Assembly (NCBI GenBank): GCA_022563535.1
Contig: JADFNE010000034.1
Span: forward strand, 1 to 46,804
Origin: Myxococcales bacterium
GTDB taxonomy: Bacteria; Myxococcota_A; UBA9160; UBA4427
DNA length: 46,804 nucleotides
Direction of reading: 5' to 3'
Within the stretch, counting starts at the first letter, position 1, and the number at the start of each line of letters is the position of its first letter. Both the position numbers and the translations under genes were made by a program. Below, piece after piece: positions 1-46,804 of the stretch. The notes below the pieces were generated by a model that was not told the DNA's origin, ran no database searches, and saw only the letters and a program-made list of their open reading frames with translations.

Positions 1-2
1 GT

Positions 3-740
3 GGGGCGGGAAGTCCGGGGGAGCCAACGCCCTGCGGCGCCGCGGGGGCGGGTCCCGAATTGCAATGGAGGGACGACTTCGCGCCCCACGTGGTGGCGCG
101 GCTCCAGGGACCTGCGGAGGAACTGACCGCGCGGCTGGAGCGGGTCATCGCGCAGGTGGAGGATCCCGCGCTCCGCGAGGAGCTGGAGCGTTGCCGGCAG
201 ACGGCGTTTTACCTCTTCGATACCTTCCGCCAGATCGGGGACCATCACCGCCTGCTGCTGGAAAGCATTGCCGAAGATCACGACCGCATCTCCATGGCCA
301 CCCTGCGCGCCGGGCTCGAGGCGGAGCTGGCGGCGCTGGGCGCCGACGTGCCGCTGGAATTCGGAGAGGGCCTGCCAGAGGATGCCGCCGCCATATCCGC
401 CACGGTGCCCCTGATCGGCAAGACCGTCGCGAGGATCGCCACCCAACTGATCGGTGCCCTGATCCGGGTCGAGGTGGCCCGGGAGGTCTCGTCGAACGGG
501 CCCACGGGGGACGCAATTTGCATGACGATCACCTGCGCGGGGCAACGGGAGGGGCTGGACGCCGTCCAGGACGCCTCGCAGATCGTGTTCAGCCCTGGCG
601 TCTCGGCGATTACCGTCGTGGACTGGTTGTACATGGAGAAGATCGTCGAGCTGCAGGGCGGCAGCCTGACCCTGTATCACGAGCAGGGAAAGGCCCGCGG
701 ATTTCGAGTGCGCCTGCCCTATCCGCCCGGCGCCAGATAG
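3..740 (+). CDS. Histidine-kinase-like ATPase-domain protein (5' end outside window)
   Basis: The frame is open from the window edge, so the true start lies upstream; a TTG at 60 is only an internal candidate. An acidic, Leu-rich helical stretch (around ELERCRQTAFYLF) resembles the dimerisation helices of sensor kinases. The end, GGSLTLYHEQGKARGFRVRLP with a G-G turn and a G-F-R-V-R-L-P strand, matches the last strands of a HATPase_c fold. I see no clear N box (N-x-x-x-N) and no DxGxG box, so ATP binding and kinase activity are doubtful. It may be a degenerate kinase or a phosphotransfer-type dimer. The MsbA-like exporter gene follows 48 bases downstream on the same strand, so co-transcription is possible. 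The fold is moderately likely; the function is unknown. Confidence 0.5.
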   Translation, partial: GAGSPGEPTPCGAAGAGPELQWRDDFAPHVVARLQGPAEELTARLERVIAQVEDPALREELERCRQTAFYLFDTFRQIGDHHRLLLESIAEDHDRISMATLRAGLEAELAALGADVPLEFGEGLPEDAAAISATVPLIGKTVARIATQLIGALIRVEVAREVSSNGPTGDAICMTITCAGQREGLDAVQDASQIVFSPGVSAITVVDWLYMEKIVELQGGSLTLYHEQGKARGFRVRLPYPPGAR

Positions 741-788
741 GCCCGTGGCGGGCGGATCGGGCCCCGCCGGGCGCTTGACATCGATGGG

Positions 789-2744
789 GTGAACTCTCAG
801 AGTGTGGGCAGTGCCCGCTTTGCGACCACCCCAGGGAGTATCCCCTTGCTGAAGTGGCTGTTTCGCCCGCTGGTCTTTCTGGCCCAGTCGTTCTGGGGAG
901 GCCAGGAAATCTTTGCCATCCTCCTGCGGCTGATGGGGCTGATGCTGCGCTACCGTGCGCTGCTGCTCTTCGGCATCCTTTGCATGGTGGGCTACACGGT
1001 CTTTACCGCGGCGCCCGCGTGGTACATCAAGGATCTGGTGGATGCCCTCGAGCAGGGCAACGTCCCGCCCATGGAGCAGTTCGTGATGGTCGGGCTGGCG
1101 ATCGTCCTCATCTTCTCGCTGCGGGGGCTGTTCTTCTTCGGCCACAACTATCTGATCGGGATCATGGGGGCGCGGCTGGTTGCCGACCTGCGCATGCGCC
1201 TGTTCAACCACCACCTGACGCTGTCCTTCTCGTTTTTCACGGGCAAGTCCTCCGGCAACCTCATCTCGCGGTTCACGGCCGATCTGATCTCGCTGCGTCA
1301 ATCGCTCAGCATGAGCATCACGGGACCGTTGCGGGACGTGCCCCAGATCGCCATCTACATCGCCATCCTGTTCTACAGGAGTTGGCACTTGGCCCTGGCC
1401 GCGCTGGGGCTGCTGCCGATCGCGTTCTTCCTCATCTCCCGCTTCGGCAAGCGCAACAACCAACTGGCCACGTTGCGGCAGGAATCCCTGGGCGACCTGA
1501 CCGCCCTGCTCGTGGAGGCGATCAACGGCATCCGGGTCGTCAAGGCCTTCGGCATGGAGAAATACGAGGGCGACCGCTTCCACCAAGCCAACAAGGTGTT
1601 CCTGCGGCGCCAAAAACGGTCGGTGCGGCTCAACTCGTACTCGCCGCCCGTGCTGGAAACCATGGGGGCGTTGGCCGCGGCGGGAATCTTCATGTTCGGC
1701 GGATATCTCATCATCCGGGGCACGATCACCACCGGCGACTTCGCCTCCTTCATCTTCGCGTTCTTCCTGCTCAGCGATCCGATCAAGAAGCTCAACGGCT
1801 TCTCCCTCAAGGTGCACGACGGCATCGCGGCCGCCCGGCGGGTGTTCCAGTTGCTCGATGTGCGGCCCGAGGTGGCGGACAAGCCCGGCGCCGAGACGTT
1901 GCCCCCGATTCAGCGGGAGCTTTCCATCGACATCCCCCGCTTCTGCTACAACTCCAACGACGAGCCGGCCCTGCAGGATATTCGGTTTACCGTGAAGGCC
2001 GGCGAGGTGATCGCACTGGTGGGCGCCAGCGGCGCGGGCAAGACCACGCTGGTCAATCTCGTTCCGCGCTATTTCGACCTGCAGGAAGGCGCGATCACCA
2101 TCGACGGGCGAAATATCCAGGACGTCACGCTCTCGTCGCTGCGCGCCCAGATCGCCATTGTGACCCAGGAGATTTTCCTGTTCCACGACACCGTTGCCAA
2201 CAACATCGCCTACGGCGATATCGATTGCCCCAAGGAAAAGATCGTCGAGGCGGCCCGGGCCGCCAACGCCCACCAGTTCATCGAAAACCTGCCGGAGGGC
2301 TACGACACCCAGATCGGGGAAGGCGGGAGGCACCTCTCCGGCGGGCAGCGGCAGCGGCTGTCCATTGCCCGGGCACTGATCAAGAACGCCCCGATCCTGA
2401 TCCTCGACGAGGCCACCTCGGCCCTCGATTCGGAATCGGAGATCGAGGTGCAGGAGGCCATCGAGCGCATCCTGGAGGACCGCACCACGATCGTGATCGC
2501 CCACCGGCTGTCCACGATCCGCCAGGCCGACCGGATTTACGTGCTGGACGGAGGGCGCATCGTCGAATCGGGCGACCACGACGAGCTGCTTCAGCGGGGG
2601 GGGCAGTACAAGCGGCTCTACGAGATGCAGTTCCGCGACGTGTTGGTGGCTGCCGACAAGCCCCGCTTTCCTTGGCGGCGTTGGTGGGAGCGGGTGAAGG
2701 AAGTGGCGGGCGAAGAGCCGCCGCCCAAGTCCATGGAAGGGTGA
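789..2744 (+). CDS. MsbA-type ABC exporter, fused permease and ATPase
   Basis: This 651-residue half-transporter has the usual MsbA order: a transmembrane domain (about residues 50-330), then a nucleotide-binding domain (about 375-615). The Walker A loop GASGAGKTT is at 412-420, the signature LSGGQ at 516-520, Walker B ILILDE at 536-541 and the switch His at 572. Family members work as homodimers in the inner membrane and flip lipid A or other amphipathic substrates outward. The GTG at 789 is the first start in frame; an ATG at 784 reads straight into a stop. There is an extra N-terminal stretch of about 40 residues and a basic C-terminal tail. The gene lies left of the suspicious join at 3223-3237, so its link to the rest of the window is uncertain. 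Substrate is inferred from family only. Confidence 0.88.
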   Translation: MNSQSVGSARFATTPGSIPLLKWLFRPLVFLAQSFWGGQEIFAILLRLMGLMLRYRALLLFGILCMVGYTVFTAAPAWYIKDLVDALEQGNVPPMEQFVMVGLAIVLIFSLRGLFFFGHNYLIGIMGARLVADLRMRLFNHHLTLSFSFFTGKSSGNLISRFTADLISLRQSLSMSITGPLRDVPQIAIYIAILFYRSWHLALAALGLLPIAFFLISRFGKRNNQLATLRQESLGDLTALLVEAINGIRVVKAFGMEKYEGDRFHQANKVFLRRQKRSVRLNSYSPPVLETMGALAAAGIFMFGGYLIIRGTITTGDFASFIFAFFLLSDPIKKLNGFSLKVHDGIAAARRVFQLLDVRPEVADKPGAETLPPIQRELSIDIPRFCYNSNDEPALQDIRFTVKAGEVIALVGASGAGKTTLVNLVPRYFDLQEGAITIDGRNIQDVTLSSLRAQIAIVTQEIFLFHDTVANNIAYGDIDCPKEKIVEAARAANAHQFIENLPEGYDTQIGEGGRHLSGGQRQRLSIARALIKNAPILILDEATSALDSESEIEVQEAIERILEDRTTIVIAHRLSTIRQADRIYVLDGGRIVESGDHDELLQRGGQYKRLYEMQFRDVLVAADKPRFPWRRWWERVKEVAGEEPPPKSMEG

Positions 2745-2817
2745 TCGCCCTCCCCAGCAGGTCCCCAATTGATTTCGAATCGAATCCCGACGGGCTGCGG
2801 GGCACGCCGGCCGGCGC

Positions 2818-3237
2818 TCAGGGTAAGTGGCTGGCGTCGTTCAAGCCGACGATCACGATGCGTCCGTCCGTCTCGCTCACCTCGGTCAGGGAGCAGGAGT
2901 CGATGGTCCAGTCCCCGATGCGTTCGGGGGGGAATCGGATCAGGTGATAGAGCAGGGCGCGGATCACGTCCCCGTGCAGCACGAACAGGATCGTCTCCCC
3001 CCGATAGCGGGCCACCCACCGGTCGAAGGCCGGCCCGACCCGCATCCAGACGTCGCGGTACGATTCGCCCCCCGGGGGGCGATAACCGAAGGGGTCCGCG
3101 TCCACTTCCCGCCGTACCTCCGGCGGCAGGATGCGGGGCATCCGCCCTTCCCACTCCCCCTTGCTCAATTCCCAGAAGGCCTCGTCGGGTTCGAGGGTGC
3201 GCAACCCGAGGCACTCGCCGATCAGCTCGGCGGTCTC
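2818..3237 (-). pseudogene. Histidine phosphatase (phosphoglycerate mutase family), C-terminal half only
   Basis: The reading frame carries the second half of a histidine phosphatase. It begins with TAELIGECLGLRTLEPDEAF, the segment that usually follows the first catalytic region. It continues through ELSKGEWEGR, a G-E-S-Y substrate-pocket segment and LFVLHGDVIRALLYHLI, which holds the second catalytic His and matches the family's V-x-H-G-x-x-x-R-x-L. The N-terminal R-H-G phosphohistidine motif is absent. In its place the frame runs uninterrupted into flagellin sequence. Neither half can work as its own family normally does. The missing half would have lain beyond the join at 3223-3237. The stop is at 2818-2820. 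This is either a rearrangement or a misassembly. Confidence 0.75.
3223..3237 (-). other. Flagellin/phosphatase join point
   Basis: The minus-strand codons GAG ACC GCC GAG CTG read E-T-A-E-L. Flagellins end with D-F-A-V-E-T-A-E-L followed by T-x-x-Q-I-L. Histidine phosphatases carry Q/E-T-A-E-L-I followed by a helix. The two families therefore share exactly this pentapeptide, and the frame passes from one to the other inside it without a shift. Base composition changes here too: 2281-2340 has 40 G+C of 60 bases, 3481-3540 has 31 of 60. Short shared sequence could have guided either recombination or an assembler's join. Confidence 0.7.
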
Positions 3238-3938
3238 CACGGCAAAGTCCACGTCTCGAATGCGGGATTCGGCGGAGGAGGTATTTTCGTATGCGATCGC
3301 GATCGAGCGAATCGTACTTTCCATGCGATTGAGCGCGGTACCAAAGGTGGCGCGCAGACTGGCCACATTGCTGATGGCGCTATCGAGGACTTCGAGTGCG
3401 TTCTGGGCCCCGGTGGCGCTGCTGACTGCCAGATTGTCCAATCCGATGGCCGAGGCTGTGGCATCGACACTACTCACCGCGATGCGGTCACTGCTGGTAT
3501 TTGCAGTGCCAATCTGGAATTCAATCGCGGAACCTCCGTTCAACAATACCCGGCCGTTGAATTGTGTGACTCGTGCGATCCGCGTAATCTCGCTGGCGAG
3601 ATCCTGAAACTCGTCGTTGATCGCGGTTCTCTCGCTGCTCCCCAGGGTGCCATTGGCCGCCTGGATCGAGAGCTCTCGCATACGAATCAGAATGCCACTC
3701 GTTTCATTGAGTGCGCCCTCTGCGATCTGAATGAGTGAAATTGCGTCGTTTGCGTTTCGTTGCACCTGCCCGAGACTCCGCAGCTCTGAGCGAAAGCTTT
3801 CCGATATCGCAAGGCCCGCCGCGTGATCCGAAGACCCGACGAGAGACGCTGTAGCGACTTACTGAGCCGAGCGGTCGTGTTTGCGAGATTTCGTTGCGCA
3901 TTGACCGCTGAAATATTGTTGTTGACTCGAAGCCCCAT
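3223..3938 (-). pseudogene. Flagellin, frameshifted and missing its C-terminal helix
   Basis: The gene starts at ATG 3938 behind a good ribosome site (GGAAGGAG, about nine bases upstream). It opens MGLRVNNNISAVNAQRNLAN and runs to SSGLRI, a standard flagellin D0/D1 start. At about 3824-3830 the frame shifts. The expected continuation (DHAAGLAISESFRSELRSLG, then QVQRNANDAISLI) is in another frame, and about 16 bases appear missing around a CGGAT. The rest of D1, a short variable centre and the returning helix (SRIRDVDFAVETAEL) follow, but the last 30-35 residues are replaced by phosphatase sequence. The intact protein would be about 280 residues, a compact flagellin with little D2/D3. No other flagellar gene is nearby. 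As written it cannot make flagellin; sequencing or assembly error is a real alternative. Confidence 0.85.
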
Positions 3939-3978
3939 TGTCGAAAGCTCCTTCCGTGTATTTTCTAGCCCCCGCACA

Positions 3979-4048
3979 TCGAACGCGGTGATTCATTCGA
4001 ACGCGCTGACTCCAAGTTTGTCGTGTCTATCCGGAAGCATCGAACACG
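3979..4048. repeat. Three short direct repeats in the flagellin leader
   Basis: TCGAACGCG occurs at 3979-3987 and 3997-4005, and TCGAACACG at 4040-4048. All lie between the predicted sigma54 start point and the flagellin ATG, so they would be in the untranslated leader. They could bind a regulator or be chance in a short region. Confidence 0.4.
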
Positions 4049-4063
4049 CCCACCGTTAGCTAG

Positions 4064-4079
4064 TGCAATCACGATGCCA
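4064..4079 (-). promoter_or_regulatory. Sigma54 (-24/-12) promoter for flagellin
   Basis: Read on the minus strand the site is TGGCATCGTGATTGCA. The RpoN consensus is TGGCACG-N4-TTGCA. The invariant GG and GC have the exact spacing, and TGGCA and TTGCA both match fully. Transcription would start near 4053, giving a leader of about 115 bases before the flagellin ATG at 3938. Sigma54 control of late flagellar genes is common in many Gram-negative groups and would need an AAA+ activator, which is not in this window. Confidence 0.7.
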
Positions 4080-4150
4080 ACGTTCTCATACGCAAGTATT
4101 CTGCATTACTGTCGCACTGCGACCGCAGCCGACCTGCAACTACTCACACG

Positions 4151-4188
4151 GAATGTTCTCGAACGGGGTCTTTTCACTGCGAACATTC
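4151..4188. promoter_or_regulatory. Possible activator site: inverted repeat upstream of the sigma54 promoter
   Basis: GAATGTTC (4151-4158) and GAACATTC (4181-4188) are perfect inverted copies with centres 30 bases apart. The left arm also overlaps a smaller palindrome, GTTCTCGAAC (4155-4164). The pair lies about 70-110 bases upstream of the -24 element, where sigma54 activators usually bind. The loop is long for a terminator and no T run follows. Role inferred from position only. Confidence 0.4.
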
Positions 4189-4630
4189 TCTGAATGATGG
4201 GACCAAACCCACTTTCAATCTGCAGTGTGGTTTCACTCAATTCTTCAGACTGGAATTTTGAGAACCGTTCGGCGGCAGAAATTTTCGGGAGAGAGATGGC
4301 TCTCACCGAGAGATCGAGCCGTCAGCACGCAGACACGGTCCACGGAACAAAAAATTGGCTTTAAATGCATTTTCAATTTGTATGACTAAGCCGTTTATTA
4401 ACAAACTCTAATTACACTCTATATGTTGTATCTAAACGAGACCGCATCGGATTCGTGATTCTCGGGACTAAATTTCGTCACCAAATCTGCCGAAAATGTC
4501 ACTCTCTACTTGTCGAACTCTGTTATCGAACGAAAATTTCTTGACAAATTTGGACATAGAATGAGAGAATCGACAGGCGAGGTTTCTGCTGATAGCGGTG
4601 CTGGAGCAGCGAATTTAGGAGTAGATCCGG

Positions 4631-5827
4631 GTGCGAATAATCACAACTGCGAGCGGGCTTGGGTCCGGCGTGTTCAAAATCGTCATGAGGAAGATCAGCT
4701 GGTTTTGGCACGGACTGACGCTGCGCAAAGCCATCAACCTGGCCATCTCCGGTGCGCAATTCTATTTGAAGTCCGAGAAGGCATACAACATGCCGGTGAT
4801 CGTGAAGATCGACATCTCGCCGGCCTGCAACCTGCGCTGTCCATCATGCGTTCATGGCTTTGCCGGTGAAGATCCCGTGCTGCAGAAGCAGGACCTGTCG
4901 AACAAACACAAGATGGACATCCCGCACTTCACCCAGCTGATCGATCAGATCAAGGCAACGACTAGCGCGGTCTCGCTCTACTACCTCGGGGATCCACTCG
5001 CGCATCCCCAGCTCGAAGAGATGTGTCGCATTGCCAGCGACGCCGGGCTGGGCGTGCACGTCGGAACCAACTTCAGCTTCCGCATGACCGACGAGCGCAT
5101 CCGCCGCCTGGCGACGTGCGGAATTACGGAATTTACTGCCGATCTCGATGGCATGACGCAAGAGACGTATGAACTGACGCGGGTAGGCGCCAACCTCGAG
5201 ACGACCATGCACAACCTGAAGCGCCTCTGTGCGGTCAAGCGAGAGCTCAAGCTCAAATTTCCGGTCATCGAGGTGCAGTACATCATATTCCAACACAACG
5301 TGGATGATCTGGAGGCCGCCGAGCAGTTCTGTGAGGAGATCGGCGTCGACCAGTTCTCCAGCTTCTGGGGCAATTTCCATAACTATACGGATCTCGGCCC
5401 CGATCGTTTTACGGTCAATGAACCGAAGAAACCCGAGAAGAACGCTCCTCCTCTTTGCACATGGCCGCACTTCAATACGCTGGTCAAGAGCAATGGCGAT
5501 GTGATCCCTTGCTGCTGGAATCGTGAAGGCGAGCAGTACACACCCGACGGAGACAAGCGGGTAGTGGGCAATGTATTCGAATCGTCCCTCAAGGAAATCT
5601 GGAAATCTCCCAAGTACGAAACCATGCGCGCGATGGTCAACAACCCGGAGAAGGCGATGAACGAATCGAGCGATGCCAAGGAATCGTTTTGCCACGGCTG
5701 CTCGATGCTATTTGATACGACTCGAAACGAGAATCGACAGTCCGCACGCGATTACACGTGGGACGATATCTTCACGATGGGACCGAACGGCGACCCGATT
5801 CGGCGGGAACAGACGCCTCAGCTCTAG
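4631..5827 (+). CDS. Radical SAM enzyme with SPASM-type C-terminal cluster domain
   Basis: The protein has 398 residues. C66-x3-C70-x2-C73 in KIDISPACNLRCPSC is the classic radical SAM [4Fe-4S] motif, which cleaves S-adenosylmethionine to start radical chemistry. YYLGDPLAHP fits the GGEP-like SAM-contact region. Extra Cys residues at 276, 294, 295, 354 and 357 (PLCTWPHFNTL, VIPCCWN, FCHGCSM) form a SPASM-type set for an auxiliary cluster. GTG 4631 is chosen because AGGAG lies nine bases upstream; ATG 4685 is an alternative with a weaker site. The gene diverges from the broken flagellin and converges with the receiver-PilZ gene. Relatives often occur in surface-polysaccharide or peptide-modification loci. 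The substrate cannot be told; a link to flagellin modification is possible but only positional. Confidence 0.88.
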   Translation: MRIITTASGLGSGVFKIVMRKISWFWHGLTLRKAINLAISGAQFYLKSEKAYNMPVIVKIDISPACNLRCPSCVHGFAGEDPVLQKQDLSNKHKMDIPHFTQLIDQIKATTSAVSLYYLGDPLAHPQLEEMCRIASDAGLGVHVGTNFSFRMTDERIRRLATCGITEFTADLDGMTQETYELTRVGANLETTMHNLKRLCAVKRELKLKFPVIEVQYIIFQHNVDDLEAAEQFCEEIGVDQFSSFWGNFHNYTDLGPDRFTVNEPKKPEKNAPPLCTWPHFNTLVKSNGDVIPCCWNREGEQYTPDGDKRVVGNVFESSLKEIWKSPKYETMRAMVNNPEKAMNESSDAKESFCHGCSMLFDTTRNENRQSARDYTWDDIFTMGPNGDPIRREQTPQL

Positions 5828-5907
5828 GACGCCGCAGACGATAGACCCCTGGGTCGGATCCATCGCAGTGGCCCGCACACCCCTCGCGGTTGCCGCGCGC
5901 CTGGAAA

Positions 5908-6918
5908 CTAGTGCACGAGCTCGCGCTCGACGTAGTCTCGAATCTGGCAATAATTCTCAGTTCCCAGATCCAAGAACTGGAATCCCGCGCAGGCCTCCAG
6001 ATCATTCAGGTCCGCGAGATGTCGGATGATTCCTTTCACGTGGATCGGAGAATCATCGGTCAACCAGATCGTGAGCTCAGTTTCGCTATCGATCAGTTTC
6101 TTCTCAGATTTCGATGGAACAATGATCCCGATGCCACTCGTGCTGATGTCGCGGATCGCCATCGATCCCGCGTTCTCCAGAACGACTGATGCGAGATTGC
6201 GGCAGTCGAACATGGCGCGAGGGGCCGGGGCGATGGATATATCCGCGTCCCCGCGATTTTGCAGTCGACTAAAGACACTCATCCCGCGCAGCTGCTCCTG
6301 CAGATGGCGTGACGGCTGGTGCGCAGATTCTCTCAATTCGGATTGCGAGTTTTCGAGACGGCTGATTCGGCAGGACAATTCCGCAACGACCTTTTCGAGA
6401 TCTTCCATTTTTAGTCGGGTTTCCACCGCGAGCCGCCATCTTTCGCTCAGCGAACAGGCGAGCTGTACCAACTCGGCAGTACCGAAGGGCTTTTGGAGAA
6501 TCAAAAACTGGTCCATCCGACCCAGTTCATTCAGGAGACGTTCATGGGAATGATCAAAGAATGCCGCGCAGAACACGATTTGCAGCATCGGATCGACCTG
6601 CCAAATTCGTTGCACGGTTTCGAGGCCGTCCCAGCCTGGAGACATGCTCATATCTACAAAGGCGACCGCATACGGTCGCTCTTCGACAACCGCGCTCTGC
6701 ACCATCTGCAGTGCGATCGGTCCCTGTAGTGCGGAATCGACTTCGAATCGTATCTCATGATGTCGCGGACTCGATTCGTTGGAGTCCAGGCTCAGCAGCT
6801 GTGCGAACTCGTCAGACTCGACCTTGGGCATGAGGAGTCGGCGAAAGTCCGAATGGATTTCCTGCCTGTCGTCTACGACGAGGATACGACGATTGGGCTC
6901 GACCTCTGGGGTACGCAC
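5908..6918 (-). CDS. Response regulator: receiver, coiled coil and PilZ domain
   Basis: With GTG 6918 as start (AGGAG eight bases upstream) the protein has 336 residues. ILVVDD begins a receiver domain. The likely phosphoacceptor is D89 in AFVDMSMSPGWDG and the conserved Lys is K143 in LQKPF. A long insert before the Asp and the phrase P-x-L-Q-I-V-F-C match the receiver type found at the N-terminus of many hybrid signalling proteins. Residues about 165-225 look coiled-coil. The C-terminus has a PilZ-like strand set with DISTSG (257-262) and GFQFLDL. The usual R-x-x-x-R c-di-GMP motif is not exact (R-A-M-F-D-C-R), so ligand binding is uncertain. The gene diverges from the two plus-strand receiver genes across 258 bases. 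Confidence 0.82.
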   Translation of the reverse strand: MRTPEVEPNRRILVVDDRQEIHSDFRRLLMPKVESDEFAQLLSLDSNESSPRHHEIRFEVDSALQGPIALQMVQSAVVEERPYAVAFVDMSMSPGWDGLETVQRIWQVDPMLQIVFCAAFFDHSHERLLNELGRMDQFLILQKPFGTAELVQLACSLSERWRLAVETRLKMEDLEKVVAELSCRISRLENSQSELRESAHQPSRHLQEQLRGMSVFSRLQNRGDADISIAPAPRAMFDCRNLASVVLENAGSMAIRDISTSGIGIIVPSKSEKKLIDSETELTIWLTDDSPIHVKGIIRHLADLNDLEACAGFQFLDLGTENYCQIRDYVERELVH

Positions 6919-7176
6919 GCAACCAGCTCCTTTCCACATTCGATTGTTCAACACTCAAGGGGCGTCTCGGTGCAATTCTAGATGTACTTGAGGATGCGCT
7001 CGCCCAGGCGTCCCCGAAGGCGCTCCCGGTTCAACCGCCCACGACGCGGTGTGTGCCGCGAATTTCTCAGTACTTTCCATTAACGAGGACGAGAATTTGA
7101 TCACTGGGGAGATGTGCGTCGCCTCGGGATCTCGAACTCTTCAGAAGGATTGGGATTTACCCGATCAATCAGGGCG

Positions 7177-7554
7177 ATGAAGATCGAACACATCCTGATC
7201 GTCGAAGACGACGACGAGCAGCGTGATCTCTATGCACTCTCGGTCCAAAAGATTGGCGGTTGGAGTGTCGACCTGGCAGCCACGGGGGTTCAGGCTCTGG
7301 CGATGCTCGAAGTTCGTCGGCCCGATGTCATCGTGCTGGATGTGAACATCCCCGAGATGACTGGGCCCGAAATTTTCTCGAAGATGCGGGCGCTCCCGGC
7401 AACAGACGACGTGCCGATCATCTTCATCACGGCTCTCACCGGAGACAAAGAGTTGGCTGATCCAAAGGTGCTCGAGCCGGCGGGCATCATCCAGAAACCA
7501 ATAGAGCTGCGGGACTTTCCAACGCAGCTCCGGCGAATCACGGAAGCGATCTAA
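7177..7554 (+). CDS. Single-domain response regulator (CheY/Spo0F-like)
   Basis: This 125-residue protein is a bare receiver domain: acidic pocket VEDDDEQ at 9-15, phosphoacceptor D55 in VIVLDVNIPEMTG, switch T85 in IIFITAL, and K107 in QKP. With no output domain it probably passes phosphate on or binds a target directly. ATG 7177 puts the domain start where the family expects it. An upstream GTG at 7114 would add 21 residues with no domain match. The next gene starts one base after its stop, so the two are almost certainly co-translated. The cognate kinase is not in the window. Confidence 0.88.
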   Translation: MKIEHILIVEDDDEQRDLYALSVQKIGGWSVDLAATGVQALAMLEVRRPDVIVLDVNIPEMTGPEIFSKMRALPATDDVPIIFITALTGDKELADPKVLEPAGIIQKPIELRDFPTQLRRITEAI

Positions 7555-8391
7555 ATGCTCGAAGCAACAGACACTGTCCACTCGGTTCTATTGCTCGAGG
7601 ACGACCGACATTTCCAGGCGGTGGTCCGGGAGATTCTGGAGGGCAGTGGTGTCGAGACTGAGGTGGTTTCATGTATCAAAGAGGCAAAGCAGTCTTTCAC
7701 CGAGAAACACTATGACATGCTGATGGTCGACGGACTGCTTCCGGATGGCACGGGCATCGACTTCATTCGCTGGGTCCGGGTGAGCCGACCCGAGATTCCG
7801 ATCATCTACGTTTCGAGTTTCTTTCGGGATGCCACCACATACCAAACCCTCAAATACGAACTACAAGTCGACAAGGTCCTGCCAAAGCAGATCACATCGG
7901 ATCTCCTTGCCGAGGAGATCGCCGAGGTATTCATAAAGCACGACCTGAGCAATGTGACTCTGATCGGTGGCAAGTCGGGGAGGCCCGATGAGGGCAACGA
8001 AGCCTTCGAACGAGCCCTGCAAGAAAAACTCGATGACTTCGAAGCAGCCCTGCAGCAACGGATCGATGAGGTTCGCCGTTCCATCGAGGCAGCGCATCAC
8101 AATTCCAACAACGAGATCGTTCTACTCGAGGCGATCCGGATCGTTCACTCCCTGGTGGGAACGGCAGGCTCGTTTGGTCACGACGAGATCTCGAGCTCGC
8201 TTGCGATGGTGGAGCGGGTTCTTCGCACAGCGGTGGAAAATCCATCGAACCTTTTGACTGAGCACTGGGACTTGATCGTGCTCGCAGTGGATCAGTTGAC
8301 GCGAATCCATACCCTCGAGAATCCGGACTCCGCTCAGCAGCAGGACGCCTCCGCGACATTGCCGGATGAAGAGCATCCAAGCTCGAGCTAG
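7555..8391 (+). CDS. Receiver-Hpt phosphorelay protein
   Basis: The 278-residue protein begins with a receiver (VLLLEDD at 11-17, phosphoacceptor D59 in LMVDGLLPDGTG, conserved Lys K111). A helical linker of about 60 residues follows, then a histidine phosphotransfer-like helix, IVHSLVGTAGSFGHDEI, with H198 in the position of H-x-L-K-G-s-a-g-x-f-G. The usual Lys after the His-x-Leu is replaced by Val. The domain pair suggests phosphate moves between an Asp and a His inside one protein, perhaps to the lone receiver encoded just upstream (ATG directly after that gene's TAA). Its stop codon shares CTAG with the stop of the convergent CoA-transferase gene. Domain calls are good; direction of phosphate flow is unknown. 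Confidence 0.8.
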   Translation: MLEATDTVHSVLLLEDDRHFQAVVREILEGSGVETEVVSCIKEAKQSFTEKHYDMLMVDGLLPDGTGIDFIRWVRVSRPEIPIIYVSSFFRDATTYQTLKYELQVDKVLPKQITSDLLAEEIAEVFIKHDLSNVTLIGGKSGRPDEGNEAFERALQEKLDDFEAALQQRIDEVRRSIEAAHHNSNNEIVLLEAIRIVHSLVGTAGSFGHDEISSSLAMVERVLRTAVENPSNLLTEHWDLIVLAVDQLTRIHTLENPDSAQQQDASATLPDEEHPSSS

Positions 8392-10778
8392 AGGAGCTTG
8401 AACTCCTTCGGCGGGTCCTCGAGCACTCCTTCCTGTATCAACGCCTCGATCTCGGTTTGCGACAGGCCGAGCACGCGCTCTGCAATTTCTCGTGTGTGCT
8501 CGCCGAGCATGGGTGCGGGCTTGATGATCACTTCGGGCAGGTCGCTGCCCAGGAAGAGTGGGCCTTCCAGCAGGATGGCTTCGAAGTCCGGCTGGATGAC
8601 GAGCTTTGGATAACCGCGATGCGTGAGTTGTGGATCGGACATGTGGTGTTCCGGGTGGGCCACGATCCCGGCCGGCACACTCACGCTCTGCAGGGTCTCC
8701 ATGACCGCGCGCGGGGTGCGTCCTCGAGTCCATTCGCAGAGGGCGCTGTCGATTTCATCGCGTGCAGCGAACCGTCCTTCTTGCGCGTCGAAAGCCAGAG
8801 TGGCGGTCCAGTCGGGATCACCGATCGCCTTCTTCAGCCGCTGCCACTCGGCGTCGGATCGCACGTTGATCACGCACCACTCGTCTTCGCCTTCGCACGG
8901 GTAGCAACCCCACGGCGTACCTCGATCGCTCGCATTACCGAGGGGCTTTGCGCTACCGGGATCGAGGCTCTCCTGTGCAAACAGGTCTGCCATCAAGCCA
9001 ATGGGCGTTTCGAATTGAGCCGCGTCGTGATGACTCCCGCGCCCAGTGTGCTCGCGCGCGATCAACCCGGCGAGCAAGCTCAAAATACCGATCCGCCCGA
9101 CCAGGTGGTCCGGGTGCACGGCGGTCGAGCCCGCGGGACTCTCCGCGTCTTCGGGGTAGTTCCACAGGTATTGCAGCCCGCTCACGGGATGGGTGTTCGG
9201 TCCGTAACCAATCCAGTTCTTCCAGGGTCCGTAGGTGCCGAGGCTCTGACTCGAAAAACTGACGATGCGGGGATTCATTTCGCGCAGCTGCTCGACGCCG
9301 AAACCGAGTTTCTCCATCGTGCCGGTTGCGTTGTTCTCAATGAAGACGTCGGCGTCCCGAATCAGCTGACGAACCAGCTCCCTGCCCTTCTCCCCGGTGA
9401 TGTCCACTCCGAAGCTCTTCTTGCTCCGACTTGAAGAAAGAAACGATGGATTCATGTAGCTGCCCATGATCACCCGGATGAAGTCGGGTGCGTCACTCGA
9501 CTCAACCTTGATCACCTCTGCGCCGTACTCGGCAAACAAACGACCGGTCTCGACACCTACCGCACCAACCCCGAAGTCGATGACCCGCAGACCTCTGAGC
9601 GGATAACCGTCTTCCGGCGGGTTCGGAGCGCGCTCCAACAGCTTTGCGATGGCGGCGCGATCTTCCACGTTCGACCAGCCGCCCGCTCCGAGTTCGCCGA
9701 GTTCCGGCGGGCCCGTCCGTGGCCCCGCGCGCTCGCCGTCGATCGTGACGAAACCAGAAGCGACCTTGGCTTCGATTCCGGGCGCAACCGGAAGCATGCG
9801 AAAAGTCTCGCGTCCCCGGGTGTGCTCGTTTTCGATCACTTCGTCGGGCAGAAGCAGTGGCGTCGCTGGAATGCCTCGACGCTGGGCCTCGCGAGCAATG
9901 TCTACTTTGTCCTTGTCCGCGAAGAAGCGTTCGAGAACGGCCACGATCTTGGGGAGATCGATCAGGCGGTTGATGAACTGATCATACTTCGGATCCATCA
10001 ATTCTTCGGGCTCGCCCACCCATGCAAGCAAGCCCCGCCAATGCTTCGGTACGAGAATAATCATCCGAATGAACCCGTTCGCGCAGCGATACAGGGTGTA
10101 GATCCCCGAGCCCGAGCGGTGCCCGAGGTCGGGATTCAGCGAGTAGTTGGGCAGTGACCAGTCCGTGAGACCTGCAACCGCGTCCATGGTCGAGACGTCG
10201 ACGTGCTGTCCAACCCCGGTGTGGATGCGCTTGTAGAACGCCAGCAGGCTGCCGAACGCACCGGCGATCCCAGCCACGTCGTAGGCGAGATTTCCGGGGA
10301 TCATGACCGGCGGCTTTGCCGCGATACCCGCCCGGTGCAGCATGCCGCCCATCGCAACGCCGACCATGTTCGTGCCCTGGTAGTCCGCGTAGGGACCATC
10401 CTGCCCGAAGTCACTGATCGAGGTCACGATCAGCTGCGGATACCGCGCTCGCAGGGTTTCGGCGTCGAGCCCCAGGCGCTTCTGGGTTCCGGGGTGCGAT
10501 GATTCGACCAGTACGTCCGCCTCGCTCACCAGCGCATCGAGCCGTTCGCGTCCGGACTCGGTATCGAGGTCGATGACCACACCGCGCTTGCCCATGTTGC
10601 GAACCGCGAAGTAGAGGCTCGTCCCGTCCGGCGCAAACGGCGAGAGGGTCCGGGAGAATGCGCCCTCCGGCGGCTCTACGCGAATGACTTCGGCACCGAG
10701 GTCGGCCAGGATACGGCCACAAAGTTCGCCTTTCTCGTCCGCCAGATCGACGACACGAACTCCACTGAGGGGGCGCAT
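8388..10778 (-). CDS. Tandem-duplicated CaiB/BaiF family III CoA-transferase
   Basis: At 796 residues this is twice the family's usual length of about 400. Both halves begin alike (LSGVRVVDL near 4-12 and LRGLRVIDFG near 394-402) and repeat the landmarks A-E-V-I-(R/K)-V-E, D-L/I-x-x-x-x-G and a central G-x-G-x-H segment. The first half has the expected catalytic Asp (D199 in DVSTMDAVAGL). By eye the equivalent place in the second half is Glu (E590 in AAQFETPIGL). Family members move CoA between acids or, in the racemase branch, epimerise 2-methylacyl-CoA; all are cytosolic. A good ribosome site (AAGGAG) precedes ATG 10778. It diverges from the thioesterase operon, so a shared acyl-CoA pathway is likely. 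The substrate is unknown. Confidence 0.88.
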   Translation of the reverse strand: MRPLSGVRVVDLADEKGELCGRILADLGAEVIRVEPPEGAFSRTLSPFAPDGTSLYFAVRNMGKRGVVIDLDTESGRERLDALVSEADVLVESSHPGTQKRLGLDAETLRARYPQLIVTSISDFGQDGPYADYQGTNMVGVAMGGMLHRAGIAAKPPVMIPGNLAYDVAGIAGAFGSLLAFYKRIHTGVGQHVDVSTMDAVAGLTDWSLPNYSLNPDLGHRSGSGIYTLYRCANGFIRMIILVPKHWRGLLAWVGEPEELMDPKYDQFINRLIDLPKIVAVLERFFADKDKVDIAREAQRRGIPATPLLLPDEVIENEHTRGRETFRMLPVAPGIEAKVASGFVTIDGERAGPRTGPPELGELGAGGWSNVEDRAAIAKLLERAPNPPEDGYPLRGLRVIDFGVGAVGVETGRLFAEYGAEVIKVESSDAPDFIRVIMGSYMNPSFLSSSRSKKSFGVDITGEKGRELVRQLIRDADVFIENNATGTMEKLGFGVEQLREMNPRIVSFSSQSLGTYGPWKNWIGYGPNTHPVSGLQYLWNYPEDAESPAGSTAVHPDHLVGRIGILSLLAGLIAREHTGRGSHHDAAQFETPIGLMADLFAQESLDPGSAKPLGNASDRGTPWGCYPCEGEDEWCVINVRSDAEWQRLKKAIGDPDWTATLAFDAQEGRFAARDEIDSALCEWTRGRTPRAVMETLQSVSVPAGIVAHPEHHMSDPQLTHRGYPKLVIQPDFEAILLEGPLFLGSDLPEVIIKPAPMLGEHTREIAERVLGLSQTEIEALIQEGVLEDPPKEFKLL

Positions 10779-10984
10779 CCACTACTCCTTCTTTGCTTTC
10801 TTTCGAGCTGCATTGAAGTGCTGCGACGTACCGGGTCTTGTCGGGCGAGAGATTCGCCGAGATGCCCAACTCAGACTTCGTCGTTGAGATTACCGCACCT
10901 GGCTCGGTCAGGATTCTTCAACAGGCTGCTAGCGAGAATCACGGACTTCCCGACAACACCTTCGGAAAGCGTTATTTTTAGTCC

Positions 10985-11461
10985 ATGGCACCTGTCTTCG
11001 ACGAGTATCGCGATCGCGTCCTCCCCGAGTGGATCGACGAGAACCGGCACCTCAACATGGGGTACTACGTCGTCGTCTTCGACTTCGCAACGGATTCGTG
11101 GCTCGCCCACATTGGTATCGACGCCGCGCACAAGCAGAAGCATAAGATCACGACCTTCACCCTGGAGGCTCACGTGAATTATCTGCACGAGGTACGTGAG
11201 GGCGATCCATTGGCGTTCTCCACGCAACTGCTCGGCTTTGATGAGAAGCGCATTCACTACATTCATACCATGCGGCATGCGGAGGAAGGCTATGTGGCGG
11301 CGACCAACGAGCTGATGAGCCTGCACGTGAGCCAACTGACCCGACGGGCCGCGCCGATGGCGACTTCGGTGCAGGAATGCCTGGCGCGCTTGCTCAACGC
11401 GCACACTGAGGAAGCACCGCCTGCCCAGGTTGGGCGGCACGTGGGTTTCAGCCAGCAGTAG
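10985..11461 (+). CDS. Hot-dog fold acyl-CoA thioesterase
   Basis: The 158-residue protein has the hot-dog thioesterase signature near its start: WIDENRHLNMGYYVVVFD corresponds to the family's D-x-N-x-H-x-N-x-x-x-Y active-site helix. TFTLEAHVNYLHEVREGD then forms the central strand with the usual v-x-Y-l-x-e-v-x-x-G-D pattern. Such enzymes hydrolyse acyl-CoA to acid plus CoA. The general look is close to the small thioesterases found with carnitine/betaine catabolism, but I cannot fix the substrate. It is first of three tightly spaced plus-strand genes (17 bases to the CoA-transferase gene), and shares a 206-base divergent spacer with the CaiB/BaiF gene. Confidence 0.8.
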   Translation: MAPVFDEYRDRVLPEWIDENRHLNMGYYVVVFDFATDSWLAHIGIDAAHKQKHKITTFTLEAHVNYLHEVREGDPLAFSTQLLGFDEKRIHYIHTMRHAEEGYVAATNELMSLHVSQLTRRAAPMATSVQECLARLLNAHTEEAPPAQVGRHVGFSQQ

Positions 11462-11478
11462 ACAAGGAGAGCTTCGAG

Positions 11479-12792
11479 GTGGCCGACGCGCAAGCCCAGT
11501 ACCGATCGAAGTTGATGACGGCCGAGGAGGCCGCCGCAGGGATCCCGGACGGCGCACTGATTGCCCAGGGCAATACCATCGGGGAACCCCAGGCGATGTT
11601 GGAAGCCATCGCCCAGCGCGCCCGCAATGGCGGATTTCGCGACGGAATCACCATGATGGCCCTGCTGCCCATGGCCACGAGTGCCCGAACGATTCTCGCG
11701 CCCGAGGTGCGTGACGTCATCAAGTGGAAATCGCTGTTTACCTCGGGCATCGATCGCGGCCTGGTCCAGGGCGGAGAGTCCGATTTCATGCCCGCTTTCT
11801 TCCACCAGCTCCCGCGTATCTTCACCGAGTTTCTGGACATCGACGTTGCCGTCGTCGTCGTATCTCCCGTCGACAAGAACGGTTACATGAGCCTCGGTGT
11901 CAGCATTGACACTGCCGTCGCCGCCATCGCCAAGGCGAAATACGTCGTCGCAGAGGTCAACCGACATATGCCGCGGGTACACGGCACAGGTTGGGTTCAT
12001 GTCTCCGAGGTAGACGCAATCGTCGAATACGATACGCCGCTGACCGAATTGCCCGTCGCCCCGGACCGCGAGGAAGACAAGGCGATGGGCGAGATGATTT
12101 CCGCGATGATTCCGAACGGCGCCTGCATCCAGCTCGGCATCGGAGGTGTACCGAGCGCGGTCGCGAAGAGCTTGCTCGACCACGAGGATCTCGGCATTCA
12201 CACTGAGATGTTCGTCGACGCGATGGTCGACCTGATCGAGTCGGGCGTCGCAAACGGATCCAAGAAGACCTTCCATCCGGGGAAAGCAATATTTACCTTT
12301 GCCGCGGGTTCCCAGCGCATGTACGACTTCGTGGACGACAACCCGCACATCGAGGCACACCCCGTTTCGTATGTGAACTACCCCCCAAACATCGCAAAGA
12401 ACGACAATCTCGTGTCGGTGAACTCCACGATCGAGATCGACCTCACCGGGCAGTGCTGTTCGGAGTCGATGGGTCCCCGGCAGTGGAGCGGCACCGGCGG
12501 CCAACACGACTACGCCCGGGGCGCATTCGATTCCAAGGGTGGCAAGTCGATCATCGCCTTCTACTCGACGGCAAAGAGCGGCCAGGTCTCTCGCGTCGTC
12601 CCGATGCTCACGCCGGGCGCAGTCGTAACCACCCCCCGCTGCGAGGTGCACTGGCTCGTCTCCGAATACGGGGCAACGAATCTCAAGGGAAAGTCTCTGC
12701 GCGAGCGCGCCACCGCAATCATCGGCCTGGCTCATCCGAAGTTCCGCGACGAGCTGACTGCCGCGGCGAAGGAACTGCATTACATTTCGTGA
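11479..12792 (+). CDS. Family I CoA-transferase, 4-hydroxybutyrate/acetate CoA-transferase type
   Basis: The 437-residue length and layout match the 4-hydroxybutyrate CoA-transferase/acetyl-CoA hydrolase group. Residues 216-228 (CIQLGIGGVPSAV) form the CoA-binding glycine turn. HTEMFVDAMVD places E243 where the family's catalytic Glu sits, and VNSTIEIDLTGQ (314-325) is a conserved downstream motif. Such enzymes swap CoA between an acyl-CoA and a free acid through a glutamyl-CoA thioester. GTG 11479 follows AAGGAG by about ten bases. It sits between the thioesterase and the P450 with gaps under 20 bases, so the three are one operon. It probably activates the pathway substrate using another acyl-CoA as donor. 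Confidence 0.88.
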   Translation: MADAQAQYRSKLMTAEEAAAGIPDGALIAQGNTIGEPQAMLEAIAQRARNGGFRDGITMMALLPMATSARTILAPEVRDVIKWKSLFTSGIDRGLVQGGESDFMPAFFHQLPRIFTEFLDIDVAVVVVSPVDKNGYMSLGVSIDTAVAAIAKAKYVVAEVNRHMPRVHGTGWVHVSEVDAIVEYDTPLTELPVAPDREEDKAMGEMISAMIPNGACIQLGIGGVPSAVAKSLLDHEDLGIHTEMFVDAMVDLIESGVANGSKKTFHPGKAIFTFAAGSQRMYDFVDDNPHIEAHPVSYVNYPPNIAKNDNLVSVNSTIEIDLTGQCCSESMGPRQWSGTGGQHDYARGAFDSKGGKSIIAFYSTAKSGQVSRVVPMLTPGAVVTTPRCEVHWLVSEYGATNLKGKSLRERATAIIGLAHPKFRDELTAAAKELHYIS

Positions 12793-12806
12793 AAGGAGTT
12801 CACCCC

Positions 12807-14090
12807 ATGATCCCCCGAGAAGTAATTTCTCCGAAAGAAATTGTGCTCAGTGACCCTTCATTCTGGGTGCGCCCTCTCGAAGAACGCGAGGGTGGTTTTC
12901 GTTCCCTGCGCCGCGAGCTGCCGATTTCGTTTCACCAGGAGTTGGAATTACCCGCGGACATGCTCATGCCGAAGGGCCCGGGCTTCTGGGCCATCGTCAA
13001 GCACGAGGACATCCTTCACGTGAGCCGCAACCCCGAGCTCTTCATTTCGGGCAAGGGCAGCACCATCGGCGACATGCCGGAACAATTGCTCGAGTTCATG
13101 GGCAGCCTCATCAACATGGACAAACCCCGTCACACGCGGTTGCGCAAGATCATTTCTCGAGGCTTTACCCCCGCCATGATTGCGCGGGCCGAGGCGAGTG
13201 TGGAACGAGCCGTTCACACCATCATGCGCAACGTCTCCGAAAAGGGCGAGTGCGAGTTCGTGAGCGAGATCGCCGGGCGCCTTCCCCTGGTGATCATCTG
13301 CGACATGATGGGGATCCCCGAAAGCCAGTACGACTTCGTCTCGGAGCAGGCCAACGTCATCGTCGGTGCCGGAAGTGGAGACCCGGACTTCGTGAGCGAC
13401 CTCAGCCAGATGCTCCCCCGACTGATGACCGCCGTGACTTCGATCGGCGAACTTTGCAAAGAGATCGCGAAGAAACGCCGGACGGATCCGACCGATGACC
13501 TCACCTCCGCACTGGTAAATGCCGAGATCGACGGAGAGACTATGTCCGACGAGGAACTCGTCTCGTTCTTCATCCTGCTTTCGGTGGCGGGCAATGAGAC
13601 GACGCGCAACGCCATCTGTCACGGCCTGATTGCCCTGGATGAACATCCCGAGCAACGGGAGTCATGGAAGAACGACTTCGAGGGGCTCGCCCCTACGGCG
13701 GCAGACGAAATCATTCGCTGGGCTACCCCGGTAATACATTTTCGTCGCACTGCGGCCCAGGACACGGAGATCCGAGGCCAGAAGATCCGGGAGGGAGAGA
13801 AAGTGGTCCTGTGGTACAACTCGGCCAATCGCGACGAAGAGGTCTTCGATGATCCCTATCGTTTCGATCTCCAGCGCAATCCGAATCCCCATATTGCCTT
13901 TGGCGGACCCGGCCCCCACTTCTGCCTCGGCGCACATCTCGCACGCCGCGAAGTGACCATCATGTTCCGCGAGCTCTTTCGCTGCATGCCGGACATCCAC
14001 GTCCTGGGAGAACCCAAGAGGCTGCAGTCGAACTTCATTCACGGCATCAAGGAAATGCGCTGCGAGTTCACTCCCAGCAAGGTGGACTGA
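12807..14090 (+). CDS. Cytochrome P450
   Basis: The 427-residue soluble P450 has every key element: I-helix AGNETT at 261-266, the E301-x-x-R304 pair of the K helix, and heme loop FGGPGPHFCLGAHLAR with the thiolate ligand C373. The opening (S-D-P-S-F-W-V-R-P, then LRRELPISFHQE) resembles the bacterial CYP124/125/142 group that hydroxylates ends of sterol side chains and branched lipids, so a lipid-like substrate is a reasonable guess. ATG 12807 has AAGGAG eight bases before it. No ferredoxin or reductase gene is adjacent. The stop (TGA 14088-14090) abuts the stop of the convergent methyltransferase gene. Confidence 0.92.
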   Translation: MIPREVISPKEIVLSDPSFWVRPLEEREGGFRSLRRELPISFHQELELPADMLMPKGPGFWAIVKHEDILHVSRNPELFISGKGSTIGDMPEQLLEFMGSLINMDKPRHTRLRKIISRGFTPAMIARAEASVERAVHTIMRNVSEKGECEFVSEIAGRLPLVIICDMMGIPESQYDFVSEQANVIVGAGSGDPDFVSDLSQMLPRLMTAVTSIGELCKEIAKKRRTDPTDDLTSALVNAEIDGETMSDEELVSFFILLSVAGNETTRNAICHGLIALDEHPEQRESWKNDFEGLAPTAADEIIRWATPVIHFRRTAAQDTEIRGQKIREGEKVVLWYNSANRDEEVFDDPYRFDLQRNPNPHIAFGGPGPHFCLGAHLARREVTIMFRELFRCMPDIHVLGEPKRLQSNFIHGIKEMRCEFTPSKVD

Positions 14091-14906
14091 TCAGCCGACG
14101 AGTCTGCGTTTCAGCAGGCGCAGGGGCTGCAAGAATCGGGCGACTTTGATATCGAGACTGAGATCGCGCAAGCGGCCTTGATTGATCCCCTGGTCGCTCC
14201 AACCGCAGACAACCTGATCCAGAACCTTCTCGTAGGTGTAACAATCGTAGTGGGGACTGTCGCGCACCTTGCTGACCAGACGATAGGCCGGCTCCATGCT
14301 GAGAAAATCTGCCAGCATGCGCACGCTGTTGATCTCGACGTTGTCGATCACCAATATGCTGCCCGCGCGCAGATGACGGTCGATGAAGTGAAAGTCGAGC
14401 ATCGGAAATGGAAAGCTGTGATTGCCGTCCATCAGGGCCACGTCGACGGGAGCGTCGGGCACGAGAGATGGCAGCGCGACGTCTGAGGATTCGCCGAGAA
14501 ACTCCACATTGTCTCGCCAGAGATCGTGATTTTCGAGGAATTCGCGCACCAGCTGATTGGCCGTGCGATCGGGATTGATGCAGTAGTGCTTGGCGACTGC
14601 CGCAGCGAAGACCACGGTCGAGTGGCCGCCGCCAATCTCGAGGGTGGTGTGTTCGGGGCGCAGCAGCTGGCTCACCGCCTCCAGACTGTCGGAGGGGAGT
14701 GCCGCGGAGGCGCGGGCATATTGTCCCGTCTCCATCCCGCCCCCGTCGCGAAACAACCGCTCACTGCTGTCCAGCTCCTGGGTTTGGCTGCGCAGCTGGA
14801 AGAGCGGATTTTCTCGCTTCAGCAGCGCGAGGGTCTCGCCGGGGCTTTGCTCAGCACCTCGATCGGATTCGGAATAGACGCGGGCGCTGCCGGTCGACCG
14901 GTTCAT
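14091..14906 (-). CDS. Class I SAM-dependent methyltransferase-like protein
   Basis: This 271-residue protein has a Rossmann methyltransferase core: LEIGGGHST (89-97) is the SAM-binding glycine loop. VDVALMDGNHSFPF (154-167) is the following acidic strand, with the D-G-x-H seen in the Methyltransf_24-type group, and GSILVIDNVEI (182-192) is the next strand. The C-terminus is basic. Relatives often sit in surface-sugar or secondary-metabolite loci; the acceptor here is unknown. The gene is convergent with the P450, the two stops forming TGATCA, so it is probably not part of that operon. A further 152 bases separate its start from the PEP-CTERM gene upstream on the same strand. Confidence 0.75.
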   Translation of the reverse strand: MNRSTGSARVYSESDRGAEQSPGETLALLKRENPLFQLRSQTQELDSSERLFRDGGGMETGQYARASAALPSDSLEAVSQLLRPEHTTLEIGGGHSTVVFAAAVAKHYCINPDRTANQLVREFLENHDLWRDNVEFLGESSDVALPSLVPDAPVDVALMDGNHSFPFPMLDFHFIDRHLRAGSILVIDNVEINSVRMLADFLSMEPAYRLVSKVRDSPHYDCYTYEKVLDQVVCGWSDQGINQGRLRDLSLDIKVARFLQPLRLLKRRLVG

Positions 14907-15058
14907 TTCTCAATCCTCAAGGGGGGGAGGTAAAACGTCCCGGTCATCAGTGTCCTGCCCATATCGGTTCGTCGGGACGCTTTCTAGAGGCCATCGGGAG
15001 AGGCGTCCAATGGCGTTCGATTTTGTCGACCGGAACGCAACGGATATCGCACGCGAGC

Positions 15059-15724
15059 TTATGCTCGGGCTCGGCGCGTGTCCCGTCTGACGATTGCGAG
15101 CACCGCAATCCCAAGGCCGACGAGTACGGCCGTAGATGGTTCGGGAACCACGCCACCGATTGTCTCGGACGACGCACCCGTCACAAGGCTGGTCCCCTGG
15201 ATGTGCGCCGCCATTTGAACCTGAAGCGCTCCTCCGGCGGTCGACGACATTTTCAGTAGATGCGTGACCGACAAATCCCCGAACGCCGAGAGGGTGAAGC
15301 TCGCTACCTGGAGCGTGTCATTCCCCATCTCGCCGGCACCGTTGCCGAACTCCACAGCCCAATCGAAGGAACTCCCAGCACCGCCAGTCACCTCAGGATC
15401 GGCGACGAGAACGTACTCGGTATTCGGCGCGTTCGTATCGCTGATCGCAGGTCCCACGAAGTCGTCCGCGAAATTGAAATAGAATGTCTGCAGATCGGCG
15501 GCCGGCCCCAGTTCATCGAGATTGAGTGAGATCAAGAAATCCAATGCGCCGTCGTTCTCGGATATCTCTACCGTGGCATACGGCCCAGTGACACCGGTAT
15601 CGAACTCGGTGTTGAGATCAAAACTCACCGCGGCAGCGGTGCCAGACACCATTAAAGCAACCCACAGGATGACCAGGGCAGAAATATGCCGGGATCGAGC
15701 GATCCCGACGACAGCACTCCACAT
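15059..15724 (-). CDS. PEP-CTERM envelope protein
   Basis: The 221-residue protein has an N-terminal signal sequence (hydrophobic 14-32, A-A-A cleavage region). A Ser/Thr/Gly-rich, probably beta-rich body follows. The end is a tripartite sorting tail: VPEPS (193-197), hydrophobic helix (198-212) and an Arg cluster (213-220). Proteins with this tail are cut by an exosortase at the inner membrane and delivered to the outer surface or extracellular matrix. No exosortase is in the window. The ATG at 15724 is preceded by GGAGAGG, part of which can pair in a small hairpin (15733-15762). The gene follows a YfiR-like and a TonB-receptor gene on the same strand, 190 bases downstream of YfiR, so it may belong to that unit. 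Confidence 0.88.
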   Translation of the reverse strand: MWSAVVGIARSRHISALVILWVALMVSGTAAAVSFDLNTEFDTGVTGPYATVEISENDGALDFLISLNLDELGPAADLQTFYFNFADDFVGPAISDTNAPNTEYVLVADPEVTGGAGSSFDWAVEFGNGAGEMGNDTLQVASFTLSAFGDLSVTHLLKMSSTAGGALQVQMAAHIQGTSLVTGASSETIGGVVPEPSTAVLVGLGIAVLAIVRRDTRRARA

Positions 15725-15732
15725 GAAAACCT

Positions 15733-15762
15733 CTCCAGATTCGAGCAGCAGTTGCTCCGGAG
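15733..15762 (-). promoter_or_regulatory. Hairpin over the PEP-CTERM ribosome-binding site
   Basis: CTCC (15733-15736) can pair with GGAG (15759-15762), and GAGCA (15743-15747) with TGCTC (15753-15757). In the minus-strand mRNA the 3' arm of the outer stem is the Shine-Dalgarno GGAG about nine bases before the ATG at 15724. The structure could damp translation. The stem is short and an internal loop separates the two helices, so the effect is uncertain. Confidence 0.35.
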
Positions 15763-15914
15763 TGATGTGGTTTTGCGCATGGATTTATGGCAAAGAAAAT
15801 CCAACCCTTTTCAGGTTTTGTTGGCACCCCCGCCTCAGGGAACCGCTCTCGGCCCGGTCTGGAGCCTCTGCTCCCCCGATTGGGGGCCTTTGAAGGTCTC
15901 GCCAGAAACGCTTG

Positions 15915-16514
15915 TCAGGGGGCTGCGCTGTCGTCCTCGACGATTTTCGCAGCAAGTCTGAGGAGCCGGGAACTGATCGACAGGCCGTGCCGTTTGACGC
16001 GAGACCAGTGGATCTCGAATCGGACCCGGTTGTTTTCCTCGATCAGTCCGACCATGCCGCCCTCCTCGAGAAAAGAAGGCATGAGCGAGACCGTCAATGC
16101 GTCTCCAGCTGAAAGGGCGGCCAAAATTCCGGGCATCGATTTTCGAAACGAACTTCCCACCACCACGATTTGGCACTTGCCTAGATCCCCGATTGCGACA
16201 TCGGTTGCGACGCGGATGTTCCGCTCCCCTACGGCTGCGCCTTCGATGATCGAGATCGCCGCTGTGAGATCGTCCTGTCCGACGACACAAACCGAGATCA
16301 ATGCTCCGGGATCGGACCGCCAATGAACATAGTTGGCAAACTTCGCGACGAATGCGGCGTTGATCTGCCCCCTGTTCAGCTCGGCCGTACCGGCGGCGAC
16401 ATGACCTGGCAGCGCCATACAGCACAGCACTGCGACGAATCGCAGCAGTCCGACAGGCGCTATATGAAAGAGTCTCAACTCAAAGTTCTCCGAATCCACG
16501 AGGTGCGGGAGCAA
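15915..16514 (-). CDS. YfiR-like periplasmic protein (DUF4154)
   Basis: A hydrophobic signal segment (around VGLLRFVAVLCCMALPGHVAA) precedes a YfiR-type domain: INAAFVAKFANYVHW, then CVVGQDDL, GKCQIVVVGSSF, EEGGMVGLIEENNRVRFEIH, and GLSISSRLLRLAAKIV at the end. YfiR of Pseudomonas is a periplasmic repressor of a membrane diguanylate cyclase; relatives next to TonB receptors are widespread. The longest frame starts with TTG 16514 directly after the receptor's TAA. TTG 16478, eight bases after a GGAG, is the better start and gives a shorter signal peptide. The tight spacing shows co-translation with the TonB receptor. No GGDEF protein is nearby, which is the partner I would have expected. Confidence 0.8.
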   Translation of the reverse strand: MLPHLVDSENFELRLFHIAPVGLLRFVAVLCCMALPGHVAAGTAELNRGQINAAFVAKFANYVHWRSDPGALISVCVVGQDDLTAAISIIEGAAVGERNIRVATDVAIGDLGKCQIVVVGSSFRKSMPGILAALSAGDALTVSLMPSFLEEGGMVGLIEENNRVRFEIHWSRVKRHGLSISSRLLRLAAKIVEDDSAAP

Positions 16515-18608
16515 TTAAAACCGGTATGTTGCTTTCAGACGGAAAGTTCGACCGTCTTGCGGGATGACACCCTGGACATGATCCAAGGTTCCTGGATGAC
16601 CGTAGGAGGTGTCTGCAAGATTGTAGATGGATGCCGACAACTCGAGATTTCGATACAACTTGTTAGTCAACACGGTGAGATTCGTAACCCAGAAGTCATC
16701 TACATGGTTTCCGAGTGCCGCGGTCATTGAGGCCGTGTACTGAGCCTCAAATCCGACGTTGAAAAGCTGGTCGAAGAACGGAACGCTGAGGTTGAACTTC
16801 GCGAGATGCAGCGGTGAATTGGTCAGCCGTGTTCCGGTGGCGTGGTCTTTTGTTCTTTGATAGGCGTAGCTTCCTCTTGCCAGGAATCCGTCGGGTGTCG
16901 AGTAGCTGAGCTCGGTAGACATCCCGATCGCCGTGGTCTTGCCGCGATTTTGAAACTGGCTGACCGAGCCGCCGATGTCGACAAACGAAATCAGGTCCTT
17001 GACTTCGTAATAGTAGGAGGAGACAGTCCCGTAGAGTCGATCCGTGAAGAAGTGCTCTGCGATTATCTCATACGTCGAGACCGTTTCTTCGGAGAGATCC
17101 GGATTCCTCAAGACCGAGGTAAAACCGTCATCATATTCATAGTAGAGTTCGTAGGCACTGGGCGCACGATACGCGCGACCGTAGACCAACTTGAGAGTAC
17201 TCGTTTCGACGGGTGATATAACCAGCGCAACTCTCGGGTTCCAGGTTCCGCCGAAGGCCTCGAAGTGGTCGTAGCGAAGGCCGCCCGTGAACATCACGTT
17301 TTCGTGAAGCGCAAACTCACCCTGGAAGTACAAGCCCCCTTCCACGGTACTCTTCTTCGAGTTGATGTAGTAAAACTTCGGATCGCCCTCGTAGTTGACC
17401 TGATCCTGTCTGAAGTTGCCGCGGAACTCACCGCCCACGGACACGTAGTGGCGGTCGAAGATCGTTTTGGTTCCATGCATCTCTCCACCGATCACCTGCC
17501 CGGTTGCAAAATCCTGGTTCGATACGATGTCGGGCGGGTCGCTCGGAAGAAGCCTGTAGTCATACAGGTATTCGCCCTTGTATGCGTAGTGAGAGAAGTA
17601 CGCACGCCCATTCACGACGGCATCGGTGAGAACGTCCTTCGAGTAGCTGAGCGACAACAACGCCTGCTCGTCCTGGGTCCAGGTGTCCCGGGTGTTGAAG
17701 ATGGTGAAGAAGGCGGCAGTCGGGACTACCTTTCGACGCTGGGAAAATGCTGCCTGGAGATTGAAGTCACCATAGGAGAAATTGCTGAAGAATCGACCGG
17801 CGCGGTCGCCGTCTGCTTTGACGGCGATTCCGTTGTTCGTTGAAGGATCGTCGAATTCCTCGTAAAAAAGTCGCTTCGCACCCGGGTCATCGAAGAATGA
17901 GCCCGAGACCACCGCGGAGATGCCGTTGTCAAAGGTGTTCCCGTACGCAAGGCGGGTGTGATAGGAGTCGTCGCTTCCATATCCAACCGAGGCTTCGACT
18001 CCGTCAATAGATTCCGCATTGCGGGTAATGATGTTGATCGTCCCGAAGAACGCACTTGTGCCATAGAGCGCTGATCCCGGTCCCCGGACGAACTCGATTC
18101 TCTCAATGATGTCGAGGTCGATAAGAGAATCCGTACCACTTTGACCACTGCCATAGACGTTCTCGTTCACCCGCTGCCCGTCGATCAGCTTGAGGATGCG
18201 AGAGTCGTAGTCCCCTGGCCGATTGAATCCCTGCAAGCCGATGTGGTGATAGTTCCGGTCGTAGATGACGTGAACCCCGCGTATGCTCCCGAGCACGTCG
18301 GCCAGATTTCGGTAGCCGAACTTGGCAATCTCGTCGGCAGTAACGATGGTGACGGATGCGGGAGCGTTGGTAATGCTCTGCTCTCGCTTCGAGGCGCTGT
18401 ATACGGTCGGCACCTCGAGGTTGAGGAGTTCTTCGATAGATTTTCCGAGGAGATCATCGACGACATCGTCCGCGGTCGCGCGGGCCGGGAATACGTGCAA
18501 CGTCAACATCAGTCCAAGGACCAGTGTAGCGCGGGCTGACCAAACTGGGGAAGACTGAGCAGTTCGGGCTCCGGGTTTATCACTTCGATACGCAACGGAT
18601 GCGATCAT
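16515..18608 (-). CDS. TonB-dependent outer-membrane receptor
   Basis: The 697-residue protein has a signal region (27-46), a short acidic stretch (DDVVDDLLGKSIEELLNLEV), a TonB-box-like segment (VPTVYSASKREQ) and a plug domain (about 75-200). The plug carries NAPASVTIVTADEI and IERIEFVRGPGSALYGTSAF. A long beta-barrel follows, ending in an aromatic C-terminal strand (LKATYRF), as outer-membrane barrels do. Such receptors import siderophores, cobalamin, sugars or other ligands using TonB energy. ATG 18608 is preceded by CGGAG at six bases; upstream in-frame starts lack a signal peptide. YfiR follows with no gap, a known pairing. The ligand is unknown; homologues near YfiR are sometimes annotated as colicin I or vitamin B12-type receptors. 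Confidence 0.9.
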   Translation of the reverse strand: MIASVAYRSDKPGARTAQSSPVWSARATLVLGLMLTLHVFPARATADDVVDDLLGKSIEELLNLEVPTVYSASKREQSITNAPASVTIVTADEIAKFGYRNLADVLGSIRGVHVIYDRNYHHIGLQGFNRPGDYDSRILKLIDGQRVNENVYGSGQSGTDSLIDLDIIERIEFVRGPGSALYGTSAFFGTINIITRNAESIDGVEASVGYGSDDSYHTRLAYGNTFDNGISAVVSGSFFDDPGAKRLFYEEFDDPSTNNGIAVKADGDRAGRFFSNFSYGDFNLQAAFSQRRKVVPTAAFFTIFNTRDTWTQDEQALLSLSYSKDVLTDAVVNGRAYFSHYAYKGEYLYDYRLLPSDPPDIVSNQDFATGQVIGGEMHGTKTIFDRHYVSVGGEFRGNFRQDQVNYEGDPKFYYINSKKSTVEGGLYFQGEFALHENVMFTGGLRYDHFEAFGGTWNPRVALVISPVETSTLKLVYGRAYRAPSAYELYYEYDDGFTSVLRNPDLSEETVSTYEIIAEHFFTDRLYGTVSSYYYEVKDLISFVDIGGSVSQFQNRGKTTAIGMSTELSYSTPDGFLARGSYAYQRTKDHATGTRLTNSPLHLAKFNLSVPFFDQLFNVGFEAQYTASMTAALGNHVDDFWVTNLTVLTNKLYRNLELSASIYNLADTSYGHPGTLDHVQGVIPQDGRTFRLKATYRF

Positions 18609-18885
18609 GGTTGGCTCCGATCGTGGAAGTCGAATTCTGCGAGACTCAATGTCTCGAATGGTTCGATATGGCGTCGCATAGGCATCGACACCGAAGAACG
18701 CTGGCTTGAGGCAGAGCTGCGGTCTCCGGGGTTTCTGGGGCGAAGTTCGACACTTGAAACGGATTTGCATAGGGTTAATAGATGAGGTGAATTGGACCCA
18801 CGGATTCGGGGGAAGTCCCGCCTGCCAAAAAACGGGTACTGTCATCTGCCACCGCAACGAATTGAAACCGCAAGAGGAGAGAGGC

Positions 18886-19578
18886 ATGGCGGACTATTGG
18901 ATCGCACCTTCCATTCTGTCGGCGAACTTCGCCAGCCTCGGCGAGGATGTGGACAACGTGTTGGCCGCTGGGGCTGATGTTGTCCACTTCGACGTGATGG
19001 ACAATCACTATGTGCCGAATCTGACCATTGGGCCCGTCGTCTGCGAAGCGTTGCGCACGCACGGGATCACGGCACCGATCGACGTCCATCTCATGGTGAA
19101 GCCAGTCGACCGCATCATCGCCGACTTCGCGAATGCCGGCGCCAGCTACATTACGTTTCACCCCGAAGCCTCAGAGCACGTGGACCGGTCCCTTCAACTC
19201 GTCCAGGGCCTGGGCTGCAAGGCCGGGCTGGTCTTCAATCCCGCAACCTCGCTCGAGAGCCTGCGGTATGCCATCGACAAGCTGGACATGGTACTCCTCA
19301 TGTCTGTGAACCCTGGCTTTGGCGGGCAGAGTTTCATTCCCTACGTGCTCGACAAGGCACGCGAGGCCCGGCGGATCATCGACGAGAGCGGCCGCGACAT
19401 CCGTTTGGAGATCGACGGCGGAGTCAAAGTCGAAAACATCCGAGAGATCGCCGAAGCGGGGGTGGATACGTTCGTCGCGGGTTCGGCGATCTTCGGAAGC
19501 GACGACTACCGAGCCACCATCACGTCGATGCGGGAAGAACTTGCCAAGGCGATGGATCTCAGCAACCCACAGGGCTGA
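18886..19578 (+). CDS. rpe: Ribulose-phosphate 3-epimerase
   Basis: The 230-residue TIM-barrel protein carries the family's metal and catalytic residues in order: S9 (APSILSANF), H34 and D36 ([19 protein letters not shown]), H68 (DVHLMV), the phosphate loop VNPGFGGQ (141-148) and D177 (LEIDGGV). The enzyme interconverts ribulose 5-phosphate and xylulose 5-phosphate in the pentose phosphate pathway. The ATG at 18886 follows a purine-rich ribosome site (AAGAGGAGAGAGG). A longer frame from 18706 adds no family sequence. It diverges from the TonB receptor across 277 bases and leads a run of plus-strand genes, the next one 58 bases away. Confidence 0.93.
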
Positions 19579-19636
19579 GCATTCTACTCGCGCGAAGAAA
19601 AGCGCGACGATCGAGACAACGATAGAGGAGTTCGCC

Positions 19637-20059
19637 ATGGCCGAGGAAGAGAGCACTATAACGGGCGGATGCATGTGCGGAGCCGTTCGCTACGAGGCCA
19701 GCGGGGATCCGATATCAGTGATCTTTTGTCACTGCGAGAGTTGTCGCCGGCACTCCGGAGCCCCGGTCGTTGCCCTGGCAGGCTTCAAGCGTGATCAAGT
19801 TCGCTTTCCCAAGGGCGAGCGCGCAACCTACGAGTCTTCTCCCGGTGTGGCGCGCGGATTTTGCGCCGACTGCGGAACCTCGCTGACCTGGGAAGGCGAC
19901 GGCGATGAATTGGGCCCGCTCGTCGAAATCCTCGTCGGCACGGCCGATGACCCCAGCAAACTCGCTCCGCAGTTTCACGTCCATCACGCGGAGAGAATCC
20001 CGTGGTTCGAAACTTCGGACTCGCTGCCCCGCTACCGCGAATGGGAAGAGGAAGCATGA
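19637..20059 (+). CDS. GFA-family zinc protein (glutathione-dependent formaldehyde-activating enzyme-like)
   Basis: The 140-residue protein shows the three Cys groups of the GFA (Mss4-like) fold: GGCMCGAVRYE (C12, C14), FCHCESCRRHSG (C31, C33, C36) and FCADCGTSLTW (C76, C79). These bind one structural and one catalytic zinc. The founding member joins formaldehyde to glutathione, but most relatives have no known substrate, so formaldehyde use is not established. GAGGAG precedes ATG 19637. Its TGA overlaps the ATG of the next gene in ATGA, showing translational coupling with a Tat-exported protein. Confidence 0.85.
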   Translation: MAEEESTITGGCMCGAVRYEASGDPISVIFCHCESCRRHSGAPVVALAGFKRDQVRFPKGERATYESSPGVARGFCADCGTSLTWEGDGDELGPLVEILVGTADDPSKLAPQFHVHHAERIPWFETSDSLPRYREWEEEA

Positions 20060-20634
20060 GCCACACCGGGACGACTCGGGAATGGCTCCAACTCAACAGA
20101 CGAAGTTTTCTTTTCGAAGCTGCAGCGCTGTCCGGAGCCGCAGCGCTTTCGAGCGCGCTGCTGTTGCCAGCCCAGCGCGCCTGGTCCGAGGAAGGGAAAT
20201 ATCATCTATCCGATGCGGCCAGGCAGGCCACTACCGAAAGCTCCCTCATCTATGTCTCGCCCTTGCGCTCTGACGGCAGCGAGAGCAAGTGCCACGCCGA
20301 GATCTGGTTCATCTCCGATGGCGAGGATCTGTTCGTCGTTACGCCTTTGGATGCCTGGCGCAGCCGGGCCATCAAGCAAGGACTCGACACGGCACGCATC
20401 TGGGTGGGAAGCTTTGGGAACTGGAGGCGCTCCGGCGGAAAATACAAATCTGCGCCCCATTTTCTCGCCAAGGCCAGTATTGTGCCGCGGGGAGACGCCG
20501 TGATTGAGAAGTGTCTCGCGGATATGGGCGAGAAGTATGCAACCACCGGTTGGAAGACCTATGGCGTACCCTTCCACGAGGGAACAAAAGACGGAAGCAG
20601 AGTCGTCATTCGCTACAGACCGGTGAGCGCCTGA
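20056..20634 (+). CDS. Tat-signal protein with split-barrel (PPOX-like) domain
   Basis: The 192-residue protein opens with LQLNRRSFLF and a hydrophobic Ala-rich segment (20-40), a twin-arginine signal, so it is probably exported folded, perhaps with a cofactor. The rest (LIYVSPLRSDGSESKCHAEIWF, FVVTPLDAWRSRAI, ARIWVGSFGNW) resembles small flavin/F420-binding split-barrel proteins of the pyridoxamine-phosphate-oxidase type, which seldom carry Tat signals. No catalytic residues can be named. The start ATG overlaps the GFA gene's stop by four bases. A longer frame from 20002 would bury the Tat motif. Fold call is by eye and moderate. Confidence 0.55.
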   Translation: MSHTGTTREWLQLNRRSFLFEAAALSGAAALSSALLLPAQRAWSEEGKYHLSDAARQATTESSLIYVSPLRSDGSESKCHAEIWFISDGEDLFVVTPLDAWRSRAIKQGLDTARIWVGSFGNWRRSGGKYKSAPHFLAKASIVPRGDAVIEKCLADMGEKYATTGWKTYGVPFHEGTKDGSRVVIRYRPVSA

Positions 20635-20713
20635 TCGAGCGCTTTGATCTCACAGCAATGTTTGGGTCTACATCCGAGTCAAACCCCTGCCAGCCCCTTG
20701 AGGAACCGACCCC

Positions 20714-21481
20714 ATGGCGAGCAACCCCAACATCATCCGCTTCGAACCCAACGGCCCTGCCGACCAACCGCTGGTGCAGATCTTCGATACCACGCCGGAC
20801 GAGGTCGAAGCAGGCACGCCGATCGAAATGGGGCACCTCTACTATGAATCGGAAGACAAGAGCTTGGTCGCAGGCGTGTGGCACTGCACGGCCCATACGA
20901 CGAAGTTCGGCCCCTACCCTGTCGATGAATTCATGTTGGTCCTGGAGGGCTCGGTCAACATCGTCCACCAGGGTGGCCACGAAGAAATTTTTCGCGCTGG
21001 AGACGCATTCATCATCCCCAAGGGCCTTCCCTGCTCTTGGAAGCAGACCGAGTCCATGCGCAAGTACTACGTGATTTTCGAGGATCCGAATAACGGGATG
21101 CCGGACCAGCCCGTTGCTGAACGCGCAATCCGCCTCTCGCCCACTGGGCCTGAGGGCATCGGGCTCAAGCAGCTCGCTCTGCAGAAGTCGACCAACTTCG
21201 AAGGGGACACCCCCACGCAGCACGACTACAGCTACTTCGAAGATGCCACCGACCGACTCTTCAGTGGCACCTGGACCTGCTCGCCCATGCACCGCAAACA
21301 GCAGCGCTTCGGCCGCTTCGAGATGATGTGCCTGCTCGAAGGCGGCATGACCCTGACCGACGATGCGGGGATGGAGCACAAATTTCAGGCACCCGACGTC
21401 TTGTTGGTACTCCCGGACGCGGTGAACTCCTGGACCAGCACGCAGGACGTCCGCAAGTTCTACTTCATCTTCGAGGAATGA
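20714..21481 (+). CDS. Bicupin protein (cupin_3/EutQ-like tandem)
   Basis: The 255-residue protein holds two cupin barrels. The first (about 25-125) has VDEFMLVLEGSVNIVHQGG and RAGDAFIIPKGLPCSWKQTE. The second (about 150-255) has RFEMMCLLEGGMTLTDDAG and QAPDVLLVLPDAVNSWTST. Both follow the G-x5-V/L-E-G and P-x-G/A-x-x-x-x-W pattern of the cupin_3 group, which includes EutQ and ureidoglycine aminohydrolase. Metal-binding His residues are largely missing, so metal chemistry is uncertain and a binding or sensor role is possible. It lies 79 bases after the Tat protein gene on the same strand; AGGA precedes ATG 20714. Confidence 0.78.
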   Translation: MASNPNIIRFEPNGPADQPLVQIFDTTPDEVEAGTPIEMGHLYYESEDKSLVAGVWHCTAHTTKFGPYPVDEFMLVLEGSVNIVHQGGHEEIFRAGDAFIIPKGLPCSWKQTESMRKYYVIFEDPNNGMPDQPVAERAIRLSPTGPEGIGLKQLALQKSTNFEGDTPTQHDYSYFEDATDRLFSGTWTCSPMHRKQQRFGRFEMMCLLEGGMTLTDDAGMEHKFQAPDVLLVLPDAVNSWTSTQDVRKFYFIFEE

Positions 21482-21687
21482 GAGCGATCCGAGAGCGAAG
21501 TACCCCTCAAATTCCGGCCAATTTACCAGCAACCAACAGGCATCTCCCCCGAGAGTCGGGTTTGCGGTAAGGGGAAGCTCCGGCCTTGGCCCGTCAGGAC
21601 TTGAGTTTTGGGGGTAGAAGGAGTTACTCTGCCCCGCCTTTCACGGATCCATTCGTCCCATTCGAACCAGCTGATTGGAATTGAAGC

Positions 21688-23775
21688 ATGTCGACTCACC
21701 GCCTAGACCCACTCATGAAGCCGCGCTCGATCGCCTACATTGGCGCCTCCGAGACCCCCGGATCCCCCGGACATGCCCTGATCTATCAGGTCAAGCGATA
21801 CGGCTATGACGGAGCGATCTATCCCGTCAACCCGAAGTACGAGAGCATCCAGGGCGTCGATTGCTTTGCGTCGATCGGGGACATCCCCGAACCCGTCGAT
21901 CTCGCGATCCTTGCCATTTCCAGCCAGCGGGTCGAACAACAGCTCGAGCAGGCGATCGCCGCCGGTGCACGCTCGGCCGTCATCTTCGACACCTGTTACG
22001 TGCCCGACGATCCCGACCGAACCATGCTGAAGCGGTTGCGCGACATGGCGCGAGAAGCGGACATGCCCGTCTGTGGCGGCAACGGCATGGGAATCATCAA
22101 CGCGGCAGAAGGCGTTCATTCGACCTTCGACAACGTTCTCGATCACCACCGTTCCGGTGGCCAGGCCGCGTTCATTACGCACTCGGGCTCGGTCTTTGCG
22201 GAGTTCGGCCTGCATCACCCGCGTGTTCGCTTCAACATCGTGGTGAGCGCCGGCCAGGAGATCGGCGCCACGATGGATGAGTATCTCGACTACGCACTCG
22301 GAATCGACGGCATGCGTGCGGTGTGCCTCTTCGTCGAAACGGTTCGCAAGCCCCAGGCCTTCATCGCTGCGCTGGAGAAGGCCGACGCGATGGGAGTCGC
22401 CATCATCGCGTGCAAGGTCGGCCGCTCGGAGAAAGCCGCAGCCTTCGCCCAGACCCATTCGGGTGCATTGGTGGGGAACGATTCCGCCTATCAAGCCGTA
22501 TTCGATCGTTACGGGGTTGTCCGGGTCCATTCACTCGATGAGATGGCGAATACCGTCTCCCTCTTCACCGCGGACCGGCAGGTCACGGCGGGTGGATTGT
22601 CGATGGTGATCGACTCTGGTGGCGAACGCGAACTGGTCGTCGACATCGCGGACGATATCGGTGTTCCCTTTGCGGAAATCAGCGATGACACCAAGGCGAA
22701 GATCGCAGAACGTCTGTTCTTCGCCCTCGAACCCGCAAATCCCCTCGACGCCTGGGGCAATGGTGGAAAAGAATGGAACGATGAGGTGGCGCATTACCTC
22801 ACCGCACTGTCCGAGGACCCCGACACGGGTTTGACTGCACTGTCGGGCGAATTCGCGAATCACCACACTCTCGAAGACGAGTACGGTGCGTCTTTGCTCG
22901 CGGCCTACGAGAGCAGCGACAAGCCGATGATCCTGTTGCCCAACATCGCGGGAGCGGACTACGAGGGCATGGCCCGGGCGCTGACCGACAGGGGCATCCC
23001 TGTGCTCGACAGCACCGTGCACGCGATGAACGCCATCAAACACGCCTTCGCCTACCGCGACCGCCTGGCACGGCCAGCGCCACTGCCCGTTCCCACCTGC
23101 GACCCGGAAACCGTAGAGCGTTGGCGCGGGCGTCTCGCGACCGGCGAGGATCTCGACGAAGCCGCGGGATACGACCTGCTGCGCGACTTTTCCGTGGCGG
23201 CACCGAATTACCGCATCGCCGAAGACGAAGCATCTGCGGTCGCGGGCGCCGAGGCATTGGGTTATCCGGTCGTGCTCAAGACCGCCATGCCGGGCATTGC
23301 GCACAAGTCGGATGTGGGAGGCGTCAAGCTCGACATTCAGGACTCGGCCGCGCTGGCTGACGTCTACCGGGACATGAGCAAGCGCCTGGGCGGACGTGTG
23401 CTCGTCACCCCCATGATCAAGAGCGACGGTGTCGAAGTCGTGATGGGCATGGTGCGCGATTCCAACTTCGGCCCCATCGTGATGCTGGGTGCCGGAGGTG
23501 TCTTCGTCGAAATCATGAAGGATGTGCGGGTCATTCTGCCTCCCTTCGGTGTGGACGTAGCCGAGCGCGAGATTGACCGTCTGAAGATTCGCCCGCTTCT
23601 GGATGGCGCGCGGGGCCGGCCGGCGGTGGACATCAAGGCCCTGGCCGAGACGCTCAGCCATTTCTCGGCTCTCGTATTCGCCCTTGGCGACAGCATCCGC
23701 GAGATCGACGTAAACCCCCTGATCGTAGGTCCGGAGGGTTGCGTCGCCGTCGATGCGTTGGTGGTGCGCGGCTAG
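21688..23775 (+). CDS. NDP-forming acyl-CoA synthetase, fused alpha and beta domains
   Basis: This 695-residue protein joins the CoA-binding/succinyl-CoA-synthetase-like half to an ATP-grasp half. The start, KPRSIAYIGASETPGSPGHAL, is a Rossmann CoA-binding domain. H257 in AQTHSGALVGND is the phosphohistidine of the alpha part. YPVVLKTAMPGIAHKSDVGGVKL and IREIDVNPLIV belong to the ATP-grasp part (about 490-690). The enzyme type forms acyl-CoA and NDP + phosphate from an acid, CoA and NTP, or runs in reverse to make ATP. The acyl substrate is not predictable. It is preceded by a 206-base gap, so it probably has its own promoter, and followed by a strong hairpin. Confidence 0.9.
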   Translation: MSTHRLDPLMKPRSIAYIGASETPGSPGHALIYQVKRYGYDGAIYPVNPKYESIQGVDCFASIGDIPEPVDLAILAISSQRVEQQLEQAIAAGARSAVIFDTCYVPDDPDRTMLKRLRDMAREADMPVCGGNGMGIINAAEGVHSTFDNVLDHHRSGGQAAFITHSGSVFAEFGLHHPRVRFNIVVSAGQEIGATMDEYLDYALGIDGMRAVCLFVETVRKPQAFIAALEKADAMGVAIIACKVGRSEKAAAFAQTHSGALVGNDSAYQAVFDRYGVVRVHSLDEMANTVSLFTADRQVTAGGLSMVIDSGGERELVVDIADDIGVPFAEISDDTKAKIAERLFFALEPANPLDAWGNGGKEWNDEVAHYLTALSEDPDTGLTALSGEFANHHTLEDEYGASLLAAYESSDKPMILLPNIAGADYEGMARALTDRGIPVLDSTVHAMNAIKHAFAYRDRLARPAPLPVPTCDPETVERWRGRLATGEDLDEAAGYDLLRDFSVAAPNYRIAEDEASAVAGAEALGYPVVLKTAMPGIAHKSDVGGVKLDIQDSAALADVYRDMSKRLGGRVLVTPMIKSDGVEVVMGMVRDSNFGPIVMLGAGGVFVEIMKDVRVILPPFGVDVAEREIDRLKIRPLLDGARGRPAVDIKALAETLSHFSALVFALGDSIREIDVNPLIVGPEGCVAVDALVVRG

Positions 23776-23798
23776 CTCAAGACCGTCCAGCAGAAAAG

Positions 23799-23834
23799 GA
23801 CGCGCGGCAAGGGCCGGAGCCCCTGCCGCGCGTC
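23799..23834. terminator. Strong GC hairpin after the acyl-CoA synthetase gene
   Basis: GACGCGCGGCA (23799-23809) pairs perfectly with TGCCGCGCGTC (23824-23834), and GGG/CCC extends the stem inward. In the plus direction no T run follows. In the minus direction the stem is followed by CCTTTTCTG. It may end plus-strand transcripts weakly, or stop antisense transcription into the synthetase gene. Confidence 0.5.
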
Positions 23835-23883
23835 GTCTCATGCCTGAGATTGCCTAGTGTACGTCGTCGAACCAACTTGGACA

Positions 23884-24321
23884 ATGGACAGCTTGCTCCT
23901 GCTCCGGGCGTTCGGCGGGCTGATGCAGCAGTTGGCGACCTTGAAGATCGCCCTTCCTTGGCGGGAGATGTTGGAGGAGCGTGTACCCGAGGCGTTGCGG
24001 ATGCAAGCAGCGAACTTCGAGCCGCCACCCCTGCCCGCGGCCATCCAGGCCAAGATCGACGGGCGGGACGCGCGCCCGTTGGCCCGTTCGCTCATCGTAC
24101 AGGTACTCGATGGCGGCAAACAGAAAGTCAAACTGATCTTCCCAGCCGAAGTCGCCCTGGATCTCGAGAGCATCGTTCCCGACGACGTGCGGGAAATGAT
24201 CCGCGAGGAAAACATTGACCTCACCGGATTGATCGATCAGGTGCGCGACACGGGAATCGCTCCGCAGGCATTGATTCAGCTGGAGCGCCCCCCGAAGACC
24301 TATCGAGTTTGGCTGGAGTAG
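23884..24321 (+). CDS. Small protein of unknown function
   Basis: From ATG 23884 the protein has 145 residues; an in-frame GTG at 23857 would add nine. No export signal or clear motif is seen. A central strand-rich stretch, KQKVKLIFPAEVALDLESIV, is followed by an acidic helical end (VREMIREENIDLTGLIDQVRD). This recalls the C-terminal K-V-x-x-x-x-P ... I-P ... i-D-l-x-x-L-I module seen in proteins linked to SHOCT-like/LiaX-type domains, but only loosely. It lies between a hairpin and the Atm1-type exporter (52 bases downstream, same strand), so it could be the exporter's partner. No function is assigned. Confidence 0.6.
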   Translation: MDSLLLLRAFGGLMQQLATLKIALPWREMLEERVPEALRMQAANFEPPPLPAAIQAKIDGRDARPLARSLIVQVLDGGKQKVKLIFPAEVALDLESIVPDDVREMIREENIDLTGLIDQVRDTGIAPQALIQLERPPKTYRVWLE

Positions 24322-24373
24322 TACGCCACGGGGGAAACCAGAGCCGCGAGTTGGCTGGTGCTACGCTTCGCGC

Positions 24374-26200
24374 ATGATCGATCGCGACCTTGCAGAAAGC
24401 GATGAATCGGTCGTGCCGGTCGAACGAGCCAGGGAAGCCCGTGGGGATCTCCATGTAGTCACGGAGATTCTCCCATACCTGCGCCCCTACCTTGGCCGCA
24501 TCATTCTCGCCCTGTTTCTGATCCTGGCTGCGAAGCTCACCAACCTGCTGATCCCTTTCGCACTCAAAGGCATCGTCGATCAGCTCAATGTCGAACCGAG
24601 CTTGCTGGTGCTACCGGTCGCATTGCTGCTGGCCTATGGCGCTGCACGCATCGGCGTCACGCTTTTTACCGAGCTGCGAGAGGTCGTGTTTGCCCGGGTG
24701 ATGGCGCGGGCCTCGCGAGAAATTACGCTGCAGGTATTCCGGCATCTGCACGGTTTGAGTCTCAAGTTTCATCTCGGTCGCCGCACTGGGGGCGTTGCCC
24801 GAGATATCGAACGCGGCGGCACCGCCATTTCTGACCTGCTCGATTGGACGATCTACACCATTTTGCCTACCGCGCTCGAGGTGTTTCTCGTTACCGCGGT
24901 GCTGGTCTGGGCCTACGACTGGGGCTTCGCCTTCATTACGCTCGGAACGCTCACGGCATATTCTCTGTGGACATTTTCCATCACCGAATGGCGCACCCGT
25001 TTTTATCGCGCCGCGGTCGAAGCCGACACCCGCGCCAGCGAACGCGCGGTCGACTCCCTGCTCAACTACGAGACCGTCAAATACTTCAACAACGAGGCCC
25101 ACGAAGCCACGCGCTACGACGAGAACCTGCGCCACCTCGAGAACGCCCGGGTCAAGGCGCAAACATCCCTGGCCGTGCTGAACCTCGGCCAGACCGCATT
25201 CATTGCAATTGGTGTCACGGCGATGATGTGGCGAGCTGCCGCAGGTGTGGCTGCCGGCGAACTCACGATCGGCGACCTGGTGCTGGTCAACGCCTATCTG
25301 CTGCAGTTGTCAGCACCCTTGTTCCTGCTCGGCATGGTGTATCGAGAAGTCAAACAGGCGCTGACCAACATGGAGCGCCTGTTCGGCTTGCTCGATGAGC
25401 GTCAGGACGTGCAAGATAAGGAAGGCGCCATTCCCCTCGACGTCGGTCGCCCAACCGTCAGCTTCAAAAATGTGCATTTTGGTTACGATGCGCGCCGGAA
25501 GATCTTGCACAGCGTCGACTTTCAGATTCCATCGGGGGGCACGATTGCAGTTGTCGGACATTCGGGCTCTGGAAAATCGACCCTGACCCGGCTTCTTTAT
25601 CGCTTCTACGACGTCGACTCTGGCCATATCCTGATTGACGGTCGCGACGTACGCGATTACACGCAAGAGACGCTGCGCGCCGCCATTGCGATCGTTCCCC
25701 AAGATACCGTGCTGTTCAACGACACGATCTTCTACAACATTCTTTACGGCCGAACGGGGGCAAGCCGCAAAGAAGTCGAAGACGCCGCCCGGGCTGCTCA
25801 CATTCACGACTTCATCATGACACTGCCCGACGGCTACGAGGCCGAGGTCGGCGAACGGGGTCTGAAGTTATCCGGCGGCGAGAAGCAGCGCGTGGCGATC
25901 GCACGCGCCCTGCTGAAAAACCCCGCTATCCTCATCTTCGACGAAGCTACCTCTGCGCTCGATTCACATTCGGAAAAATCGATTCAGGCAGAACTCGACC
26001 GCATCCAGATCGGCCGAACAACCCTCGTGATTGCCCATCGCCTTTCCACCGTCATGAACGCCGATCAAATTCTCGTGATGGACGAGGGACGCATCGTCGA
26101 ACGCGGCCGGCACGCCGAATTACTCGGGGCAGACGGCTACTACGCCAAGATGTGGCAGTTGCAGCAAGAGGAACGGTCGGGATCAGACAACGGTGGATAA
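24374..26200 (+). CDS. Atm1/HMT1-type ABC exporter, fused permease and ATPase
   Basis: The 608-residue half-transporter has a transmembrane domain (about 35-335) and an ATPase domain (about 360-595). Walker A GHSGSGKST is at 395-403, the signature LSGGE at 499-503, Walker B AILIFDE at 518-524 and the switch His at 555. The membrane part carries the Atm1 mark NYETVKYFNNEAHEATRYD (231-249), typical of mitochondrial Atm1/ABCB7 and bacterial relatives that move glutathione-linked sulfur or metal compounds. It is clearly a different subfamily from the MsbA-type gene near the window's start. ATG 24374 has a weak ribosome site. A GcvT-like gene follows after 78 bases. Confidence 0.9.
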   Translation: MIDRDLAESDESVVPVERAREARGDLHVVTEILPYLRPYLGRIILALFLILAAKLTNLLIPFALKGIVDQLNVEPSLLVLPVALLLAYGAARIGVTLFTELREVVFARVMARASREITLQVFRHLHGLSLKFHLGRRTGGVARDIERGGTAISDLLDWTIYTILPTALEVFLVTAVLVWAYDWGFAFITLGTLTAYSLWTFSITEWRTRFYRAAVEADTRASERAVDSLLNYETVKYFNNEAHEATRYDENLRHLENARVKAQTSLAVLNLGQTAFIAIGVTAMMWRAAAGVAAGELTIGDLVLVNAYLLQLSAPLFLLGMVYREVKQALTNMERLFGLLDERQDVQDKEGAIPLDVGRPTVSFKNVHFGYDARRKILHSVDFQIPSGGTIAVVGHSGSGKSTLTRLLYRFYDVDSGHILIDGRDVRDYTQETLRAAIAIVPQDTVLFNDTIFYNILYGRTGASRKEVEDAARAAHIHDFIMTLPDGYEAEVGERGLKLSGGEKQRVAIARALLKNPAILIFDEATSALDSHSEKSIQAELDRIQIGRTTLVIAHRLSTVMNADQILVMDEGRIVERGRHAELLGADGYYAKMWQLQQEERSGSDNGG

Positions 26201-26278
26201 ATCAGGTGGCCTCAATTTCCGCCGAGCCAGGCATCCTCTATCCTCGCCCCAGCTACAAATTACGCACTCGAGGCTAGC

Positions 26279-27493
26279 GTGAAGAAGCTTCCGTTCTACG
26301 ACCTGTTCAATCGCAACATTGAAGCCGATTTGAATGACTACGTCCGCACTCATACGGAGGGCGAGGACTACATCGTCTGGAACGACTACCTGGTTCCCAA
26401 TCACTTCGGAGACGCGGAGTCGGAGTACCAGGCAATCAGGAACAGCTGTGCGATTTTCGACGTGACACCGATCCGCAAGTACAGCATTCGTGGCGGCGAT
26501 GCGGGCCAGTTCCTGGATCGGCTGGTCACGCGACCCGTCAGCCACTCCCCTTCGATGCGTGGGATCTACGTCGCGCTCTGCGACGAGAAGGGCATCCTGA
26601 AGGACGACGCCATCCTCTACAAGTTTGCCGATGACGACTACCTCATGATGCCGTCCGAAATCGATCACACCGCACACTTCGAGTCTGTGCGCCGGACGCT
26701 TGGCCTGGATGACGTGACGATCACGGACTGCAAGGAGTCGATGGCGGGGGTGTCACTCCAAGGTCCCCTTTCCGCGACCGTGCTGCATCGTTGGGGAATG
26801 GATGGCATCGAACATCTAAAACCCTTCGACGTGAAAGACTTCCCGTTGGGGAGCGGCAGCATCCGCATTTCGCGCATGGGCTTTACCGCCGATCTCGGCT
26901 ACGAGTGCTGGTTCGCCCCGGATCTCTACGGGGTATTCGAAGCGGGCCTGCTGTCCGTGAGCAAAGAGATGGGGATCGACATTCTGGGCTATGGCGTCAC
27001 GGCGATGGAGACGTGTCGAATTGAAGGAGGCTTCATTGTACCCGGCTGGGATTGCGCGACGGAGCTCGACCCCTCGCCGAGCAGGGAGCGCACACCCTAC
27101 GAGCTGGCCCTCGGCTGGTTGGTGAAATTGAAGGCGGCCGACTTCGTCGGCCGGGACGCACTGCGTGAGAGGAAGGAGAGTGGGCACCGATTCGCGCTCC
27201 GGAGCTTCGCAATCGAAACTCGCAAGCCACCCGATGAGGATGGGACGCTCCACACGTCAATAGACGGAGAAACGGTCGAGATCGGCACGATGCCCTGCCA
27301 CAGCTATTCCTGGGGCATGGAGCGCATGATCGGCAACGCGTCCATTCAACTCCAATACGCCGACCTCGAGGAGGCGTGGACCGTGATCGATGGAGAGCGG
27401 CTCGACGTTGTATTGAAGAACGGACCGTTGATCGACCTTCCACGCCGCACCCAGCTTCCGGCGCCGCTGCACGAAGTGATGGAAACTTCGTAG
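26279..27493 (+). CDS. GcvT-family folate-dependent aminomethyl/demethylase-like protein
   Basis: The 404-residue protein follows the T-protein layout. EYQAIRNSCAIFDVTPIRKYSI opens the folate-binding fold, GDAGQFLDRLVT matches the conserved d-a-x-x-f-l-x-x-l strand, and ISRMGFTADLGYECWF matches the s-r-x-G-y-t-G-E-x-G-y-E motif. The C-terminal barrel starts near 275. Relatives include glycine-cleavage T-protein and demethylases such as DmdA and LigM that pass a methyl group to tetrahydrofolate. No glycine-cleavage P, H or L gene is nearby, so demethylation of some N-, O- or S-methyl compound is more likely than glycine cleavage. GTG 26279 is the start; a PhyH gene follows within 30 bases. Confidence 0.8.
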   Translation: MKKLPFYDLFNRNIEADLNDYVRTHTEGEDYIVWNDYLVPNHFGDAESEYQAIRNSCAIFDVTPIRKYSIRGGDAGQFLDRLVTRPVSHSPSMRGIYVALCDEKGILKDDAILYKFADDDYLMMPSEIDHTAHFESVRRTLGLDDVTITDCKESMAGVSLQGPLSATVLHRWGMDGIEHLKPFDVKDFPLGSGSIRISRMGFTADLGYECWFAPDLYGVFEAGLLSVSKEMGIDILGYGVTAMETCRIEGGFIVPGWDCATELDPSPSRERTPYELALGWLVKLKAADFVGRDALRERKESGHRFALRSFAIETRKPPDEDGTLHTSIDGETVEIGTMPCHSYSWGMERMIGNASIQLQYADLEEAWTVIDGERLDVVLKNGPLIDLPRRTQLPAPLHEVMETS

Positions 27494-27522
27494 TGGAAGA
27501 AGCGGAACGGAAAGGAGCCAGC

Positions 27523-28347
27523 GTGCTCATGGATCAGACGATCAAAGATTTTTATCAAAAAAACGGAGCGGCGTTATTGAGAGGCGTCTTCTCCCCCGAA
27601 CAACTCGAACTCCTGGCTCGCGGTATCGAAAAAAATGTCGCAGAGCCTTCGCCAACATCCTTTTCTCGCTTCGAGGGTGAGGATGGGCGAGGCGTATTCA
27701 CCCTCGACTACGGATGCCATCGTTGGATCCCGGAGTACATCGAGTTCGCGGCGACGTCCAGGCTTTCGGAACTTGCGGCCGAGTTGCTGCAGTCGAAACG
27801 CGTGTGTTTTTTTGACGACAGTTATTTCATCAAACAGGCGGGCTCAGAAATCAAGGTCCCATGGCACCACGACTTCACGTACTACGAAATCGAAGGGGAC
27901 ATCCTGGTCGCCTGGATCCCCCTCGATTCCCACGGCGAACACGAGACACTGCGGCTGGTTGCGGGCTCGCACCGCTGGGGAAAGCGATTTCCTCCCGTTG
28001 AATTCGAGTCGCATCGAGATCCCGCTTCAGCAGGGGTCGTGCCGAAATCCTACGATCCGATTCCCGATATCGATGCAGGGGATTACGAGATTCTCTCCTG
28101 GGAGGTAGAACCCGGAGACTGTGTTTTCTTCAACGGCCTCACCCTGCACAGCAGTCGAGGCAACCCAACGCAGTCCGAGCAGCGCCGCTTCAACTGCCGC
28201 TTCGTCGATGAATCCGCCGTCTATGTGCCGAATCCCGATTTTCCCCTTGGAGACGGAAAAGCGAATGCCAACGTGCAACCTGGGCAGCGGCTGTCCGAAG
28301 ACCCGGAACACTTTCCTGTTCTTTGGCAGGCAGACACAAATGATTGA
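27523..28347 (+). CDS. PhyH-family Fe(II)/2-oxoglutarate dioxygenase
   Basis: The 274-residue protein has the phytanoyl-CoA hydroxylase fold. The iron triad is H115-x-D117 (VPWHHDFTYYEI) and H209 (NGLTLHSSRGN), and an Arg near 221-226 (RRFNCRF) is placed to hold 2-oxoglutarate. LRLVAGSHRWG is a typical strand-turn of the family. Members hydroxylate lipids, amino acids or secondary metabolites. GTG 27523 is preferred because AAAGGAG lies five bases before it; ATG 27529 is possible. The gene follows the GcvT-like gene by 29 bases and precedes the aminotransferase by 269, so the three may act on one amine-containing substrate. Confidence 0.85.
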   Translation: MLMDQTIKDFYQKNGAALLRGVFSPEQLELLARGIEKNVAEPSPTSFSRFEGEDGRGVFTLDYGCHRWIPEYIEFAATSRLSELAAELLQSKRVCFFDDSYFIKQAGSEIKVPWHHDFTYYEIEGDILVAWIPLDSHGEHETLRLVAGSHRWGKRFPPVEFESHRDPASAGVVPKSYDPIPDIDAGDYEILSWEVEPGDCVFFNGLTLHSSRGNPTQSEQRRFNCRFVDESAVYVPNPDFPLGDGKANANVQPGQRLSEDPEHFPVLWQADTND

Positions 28348-28616
28348 TCAGTGCACGGCCGAAAAAAGCTGAACGGGGCCCCGGCCCCTAGCCTCGGCAC
28401 CTGCGTCCTTGCGATTAGGCCCCCCCAACGGGGTAGCGGCGGCCTCTGCCAGTACCCCCTATACTCCCGCCGCTTCCTGGAATCTCCTCTGCGAGGAGAC
28501 AGCGGAGCACCGGCCAACAGGTGTGAATAATGCACCTGCGCAGCACATGCGGGCCGGATCCATAATGGACGTAAATACAGAACATGACAGCCCGCTGATC
28601 GGGCAAGGAGATCTAC
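28348..28616 (+). other. Structured leader upstream of the aminotransferase gene
   Basis: This gap holds several small hairpins: a GC palindrome (28375-28388), CTCCTC/GAGGAG (28484-28498), CAGGTG/CACCTG (28518-28538) and GCCCG/CGGGC (28590-28604). The last directly precedes the AAGGAG ribosome site (28605-28610). I do not recognise a known riboswitch class. The first may end the PhyH transcript; the others may be leader structure or chance in GC-rich DNA. Confidence 0.35.
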
Positions 28617-29921
28617 ATGGCGCGTTCGCTCAAAAAGTCGAATGAACAATTCAAACGAGCGATCAAATCGATGCCCCTCGGGGTTACCTCCAATTTCCGT
28701 TATTGGGGTGAAGACGAGACCATTTACATCAAGCGCGGCAAAGGCGGCCGTGTCTGGGATATCGACGACAACCAATACATTGACTATCGGCTCGGCTACG
28801 GCCCGGCCATCCTCGGTTACGCCGACGAGCGGGTCGACGCCGCGGTGCGCGAGGGAATGGAAATCGGTGGCGTCTTCGCCCTGGCGACGGAGATGGAAGC
28901 CCTGGTCGCCGAGCGCATCATCAAGATGGTGCCCGCCGCAGAACTGGTCCGATACTGCGTGAGTGGAACCGAGGCGGTGATGGCCGCACTGCGGACCGCA
29001 CGAGGCTACACGGGCAAGGATAGTTACATCATGGTCGAGGGCGGCTACCACGGGATGTTCGATTCCGTGATGTGGTACCTCGAAATTGAGGAAGACGGCG
29101 AACCGGAGGTCGTTCCCACCGGAAAGGGGATTCCCCAGCACCTCAAGGCGCTCTTGAACATGGTTCCGATGAACGATGCCAACAAGCTCGAAGACCTGCT
29201 CAAGGCCAAGGGCGACCAGATTGGCGCGTTCTTGATCGAGCCCATTCTGGGCAACGCCGGTGGCATTACCGCCAACGCCCAGTACGTGAAGGATGCACGC
29301 GAGCTGTGTACCCGCCACGACGTCATCATGATCGTCGACGAGGTAAAGACCGGGTTCCGGGTCGCTCGCGGTGGCGTGCAGGAATGGATGGGCGTGGAAG
29401 CAGATCTCTGCACCTATGCCAAGGCCGTCGCGAATGGTTATCCCATCTCGGTCCTGGCGGGTAAAGAAGAGATCATGCGCACGATCGGCAATGGCGTCAC
29501 CCACGGCGGCACCTACACGGCGCACTCCGTATCGATCTGTGCGGCGAACAAGACTCTCGAGATTCTCGACGAGACCGACGCGCTGGCGAACATCGAGGCC
29601 TACGGCCTCAAGATGCAGGAAGGCATGACCAAGATCCTGAATGCGAGGAGCATCGAGCACGTCTTCGTAGGACATGCCTCGATGGGAGGTCTCTTCTTCA
29701 CCGAGGAACAACCGACCGACTATCGCGATTGGAAGAAGACGGACAACACGCTCTACGAGGCGCTCGCCGAGGAGATGCTCGAGCACGGAGTCATGATCGA
29801 GCCCGACTCCCGCGAACCCTTCTTCCTCTGCGAATCCCACGACGAAGCGTGCCTGAAGGAGACTCTCGAAGGATTCGAGCTCGGTCTCGACGGAGCGTTG
29901 AAGAAACTCGGTCGTAGCTAG
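28617..29921 (+). CDS. Class III aminotransferase, glutamate-1-semialdehyde aminomutase-like
   Basis: The 434-residue PLP enzyme opens with PLGVTSNFRYW and GRVWDIDDNQYIDYRLGYGP, close to HemL-type aminomutases. VSGTEAVMAALRTARGYTGK is the phosphate-binding region, IVDEVKTGFR (239-248) holds the ring-contact Asp, and K269 in TYAKAVANGYP is the Schiff-base lysine. Many relatives outside heme synthesis are amino-acid or polyamine aminotransferases, and nothing else from tetrapyrrole synthesis is here, so the hemL name is withheld. ATG 28617 follows AAGGAG by six bases. A clear rho-independent terminator follows the gene. Confidence 0.87.
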   Translation: MARSLKKSNEQFKRAIKSMPLGVTSNFRYWGEDETIYIKRGKGGRVWDIDDNQYIDYRLGYGPAILGYADERVDAAVREGMEIGGVFALATEMEALVAERIIKMVPAAELVRYCVSGTEAVMAALRTARGYTGKDSYIMVEGGYHGMFDSVMWYLEIEEDGEPEVVPTGKGIPQHLKALLNMVPMNDANKLEDLLKAKGDQIGAFLIEPILGNAGGITANAQYVKDARELCTRHDVIMIVDEVKTGFRVARGGVQEWMGVEADLCTYAKAVANGYPISVLAGKEEIMRTIGNGVTHGGTYTAHSVSICAANKTLEILDETDALANIEAYGLKMQEGMTKILNARSIEHVFVGHASMGGLFFTEEQPTDYRDWKKTDNTLYEALAEEMLEHGVMIEPDSREPFFLCESHDEACLKETLEGFELGLDGALKKLGRS

Positions 29922-29954
29922 AGCGAAAGAAAGCAACACCGAGCGTGAATTGAA

Positions 29955-29986
29955 AGGCGGGGCCCAGTCATGGGTCCCGCCTTTTT
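29955..29986 (+). terminator. Rho-independent terminator
   Basis: AGGCGGGGCCC (29955-29965) pairs with GGGTCCCGCCT (29972-29982) with one G-T pair, and a run of T follows (29982-29986). It lies 33 bases after the aminotransferase stop and closes the plus-strand catabolic block before the glycoconjugate region. Confidence 0.85.
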
Positions 29987-30066
29987 CTATTTCGTCTAGC
30001 AGCCTGCTGGTGGCCTGGGTCGGACTCAATTGCGTCGAGCCGGTCGCTATATCAATATTGGGCGAT

Positions 30067-32415
30067 ATGGAATCCCGCACATCGCTACCGGACTCCGACT
30101 CGAAACGCGGGAATTTTGCCGTTCACGCCGCTCTGCTCTTTGCCGTCGCACTGGTCTTTGCGCCCGTCGTCCTCCATCCAACGGATGTCATCTATAGCCC
30201 GCGCTCCGACGTACTGTCCCAGCATCACCCCTTTCGCACGCTTCAGGTCGAATCACTCCACGAGCGCGGACGGCCTCAGCTCTGGAACAGCACGTCCTTT
30301 GGCGGCATGCCGCTCGTCGGAGATCCCCAGGCCGGCATTTTCTATCCGATGAATTGGCTCCACGCGCTGGCGCCTTCCGATGGAAGTCACGCTTGGTTTG
30401 GCTGGAACATCATCCTGCATTTGATTCTCGGCGGCTGGGGCATGCTCGCGTGGTTGAAGGGGCACGGCTTCGACCTCTGGGCCCGACTCGCGGGCGCGTT
30501 CACCTTTTCATTCGCGGGAAAATGGCTGCTCCACATCGCGGTCCCAGGACACATCATCTTTCTTCCCCTGGCCTGGATCCCTTGGCAGTGTTTCTTCATC
30601 GATCGGATTCTGCGCCGCCCCGAACCCCGAGATTGTATTGGCTTTGCTCTCGTGACCGCGTTTGCAATCACGGGGTTTCATCCCCAGCTGCTTCTTTATT
30701 CTCAACTCCTGGTACTGGGCTATGGCCTGCGGGGCTGCATCCTTCTCTGGCGGAGTCGAGACACCCAGCGGGTAGATGCGTCGAGACTCAAGGCACCGCT
30801 GGTCCTTGTGGGTTCGGGCTGCCTCGCCCTCGTGCTCTGCGCAGCACACCTGCTTCCCATCGTCGACCACATGACCTACTACGTTCGCGGCGAGGGCATC
30901 CCCTACTCTGTCGCCGCAAACTACGCGATCACAAGGGAATTGCTCCAGAACCTGTTGCTGCCAGAGCAAGGCCCCCTGCCGAATTGGGAAGCGTCAATCT
31001 ACCTGGGCATCGCCGCCCTCGTGCTGGGTGGCTTTGCGCTGTGGCACCGCCCCCGACGTAACGCCCTGCTCTACTGTCTCGGTTCAGTGATTTTCTGTCT
31101 CTGGTACGCCACCGGGGGACCCGGTGGCCTGCATCGACTGATGCACGATTGGCTTCCAGGCTTTTCACTGTTTCGCTTTCCGAATCGCATGTTGCTCCTG
31201 ATCGGTTTTCCGCTCGCCTATTTGGTCGCGGCGGGAACCGAGACCCTGCTCCGGGCTCCGATCCGACGGGGCCTGGCGGCGGCGGCGATCACACCGGCGA
31301 TTGCGGCGCTGGTACTGGTTGCAATCGTCCAGACCCCAGCGGCCCTGTTCACCGCCCTCGCTCTTTGCCTCCCCGGCATTGCGCTTGCGATCCGTGCGTG
31401 GGGGCCCGCCGCCCTCGCCGCGCCACTGTTGGTCTTTGGACTCCTGATTGATCAAGCTCGCTATGTCATTCCGCTGATACACACCATGCCGATCGAGGAA
31501 GCCTTGGGAGACCACCCACTTGTTTCACGTTTGGCCGCGCCCCTCGGACACCAACGCGTGCTCTCGATCAATCGAAGAGTTCGCGCCGATCTGAGCCCCT
31601 TGCCCGTGACCTACATCACGCCTGCGGGAATCGAGGGCATGCGAGGCTTCAATCCCCTGGTTCCAGTCTCGACGCATCGACTGCTCCGCGAAGGGGTTGG
31701 GGGAATGGAACCCTCCCGGAAGACCTCGACCACCGTCGATTCCTTTCCCCTGCGGCACCGCACTCCGCTGGACCTCTTCAACATTCGCTGGGTAATCTCG
31801 GTGGCCCCGATCCAACTCGAAGGACTCGTGCTTCGCGATCGCTTCCCCGATCTATCCGTCTATCTCTTTGAGTTGCCAAGAGCGATGTTCGAATTCAACG
31901 AAGTGCTTCTTTATGAAAACACCCGGGCCCTCCCCCGCGCTGGCCTGATCCCGCGAGCGCGGCAGGTTGCGAATCAGGACCAGGCGCTCGAACAACTCAG
32001 GAGCGTTGACCCGCGACGCGAAGTGCTGATCGAAGACCAGGACTGGACGACAATCTACCCGGATCCCTTTCGCGCCATCGAGGTCGAGCACTCGGGCGAT
32101 CGAATCCGGCTCGACTTCGATGCCGGAGACGGGGGTTATCTGCTGATCAGCGAGTTGTGGTACCCGGGCTGGCGAGCGCGGGTCGACGGTCAGATTCGCG
32201 AACTCGAGCGCGCCAATGGCTTCTTCCTGGCTTTGGAGATGGGTTCGGGGCATCACGAGGTCATTCTCGAGTATTGGCCAGGCTCCCTCAGTGTCGGCCT
32301 GTGGATCAGCGCATTGGGTCTCGTGTTACTCCTCGCGCTAGCCGGGGCGGATCAGATGTTGCCCACTCGTCGCAAAGCCAGAGGAATCGCACCCGACAAA
32401 GTCGTTGCTCCATAG
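30067..32415 (+). CDS. YfhO-like large polytopic membrane protein (GT-C-type)
   Basis: With ATG 30067 the protein has 782 residues: many hydrophobic segments in the first two thirds, then a soluble, probably periplasmic C-terminal domain and a last membrane helix. The N-terminal loop has SPRSDVLSQHHPFR and GRPQLWNSTSFGGMPLVGDPQAGIFYPMNWL. This is the hallmark of YfhO-family proteins, where acidic residues after the first helix suggest lipid-phosphate sugar transfer. ISELWYPGWRARVDGQIREL near the end is also typical. YfhO proteins take part in lipoteichoic acid or other envelope glycosylation. A longer frame from 29950 would run through the terminator and is rejected. The gene overlaps the convergent sulfatase-fold gene by 64 bases. 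Confidence 0.8.
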   Translation: MESRTSLPDSDSKRGNFAVHAALLFAVALVFAPVVLHPTDVIYSPRSDVLSQHHPFRTLQVESLHERGRPQLWNSTSFGGMPLVGDPQAGIFYPMNWLHALAPSDGSHAWFGWNIILHLILGGWGMLAWLKGHGFDLWARLAGAFTFSFAGKWLLHIAVPGHIIFLPLAWIPWQCFFIDRILRRPEPRDCIGFALVTAFAITGFHPQLLLYSQLLVLGYGLRGCILLWRSRDTQRVDASRLKAPLVLVGSGCLALVLCAAHLLPIVDHMTYYVRGEGIPYSVAANYAITRELLQNLLLPEQGPLPNWEASIYLGIAALVLGGFALWHRPRRNALLYCLGSVIFCLWYATGGPGGLHRLMHDWLPGFSLFRFPNRMLLLIGFPLAYLVAAGTETLLRAPIRRGLAAAAITPAIAALVLVAIVQTPAALFTALALCLPGIALAIRAWGPAALAAPLLVFGLLIDQARYVIPLIHTMPIEEALGDHPLVSRLAAPLGHQRVLSINRRVRADLSPLPVTYITPAGIEGMRGFNPLVPVSTHRLLREGVGGMEPSRKTSTTVDSFPLRHRTPLDLFNIRWVISVAPIQLEGLVLRDRFPDLSVYLFELPRAMFEFNEVLLYENTRALPRAGLIPRARQVANQDQALEQLRSVDPRREVLIEDQDWTTIYPDPFRAIEVEHSGDRIRLDFDAGDGGYLLISELWYPGWRARVDGQIRELERANGFFLALEMGSGHHEVILEYWPGSLSVGLWISALGLVLLLALAGADQMLPTRRKARGIAPDKVVAP

Positions 32416-34100
32416 ACAGCCATGTTCTTGAAAGCGGCCCTCTCGGGTGTGAATAGATAGAAGTGCCTCGTCCTTCGCACTGACTCATCCCGCGACTCGG
32501 ACAAGTCCACTCCATCGCCTTCCGAATAAGGCAAATCAATGGCAGACAGCACTGTCGGATAGATATCTGCAAGTTGGGAATCGAACGCGGAATACCGCAG
32601 GGGTCCCTTCGCGCCGGGGAGCTTGACCATCAACAAAGCGCGAGCACGCGAAATCACCTGCTCCTTGTCCCAGTTCCGGAATGGAGGGGCTTGCACATTC
32701 GTCCCTTCCGGATACTCAAATCCCCCATCCTCAGTGATCATGCCCGCCCAACCAGCCCCGTGATCCCCATGAAAAACGATGACTGATTTGTCGTAGCGAT
32801 CCAGGCGCTTGAGAAGAGCGATGAGCTCTCGCAACAAGTTTCCCGTACAGATTGTTTGTTCGTAGTAGGCCCACTTGGCATTTTCATGCTTACCGCGAAG
32901 CTCGCACCCCGCGCCGATGACATACGGAGCATGAGGAATTAACACCTGCGCGAGCACGTATTCGCCATGGCTTGCACGTTCACCTTCGTCGTCGATGAGT
33001 TTGCGCAGCATCAATACGCCGGAAAAAGGTTCGATCCCCGCGGAAATGGTCAGGGGCACGATCTCCTTTTTGCCTCCGTCATCATTGACGAATGCCTGCA
33101 CTGCCGTGCCGAACTCCATACCGAGAAGCAGTGCATTGTTGGTGACGAAATTCGGCGCCAGCCTTGCGCTCCACAACCTGACGAAATCGACGATTTGTGG
33201 GTGTCGTACTTTCGTTTTCTGTCTCACCAGATCATGGGCATCATCGACTTGATCGAAGCCCGAGGTATCGATCGTGCTTTTCTTTCCGTAGAAACTCAAA
33301 TAGTAGCCGTCGCCCCGCAACGCGGCGGGCAGCCCGTCGGCCGCCCGATCCAACCATTTGTCGTAGCGCCCGCGGCGATAAATTGTGCCGGTCAAGTAGC
33401 TCGCTACAGAGGCACCCGTGAAGGGATAATTGGAAATATTGTTTTCGTACAATACGAATCCGTCGAATTCTTTTTCCCTCGCATCGGCCTTCAGATAGCG
33501 CCGGAAGTAATCCGTCTGCATCGCGTCCAGGTGAATATGATAAACGTTGGGGCGCTCACTCTGTTCATCAAGCAGCCTATCCACCCGCCCGATCCCCTGC
33601 GTACTTTGAATCGACAGCAAGAACAAGAGCAGACCCGACAACAATCCGATGACCGAAAGCTGGTCGGGCCAATTCGCTTCACGGGCCAGTGCTCGAAGGA
33701 AGACCGCCGTAATGACGACTGCGATGACGATTTCAATCACGGTGTATAGGAGGGGCTCGTCACTGCGCAGGGCTTGACCATCCAATACACCCAGCTGTAC
33801 CGGGGCGAAGACATCGCTTGCAAGAATGATCAGGCCCACCAGGAACATGCAATTGGCGACCACTGGACCCTTGCTACCCAGAAACGGATAGAGCGCAGCC
33901 GCAATGGCGACGGTCAACAACCATGCACCGCCGGACAACATGAGGGGGAGCATGTCACCGCCCCACTCACCGCGGTTGAAGTAGTACAACATGCCCGGAA
34001 CGACGAGGAACACCGCCGTGGGCAGCATGGAAACTCGACTCAGGTAGCCGAACAGTGTCATCAATGGGCGCGACGAATCTCTCGTGATCGAATCCTTCAT
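32352..34100 (-). CDS. Membrane-anchored sulfatase/alkaline-phosphatase-fold protein
   Basis: The 582-residue protein has about five hydrophobic helices (18-170) and then an extracytoplasmic catalytic domain. NVYHIHLDAMQTDYF gives the first metal Asp (D192), NYPFTGASVASYLTG (224-238) holds the Thr/Ser expected to be the nucleophile, and VIVFHGDHG (440-448) gives the second metal D-H pair. The layout is that of LtaS/EptA-like transferases and membrane sulfatases, which move phospho-alcohol groups between lipids and glycans or hydrolyse esters. No C-x-P-x-R sulfatase maturation motif is visible, which favours a phosphotransferase. Its ATG directly follows the TAG of the cytochrome c-bearing dehydrogenase-like gene, so the two are coupled. 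Confidence 0.78.
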   Translation of the reverse strand: MKDSITRDSSRPLMTLFGYLSRVSMLPTAVFLVVPGMLYYFNRGEWGGDMLPLMLSGGAWLLTVAIAAALYPFLGSKGPVVANCMFLVGLIILASDVFAPVQLGVLDGQALRSDEPLLYTVIEIVIAVVITAVFLRALAREANWPDQLSVIGLLSGLLLFLLSIQSTQGIGRVDRLLDEQSERPNVYHIHLDAMQTDYFRRYLKADAREKEFDGFVLYENNISNYPFTGASVASYLTGTIYRRGRYDKWLDRAADGLPAALRGDGYYLSFYGKKSTIDTSGFDQVDDAHDLVRQKTKVRHPQIVDFVRLWSARLAPNFVTNNALLLGMEFGTAVQAFVNDDGGKKEIVPLTISAGIEPFSGVLMLRKLIDDEGERASHGEYVLAQVLIPHAPYVIGAGCELRGKHENAKWAYYEQTICTGNLLRELIALLKRLDRYDKSVIVFHGDHGAGWAGMITEDGGFEYPEGTNVQAPPFRNWDKEQVISRARALLMVKLPGAKGPLRYSAFDSQLADIYPTVLSAIDLPYSEGDGVDLSESRDESVRRTRHFYLFTPERAAFKNMAVYGATTLSGAIPLALRRVGNI

Positions 34101-35717
34101 CTATTCAGGCTCGACGATCGCAGAAGAGTGATAGGCCTCCAGGAGATAGGCGGCGAGCATTTCGGCCTCTCTGCGATTCACGCCCAGGGCCGGCATGGTC
34201 GCGTTCTTGGAGTCGAAGCGCGGCTCCATGACGTGCTCGGTGATCCAACGACGAATGCGCTCGTCGCCGTCCGCAGCCAGCACCGACTTGCGCGCGTCTC
34301 GAAATCCGTCGTCGTCGGGGCTCCAACTGGCGAGCTTCTGGGTGTACTCAGCGGTTCCGATCCTTGCGTGGAGCCGCGGGATCAGATCCTTCGGATCCAG
34401 GGCAGGCGCTCGCTTGCCGCCCCTGCCCCGGAAACTGTGGCAGCCGAGGCAGCGGCGTTGCTTGATGACAGCGAGGCCCGTGCGCGGAGCCCCCAAGATT
34501 TCCGGTGCCGGGTTCTTCGGGTCGTAGCGCATCCGATAGATCGACACCGGGCCGGGTTTGCCGTCGCTGAAGAGCGGCGCAAAGAAGATTTCATCTTTCC
34601 CGACTGCCAGCGCGTTGAGGCACTGTTGGTCGGTTCCGATGTACTCGACCACCGTTCGCTCGGGGGTCGTCACCCGGGTACGGTCGGGGTCGAATCCGAG
34701 CCAGGTAACAGCCGGGTACTCACCCTCAATCAGGATCTCGGGAGGCCCCGTGCGCGCGAGCAAGAAGCCCTCTCCGAGTCCCGCAGGCGCGAAGGAAGTA
34801 TTGCGCTCGAGGTAACCCATCTGTCCCATCCCGCGTGCGGGGGAGAGGACCGCGAGTGCGTTCAATCCGATCGATGCATCGGATCCGTCATAGAGGTAGT
34901 CCATCCCCTTGTGTGCTTCGACGATCCGGTCGACCCCTGGACCGTTGTCCCCCACGAAGATACGCCCGTCAATTTCGACCATCCCAAACGGGTTGCGGAG
35001 CCCGAGGGTGTGGATCAATGACGCAGCGCCCTTGTCGTCGTGAAATGGATTTTCCGGATGCGGCTTACCGTCGAGCGTCAGGCACAGCACTTTGCCGAAG
35101 AGCGAGCGTTTATTGCGGGAACGCCTGCTCATCTCACCGTCTCCGACGCCAACGTAGAGCTTGTCTCCATCTACGAGGCACGCTCCGATCTGATGCCCGT
35201 TCGGATTGCGGGTGAAATTCGATCTCCCGCTTCGCAGGGCGTCAGTGAACATCATGCTGCCCGTCGGCTTCAGCGAAAACGTATGGGGCTTGGTTTCGAA
35301 GCGAATGATGTTGTTGTATCGGCGCTTCGACTTTGCCTGGTAGGCGAAGGTCGCGAAGATATAGCCAGTTGCAGGGTCGAGGGTGATTCCTGTCAGTCCC
35401 ATGGCGCCTGCGGCTTTCGGAAGATCGACCGGCATCTCGAGTTCGAAGAAGTCCTTCGCGAAATCATGCACCGATCCGTCGTTGGTGACGACGCGAATGG
35501 TTCCTGCAAGTTCGGTCACGAAGAGGAAGGGGTCCTCCGGCTCTGGTCCCGGCTCGGGAACGATCGCGATCATGACGGGCAGGACGAAGTCGGTCGCAAA
35601 AACCTCGAGCGAAATACCTGGACGAACAGCCCACTCCGTGCGACTGTCCGCGAGGGCCATCGCCGAACTCAGTGCAAGCACGAAAGCTACGATCGCGGTC
35701 GCGAGACGACGCTTCAT
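34101..35717 (-). CDS. Sorbosone-dehydrogenase-like beta-propeller with C-terminal cytochrome c
   Basis: The 538-residue protein has a signal peptide (1-24), then a glucose/sorbosone dehydrogenase-like propeller. Landmarks are LEVFATDFVLPVMIAIVPEP, GLTGITLDPATGYIFATFAY, LFGKVLCLTLDGKPHPENPF and LGLRNPFGMVEIDGRIFVGDNGP. CLGCH (423-427) binds a heme c, with a Met in NATMPAL as likely sixth ligand. Such proteins oxidise sugars or alcohols in the periplasm with PQQ or similar and pass electrons to heme. ATG 35717 follows CAGGAG by eight bases. It lies 49 bases after the methyltransferase and directly before the sulfatase-fold gene, in a four-gene minus-strand unit with the GT2. Confidence 0.82.
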   Translation of the reverse strand: MKRRLATAIVAFVLALSSAMALADSRTEWAVRPGISLEVFATDFVLPVMIAIVPEPGPEPEDPFLFVTELAGTIRVVTNDGSVHDFAKDFFELEMPVDLPKAAGAMGLTGITLDPATGYIFATFAYQAKSKRRYNNIIRFETKPHTFSLKPTGSMMFTDALRSGRSNFTRNPNGHQIGACLVDGDKLYVGVGDGEMSRRSRNKRSLFGKVLCLTLDGKPHPENPFHDDKGAASLIHTLGLRNPFGMVEIDGRIFVGDNGPGVDRIVEAHKGMDYLYDGSDASIGLNALAVLSPARGMGQMGYLERNTSFAPAGLGEGFLLARTGPPEILIEGEYPAVTWLGFDPDRTRVTTPERTVVEYIGTDQQCLNALAVGKDEIFFAPLFSDGKPGPVSIYRMRYDPKNPAPEILGAPRTGLAVIKQRRCLGCHSFRGRGGKRAPALDPKDLIPRLHARIGTAEYTQKLASWSPDDDGFRDARKSVLAADGDERIRRWITEHVMEPRFDSKNATMPALGVNRREAEMLAAYLLEAYHSSAIVEPE

Positions 35718-35766
35718 GCGGGTATCTCCTGAGTTCGCAGGACTGTCTGAACGGATGACGCTCACT

Positions 35767-36675
35767 CTATAGAGCCAACTCGGCACGGTCAAGATCGAAC
35801 AGAGGGCCCGGCGAGGAGACTGGGCGTCTTGCGATCACACGAAGCGATCCGCTGGTTACGCGAACCATTCGGTTGCGGAGCAACGCGCTCGATTCGATTC
35901 GTGGGATCAACTTGCCGATTGGATGTATCAGTTCGCGGATGCGATGCATCAAGAACGGCAGCGCGTAATATTGGTACGCGGGCTCTACGCTGACAACCTC
36001 GAGGCCGGCAGTCTCGAGCAGGCGCCTGATGGTTGAAGGCGAGTAATAGGATACGTGCTCGGGCAGTTTGAATGAGACCCAGCGTCTACCCGAGATTCGT
36101 GCCAGCGCGCTCTCAATGTTCGGTGTAACGAGTGCAATCACTCCGCCCTCATTCAGGCGGTCGACAAGATCGGCCATGAAAACGTGCGGCTCGGGGATAT
36201 GTTCGATCACGTGGGATGAGAAGATGAGATCGAAGCGCCGGTCTCGCAGCTCGGCGACATCATTGATCGCGCCATGAAAGACGCGGCCTGGCAGGATCTG
36301 TGCGGCCCGCTCCACTGCCTCGCGTGAAAAGTCAATGCCGATCGCGTCGTAGCCCGCTGCCAAGGCTCCATCAACGAACCAACCAAAGCCACAGCCGACA
36401 TCGAGCGCCGAAGCCCCGGCCGCTAGATAAGGGGATAGTGAGCGGAGGTCCTCGGCGAAAGTGGCTCGGTACTCACGCTCCTGGTCAGCGTAATCCGAAT
36501 AGCCGATCGCGCCCGTTCCTGCGAAATAACCGTCAGCGTATAAGTTGATTGTCGTCTCGGTCGAAGGCAGGGGATCGAGCTGGCTCAGTCCGCAGGCCTG
36601 GCAAGTGCGGATCTCGTATTCACCGAACGAGTGGCGATGAGAAAGCACCTCCTCCCCGCACAACATGCAACTCAA
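35767..36675 (-). CDS. Zinc-ribbon SAM methyltransferase
   Basis: The 302-residue protein begins with C3-x-x-C6 and C25-x-x-C28 (SCMLCGE, RTCQACGL), a zinc ribbon common in sugar C-methyltransferase-like proteins. The SAM loop ALDVGCGFGWF (90-100), DAIGIDFSREAVE and FDLIFSSHVIEHIPEP follow, a Methyltransf_11/23 core. The TTG at 36675 is favoured over ATG 36666 because the later start would remove C3 and break the first C-x-x-C. The TTG overlaps the GT2 stop in TTGA, giving translational coupling. It probably methylates a sugar or lipid-linked intermediate made by this cluster. Confidence 0.82.
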   Translation of the reverse strand: MSCMLCGEEVLSHRHSFGEYEIRTCQACGLSQLDPLPSTETTINLYADGYFAGTGAIGYSDYADQEREYRATFAEDLRSLSPYLAAGASALDVGCGFGWFVDGALAAGYDAIGIDFSREAVERAAQILPGRVFHGAINDVAELRDRRFDLIFSSHVIEHIPEPHVFMADLVDRLNEGGVIALVTPNIESALARISGRRWVSFKLPEHVSYYSPSTIRRLLETAGLEVVSVEPAYQYYALPFLMHRIRELIHPIGKLIPRIESSALLRNRMVRVTSGSLRVIARRPVSSPGPLFDLDRAELAL

Positions 36676-37550
36676 GACTGGGAGCCCTCTTGTTTTTGTG
36701 AGTCCTGCATCTGGTAGTGCCCCAGATAGTAGTGGAATGGGAGGCGCAGAACGGAGAGCAGCATGAGTGGGGCATCCCGCATGAGCGATACGTTCGAATT
36801 TTCATCGCGCACGAGCTTCACGGGTACCTTTTTCATGTCGAAGTTGTTCTTGAAAGCGAGGTAGACGAGTTCGACGTCGAACGCAAAACCGTCGATACGG
36901 CTCTGTGAAAAAAGGTAGTGGGCCGCGTCCGCACGAAACCCCTTGAACCCACACTGCGTATCGCGTATTCCGGTGACGACGATCCGACTCACGAACTCGG
37001 AAAAAATTGCGCTGGCCACGCGCCGGATGAAGGAGGGCCGCAGGATACTCTGGGCCTCAGCAAGTGATCGCGTCCCCAGGCAGAGATCGAATTCTTTGCG
37101 ATCCAGCGCGTCGAGCATGATGGACATTGCCGAAAGCGCATAGGGGATGTCCGCATCGATGAAAAAAATGAATTCTCCCCGCGCAGCCTGAATTCCGGTT
37201 CTGACCGCCGCACCCTTTCCGCAATTTAGAGCGTGGGTGAGAACCTTTACACGGCCGTCGAAGCGAGCAGCAATCTCGGAGGTTCCGTCGTCGGATCCGT
37301 CGTCGACGAGGATGACCTCATACGGCGCAGCTTCGGGAATTTCCCGATCAAGGAAATCAAATAGCGTGCGCAGCGATGAATCCAGGTAGGCCGAACCGTT
37401 CAGACAGGGCAGGACGACTGTCGTTCGACAACCCGATTCAGGCTGGTGTGCGGTTGCGGCATTGGGAGCGCTGGAATCGACGGGCACCAACAAAGCCTGC
37501 GGGTCGCTATCCAGTTTGTCAAATTGCGAGGGGGTTGAAGAACCGACCAT
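36672..37550 (-). CDS. Family 2 glycosyltransferase, polyprenyl-phosphate sugar synthase-like
   Basis: The 292-residue protein has a GT-A fold: TVVLPCLNGSAYLDSSL opens the domain, ILVDDGSDDGT (80-90) binds the nucleotide, IDADIP (131-136) is the metal D-x-D site, and DTQCGFKGFRAD matches the conserved Q-C-G-F-K motif of dolichyl-phosphate glucosyltransferases. There is no clear membrane helix pair at the end. It probably makes a polyprenyl-phosphate monosaccharide in the cytoplasm, the donor type used by GT-C enzymes nearby. ATG 37550 has GGGAG six bases upstream. It leads the minus-strand unit and diverges from a GT-C gene across 60 bases. Confidence 0.87.
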   Translation of the reverse strand: MVGSSTPSQFDKLDSDPQALLVPVDSSAPNAATAHQPESGCRTTVVLPCLNGSAYLDSSLRTLFDFLDREIPEAAPYEVILVDDGSDDGTSEIAARFDGRVKVLTHALNCGKGAAVRTGIQAARGEFIFFIDADIPYALSAMSIMLDALDRKEFDLCLGTRSLAEAQSILRPSFIRRVASAIFSEFVSRIVVTGIRDTQCGFKGFRADAAHYLFSQSRIDGFAFDVELVYLAFKNNFDMKKVPVKLVRDENSNVSLMRDAPLMLLSVLRLPFHYYLGHYQMQDSQKQEGSQS

Positions 37551-37610
37551 TGGACTCCCGAAAGTTGCTAGCGGCCAGCAGCTCAATCGAGCGTGGGCTA
37601 GCCTAGCCCG

Positions 37611-39419
37611 ATGAGCGAACTGCTATTGGCCTGGCCGCGCTTGCCCGTCGGAATTGCGCTCGCCGTGGCTCTAGCCGCCGGTTTGATTGCTCGGTTCGCG
37701 GGTTCATCGCCTTCCCTGGCGAATGGACATGAAAAAATCAGCGCCGCCGCGACGGCAAAACCACCCTGGCCCGACATCGCGAGTCCTCATTGGCACTTCG
37801 CGACCGGCGCGCTGCTCGTCATCACGTGGCTGGTCGTAACCACCAGCTACGACGACTACGGCTACAACATCGACGAGATCTTTCAGGCTCCCTTGGGCGT
37901 GGAAATCGCCGATTGGTACTTACGCGGGCTCTCGCCGCAAGGGAGTTTCGACGAGTTCGTGCCCAGGGTAGATGCCATGGCCTACTACGGAGGCTTCTTC
38001 GAGTTGCCTGCGGAAATGGCGGCACGCGTTTCGCCACTCGATCGCACTTCAACCCGACATCTCGTCACCGCCTGGCTGGGTGTGGTGGGTCTTGGCGCCG
38101 TTGCCTGGCTCGGCTGTCTGCTGCACAGCCGAGCCGCCGGGTTCTTGAGCGCGTTGCTGCTGGCCCTGACGCCGCGTTTCTATGGCCATTTCTTTGCCAA
38201 CCCGAAGGACCTCCCGTTTGCAGTTTTCTCGACATTCATGTTGCTGGCCATTTGCGGCGCGCTGTCCTCGCTGCCGCGTCTATCCATGGGACGCATACTC
38301 GCATTGGGGGTCGCGATCGGTGCTTGTATGGGAATTCGCGTAGCCGGCGTCATCAACTTTGCCTTTCTCGGGCTCGGGATGACATGGTGGCTCGGCAAAG
38401 CCCTCGTGGATAAAGAGAGCGAGGCGACCTCGAATTTGAAGCGCGAACTGATGATCGTCATCGGCTGCGCGATCGCAGTGGCCGTGGTGGCATGGGGCGT
38501 GATGCTTGTCGGGTGGCCATGGGCACAGTTTTCTCCGCTGTTGCGGCCGCTTCAAGCACTCGGATTCTTTGGCGACATTGCGCAGGAACTCAATGTCGAC
38601 TTTTCGGTGTTGTTCGACGGCAGCACCCACCTGCTCAGCCGTGTGCCCGCCCGCTACAGCGTGCAGTGGTTGGCAATCAGCGCGCCGGAGTTCTGGTTGC
38701 TGGCGCCGGTGACGATCTGGGCACTGGTGCAATGGGCGCGCCGACGTTCACCGGGCTGGCCCAAGCCAAGGGAGATGGCATGGGTTGTGGTTGCCGTGTC
38801 GGTGGTCGCGCCACTGGCCGCAACGGTTCTATTGGGTGTGATTCAATTCGACGGGATCCGCCACTTCCTCTTTCTGTTGCCACCGCTGACCGTGATGCTC
38901 GCCGCTTCGTTGGTAGAGTTTCTCGCTGGGCGCCACGGGTTGAGCCTGCGTGTTGCGACGCTGGCCGCTTTGGTTGCGCTGGCGCTGCTCACGTTGCTCG
39001 ATATGCGCGCACTACACCCCTACCAGTATGTGTATTTCAACCGAAGCGTCGCGGGCGGGCTACCCGGCGCTGCCGAGCGCTACGAAACGGACTACCTGGG
39101 TTTGAGTTATCGCGAGGGCATGCGACAACTCTTTGCTCTTCGGGGCGGGGACGAAGGAGCGTCGTCCGGACAAAAAATTTCCGTATCCGCGTGCCAGGGG
39201 ATGCATGCCACGATGGTGGATGCTCTCGATCATATCCCAGGGAGCGAAGCTGACTTCGTGGCAAGTCGCCCAATCTGGCGTCCCGATATCGTGCTGGCAT
39301 TCACACGAACCAACTGTCATCGCCGTCATGCTGGGCGCGTACTCGGCACGGTCGAGCGAATGGGTGTCCCCCTGCTCTATTTGATGGAGCAGTCGAAGAC
39401 GCGCACACCCAGGCGCTGA
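37611..39419 (+). CDS. GT-C-like integral membrane glycosyltransferase
   Basis: The 602-residue protein has about eleven hydrophobic segments. The first periplasmic loop has TSYDDYGYNIDEIFQAP, with D88-E89 as the acidic pair GT-C enzymes use to bind lipid-phosphate sugars. A-L-T-P-R-F-Y-G-H-F-F-A-N-P-K-D-L-P is a conserved stretch of dolichyl-phosphate-mannose mannosyltransferase-like bacterial proteins. The hydrophilic C-terminal segment (about 490-602) is probably periplasmic. It would take a sugar from a lipid carrier, perhaps that made by the adjacent divergent GT2, and add it to an unknown envelope acceptor. Only eight bases separate its stop from that of the convergent TPR lipoprotein gene. 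Confidence 0.8.
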   Translation: MSELLLAWPRLPVGIALAVALAAGLIARFAGSSPSLANGHEKISAAATAKPPWPDIASPHWHFATGALLVITWLVVTTSYDDYGYNIDEIFQAPLGVEIADWYLRGLSPQGSFDEFVPRVDAMAYYGGFFELPAEMAARVSPLDRTSTRHLVTAWLGVVGLGAVAWLGCLLHSRAAGFLSALLLALTPRFYGHFFANPKDLPFAVFSTFMLLAICGALSSLPRLSMGRILALGVAIGACMGIRVAGVINFAFLGLGMTWWLGKALVDKESEATSNLKRELMIVIGCAIAVAVVAWGVMLVGWPWAQFSPLLRPLQALGFFGDIAQELNVDFSVLFDGSTHLLSRVPARYSVQWLAISAPEFWLLAPVTIWALVQWARRRSPGWPKPREMAWVVVAVSVVAPLAATVLLGVIQFDGIRHFLFLLPPLTVMLAASLVEFLAGRHGLSLRVATLAALVALALLTLLDMRALHPYQYVYFNRSVAGGLPGAAERYETDYLGLSYREGMRQLFALRGGDEGASSGQKISVSACQGMHATMVDALDHIPGSEADFVASRPIWRPDIVLAFTRTNCHRRHAGRVLGTVERMGVPLLYLMEQSKTRTPRR

Positions 39420-39427
39420 GCAATGCC

Positions 39428-41614
39428 CTACTGTGGTTCCATCGCTGTCGCGGCTCCGGCCCGAAGCTGCTCGATTCGCTCGAGGGTTTTCGCGGCTTCC
39501 GGTAAATGGAACCATGCTGCACGGGCGGCATAAATGCTGGCCCGCTCGAGTTCGCCTCGATCGGCGAGGATCCCCGCGAGATCGTTCGCCGCGGTAGCTG
39601 CGTGCGGGTGGGCGTCGAGCAAGCGCTCGAGACGCTGGGCGGCCTCGTCGGGGTCGGTCTCTCGCACGAGTGCGACCGCCGCGAATGCGGTTGTCGCATC
39701 CTCTGGGTCGGCGGCGAGGGCGCGGTCATAGAGGCTCAGTGCCCGGGGCGTATCCCCCGCCGCCGTGGCGAGGACGGCCAGACCCTCGAGGGCTCGCCAG
39801 TTCGCAGCGTCCAGTTCCAGCGCCCGCTCGTAGCTCGCGCGTGCCTGATCGGGCTGTGCCGCGGCGTAGAGCGCGCGGCCGTGTAGTTCGTGGAAGATCG
39901 AATCGTCGGGATAAGCGGCCAGCGCCACTTCGATTTGGCCCATGATCTTTTTGTGTTGGCCGAGCATCTCGAGTTGTTCGATGAGAACCCGGAACGCAAT
40001 CGAGTTTGCTGAATCTGTCAGATCGAGACCCGCCGCTTCGACAACCCCCACCGCTTGTTCGGTGGCGCCAGCTTCGGCCCAAATCGACGCCCGCTCGGCG
40101 ACGGCAACGGCGGCCTGACCGGGTATCTTGCTCAAACGCGCAAGCTTTTTATCGACGAGCTTGGATAGAGCAAGAGCGTGGGCGCTGCGGATGTTTACGA
40201 GCAATGCTTCAGGATCTTGATAATGCGCCGGAGTCTGCAGGTATTTGCCGGAGACCTGAAGGGCCCCCTTGAGACTACCTTGGGATGCGTAGAGCTTCGC
40301 CAGTGCGAGTCCGGCAGCGCTGCTGCCGGGAGAGGCTCGAAACGACTCGCGATAGTGGGAGATCGCTTGCTTGAACTCGCCGACGCCCTCGGCGGCCTGC
40401 CCGGCCAGGAATCGTCCAACTGCGTTCTCCGGCCACAATTCAATCCCGGTCTCGAAGGCCGCAAGCGCGTCCCGGGAGTTGCCCTCGGCGAGGAAGATGC
40501 GGCCAAGAATCAGGCTCTGAAACTTGGGCTGTTCCAGTTGGTTGGCAACTTCGCGAGCTTTCTCGAACTGCTCGGCCTGCACGAGGGTGTCGGCGTAGGC
40601 GAAACTGAGGCGCGGCGATCCCGGGCTGAGGGACAGCGCGTTTTCGAAAGCATCGATCGCCTTGTCAAAGCGTCCGCGCTGCACGTAGTCGTCAGCAACG
40701 GCGAACCAAGCCTCGGTCGAATGTTGCGTCTCGGCCTTTTCGAGCAGGAGTTGTTCCTTTGTCCCCAAAATACCGAGGGCGTCCATCCGCCGTGTAAGGG
40801 TTGTGCGGAAGGGGCCGGTGCTCAACTCGTTCGAGGCGCGCTCGAGGACCTCGGTGGCGCGCTCAGATTTTTGGATCCGATCGTAGAAGGCAACGATCTC
40901 CGTGACGGCGGCGGCCTCGGTGGGGAATTGTTTGGCGCAATCGGCGTAGTGCTTCTCGGCCTTTTCCATTTCGCCGCGCTCGGCCGTGAACGAGGCGCGG
41001 GCGACACAGAGTCTTGCGAGCATCCGGCTTGCGATGTCATTTTCGGAGGCGTCGAAGCTCGCTTGGGCGGCATCGAGGGATGCACCGGCCTCTTCAATTC
41101 GATGCAGCGCAATCAGCGCCGTCACTCGAGTTACGAGCACCGCGAGATTGGTAGGGTGCAGCTCGAGCACTCGCTCGATGTTCGCGAGCGATACCTCGAT
41201 TTCGCGTGTCGATCGGTGGGCATCCGCCAACAGTGCCGAGGCGTTCAGGTTGTTGGGCTCGATCTCCAGGACCTTTTCGATCTCCTCGACCGCATCGAGC
41301 GAGGTTCCACTCGCGAGGATTGCCCGGGTCATCAGCATGCCGGCCTCGACCGCGTAATCGGGAAACTCGGCGGCCTTGCGAAGCGGCCACACGGCGAGTC
41401 CGGCATTGCCCGTCCGCAGCAGCGCCTTGCCGAGCAGCAGACTTGCTTCGGTATGCGAAGGATCTTCGCGGACGATCTGCCGCAGCAAACCGATGGTCTG
41501 CTCGAAATGGCCAGCGTCCTGCAGTTTTCGAACTTCCGGCATGGGGTCGCTCGGACCGCACGCAAGCGCGAGCAGCAGCAGTAGTTGGAGGCTGGCGCGC
41601 ACCACTGGGGACAT
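39428..41614 (-). CDS. Large TPR-repeat lipoprotein
   Basis: The 728-residue protein has a lipoprotein signal: hydrophobic LQLLLLLALAC with the lipobox Cys at 19 and G-P after it. The remainder is almost wholly tetratricopeptide repeats of about 34 residues (for example TEASLLLGKALLRTGNAGLA and KAIDAFENALSLSPGSPRL), over 15 by eye. It would be anchored in the outer or inner membrane and act as a scaffold. Its size and make-up recall the PrsT lipoprotein of PEP-CTERM/exosortase systems, and a PEP-CTERM protein is 24 kb away, but that is only suggestive. It diverges from a GT-C gene across a 139-base spacer rich in ACA repeats. Confidence 0.83.
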   Translation of the reverse strand: MSPVVRASLQLLLLLALACGPSDPMPEVRKLQDAGHFEQTIGLLRQIVREDPSHTEASLLLGKALLRTGNAGLAVWPLRKAAEFPDYAVEAGMLMTRAILASGTSLDAVEEIEKVLEIEPNNLNASALLADAHRSTREIEVSLANIERVLELHPTNLAVLVTRVTALIALHRIEEAGASLDAAQASFDASENDIASRMLARLCVARASFTAERGEMEKAEKHYADCAKQFPTEAAAVTEIVAFYDRIQKSERATEVLERASNELSTGPFRTTLTRRMDALGILGTKEQLLLEKAETQHSTEAWFAVADDYVQRGRFDKAIDAFENALSLSPGSPRLSFAYADTLVQAEQFEKAREVANQLEQPKFQSLILGRIFLAEGNSRDALAAFETGIELWPENAVGRFLAGQAAEGVGEFKQAISHYRESFRASPGSSAAGLALAKLYASQGSLKGALQVSGKYLQTPAHYQDPEALLVNIRSAHALALSKLVDKKLARLSKIPGQAAVAVAERASIWAEAGATEQAVGVVEAAGLDLTDSANSIAFRVLIEQLEMLGQHKKIMGQIEVALAAYPDDSIFHELHGRALYAAAQPDQARASYERALELDAANWRALEGLAVLATAAGDTPRALSLYDRALAADPEDATTAFAAVALVRETDPDEAAQRLERLLDAHPHAATAANDLAGILADRGELERASIYAARAAWFHLPEAAKTLERIEQLRAGAATAMEPQ

Positions 41615-41656
41615 GTTGATTCGTTCTCCCTGCTTTCATGCTGCCACACCAACATC

Positions 41657-41732
41657 TACAACAACACCTATAACAAAACTTACAACAACACCATCAGCCT
41701 CTGGAACATTCGTGACCGGGTGATTCCGGTCA
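41657..41732. repeat. ACA-rich direct repeat and palindrome between divergent genes
   Basis: TACAACAACACC occurs at 41657-41668 and again at 41681-41692, 24 bases apart start to start, within a run poor in G. Just after it TGACCGG (41713-41719) and CCGGTCA (41726-41732) form a 7-base inverted repeat ending 21 bases before ATG 41754. The palindrome could be an operator; the repeat's role is unknown. Confidence 0.45.
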
Positions 41733-41753
41733 TGGGTCGGGTAGACTGAGTCG

Positions 41754-43253
41754 ATGGACCCCGCGACAGAGACGCTTCTCCGCTTCGCTACCAGCCTGAT
41801 CTGCCTTCTCCTCATCGCGGTGAGCCTTCGCGCAAAGTTCCCCCCGTCCGACTGGCGTGCAAAAACCATCGCGGTCACGGCCGCCGCCCTCGCGCTGCTG
41901 ACCTTCTACAATTTCGGCGCGGTTCGGCACTACCAGGGAGACGGCTTCGTCAACTACCACGAGCACTTTCACTATTACCTCGGCGCGAAGTACTTCTCCG
42001 AACTCGGCTACGACGGTCTCTACGCAGCTTCTCTTGCGGCGCATCGAGAGAGTCTGCCGAACACAGCCCTTCCGAAGTGGGTCAGGGATCTCCGCACCAA
42101 CACATTGGTATTGAGCGAAGACCACATGGTGTACGCGGACAGCATTGCGGCGCGCTTTACGCCGGAACGCTGGCAGCAATTCGTGAGTGACCGCAATCGC
42201 ATTCACCGCTTCGCCCCAGCCAAAGTCAATAGAGCAATCCACAAGGATCACGGCTTCAACCCGACCCCGACCTGGGTGTCGGTCGCCCGCTTGATCACCG
42301 CGCTCGTGACACCGGGACCGATGGGGTCCGGGATCCTCTGCTTGCTCGACATCGTCCTCGCGTCGCTGATGTTTGTCCTGATCGGCAGAACCTATGGTTC
42401 GCGTGTCCTGTGCGCGAGTTTGGTTGTTTTTGGTCTGGGCTTCGGATGGCGTTACGTCTATGTCGGCGCGCTGATGCGCCTGGACTGGCTCGTCGCTGTG
42501 GTTTCAGCTTTCTGCATGCTCGAACGCAAGCGGCCAGCGCTCGCCGGGATGATGCTCGGCTACGCCACCGCGACCAGACTCTTTCCGGCACTCCTGCTCG
42601 CCGGCCCCGCCCTGCTCGCGCTGAAGGCCTGGCGGCGACGAGAGCGACCCGAGTGGCCGCTTCAGCTCTTCGGAGCATTCGCAGCGACCGTTGCGCTCGG
42701 TCTGCTCGCCGGCACCTTGTCGGGCCGTGGCTTCGCAGGCTGGTCTGAATTCGTGGACAACATGCGGATGCACGTAGCCCTCGTATCGCCCATGACCTTT
42801 GACCTGAACACGGCTCTGCACATCGATCCCCTGGCGCTCACCCGCGCTCTGGTCACGCTCACCCCGATGCCCGGGTCGAGCCTTCCGGCCATGGTCGAGC
42901 GACACGGGCTCGTTCTACCTGCACTCAGGCTCGGATTCATCGTTCTCTTTTGTCTTGCGGCGTGGCGCGCCAGCCTGGTCGAATCCGCCGTGCTGGGACT
43001 TGCGCTGATCTTCGCGTTGACTCCGGTTACCTCGTATTACTGGGTCGTACTTCTCGCGCTGCCACTGCTACCGGGACGACTCGCACCGTTGGTGCCCGTC
43101 ATATTTGCGGCGTTCCTCTACGGCCACGAGGTCATGAGCGGCCCTTTCAGACTGGTGGACGAACGTCGCTACGCGATCTCTTTGTGCCTGGCGCTCTTCT
43201 TCGCGCTGTGGCTTGGCCGACGAGCCAGCCAGGCTTTCTGGCCGCGGCAGTAG
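41754..43253 (+). CDS. GT87/DUF2029-like polytopic membrane protein
   Basis: The 499-residue protein has ten or more hydrophobic segments and a large first loop (about 55-175) with FVNYHEHFHYYLGAKYFSELGYDGLY, a pattern seen in alpha-mannosyltransferase-like and other GT-C proteins. RLDWLVAVVSAFCMLERKRP, then MMLGYATATRLFPALLL, matches the g-x-x-x-g-x-a-x-x-x-k/R-x-x-P motif of the DUF2029 group. The exact sugar and acceptor are unknown. A second GT-C-like gene starts 96 bases downstream on the same strand, so both may be one transcript. No ribosome site stronger than GGGT-rich sequence precedes the ATG. Confidence 0.7.
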   Translation: MDPATETLLRFATSLICLLLIAVSLRAKFPPSDWRAKTIAVTAAALALLTFYNFGAVRHYQGDGFVNYHEHFHYYLGAKYFSELGYDGLYAASLAAHRESLPNTALPKWVRDLRTNTLVLSEDHMVYADSIAARFTPERWQQFVSDRNRIHRFAPAKVNRAIHKDHGFNPTPTWVSVARLITALVTPGPMGSGILCLLDIVLASLMFVLIGRTYGSRVLCASLVVFGLGFGWRYVYVGALMRLDWLVAVVSAFCMLERKRPALAGMMLGYATATRLFPALLLAGPALLALKAWRRRERPEWPLQLFGAFAATVALGLLAGTLSGRGFAGWSEFVDNMRMHVALVSPMTFDLNTALHIDPLALTRALVTLTPMPGSSLPAMVERHGLVLPALRLGFIVLFCLAAWRASLVESAVLGLALIFALTPVTSYYWVVLLALPLLPGRLAPLVPVIFAAFLYGHEVMSGPFRLVDERRYAISLCLALFFALWLGRRASQAFWPRQ

Positions 43254-43349
43254 AGGCCTCGCTGACAATGGCGTCAAGTTGAACCATGCACTGGGTCGAT
43301 GTAGCGTTTGGCGCTTCATGACAACCCAGCGCAGCGAAAGAAGCGAGCC

Positions 43350-45068
43350 ATGGAGTCGTCGAACCATTCAGGCTCGGGCCCCCTTGGAGCGCGCTCAGAT
43401 CATGATGAGGTCGCGCCCGAGGTGATGCGCTTTCGGTATTGGCTCGCAGGAGTGCTCGCCGCCGCCGCTGGTGTCCGGGGCGTACTTCTATTCCAGACCC
43501 TCAGTCGTCCGGAACTCCGGGACATGCGACTACTCGACTCGCGGGTCTATGACCAGATGGCCGCGCAGATCACTGCGGGCGACCTGCTCGCGGGGAGCGA
43601 GGCCTTCGGCCTCGGCCCCCTCTACGCCTACTTTGTCGCCCTGCTCCGCTGGATCGGCCCAGACGGACCGGGCTGCATCTACGCCGTGCAACAATTGCTC
43701 GGTCTCGCCAGCGTTGCACTGGTCGCGCTAATCGCCAGGCGCTGTTGCGGCCCGGGCGCGGGGATCGCGGCGGCGGCGTTGATCGCGTTCTACGGCGCCA
43801 TGGGGATGTTCGAGGTCAAGCTCATGAGTTCGACCTTTGCGACATTCTTGTGTGTTGCGAGCCTTGCCCTGCTGTTGTTTGCTCACGATCGACGTTGGAC
43901 AGTCGGTGCAGTAATTCCAGGTCTGTTGCTCGGTGCGGCGTGTCTGACTCGACCCAATACTCTGCTCTTTGCTCCACTCGCCATCGGTTGGTGGCTATGG
44001 GCTCAGCGCGAGCACACCCCGCGCAACACCAATGCCGGGCAGACCCGTGTGGCGCTCGCGGGGGCACTCGCCCTGTGCTGCGGGATCGTTCTGGCCATCG
44101 CCCCCGCCACCCTGCGCAACTACTGGGTGACCGGCGAGATTACGCTGATCTCGTCCCAGGCCGGGGTTACATTTTTTGATGGCAACAACCCCAAGGCCCG
44201 CGGGCTCTACGCTCGGGCTGACGTGATCAGCGGCAACCCACTCACCCAGGCCGCGGATCAGCGGCAGGTCGCCGAGCAGGCGGCCGGCCGTTCCCTCACC
44301 CAGGCCGGCGTCAGTCGCTACTGGTTCGGGCGCGGTCTCGCGCACCTCACGGACGATCCCATTCGCGCCGTCGGCCTGATCGCCCTCAAGCTGCGCTTCT
44401 GGCTGTCGAGCGATGAGGTTCCCGTCGACTACTCCCTGCCCGCGGAGCGCGAGCTGACGCCAGCGCTCTGGTTCGCACCCGTTCCCTTCGGGTTGATCCT
44501 GGCGTTCGCCTTCTTGGGACTTCGCAGCCCGCGCTGGCGCGAGCCGCCCCAGGTCCTTCTGTATCTATTCACCCTCGCCAATCTGTCGTCGGTTCTGATC
44601 TTTTACTTTGCGTCCCGCTACCGCCTGCCCGCGGTCCCGGTCCTGGCTGTGCTAGCGGGCTGCGGCGCCATGGAGATCGTTGCGCTCGTGCGGCGTTCGC
44701 GCCTCGAGTTGATCGCCTGGCTGCTTCCGGCGGTTCTGATCGCAGCACTGTCGCTCCACTCGTGGACCGACGACCTGCGCCAATCGGCGGCGTCTCAGTT
44801 CTTCAACTACGGAAACATCTATCGCCGGCAGCAAGAGCCCGCGCTAGCGATCGCGAGCTACAAGCGGGCTCTGCCTGGACTCGGCCACATGGCGAAGCTC
44901 CACATCAACATGGCGGGTGCATACAGTTCGCTGGACAAGCACGAGGATGCGGTCCGCCACCTCGAACTCGCGCTCAATATCCGACCCAAAGCGCCAGGGG
45001 TGCGACGCTCACTTCAAGCCGAGCGGGCGAAGTTAGATCTGCCCCCGGCTGGTAGACAAACTCGTTGA
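43350..45068 (+). CDS. GT39-like membrane glycosyltransferase with C-terminal TPR segment
   Basis: With ATG 43350 the protein has 572 residues; a later ATG (43424) is possible and an upstream TTG at 43308 is less likely. The first loop has LLDSRVYDQMAAQITAGDLL, where the acidic D-S-x-x-Y-D pattern matches the PMT_2/GT39 group. LTRPNTLLFAPLAIGWWLW and ATLRNYWVTGEITLISSQAG, then FFDGNNP, are typical later landmarks. After about ten membrane segments the last 90 residues form two or three TPR-like helices (FNYGNIYRRQQEPALAIASY, HINMAGAYSSLDKHEDAVRH). Fused TPRs of this kind occur in some bacterial GT-C proteins and may dock partners. The gene overlaps the convergent neighbour by 36 bases. Confidence 0.75.
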   Translation: MESSNHSGSGPLGARSDHDEVAPEVMRFRYWLAGVLAAAAGVRGVLLFQTLSRPELRDMRLLDSRVYDQMAAQITAGDLLAGSEAFGLGPLYAYFVALLRWIGPDGPGCIYAVQQLLGLASVALVALIARRCCGPGAGIAAAALIAFYGAMGMFEVKLMSSTFATFLCVASLALLLFAHDRRWTVGAVIPGLLLGAACLTRPNTLLFAPLAIGWWLWAQREHTPRNTNAGQTRVALAGALALCCGIVLAIAPATLRNYWVTGEITLISSQAGVTFFDGNNPKARGLYARADVISGNPLTQAADQRQVAEQAAGRSLTQAGVSRYWFGRGLAHLTDDPIRAVGLIALKLRFWLSSDEVPVDYSLPAERELTPALWFAPVPFGLILAFAFLGLRSPRWREPPQVLLYLFTLANLSSVLIFYFASRYRLPAVPVLAVLAGCGAMEIVALVRRSRLELIAWLLPAVLIAALSLHSWTDDLRQSAASQFFNYGNIYRRQQEPALAIASYKRALPGLGHMAKLHINMAGAYSSLDKHEDAVRHLELALNIRPKAPGVRRSLQAERAKLDLPPAGRQTR

Positions 45069-46454
45069 GCCGCAATTCAGCCAGTTACCATGCAGGTGAA
45101 GGAGCAAGAGCGCGAATATCCCCAGCAAGAAATGATGGTAGTTGCAAAACGACACCTTCGAGAATAGAAAGAAGAATGCGAATAGCGAAGCCGTGGCAAT
45201 GAGCGGATCGCCCCGCCCCCAGCTGATCCAAACACATAACAAGCCACCCAATACAGCTGTTATCAACGTGGGGCCGCTACCCCGTGCGCTGATCAGTCCT
45301 TCACGCGCCCAGTGCACGGTCAGACTGAACGAATCCATGCGGGGCTTCACATTGAGAAGATTCCCCACGGTAGAATCGTAAATTGCCTGGGCGTCGAGAA
45401 TGATGAATGGGATAAAGAGGAGCCCTGCGGTCACTGTTGCACCGAAGATCAGGGTCTTTCGCTGCTGCCAGGTGGTGTCGCGCAGTACGGCCAGCCCGAG
45501 GAAGACCGAGAAGACGACGCCATACTGCTTTACCGCCGGCGCGAGCACGAGCAGGACCCCGAGCAGAAGGAACCGTCGCTCGCGAAAAGCCACATAGCTG
45601 GCGATCAACATGAAGATCAATGCGGCATCGACCCAGCTCTGCTCCAGCACAAAGAATGTCATGGGCAGACTCATGAACACCATGGGCAGCGCGAATTGTC
45701 GCGAGGATCCCAGCAAACTGCGCGAAATTCGAACGAGCAGCGCCAGCGACAGAATTGAAGTCAGCACGTATTCCCAGCGAATCTCTCCGGTGAGTCGCCA
45801 CGACAGTGCATTCCCATACAGCGTGCCCGGCCAATACGGAAACACCGGCGTATAGCTGTAGCGGCCGCGGTAGATATCCGGGTAGATGTGGCTGTAGGGA
45901 TTGGTTCCATTCCAGAGAAGCTCCGACGCTTCTTGACCCATTGTCCAGACGTCGATGTGTGGCGTTGGCGAACCCAAGATCACCGCGCCCGAGCCCAGCA
46001 AAAAGATGACGAATAGCGCAACCACCGGCGCCAGTGGCAGATTGAGCGGGCCGCCCCGGCGCCATGCTGCCCACAGCATTGCCGCAGCCGTGATGGCGAG
46101 GGACAGCAAAATGCCGTTGCTCAATAGCTGGCGAGCAAGATCATGCTTGAAATACATCACACCAGGGTTTTTGAACTGCAACCATAGTTGCATCAGGATC
46201 CCGAGCGAGATCACGACGATGGCCGGAAGACCGAGGGGCAGGCCCCGGCGGCAGACCCGCATACCGATGACAGTAATCAGGAAGAGTCCCACGCAGCCCG
46301 CGTAGTAGACGACCCAGGGGTGGTAGCGACCGCGCGTGGCGAACAGAAACCAGCTGGCTGCAAAGAAGCTGCCCCAGGCGATCACGGATGCCAGGTGATC
46401 GCGCACCCCAGCCTCGAGGATCGTGTCAGGTTCAGCGGAAGCGTCGGTGTCCAT
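45033..46454 (-). CDS. Polytopic membrane protein, GT-C-like
   Basis: The 473-residue protein has roughly eleven hydrophobic segments. The largest loop (about 165-215) has PHIDVWTMGQEASELLWNGT, N-P-Y, then a Tyr-rich YRGRYSYTPVFPYWPG. The D-V-W-x-x-x-x-x-x-x-x-x-L-x-x-G-x-x-P-Y phrase is common in DUF2029/GT87 and related GT-C proteins, where the Asp is thought to be catalytic. Acceptor and sugar are unknown. Its 3' end overlaps the GT39-like gene's end by 36 bases on the other strand. A partial gene of similar type lies 60 bases upstream on the same strand. Confidence 0.68.
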   Translation of the reverse strand: MDTDASAEPDTILEAGVRDHLASVIAWGSFFAASWFLFATRGRYHPWVVYYAGCVGLFLITVIGMRVCRRGLPLGLPAIVVISLGILMQLWLQFKNPGVMYFKHDLARQLLSNGILLSLAITAAAMLWAAWRRGGPLNLPLAPVVALFVIFLLGSGAVILGSPTPHIDVWTMGQEASELLWNGTNPYSHIYPDIYRGRYSYTPVFPYWPGTLYGNALSWRLTGEIRWEYVLTSILSLALLVRISRSLLGSSRQFALPMVFMSLPMTFFVLEQSWVDAALIFMLIASYVAFRERRFLLLGVLLVLAPAVKQYGVVFSVFLGLAVLRDTTWQQRKTLIFGATVTAGLLFIPFIILDAQAIYDSTVGNLLNVKPRMDSFSLTVHWAREGLISARGSGPTLITAVLGGLLCVWISWGRGDPLIATASLFAFFFLFSKVSFCNYHHFLLGIFALLLLHLHGNWLNCGSTSLSTSRGQI

Positions 46455-46514
46455 TGCTAGCCATCGCTAGCACGCCACCAGAAAGCTGGCCACTGCACCC
46501 TTCGTACTTTCAGG

Positions 46515-46804
46515 CTACCGCTCTTGGCCGGGGGGAGGACTTTCTACCCTCGGTACTCGCTCGAGCAGCTCGATACCAAAGCGGCGGCTGACCAGGGGTT
46601 TGGCGCCGAGGGTTACCGCGCTCACATAGTTGCTCTGGATCCAGGCCCAGACGAGTTTGCCGTAGTCGCGCCCGAAAAATAGCATTCCGTATTCGCGCGT
46701 GGGTCGGTGCACGATGGCGATCCAGTCGGGCGGCGTCGCCCGCAGCGCGTCAAGAATTTGATCCTCGCCGAAGACCGCGAACTCGGGTGGCACGAAGTTC
46801 ATGT
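46515..46804 (-). CDS. C-terminal part of a probable GT-C-like membrane protein (runs off window)
   Basis: About 95 residues are visible. The ATG at 46802 is at the window edge and is likely internal. The text PPDWIAIVHRPTREYGMLFF, then GRDYGKLVWAWIQSNY, resembles the hydrophilic periplasmic C-terminus of long bacterial GT-C proteins, which often contain H-R/K-D/P-x-x-E-Y-G and a W-I/V-x-x-N-Y phrase. If so, the membrane part lies beyond the window. It ends 60 bases before the start of the next minus-strand GT-C-like gene, consistent with one operon. No stronger claim can be made from this fragment. Confidence 0.5.
   Translation of the reverse strand, partial: MNFVPPEFAVFGEDQILDALRATPPDWIAIVHRPTREYGMLFFGRDYGKLVWAWIQSNYVSAVTLGAKPLVSRRFGIELLERVPRVESPPPGQER

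Follow-up and report, generated by a model that had tools for sequence, protein, structure and literature searches.

The genes at positions 30067-46454 are best explained, at a probability that we put at roughly 0.55, as a lineage-specific patchwork for glycan decoration at the periplasmic face of the inner membrane, arranged around a minus-strand run at 37586-32352. They lie at the end of the window (the whole 46,804-nucleotide stretch of DNA analysed, from an uncultured Myxococcota-type bacterium), where the contig stops at position 46804. What is observed comprises the protein families, the tight packing of the run (genes g5-g4-g3-g2), the clustering and the first-loop acids of the membrane enzymes; the enzymatic steps we infer. 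The enzymes of the region probably add and edit sugars at the outer face of the inner membrane. A preliminary description had suggested that the genes could build a novel decorated glycan or glycolipid there; periplasmic-face glycosylation fits the enzyme types, but nothing shows one ten-gene pathway or a novel product. Because every component belongs to a known kind, and because close relatives carry these components scattered, we regard the whole group as fairly ordinary.

Membrane glycosyltransferases of the region

Five complete GT-C-type membrane glycosyltransferases (g1, g6, g8, g9 and g10) are encoded between positions 30067 and 46454, together with a GT2 glycosyltransferase, a methyltransferase, a membrane sulfatase-fold protein, a sugar-dehydrogenase/cytochrome c fusion and a TPR protein. 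The count follows from scores over Pfam cut-offs for g1, g9 and g10, a profile match for g6 and a predicted fold for g8, the last two being without a Pfam or NCBIfam match above cut-off. Five or six such proteins of different subtypes had been proposed. The diversity is borne out: YfhO, PMT_2 and GT87 families are matched above cut-off, g6 is PMT/ArnT-like and g8 has a PimE-like fold. As to the number, five are complete and the sixth is only a possible one, a 95-residue open frame cut by the contig end (46518..46802, minus strand). This tail, possibly GT-C-like from its appearance, matched no Pfam family and gave two plasmid hits, both insignificant.

The YfhO-type protein g1 (30067..32415, plus strand) scores 40.8 bits against PF09586 (cut-off 28.5), the match spanning only residues 716-787 of 821, in the C-terminal part. 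Alignment favours an ATG start at 30067 over a TTG at 29950. Its best relative, in genome G005, shares 50% identity and the remaining ones at most about 38%; the g1 profile matched nothing in the PDB by sequence. Two proteins resemble the ArnT/PMT_2 group: g9 (43308..45068, plus strand), with 37.6 bits against PF13231 (cut-off 26.1), and g6 (37611..39419, plus strand), whose profile matches ArnT (PDB 5ezm, E 1.4e-4). They differ from that group in that g6 itself has no Pfam or NCBIfam match over cut-off and g9 carries C-terminal TPRs, recognised by TPR families; four of the seven members of the g6 alignment match PMT_2. The g6 and g9 profiles are related to each other (E 1e-7), and other profile comparisons gave low probabilities (g6-g8 2.6%, g8-g10 7.1%, g6-g1 18.8%). 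The GT87-type protein g10 (45033..46454, minus strand) reaches 36.2 bits against PF09594 (cut-off 25).

Alignment of the catalytic acidic loop, proposed earlier as a check on the GT-C assignments, came out in their favour: a first-loop acid is kept in all five proteins. D48 of g1 is invariant in six of six rows, the DYG...DE motif of g6 is present in all six rows covering that stretch, D72 and D77 of g9 are invariant (5/5 rows) and D168 is common to g10 and its one relative.

The claim of a dense group of GT-C-like genes also held. Large polytopic open reading frames (400 aa or more, with eight or more hydrophobic segments) number five in the region, against a mean of 0.45 and a maximum of four in 40 other stretches of the same genome, none of which contained five or more. 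This result argues against the possibility that we are dealing with a chance neighbourhood in a GT-C-rich genome, composed of independent genes without a common pathway. Such an origin is favoured by the abundance of PMT_2 matches, of which this genome (4.6 Mb) has 35 and the three genus-mates have 31 to 43, and by the mixed strands of g6 to g10.

The minus-strand run g5-g4-g3-g2

The genes g5, g4, g3 and g2 are tightly packed on the minus strand (37586-32352): g5 overlaps g4 by 4 bases, 49 bases lie between g4 and g3, and g2 follows g3 directly. This packing is a further argument against a chance neighbourhood. The protein families first read from these genes were all recovered. The proposed lipid-phosphate GT2, g5 (36672..37586), appears to be of the polyprenyl/dolichyl-phosphate sugar synthase type, with 88.1 bits against PF00535 and similarity to a DPM synthase (PDB 5mlz, E 4.6e-9); its best equivalog model, PpgS, reached 67 bits, far under the cut-off of 370. 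The proposed zinc-ribbon methyltransferase, g4 (35767..36675), is a class I enzyme (PF13489, E 1.4e-29, above cut-off), and the cysteines of its N-terminal CxxC...CxxC are seen directly in the sequence.

The next gene, g3 (34101..35717), encodes a glucose/sorbosone dehydrogenase-type protein (PF07995, 78.1 bits, cut-off 25) ending in a CxxCH (heme c) motif, which appears as CLGCH in all four alignment rows. Its start is placed at ATG 35717 by alignment, TTG 35792 being possible too. With both the GSDH domain and CxxCH, g3 is by sequence a putative PQQ-type sugar dehydrogenase with heme c, in keeping with the sugar-dehydrogenase-like cytochrome described earlier. The domain resembles soluble PQQ-type aldose dehydrogenases (2ism, E 3.2e-8; 3das; 2g8s), from which g3 differs in its additional C-terminal CxxCH domain and in sharing its run with genes for a GT2, a methyltransferase and a sulfatase-fold protein. 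A search of plasmids returned 16 records for g3, none with 80% query coverage.

The sulfatase fold proposed for g2 (32352..34100) was likewise found (PF00884, 30.7 bits, cut-off 25), in a membrane protein with six hydrophobic segments, N-terminal ones among them. The type I sulfatase signature C/S-x-P-x-R is missing: in alignment with 6ust, g2 has PFTGASVASYLTG where type I sulfatases have CxPxR, with threonine in the place of the nucleophile. LtaS-like sulfatase-fold phosphotransferases use a threonine nucleophile. As in LtaS, membrane helices precede the sulfatase-fold domain of g2 and Thr replaces the sulfatase Cys, but g2 does not match LtaS significantly by sequence (4uoo, E 0.71). Neither promoter-like sites (2 versus 3.6 in shuffles) nor terminator-like sites (17 versus 14.1, sd 3.7) were in excess, and a PADLOC defence-system scan of six proteins of the region gave no match.

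In the mechanism that we propose, g5 would charge polyprenyl phosphate with a sugar, a flippase would turn the polyprenyl-linked sugar over, and at least one GT-C enzyme would pass the sugar to a lipid-linked polymer, a lipid or a protein; g1 and g6, on either side of the run, are the likeliest candidates. The product may be modified by g4, as the putative methylase of a sugar, and by g2, which could add or remove a phosphate-type substituent through a presumed Thr nucleophile. A possible role of g3 is the oxidation of an exposed sugar, with the electrons going to its own heme c. Two further GT-C genes, g8 and g9, probably serve the envelope in general and lie here by happenstance.

This scheme can be compared with multi-component transmembrane glycosylation systems such as CsbB-GtcA-YfhO and GtrB-GtrA-Gtr (PMC8035078, PMC11127046). 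Like these systems, the region combines a GT2, putatively of the polyprenyl-phosphate-sugar type, with GT-C proteins, one of them YfhO-type. It differs from them in having five GT-C genes, in its additional methyltransferase, sulfatase-fold and dehydrogenase genes, and in residing in a genome without a GtrA-type flippase match (PF04138, no matches in this genome; the same search matched 5 of 30 genomes).

Distribution in related genomes

In a presence survey of 97 genomes (our own included), matches were found to g6 in eight, to g2 in nine, to g10 in two and to near-full-length g3 in four. All four genes were absent from three same-genus genomes, and their hits shared no contig except our own. 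For g1, g8 and g9 relatives abound, most of them located elsewhere; g4, g5 and g7 were compared only with collected neighbourhoods of relatives. A second region gene occurred in 6 of 34 wider neighbourhoods, each at 31% identity or less. Partial by-eye reading of the hit lists gave same-contig pairs of g1 with g8 (about 300 bases apart, G065:C127) and, within about 10 kb, of g1 with g2 (G033:C52), with g9 (G015:C57, G004:C35) and with the TPR part of g9 (G071:C56). We reject a conserved cluster, the genes being absent or scattered in close relatives, and on this point the synteny check suggested in the preliminary description went against the grouping. A literature search, limited in reach, returned nothing on the region, nor anything that dealt with GT-C/YfhO loci of Myxococcota.

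Mixed loci of similar type do exist in relatives, and these speak for a patchwork. Locus L144 contains YfhO, a GT2-methyltransferase fusion, a second GT2, PMT_2, two sulfatases and a deacetylase; L044 combines YfhO and PMT_2 with a sulfatase confirmed by Pfam; in L279, YfhO-like and sulfatase-fold parts share a single open frame of 1289 codons. Against a patchwork speak the lack of a conserved cluster, the weakness of the sulfatase association by a stricter test, the missing GtrA match and the setting of the closest relatives of g9, which three genus-mates carry within a conserved non-glycan block.

The sulfatase association was assessed in 29 YfhO loci of our own choosing (9 collected previously and 20 taken by score and contig size), a subset of the YfhO hits, and all p values are uncorrected. 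With a home-made profile, sulfatase-fold genes were found in 13/29 YfhO loci versus 6/40 stretches of our own genome (p 0.007), or in 11/27 without the two seed loci (p 0.019). A stricter motif test, which misses the L044 sulfatase, gave 6/29 versus 4/40 (p 0.18). Because the home-made profiles were built from stop-to-stop frames, some of their hits are imprecise, with L134 and L294 showing only partial matches. The association of YfhO with sulfatase-fold genes is not robust, being significant by one test and not by the stricter one. For GT2 (8/29 versus 4/40) and methyltransferase genes (9/29 versus 5/40) there was a trend only (p about 0.06 each, 0.08 without seed loci), and PMT_2 showed no association; the home-made PMT profile was too insensitive for use.

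The scattering of the genes across relatives and the fragile sulfatase-YfhO association add to the case for a chance neighbourhood, while the occurrence of such mixed loci in G033 and G005 counts against it, as do the density of polytopic proteins and the packed run; we consider it a serious but somewhat unlikely explanation. The data show a Myxococcota-type lineage with a big stock of GT-C genes, whose loci are reshuffled even within one genus.

Further readings and the g8 family

The region might also be a fragment of a more extensive exopolysaccharide or PEP-CTERM/XrtA-type locus, with export genes past the contig end and g7 as a PrsT-type TPR protein. The contig does stop inside the region, and PrsT (TIGR02917, E 2.7e-49) is the best NCBIfam model of g7 (39428..41614, minus strand). 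The score of 167.8 bits is, however, about half of the cut-off (312.2), so g7 was rejected as PrsT, and a Pfam scan of 31 window proteins recognised no Wzx, Wzy, O-antigen ligase or exosortase family, in agreement with the absence of the first three reported earlier. We regard such a locus as improbable. The "giant TPR lipoprotein" of the preliminary description keeps its TPR repeats, confirmed by Pfam families, but g7, at 728 aa, is not giant, and its presumed lipobox, ALAC, is one that we take to be non-canonical; it is possibly a lipoprotein.

A bolder reading holds that g5-g4-g3-g2 build and then redox-edit a methylated, phosphate-substituted periplasmic glycan, the heme c dehydrogenase oxidising exposed sugars and sending electrons to respiration, with several GT-C proteins, the g8 family included, supplying the sugars. 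It is a long shot, kept because the g3-type gene is rare (4 of 377 genomes of the phylum, our own included) and its three relatives sit close to glycan-type or sulfatase genes. If true, it would represent a new kind of glycan editing, and for the same features of occurrence we flag this dehydrogenase/cytochrome protein.

Least probable, and in our view very doubtful, is a glycolipid pathway in which g8 and g10 extend a lipid-bound glycan in a PimE-like manner: g8 matches PimE best in fold and g10 exceeds the GT87 cut-off, but a common fold says nothing on substrate (PIG-U, to our knowledge not a known transferase, has the same fold) and the window showed no PIM-type partner genes.

The protein g8 (41754..43253, plus strand) is, according to its structure model (pLDDT 91.9), a member of the GT-C fold. 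The model aligns with PimE over 351 residues (Z 20.9, 12% identity), followed by ALG3 (Z 15.9), GPI mannosyltransferase I (14.8), PIG-U (14.6) and ALG6 (13.1). Compared with PimE and the GT87 family (PMC12041525), g8 shares the fold and an acid opening the first outer helix, and g10 the family score; unlike them, g8 has no Pfam match at E 0.001 (GT87 PF09594 included) and no NCBIfam family. Its profile found nothing in the PDB by sequence, and GT87 matches within its family are weak (9 of 70 members, best E 8.6e-7). Another region gene lies near g8 in 2 of 80 loci by tblastn, which missed the YfhO neighbour in G065:C127. After g8 itself, the largest neighbour sets cover 16, 10, 9, 9 and 8 of the 80 loci, many of them short and with rough ORF calls, and g8 accordingly has no general partner. 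Residue 70 is acidic in 69 of 70 rows of the family and D165 is present in all 70; with 280 loci confirmed among species-representative genomes, a widespread unnamed family now carries a structure-based label.

Gene content and clustering of the region

The region at window positions 30067-46454 lies on a contig that is represented in full by the window, in a genome of 4.63 Mb (147 contigs; completeness given as 97.88%), and carries ten complete genes, g1 to g10. The preliminary description had counted five or six GT-C-like membrane proteins, and five complete ones were found, encoded by g1 (30067-32415, + strand), g6 (37611-39419, +), g8 (41754-43253, +), g9 (43308-45068, +) and g10 (45033-46454, -), together with a possible sixth interrupted by the contig end. 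The rest of its gene list was correct in substance, except for the TPR protein g7 (39428-41614, -), which at 728 residues is not giant and whose presumed lipobox is non-canonical; the observation itself is confirmed. A count of ORFs encoding 400 residues or more and having 8 or more hydrophobic segments gave five for the region; across 40 length-matched stretches taken from the genome's other contigs, the mean was 0.45 and the highest count 4. The clustering of GT-C-type genes is real, but it stands against a high genome background: matches to PMT_2 alone number 35 in this genome, and 43, 36 and 31 in three genomes of the same genus.

Upstream of the region (21688-29921, +) are acyl-CoA synthetase-type, ABC transporter, GcvT-type, PhyH dioxygenase and class III aminotransferase genes, and no glycan-type family was detected among the genes scanned there. 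In addition, matches to Pfam Flagellin_N, Flagellin_C and His_Phos_1 define a flagellin gene at 2821-3900 (-), whose N-terminal part is in a different frame and whose C-terminal part reads through, without a frame change, to a histidine phosphatase domain. Either the gene has decayed or the assembly has joined separate sequences here.

GT-C proteins and the g8 family

Three of the five GT-C proteins exceeded Pfam cut-offs (YfhO, g1; PMT_2, g9; GT87, g10), and neither g6 nor g8 had a family match of its own. The g6 profile finds ArnT (E 1.4e-4), and PMT_2 is matched by four of the seven members of the g6 alignment. The preliminary description had named the lack of a catalytic acidic loop as grounds for refutation; the alignments of all five proteins contain conserved first-loop acids, which we infer to be the catalytic ones. 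DYG...DE is kept in all six g6 rows covering that stretch (the seventh is truncated), D48 of g1 is present in 6/6 rows, D72 and D77 of g9 in 5/5, and D168 of g10 in 2/2. The g8 alignment has 70 rows: the window sequence and 69 of 80 fetched loci, namely those from which a protein of 430 to 620 residues could be read. An acid occupies position 70 in 69 of these rows, and D165 is invariant.

The predicted structure of g8 (mean pLDDT 91.9) matched PimE best in Foldseek (E 7.0e-4 and 7.6e-4), followed by ALG9 (0.003 and 0.007) and then by oligosaccharyltransferase and PIG-U, both above E 0.07. Re-examination of that match list with VIA-align gave a Z of 20.9 for PimE (3.9 A over 351), with lower values for ALG3 (15.9), a GPI mannosyltransferase I (14.8), PIG-U (14.6), ALG6 (13.1) and ArnT (11.1). 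Since PIG-U has the same fold yet no known transferase role, the GT-C fold of g8 is no proof of activity. Residue 70 sits near the start of helix 68-79; D58 of PimE lies at the tip of the first juxtamembrane helix (PMC12041525), and the two residues are comparable in sequence order rather than in a structural superposition.

Members of the g8 family are found widely: 280 loci were confirmed, 80 of them were retained, and record titles place them in Myxococcota, Acidobacteriota, Deltaproteobacteria, Planctomycetota and other taxa. Pfam GT87 is matched weakly by 9 of the 70 members, and NCBIfam by none at E 0.001. This unnamed family with a PimE fold is a modest lead. Eight g8 relatives from the Archangium/Myxococcus group, as judged by title (L189, L190, L192, L195, L203, L215, L218 and L222), share a conserved multi-family neighbourhood, which from the look of the sequences we take to include parts of the Sec translocase.

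Distribution in relatives and comparison with known systems

A search of 97 genomes (own included) with seven of the region genes gave matches for g1 in 47 genomes, g2 in 9, g3 in 27 (4 near full length), g6 in 8, g8 in 41, g9 in 60 and g10 in 2. In all three same-genus genomes g2, g6, g10 and a near-full-length g3 were absent. Using tblastn with all ten genes, a second region gene was detected in 6 of 34 wider neighbourhoods (L043, L140, L142, L144, L145 and L148), at no more than 31% identity. Around g8 relatives, tblastn detected another region gene in 2 of 80 loci. HMMER found a YfhO relative about 300 bases from a g8 relative (G065:C127), which tblastn had missed. The g9 relatives of three genus-mates (GT-C with TPR; L138, L139 and L140) lie within one conserved block of non-glycan type, whose further genes include an amidohydrolase and an amino-acid permease and, in two of these genomes, an acyl-CoA ligase; the block has no gene in common with the window except g9.

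The region genes are thus absent or dispersed in close relatives, and such scattering is what the preliminary description had named as refuting its proposal that they could build a novel decorated glycan or glycolipid on the periplasmic face. That proposal is supported in part. Known multi-component glycosylation systems combine a GT2 acting on polyprenyl phosphate with a flippase and an enzyme of the GT-C class (PMC8035078, PMC11127046); the region supplies a GT-C enzyme and a putative GT2 of this kind. No match to a GtrA-type flippase was found in the assembly of this genome; other types (e.g. the MATE type) work in some such systems (PMC11127046). The region is best read, with moderate confidence, as a patchwork specific to its lineage.

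The g5-g4-g3-g2 run and YfhO loci

The polyprenyl-phosphate-type GT2 gene g5 (36672-37586), the methyltransferase gene g4 (35767-36675), g3 (GSDH domain and CxxCH; 34101-35717) and the membrane sulfatase-fold gene g2 (32352-34100) are all on the - strand. The first two share 4 bases, a gap of 49 bases follows between g4 and g3 (given an ATG start for g3), and g3 and g2 abut. In g2, a weak alignment to 6ust places Thr at the position of the sulfatase catalytic Cys, with the Arg missing. This Thr may indicate phospho-transfer, as in LtaS, to which g2 gave an insignificant match (E 0.71). Several further proteins with a sulfatase fold in this lineage (L044, L052, L144, L246, L247, L287 and others) also have Thr in place of the Cys of CxPxR, which is therefore no special trait of g2; proteins of this type seem to be common in the lineage.

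Among 377 genomes sampled from the phylum, four carry a near-full-length g3, this genome being one of them, and the CxxCH motif is kept in all four rows. One relative (L141) has a pair of GT2 genes at a distance of about 6 kb, another (L142) an adjoining GT2 and a sugar-type C-methyltransferase 2 kb off, and the third (L143) a sulfatase about 4 kb away. Given the background in control stretches (GT2 in 4/40, methyltransferase in 5/40, sulfatase-fold in 6/40) and the differing partners, these three places are suggestive of an association with glycan-type or sulfatase genes, not proof of it. This rare dehydrogenase/cytochrome protein is a modest lead.

Individual loci point to a recurrence of this type of gene content. 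The closest YfhO relative of g1 (50% identity; L044) is accompanied by PMT_2 and a sulfatase. Another YfhO locus (L144) contains a GT2 fused to a methyltransferase, one further GT2, a polysaccharide deacetylase, two sulfatases and three proteins of PMT_2 type, of which one exceeds the cut-off. In L279 (7411-11277, G005:C160, - strand), from the same genome as L044, a single open frame of 1289 codons begins with a YfhO-like part (residues 35-807) and continues with a sulfatase-fold part; this is either a genuine fusion or a pair of genes lying end to end. The counts, made with home-made profiles in 29 chosen YfhO loci, mostly of 20 kb, against 40 own-genome stretches (p uncorrected), are less clear. 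Sulfatase-fold genes were present in 13/29 loci and 6/40 stretches (one-sided p 0.007), in 11/27 loci without the two seed loci (p 0.019), and in 1/20 stretches of relatives, these being mostly shorter. The values were 8/29 versus 4/40 for GT2 and 9/29 versus 5/40 for methyltransferases (both p 0.06, or 0.08 without seed loci), and 3/29 versus 2/40 for PMT. A stricter, profile-free motif test of the sulfatase fold, by which the L044 sulfatase goes undetected, gave 6/29 versus 4/40 (p 0.18). The association of YfhO with sulfatase-fold genes is suggestive only, and the motif test slightly lowers confidence in the patchwork reading. Two further loci, L269 (3693-6869, contig C31 of the genome studied here) and L301 (2275-5502), encode proteins longer than 1000 residues that combine 10 to 11 hydrophobic segments with a pair of sulfatase-fold motifs.
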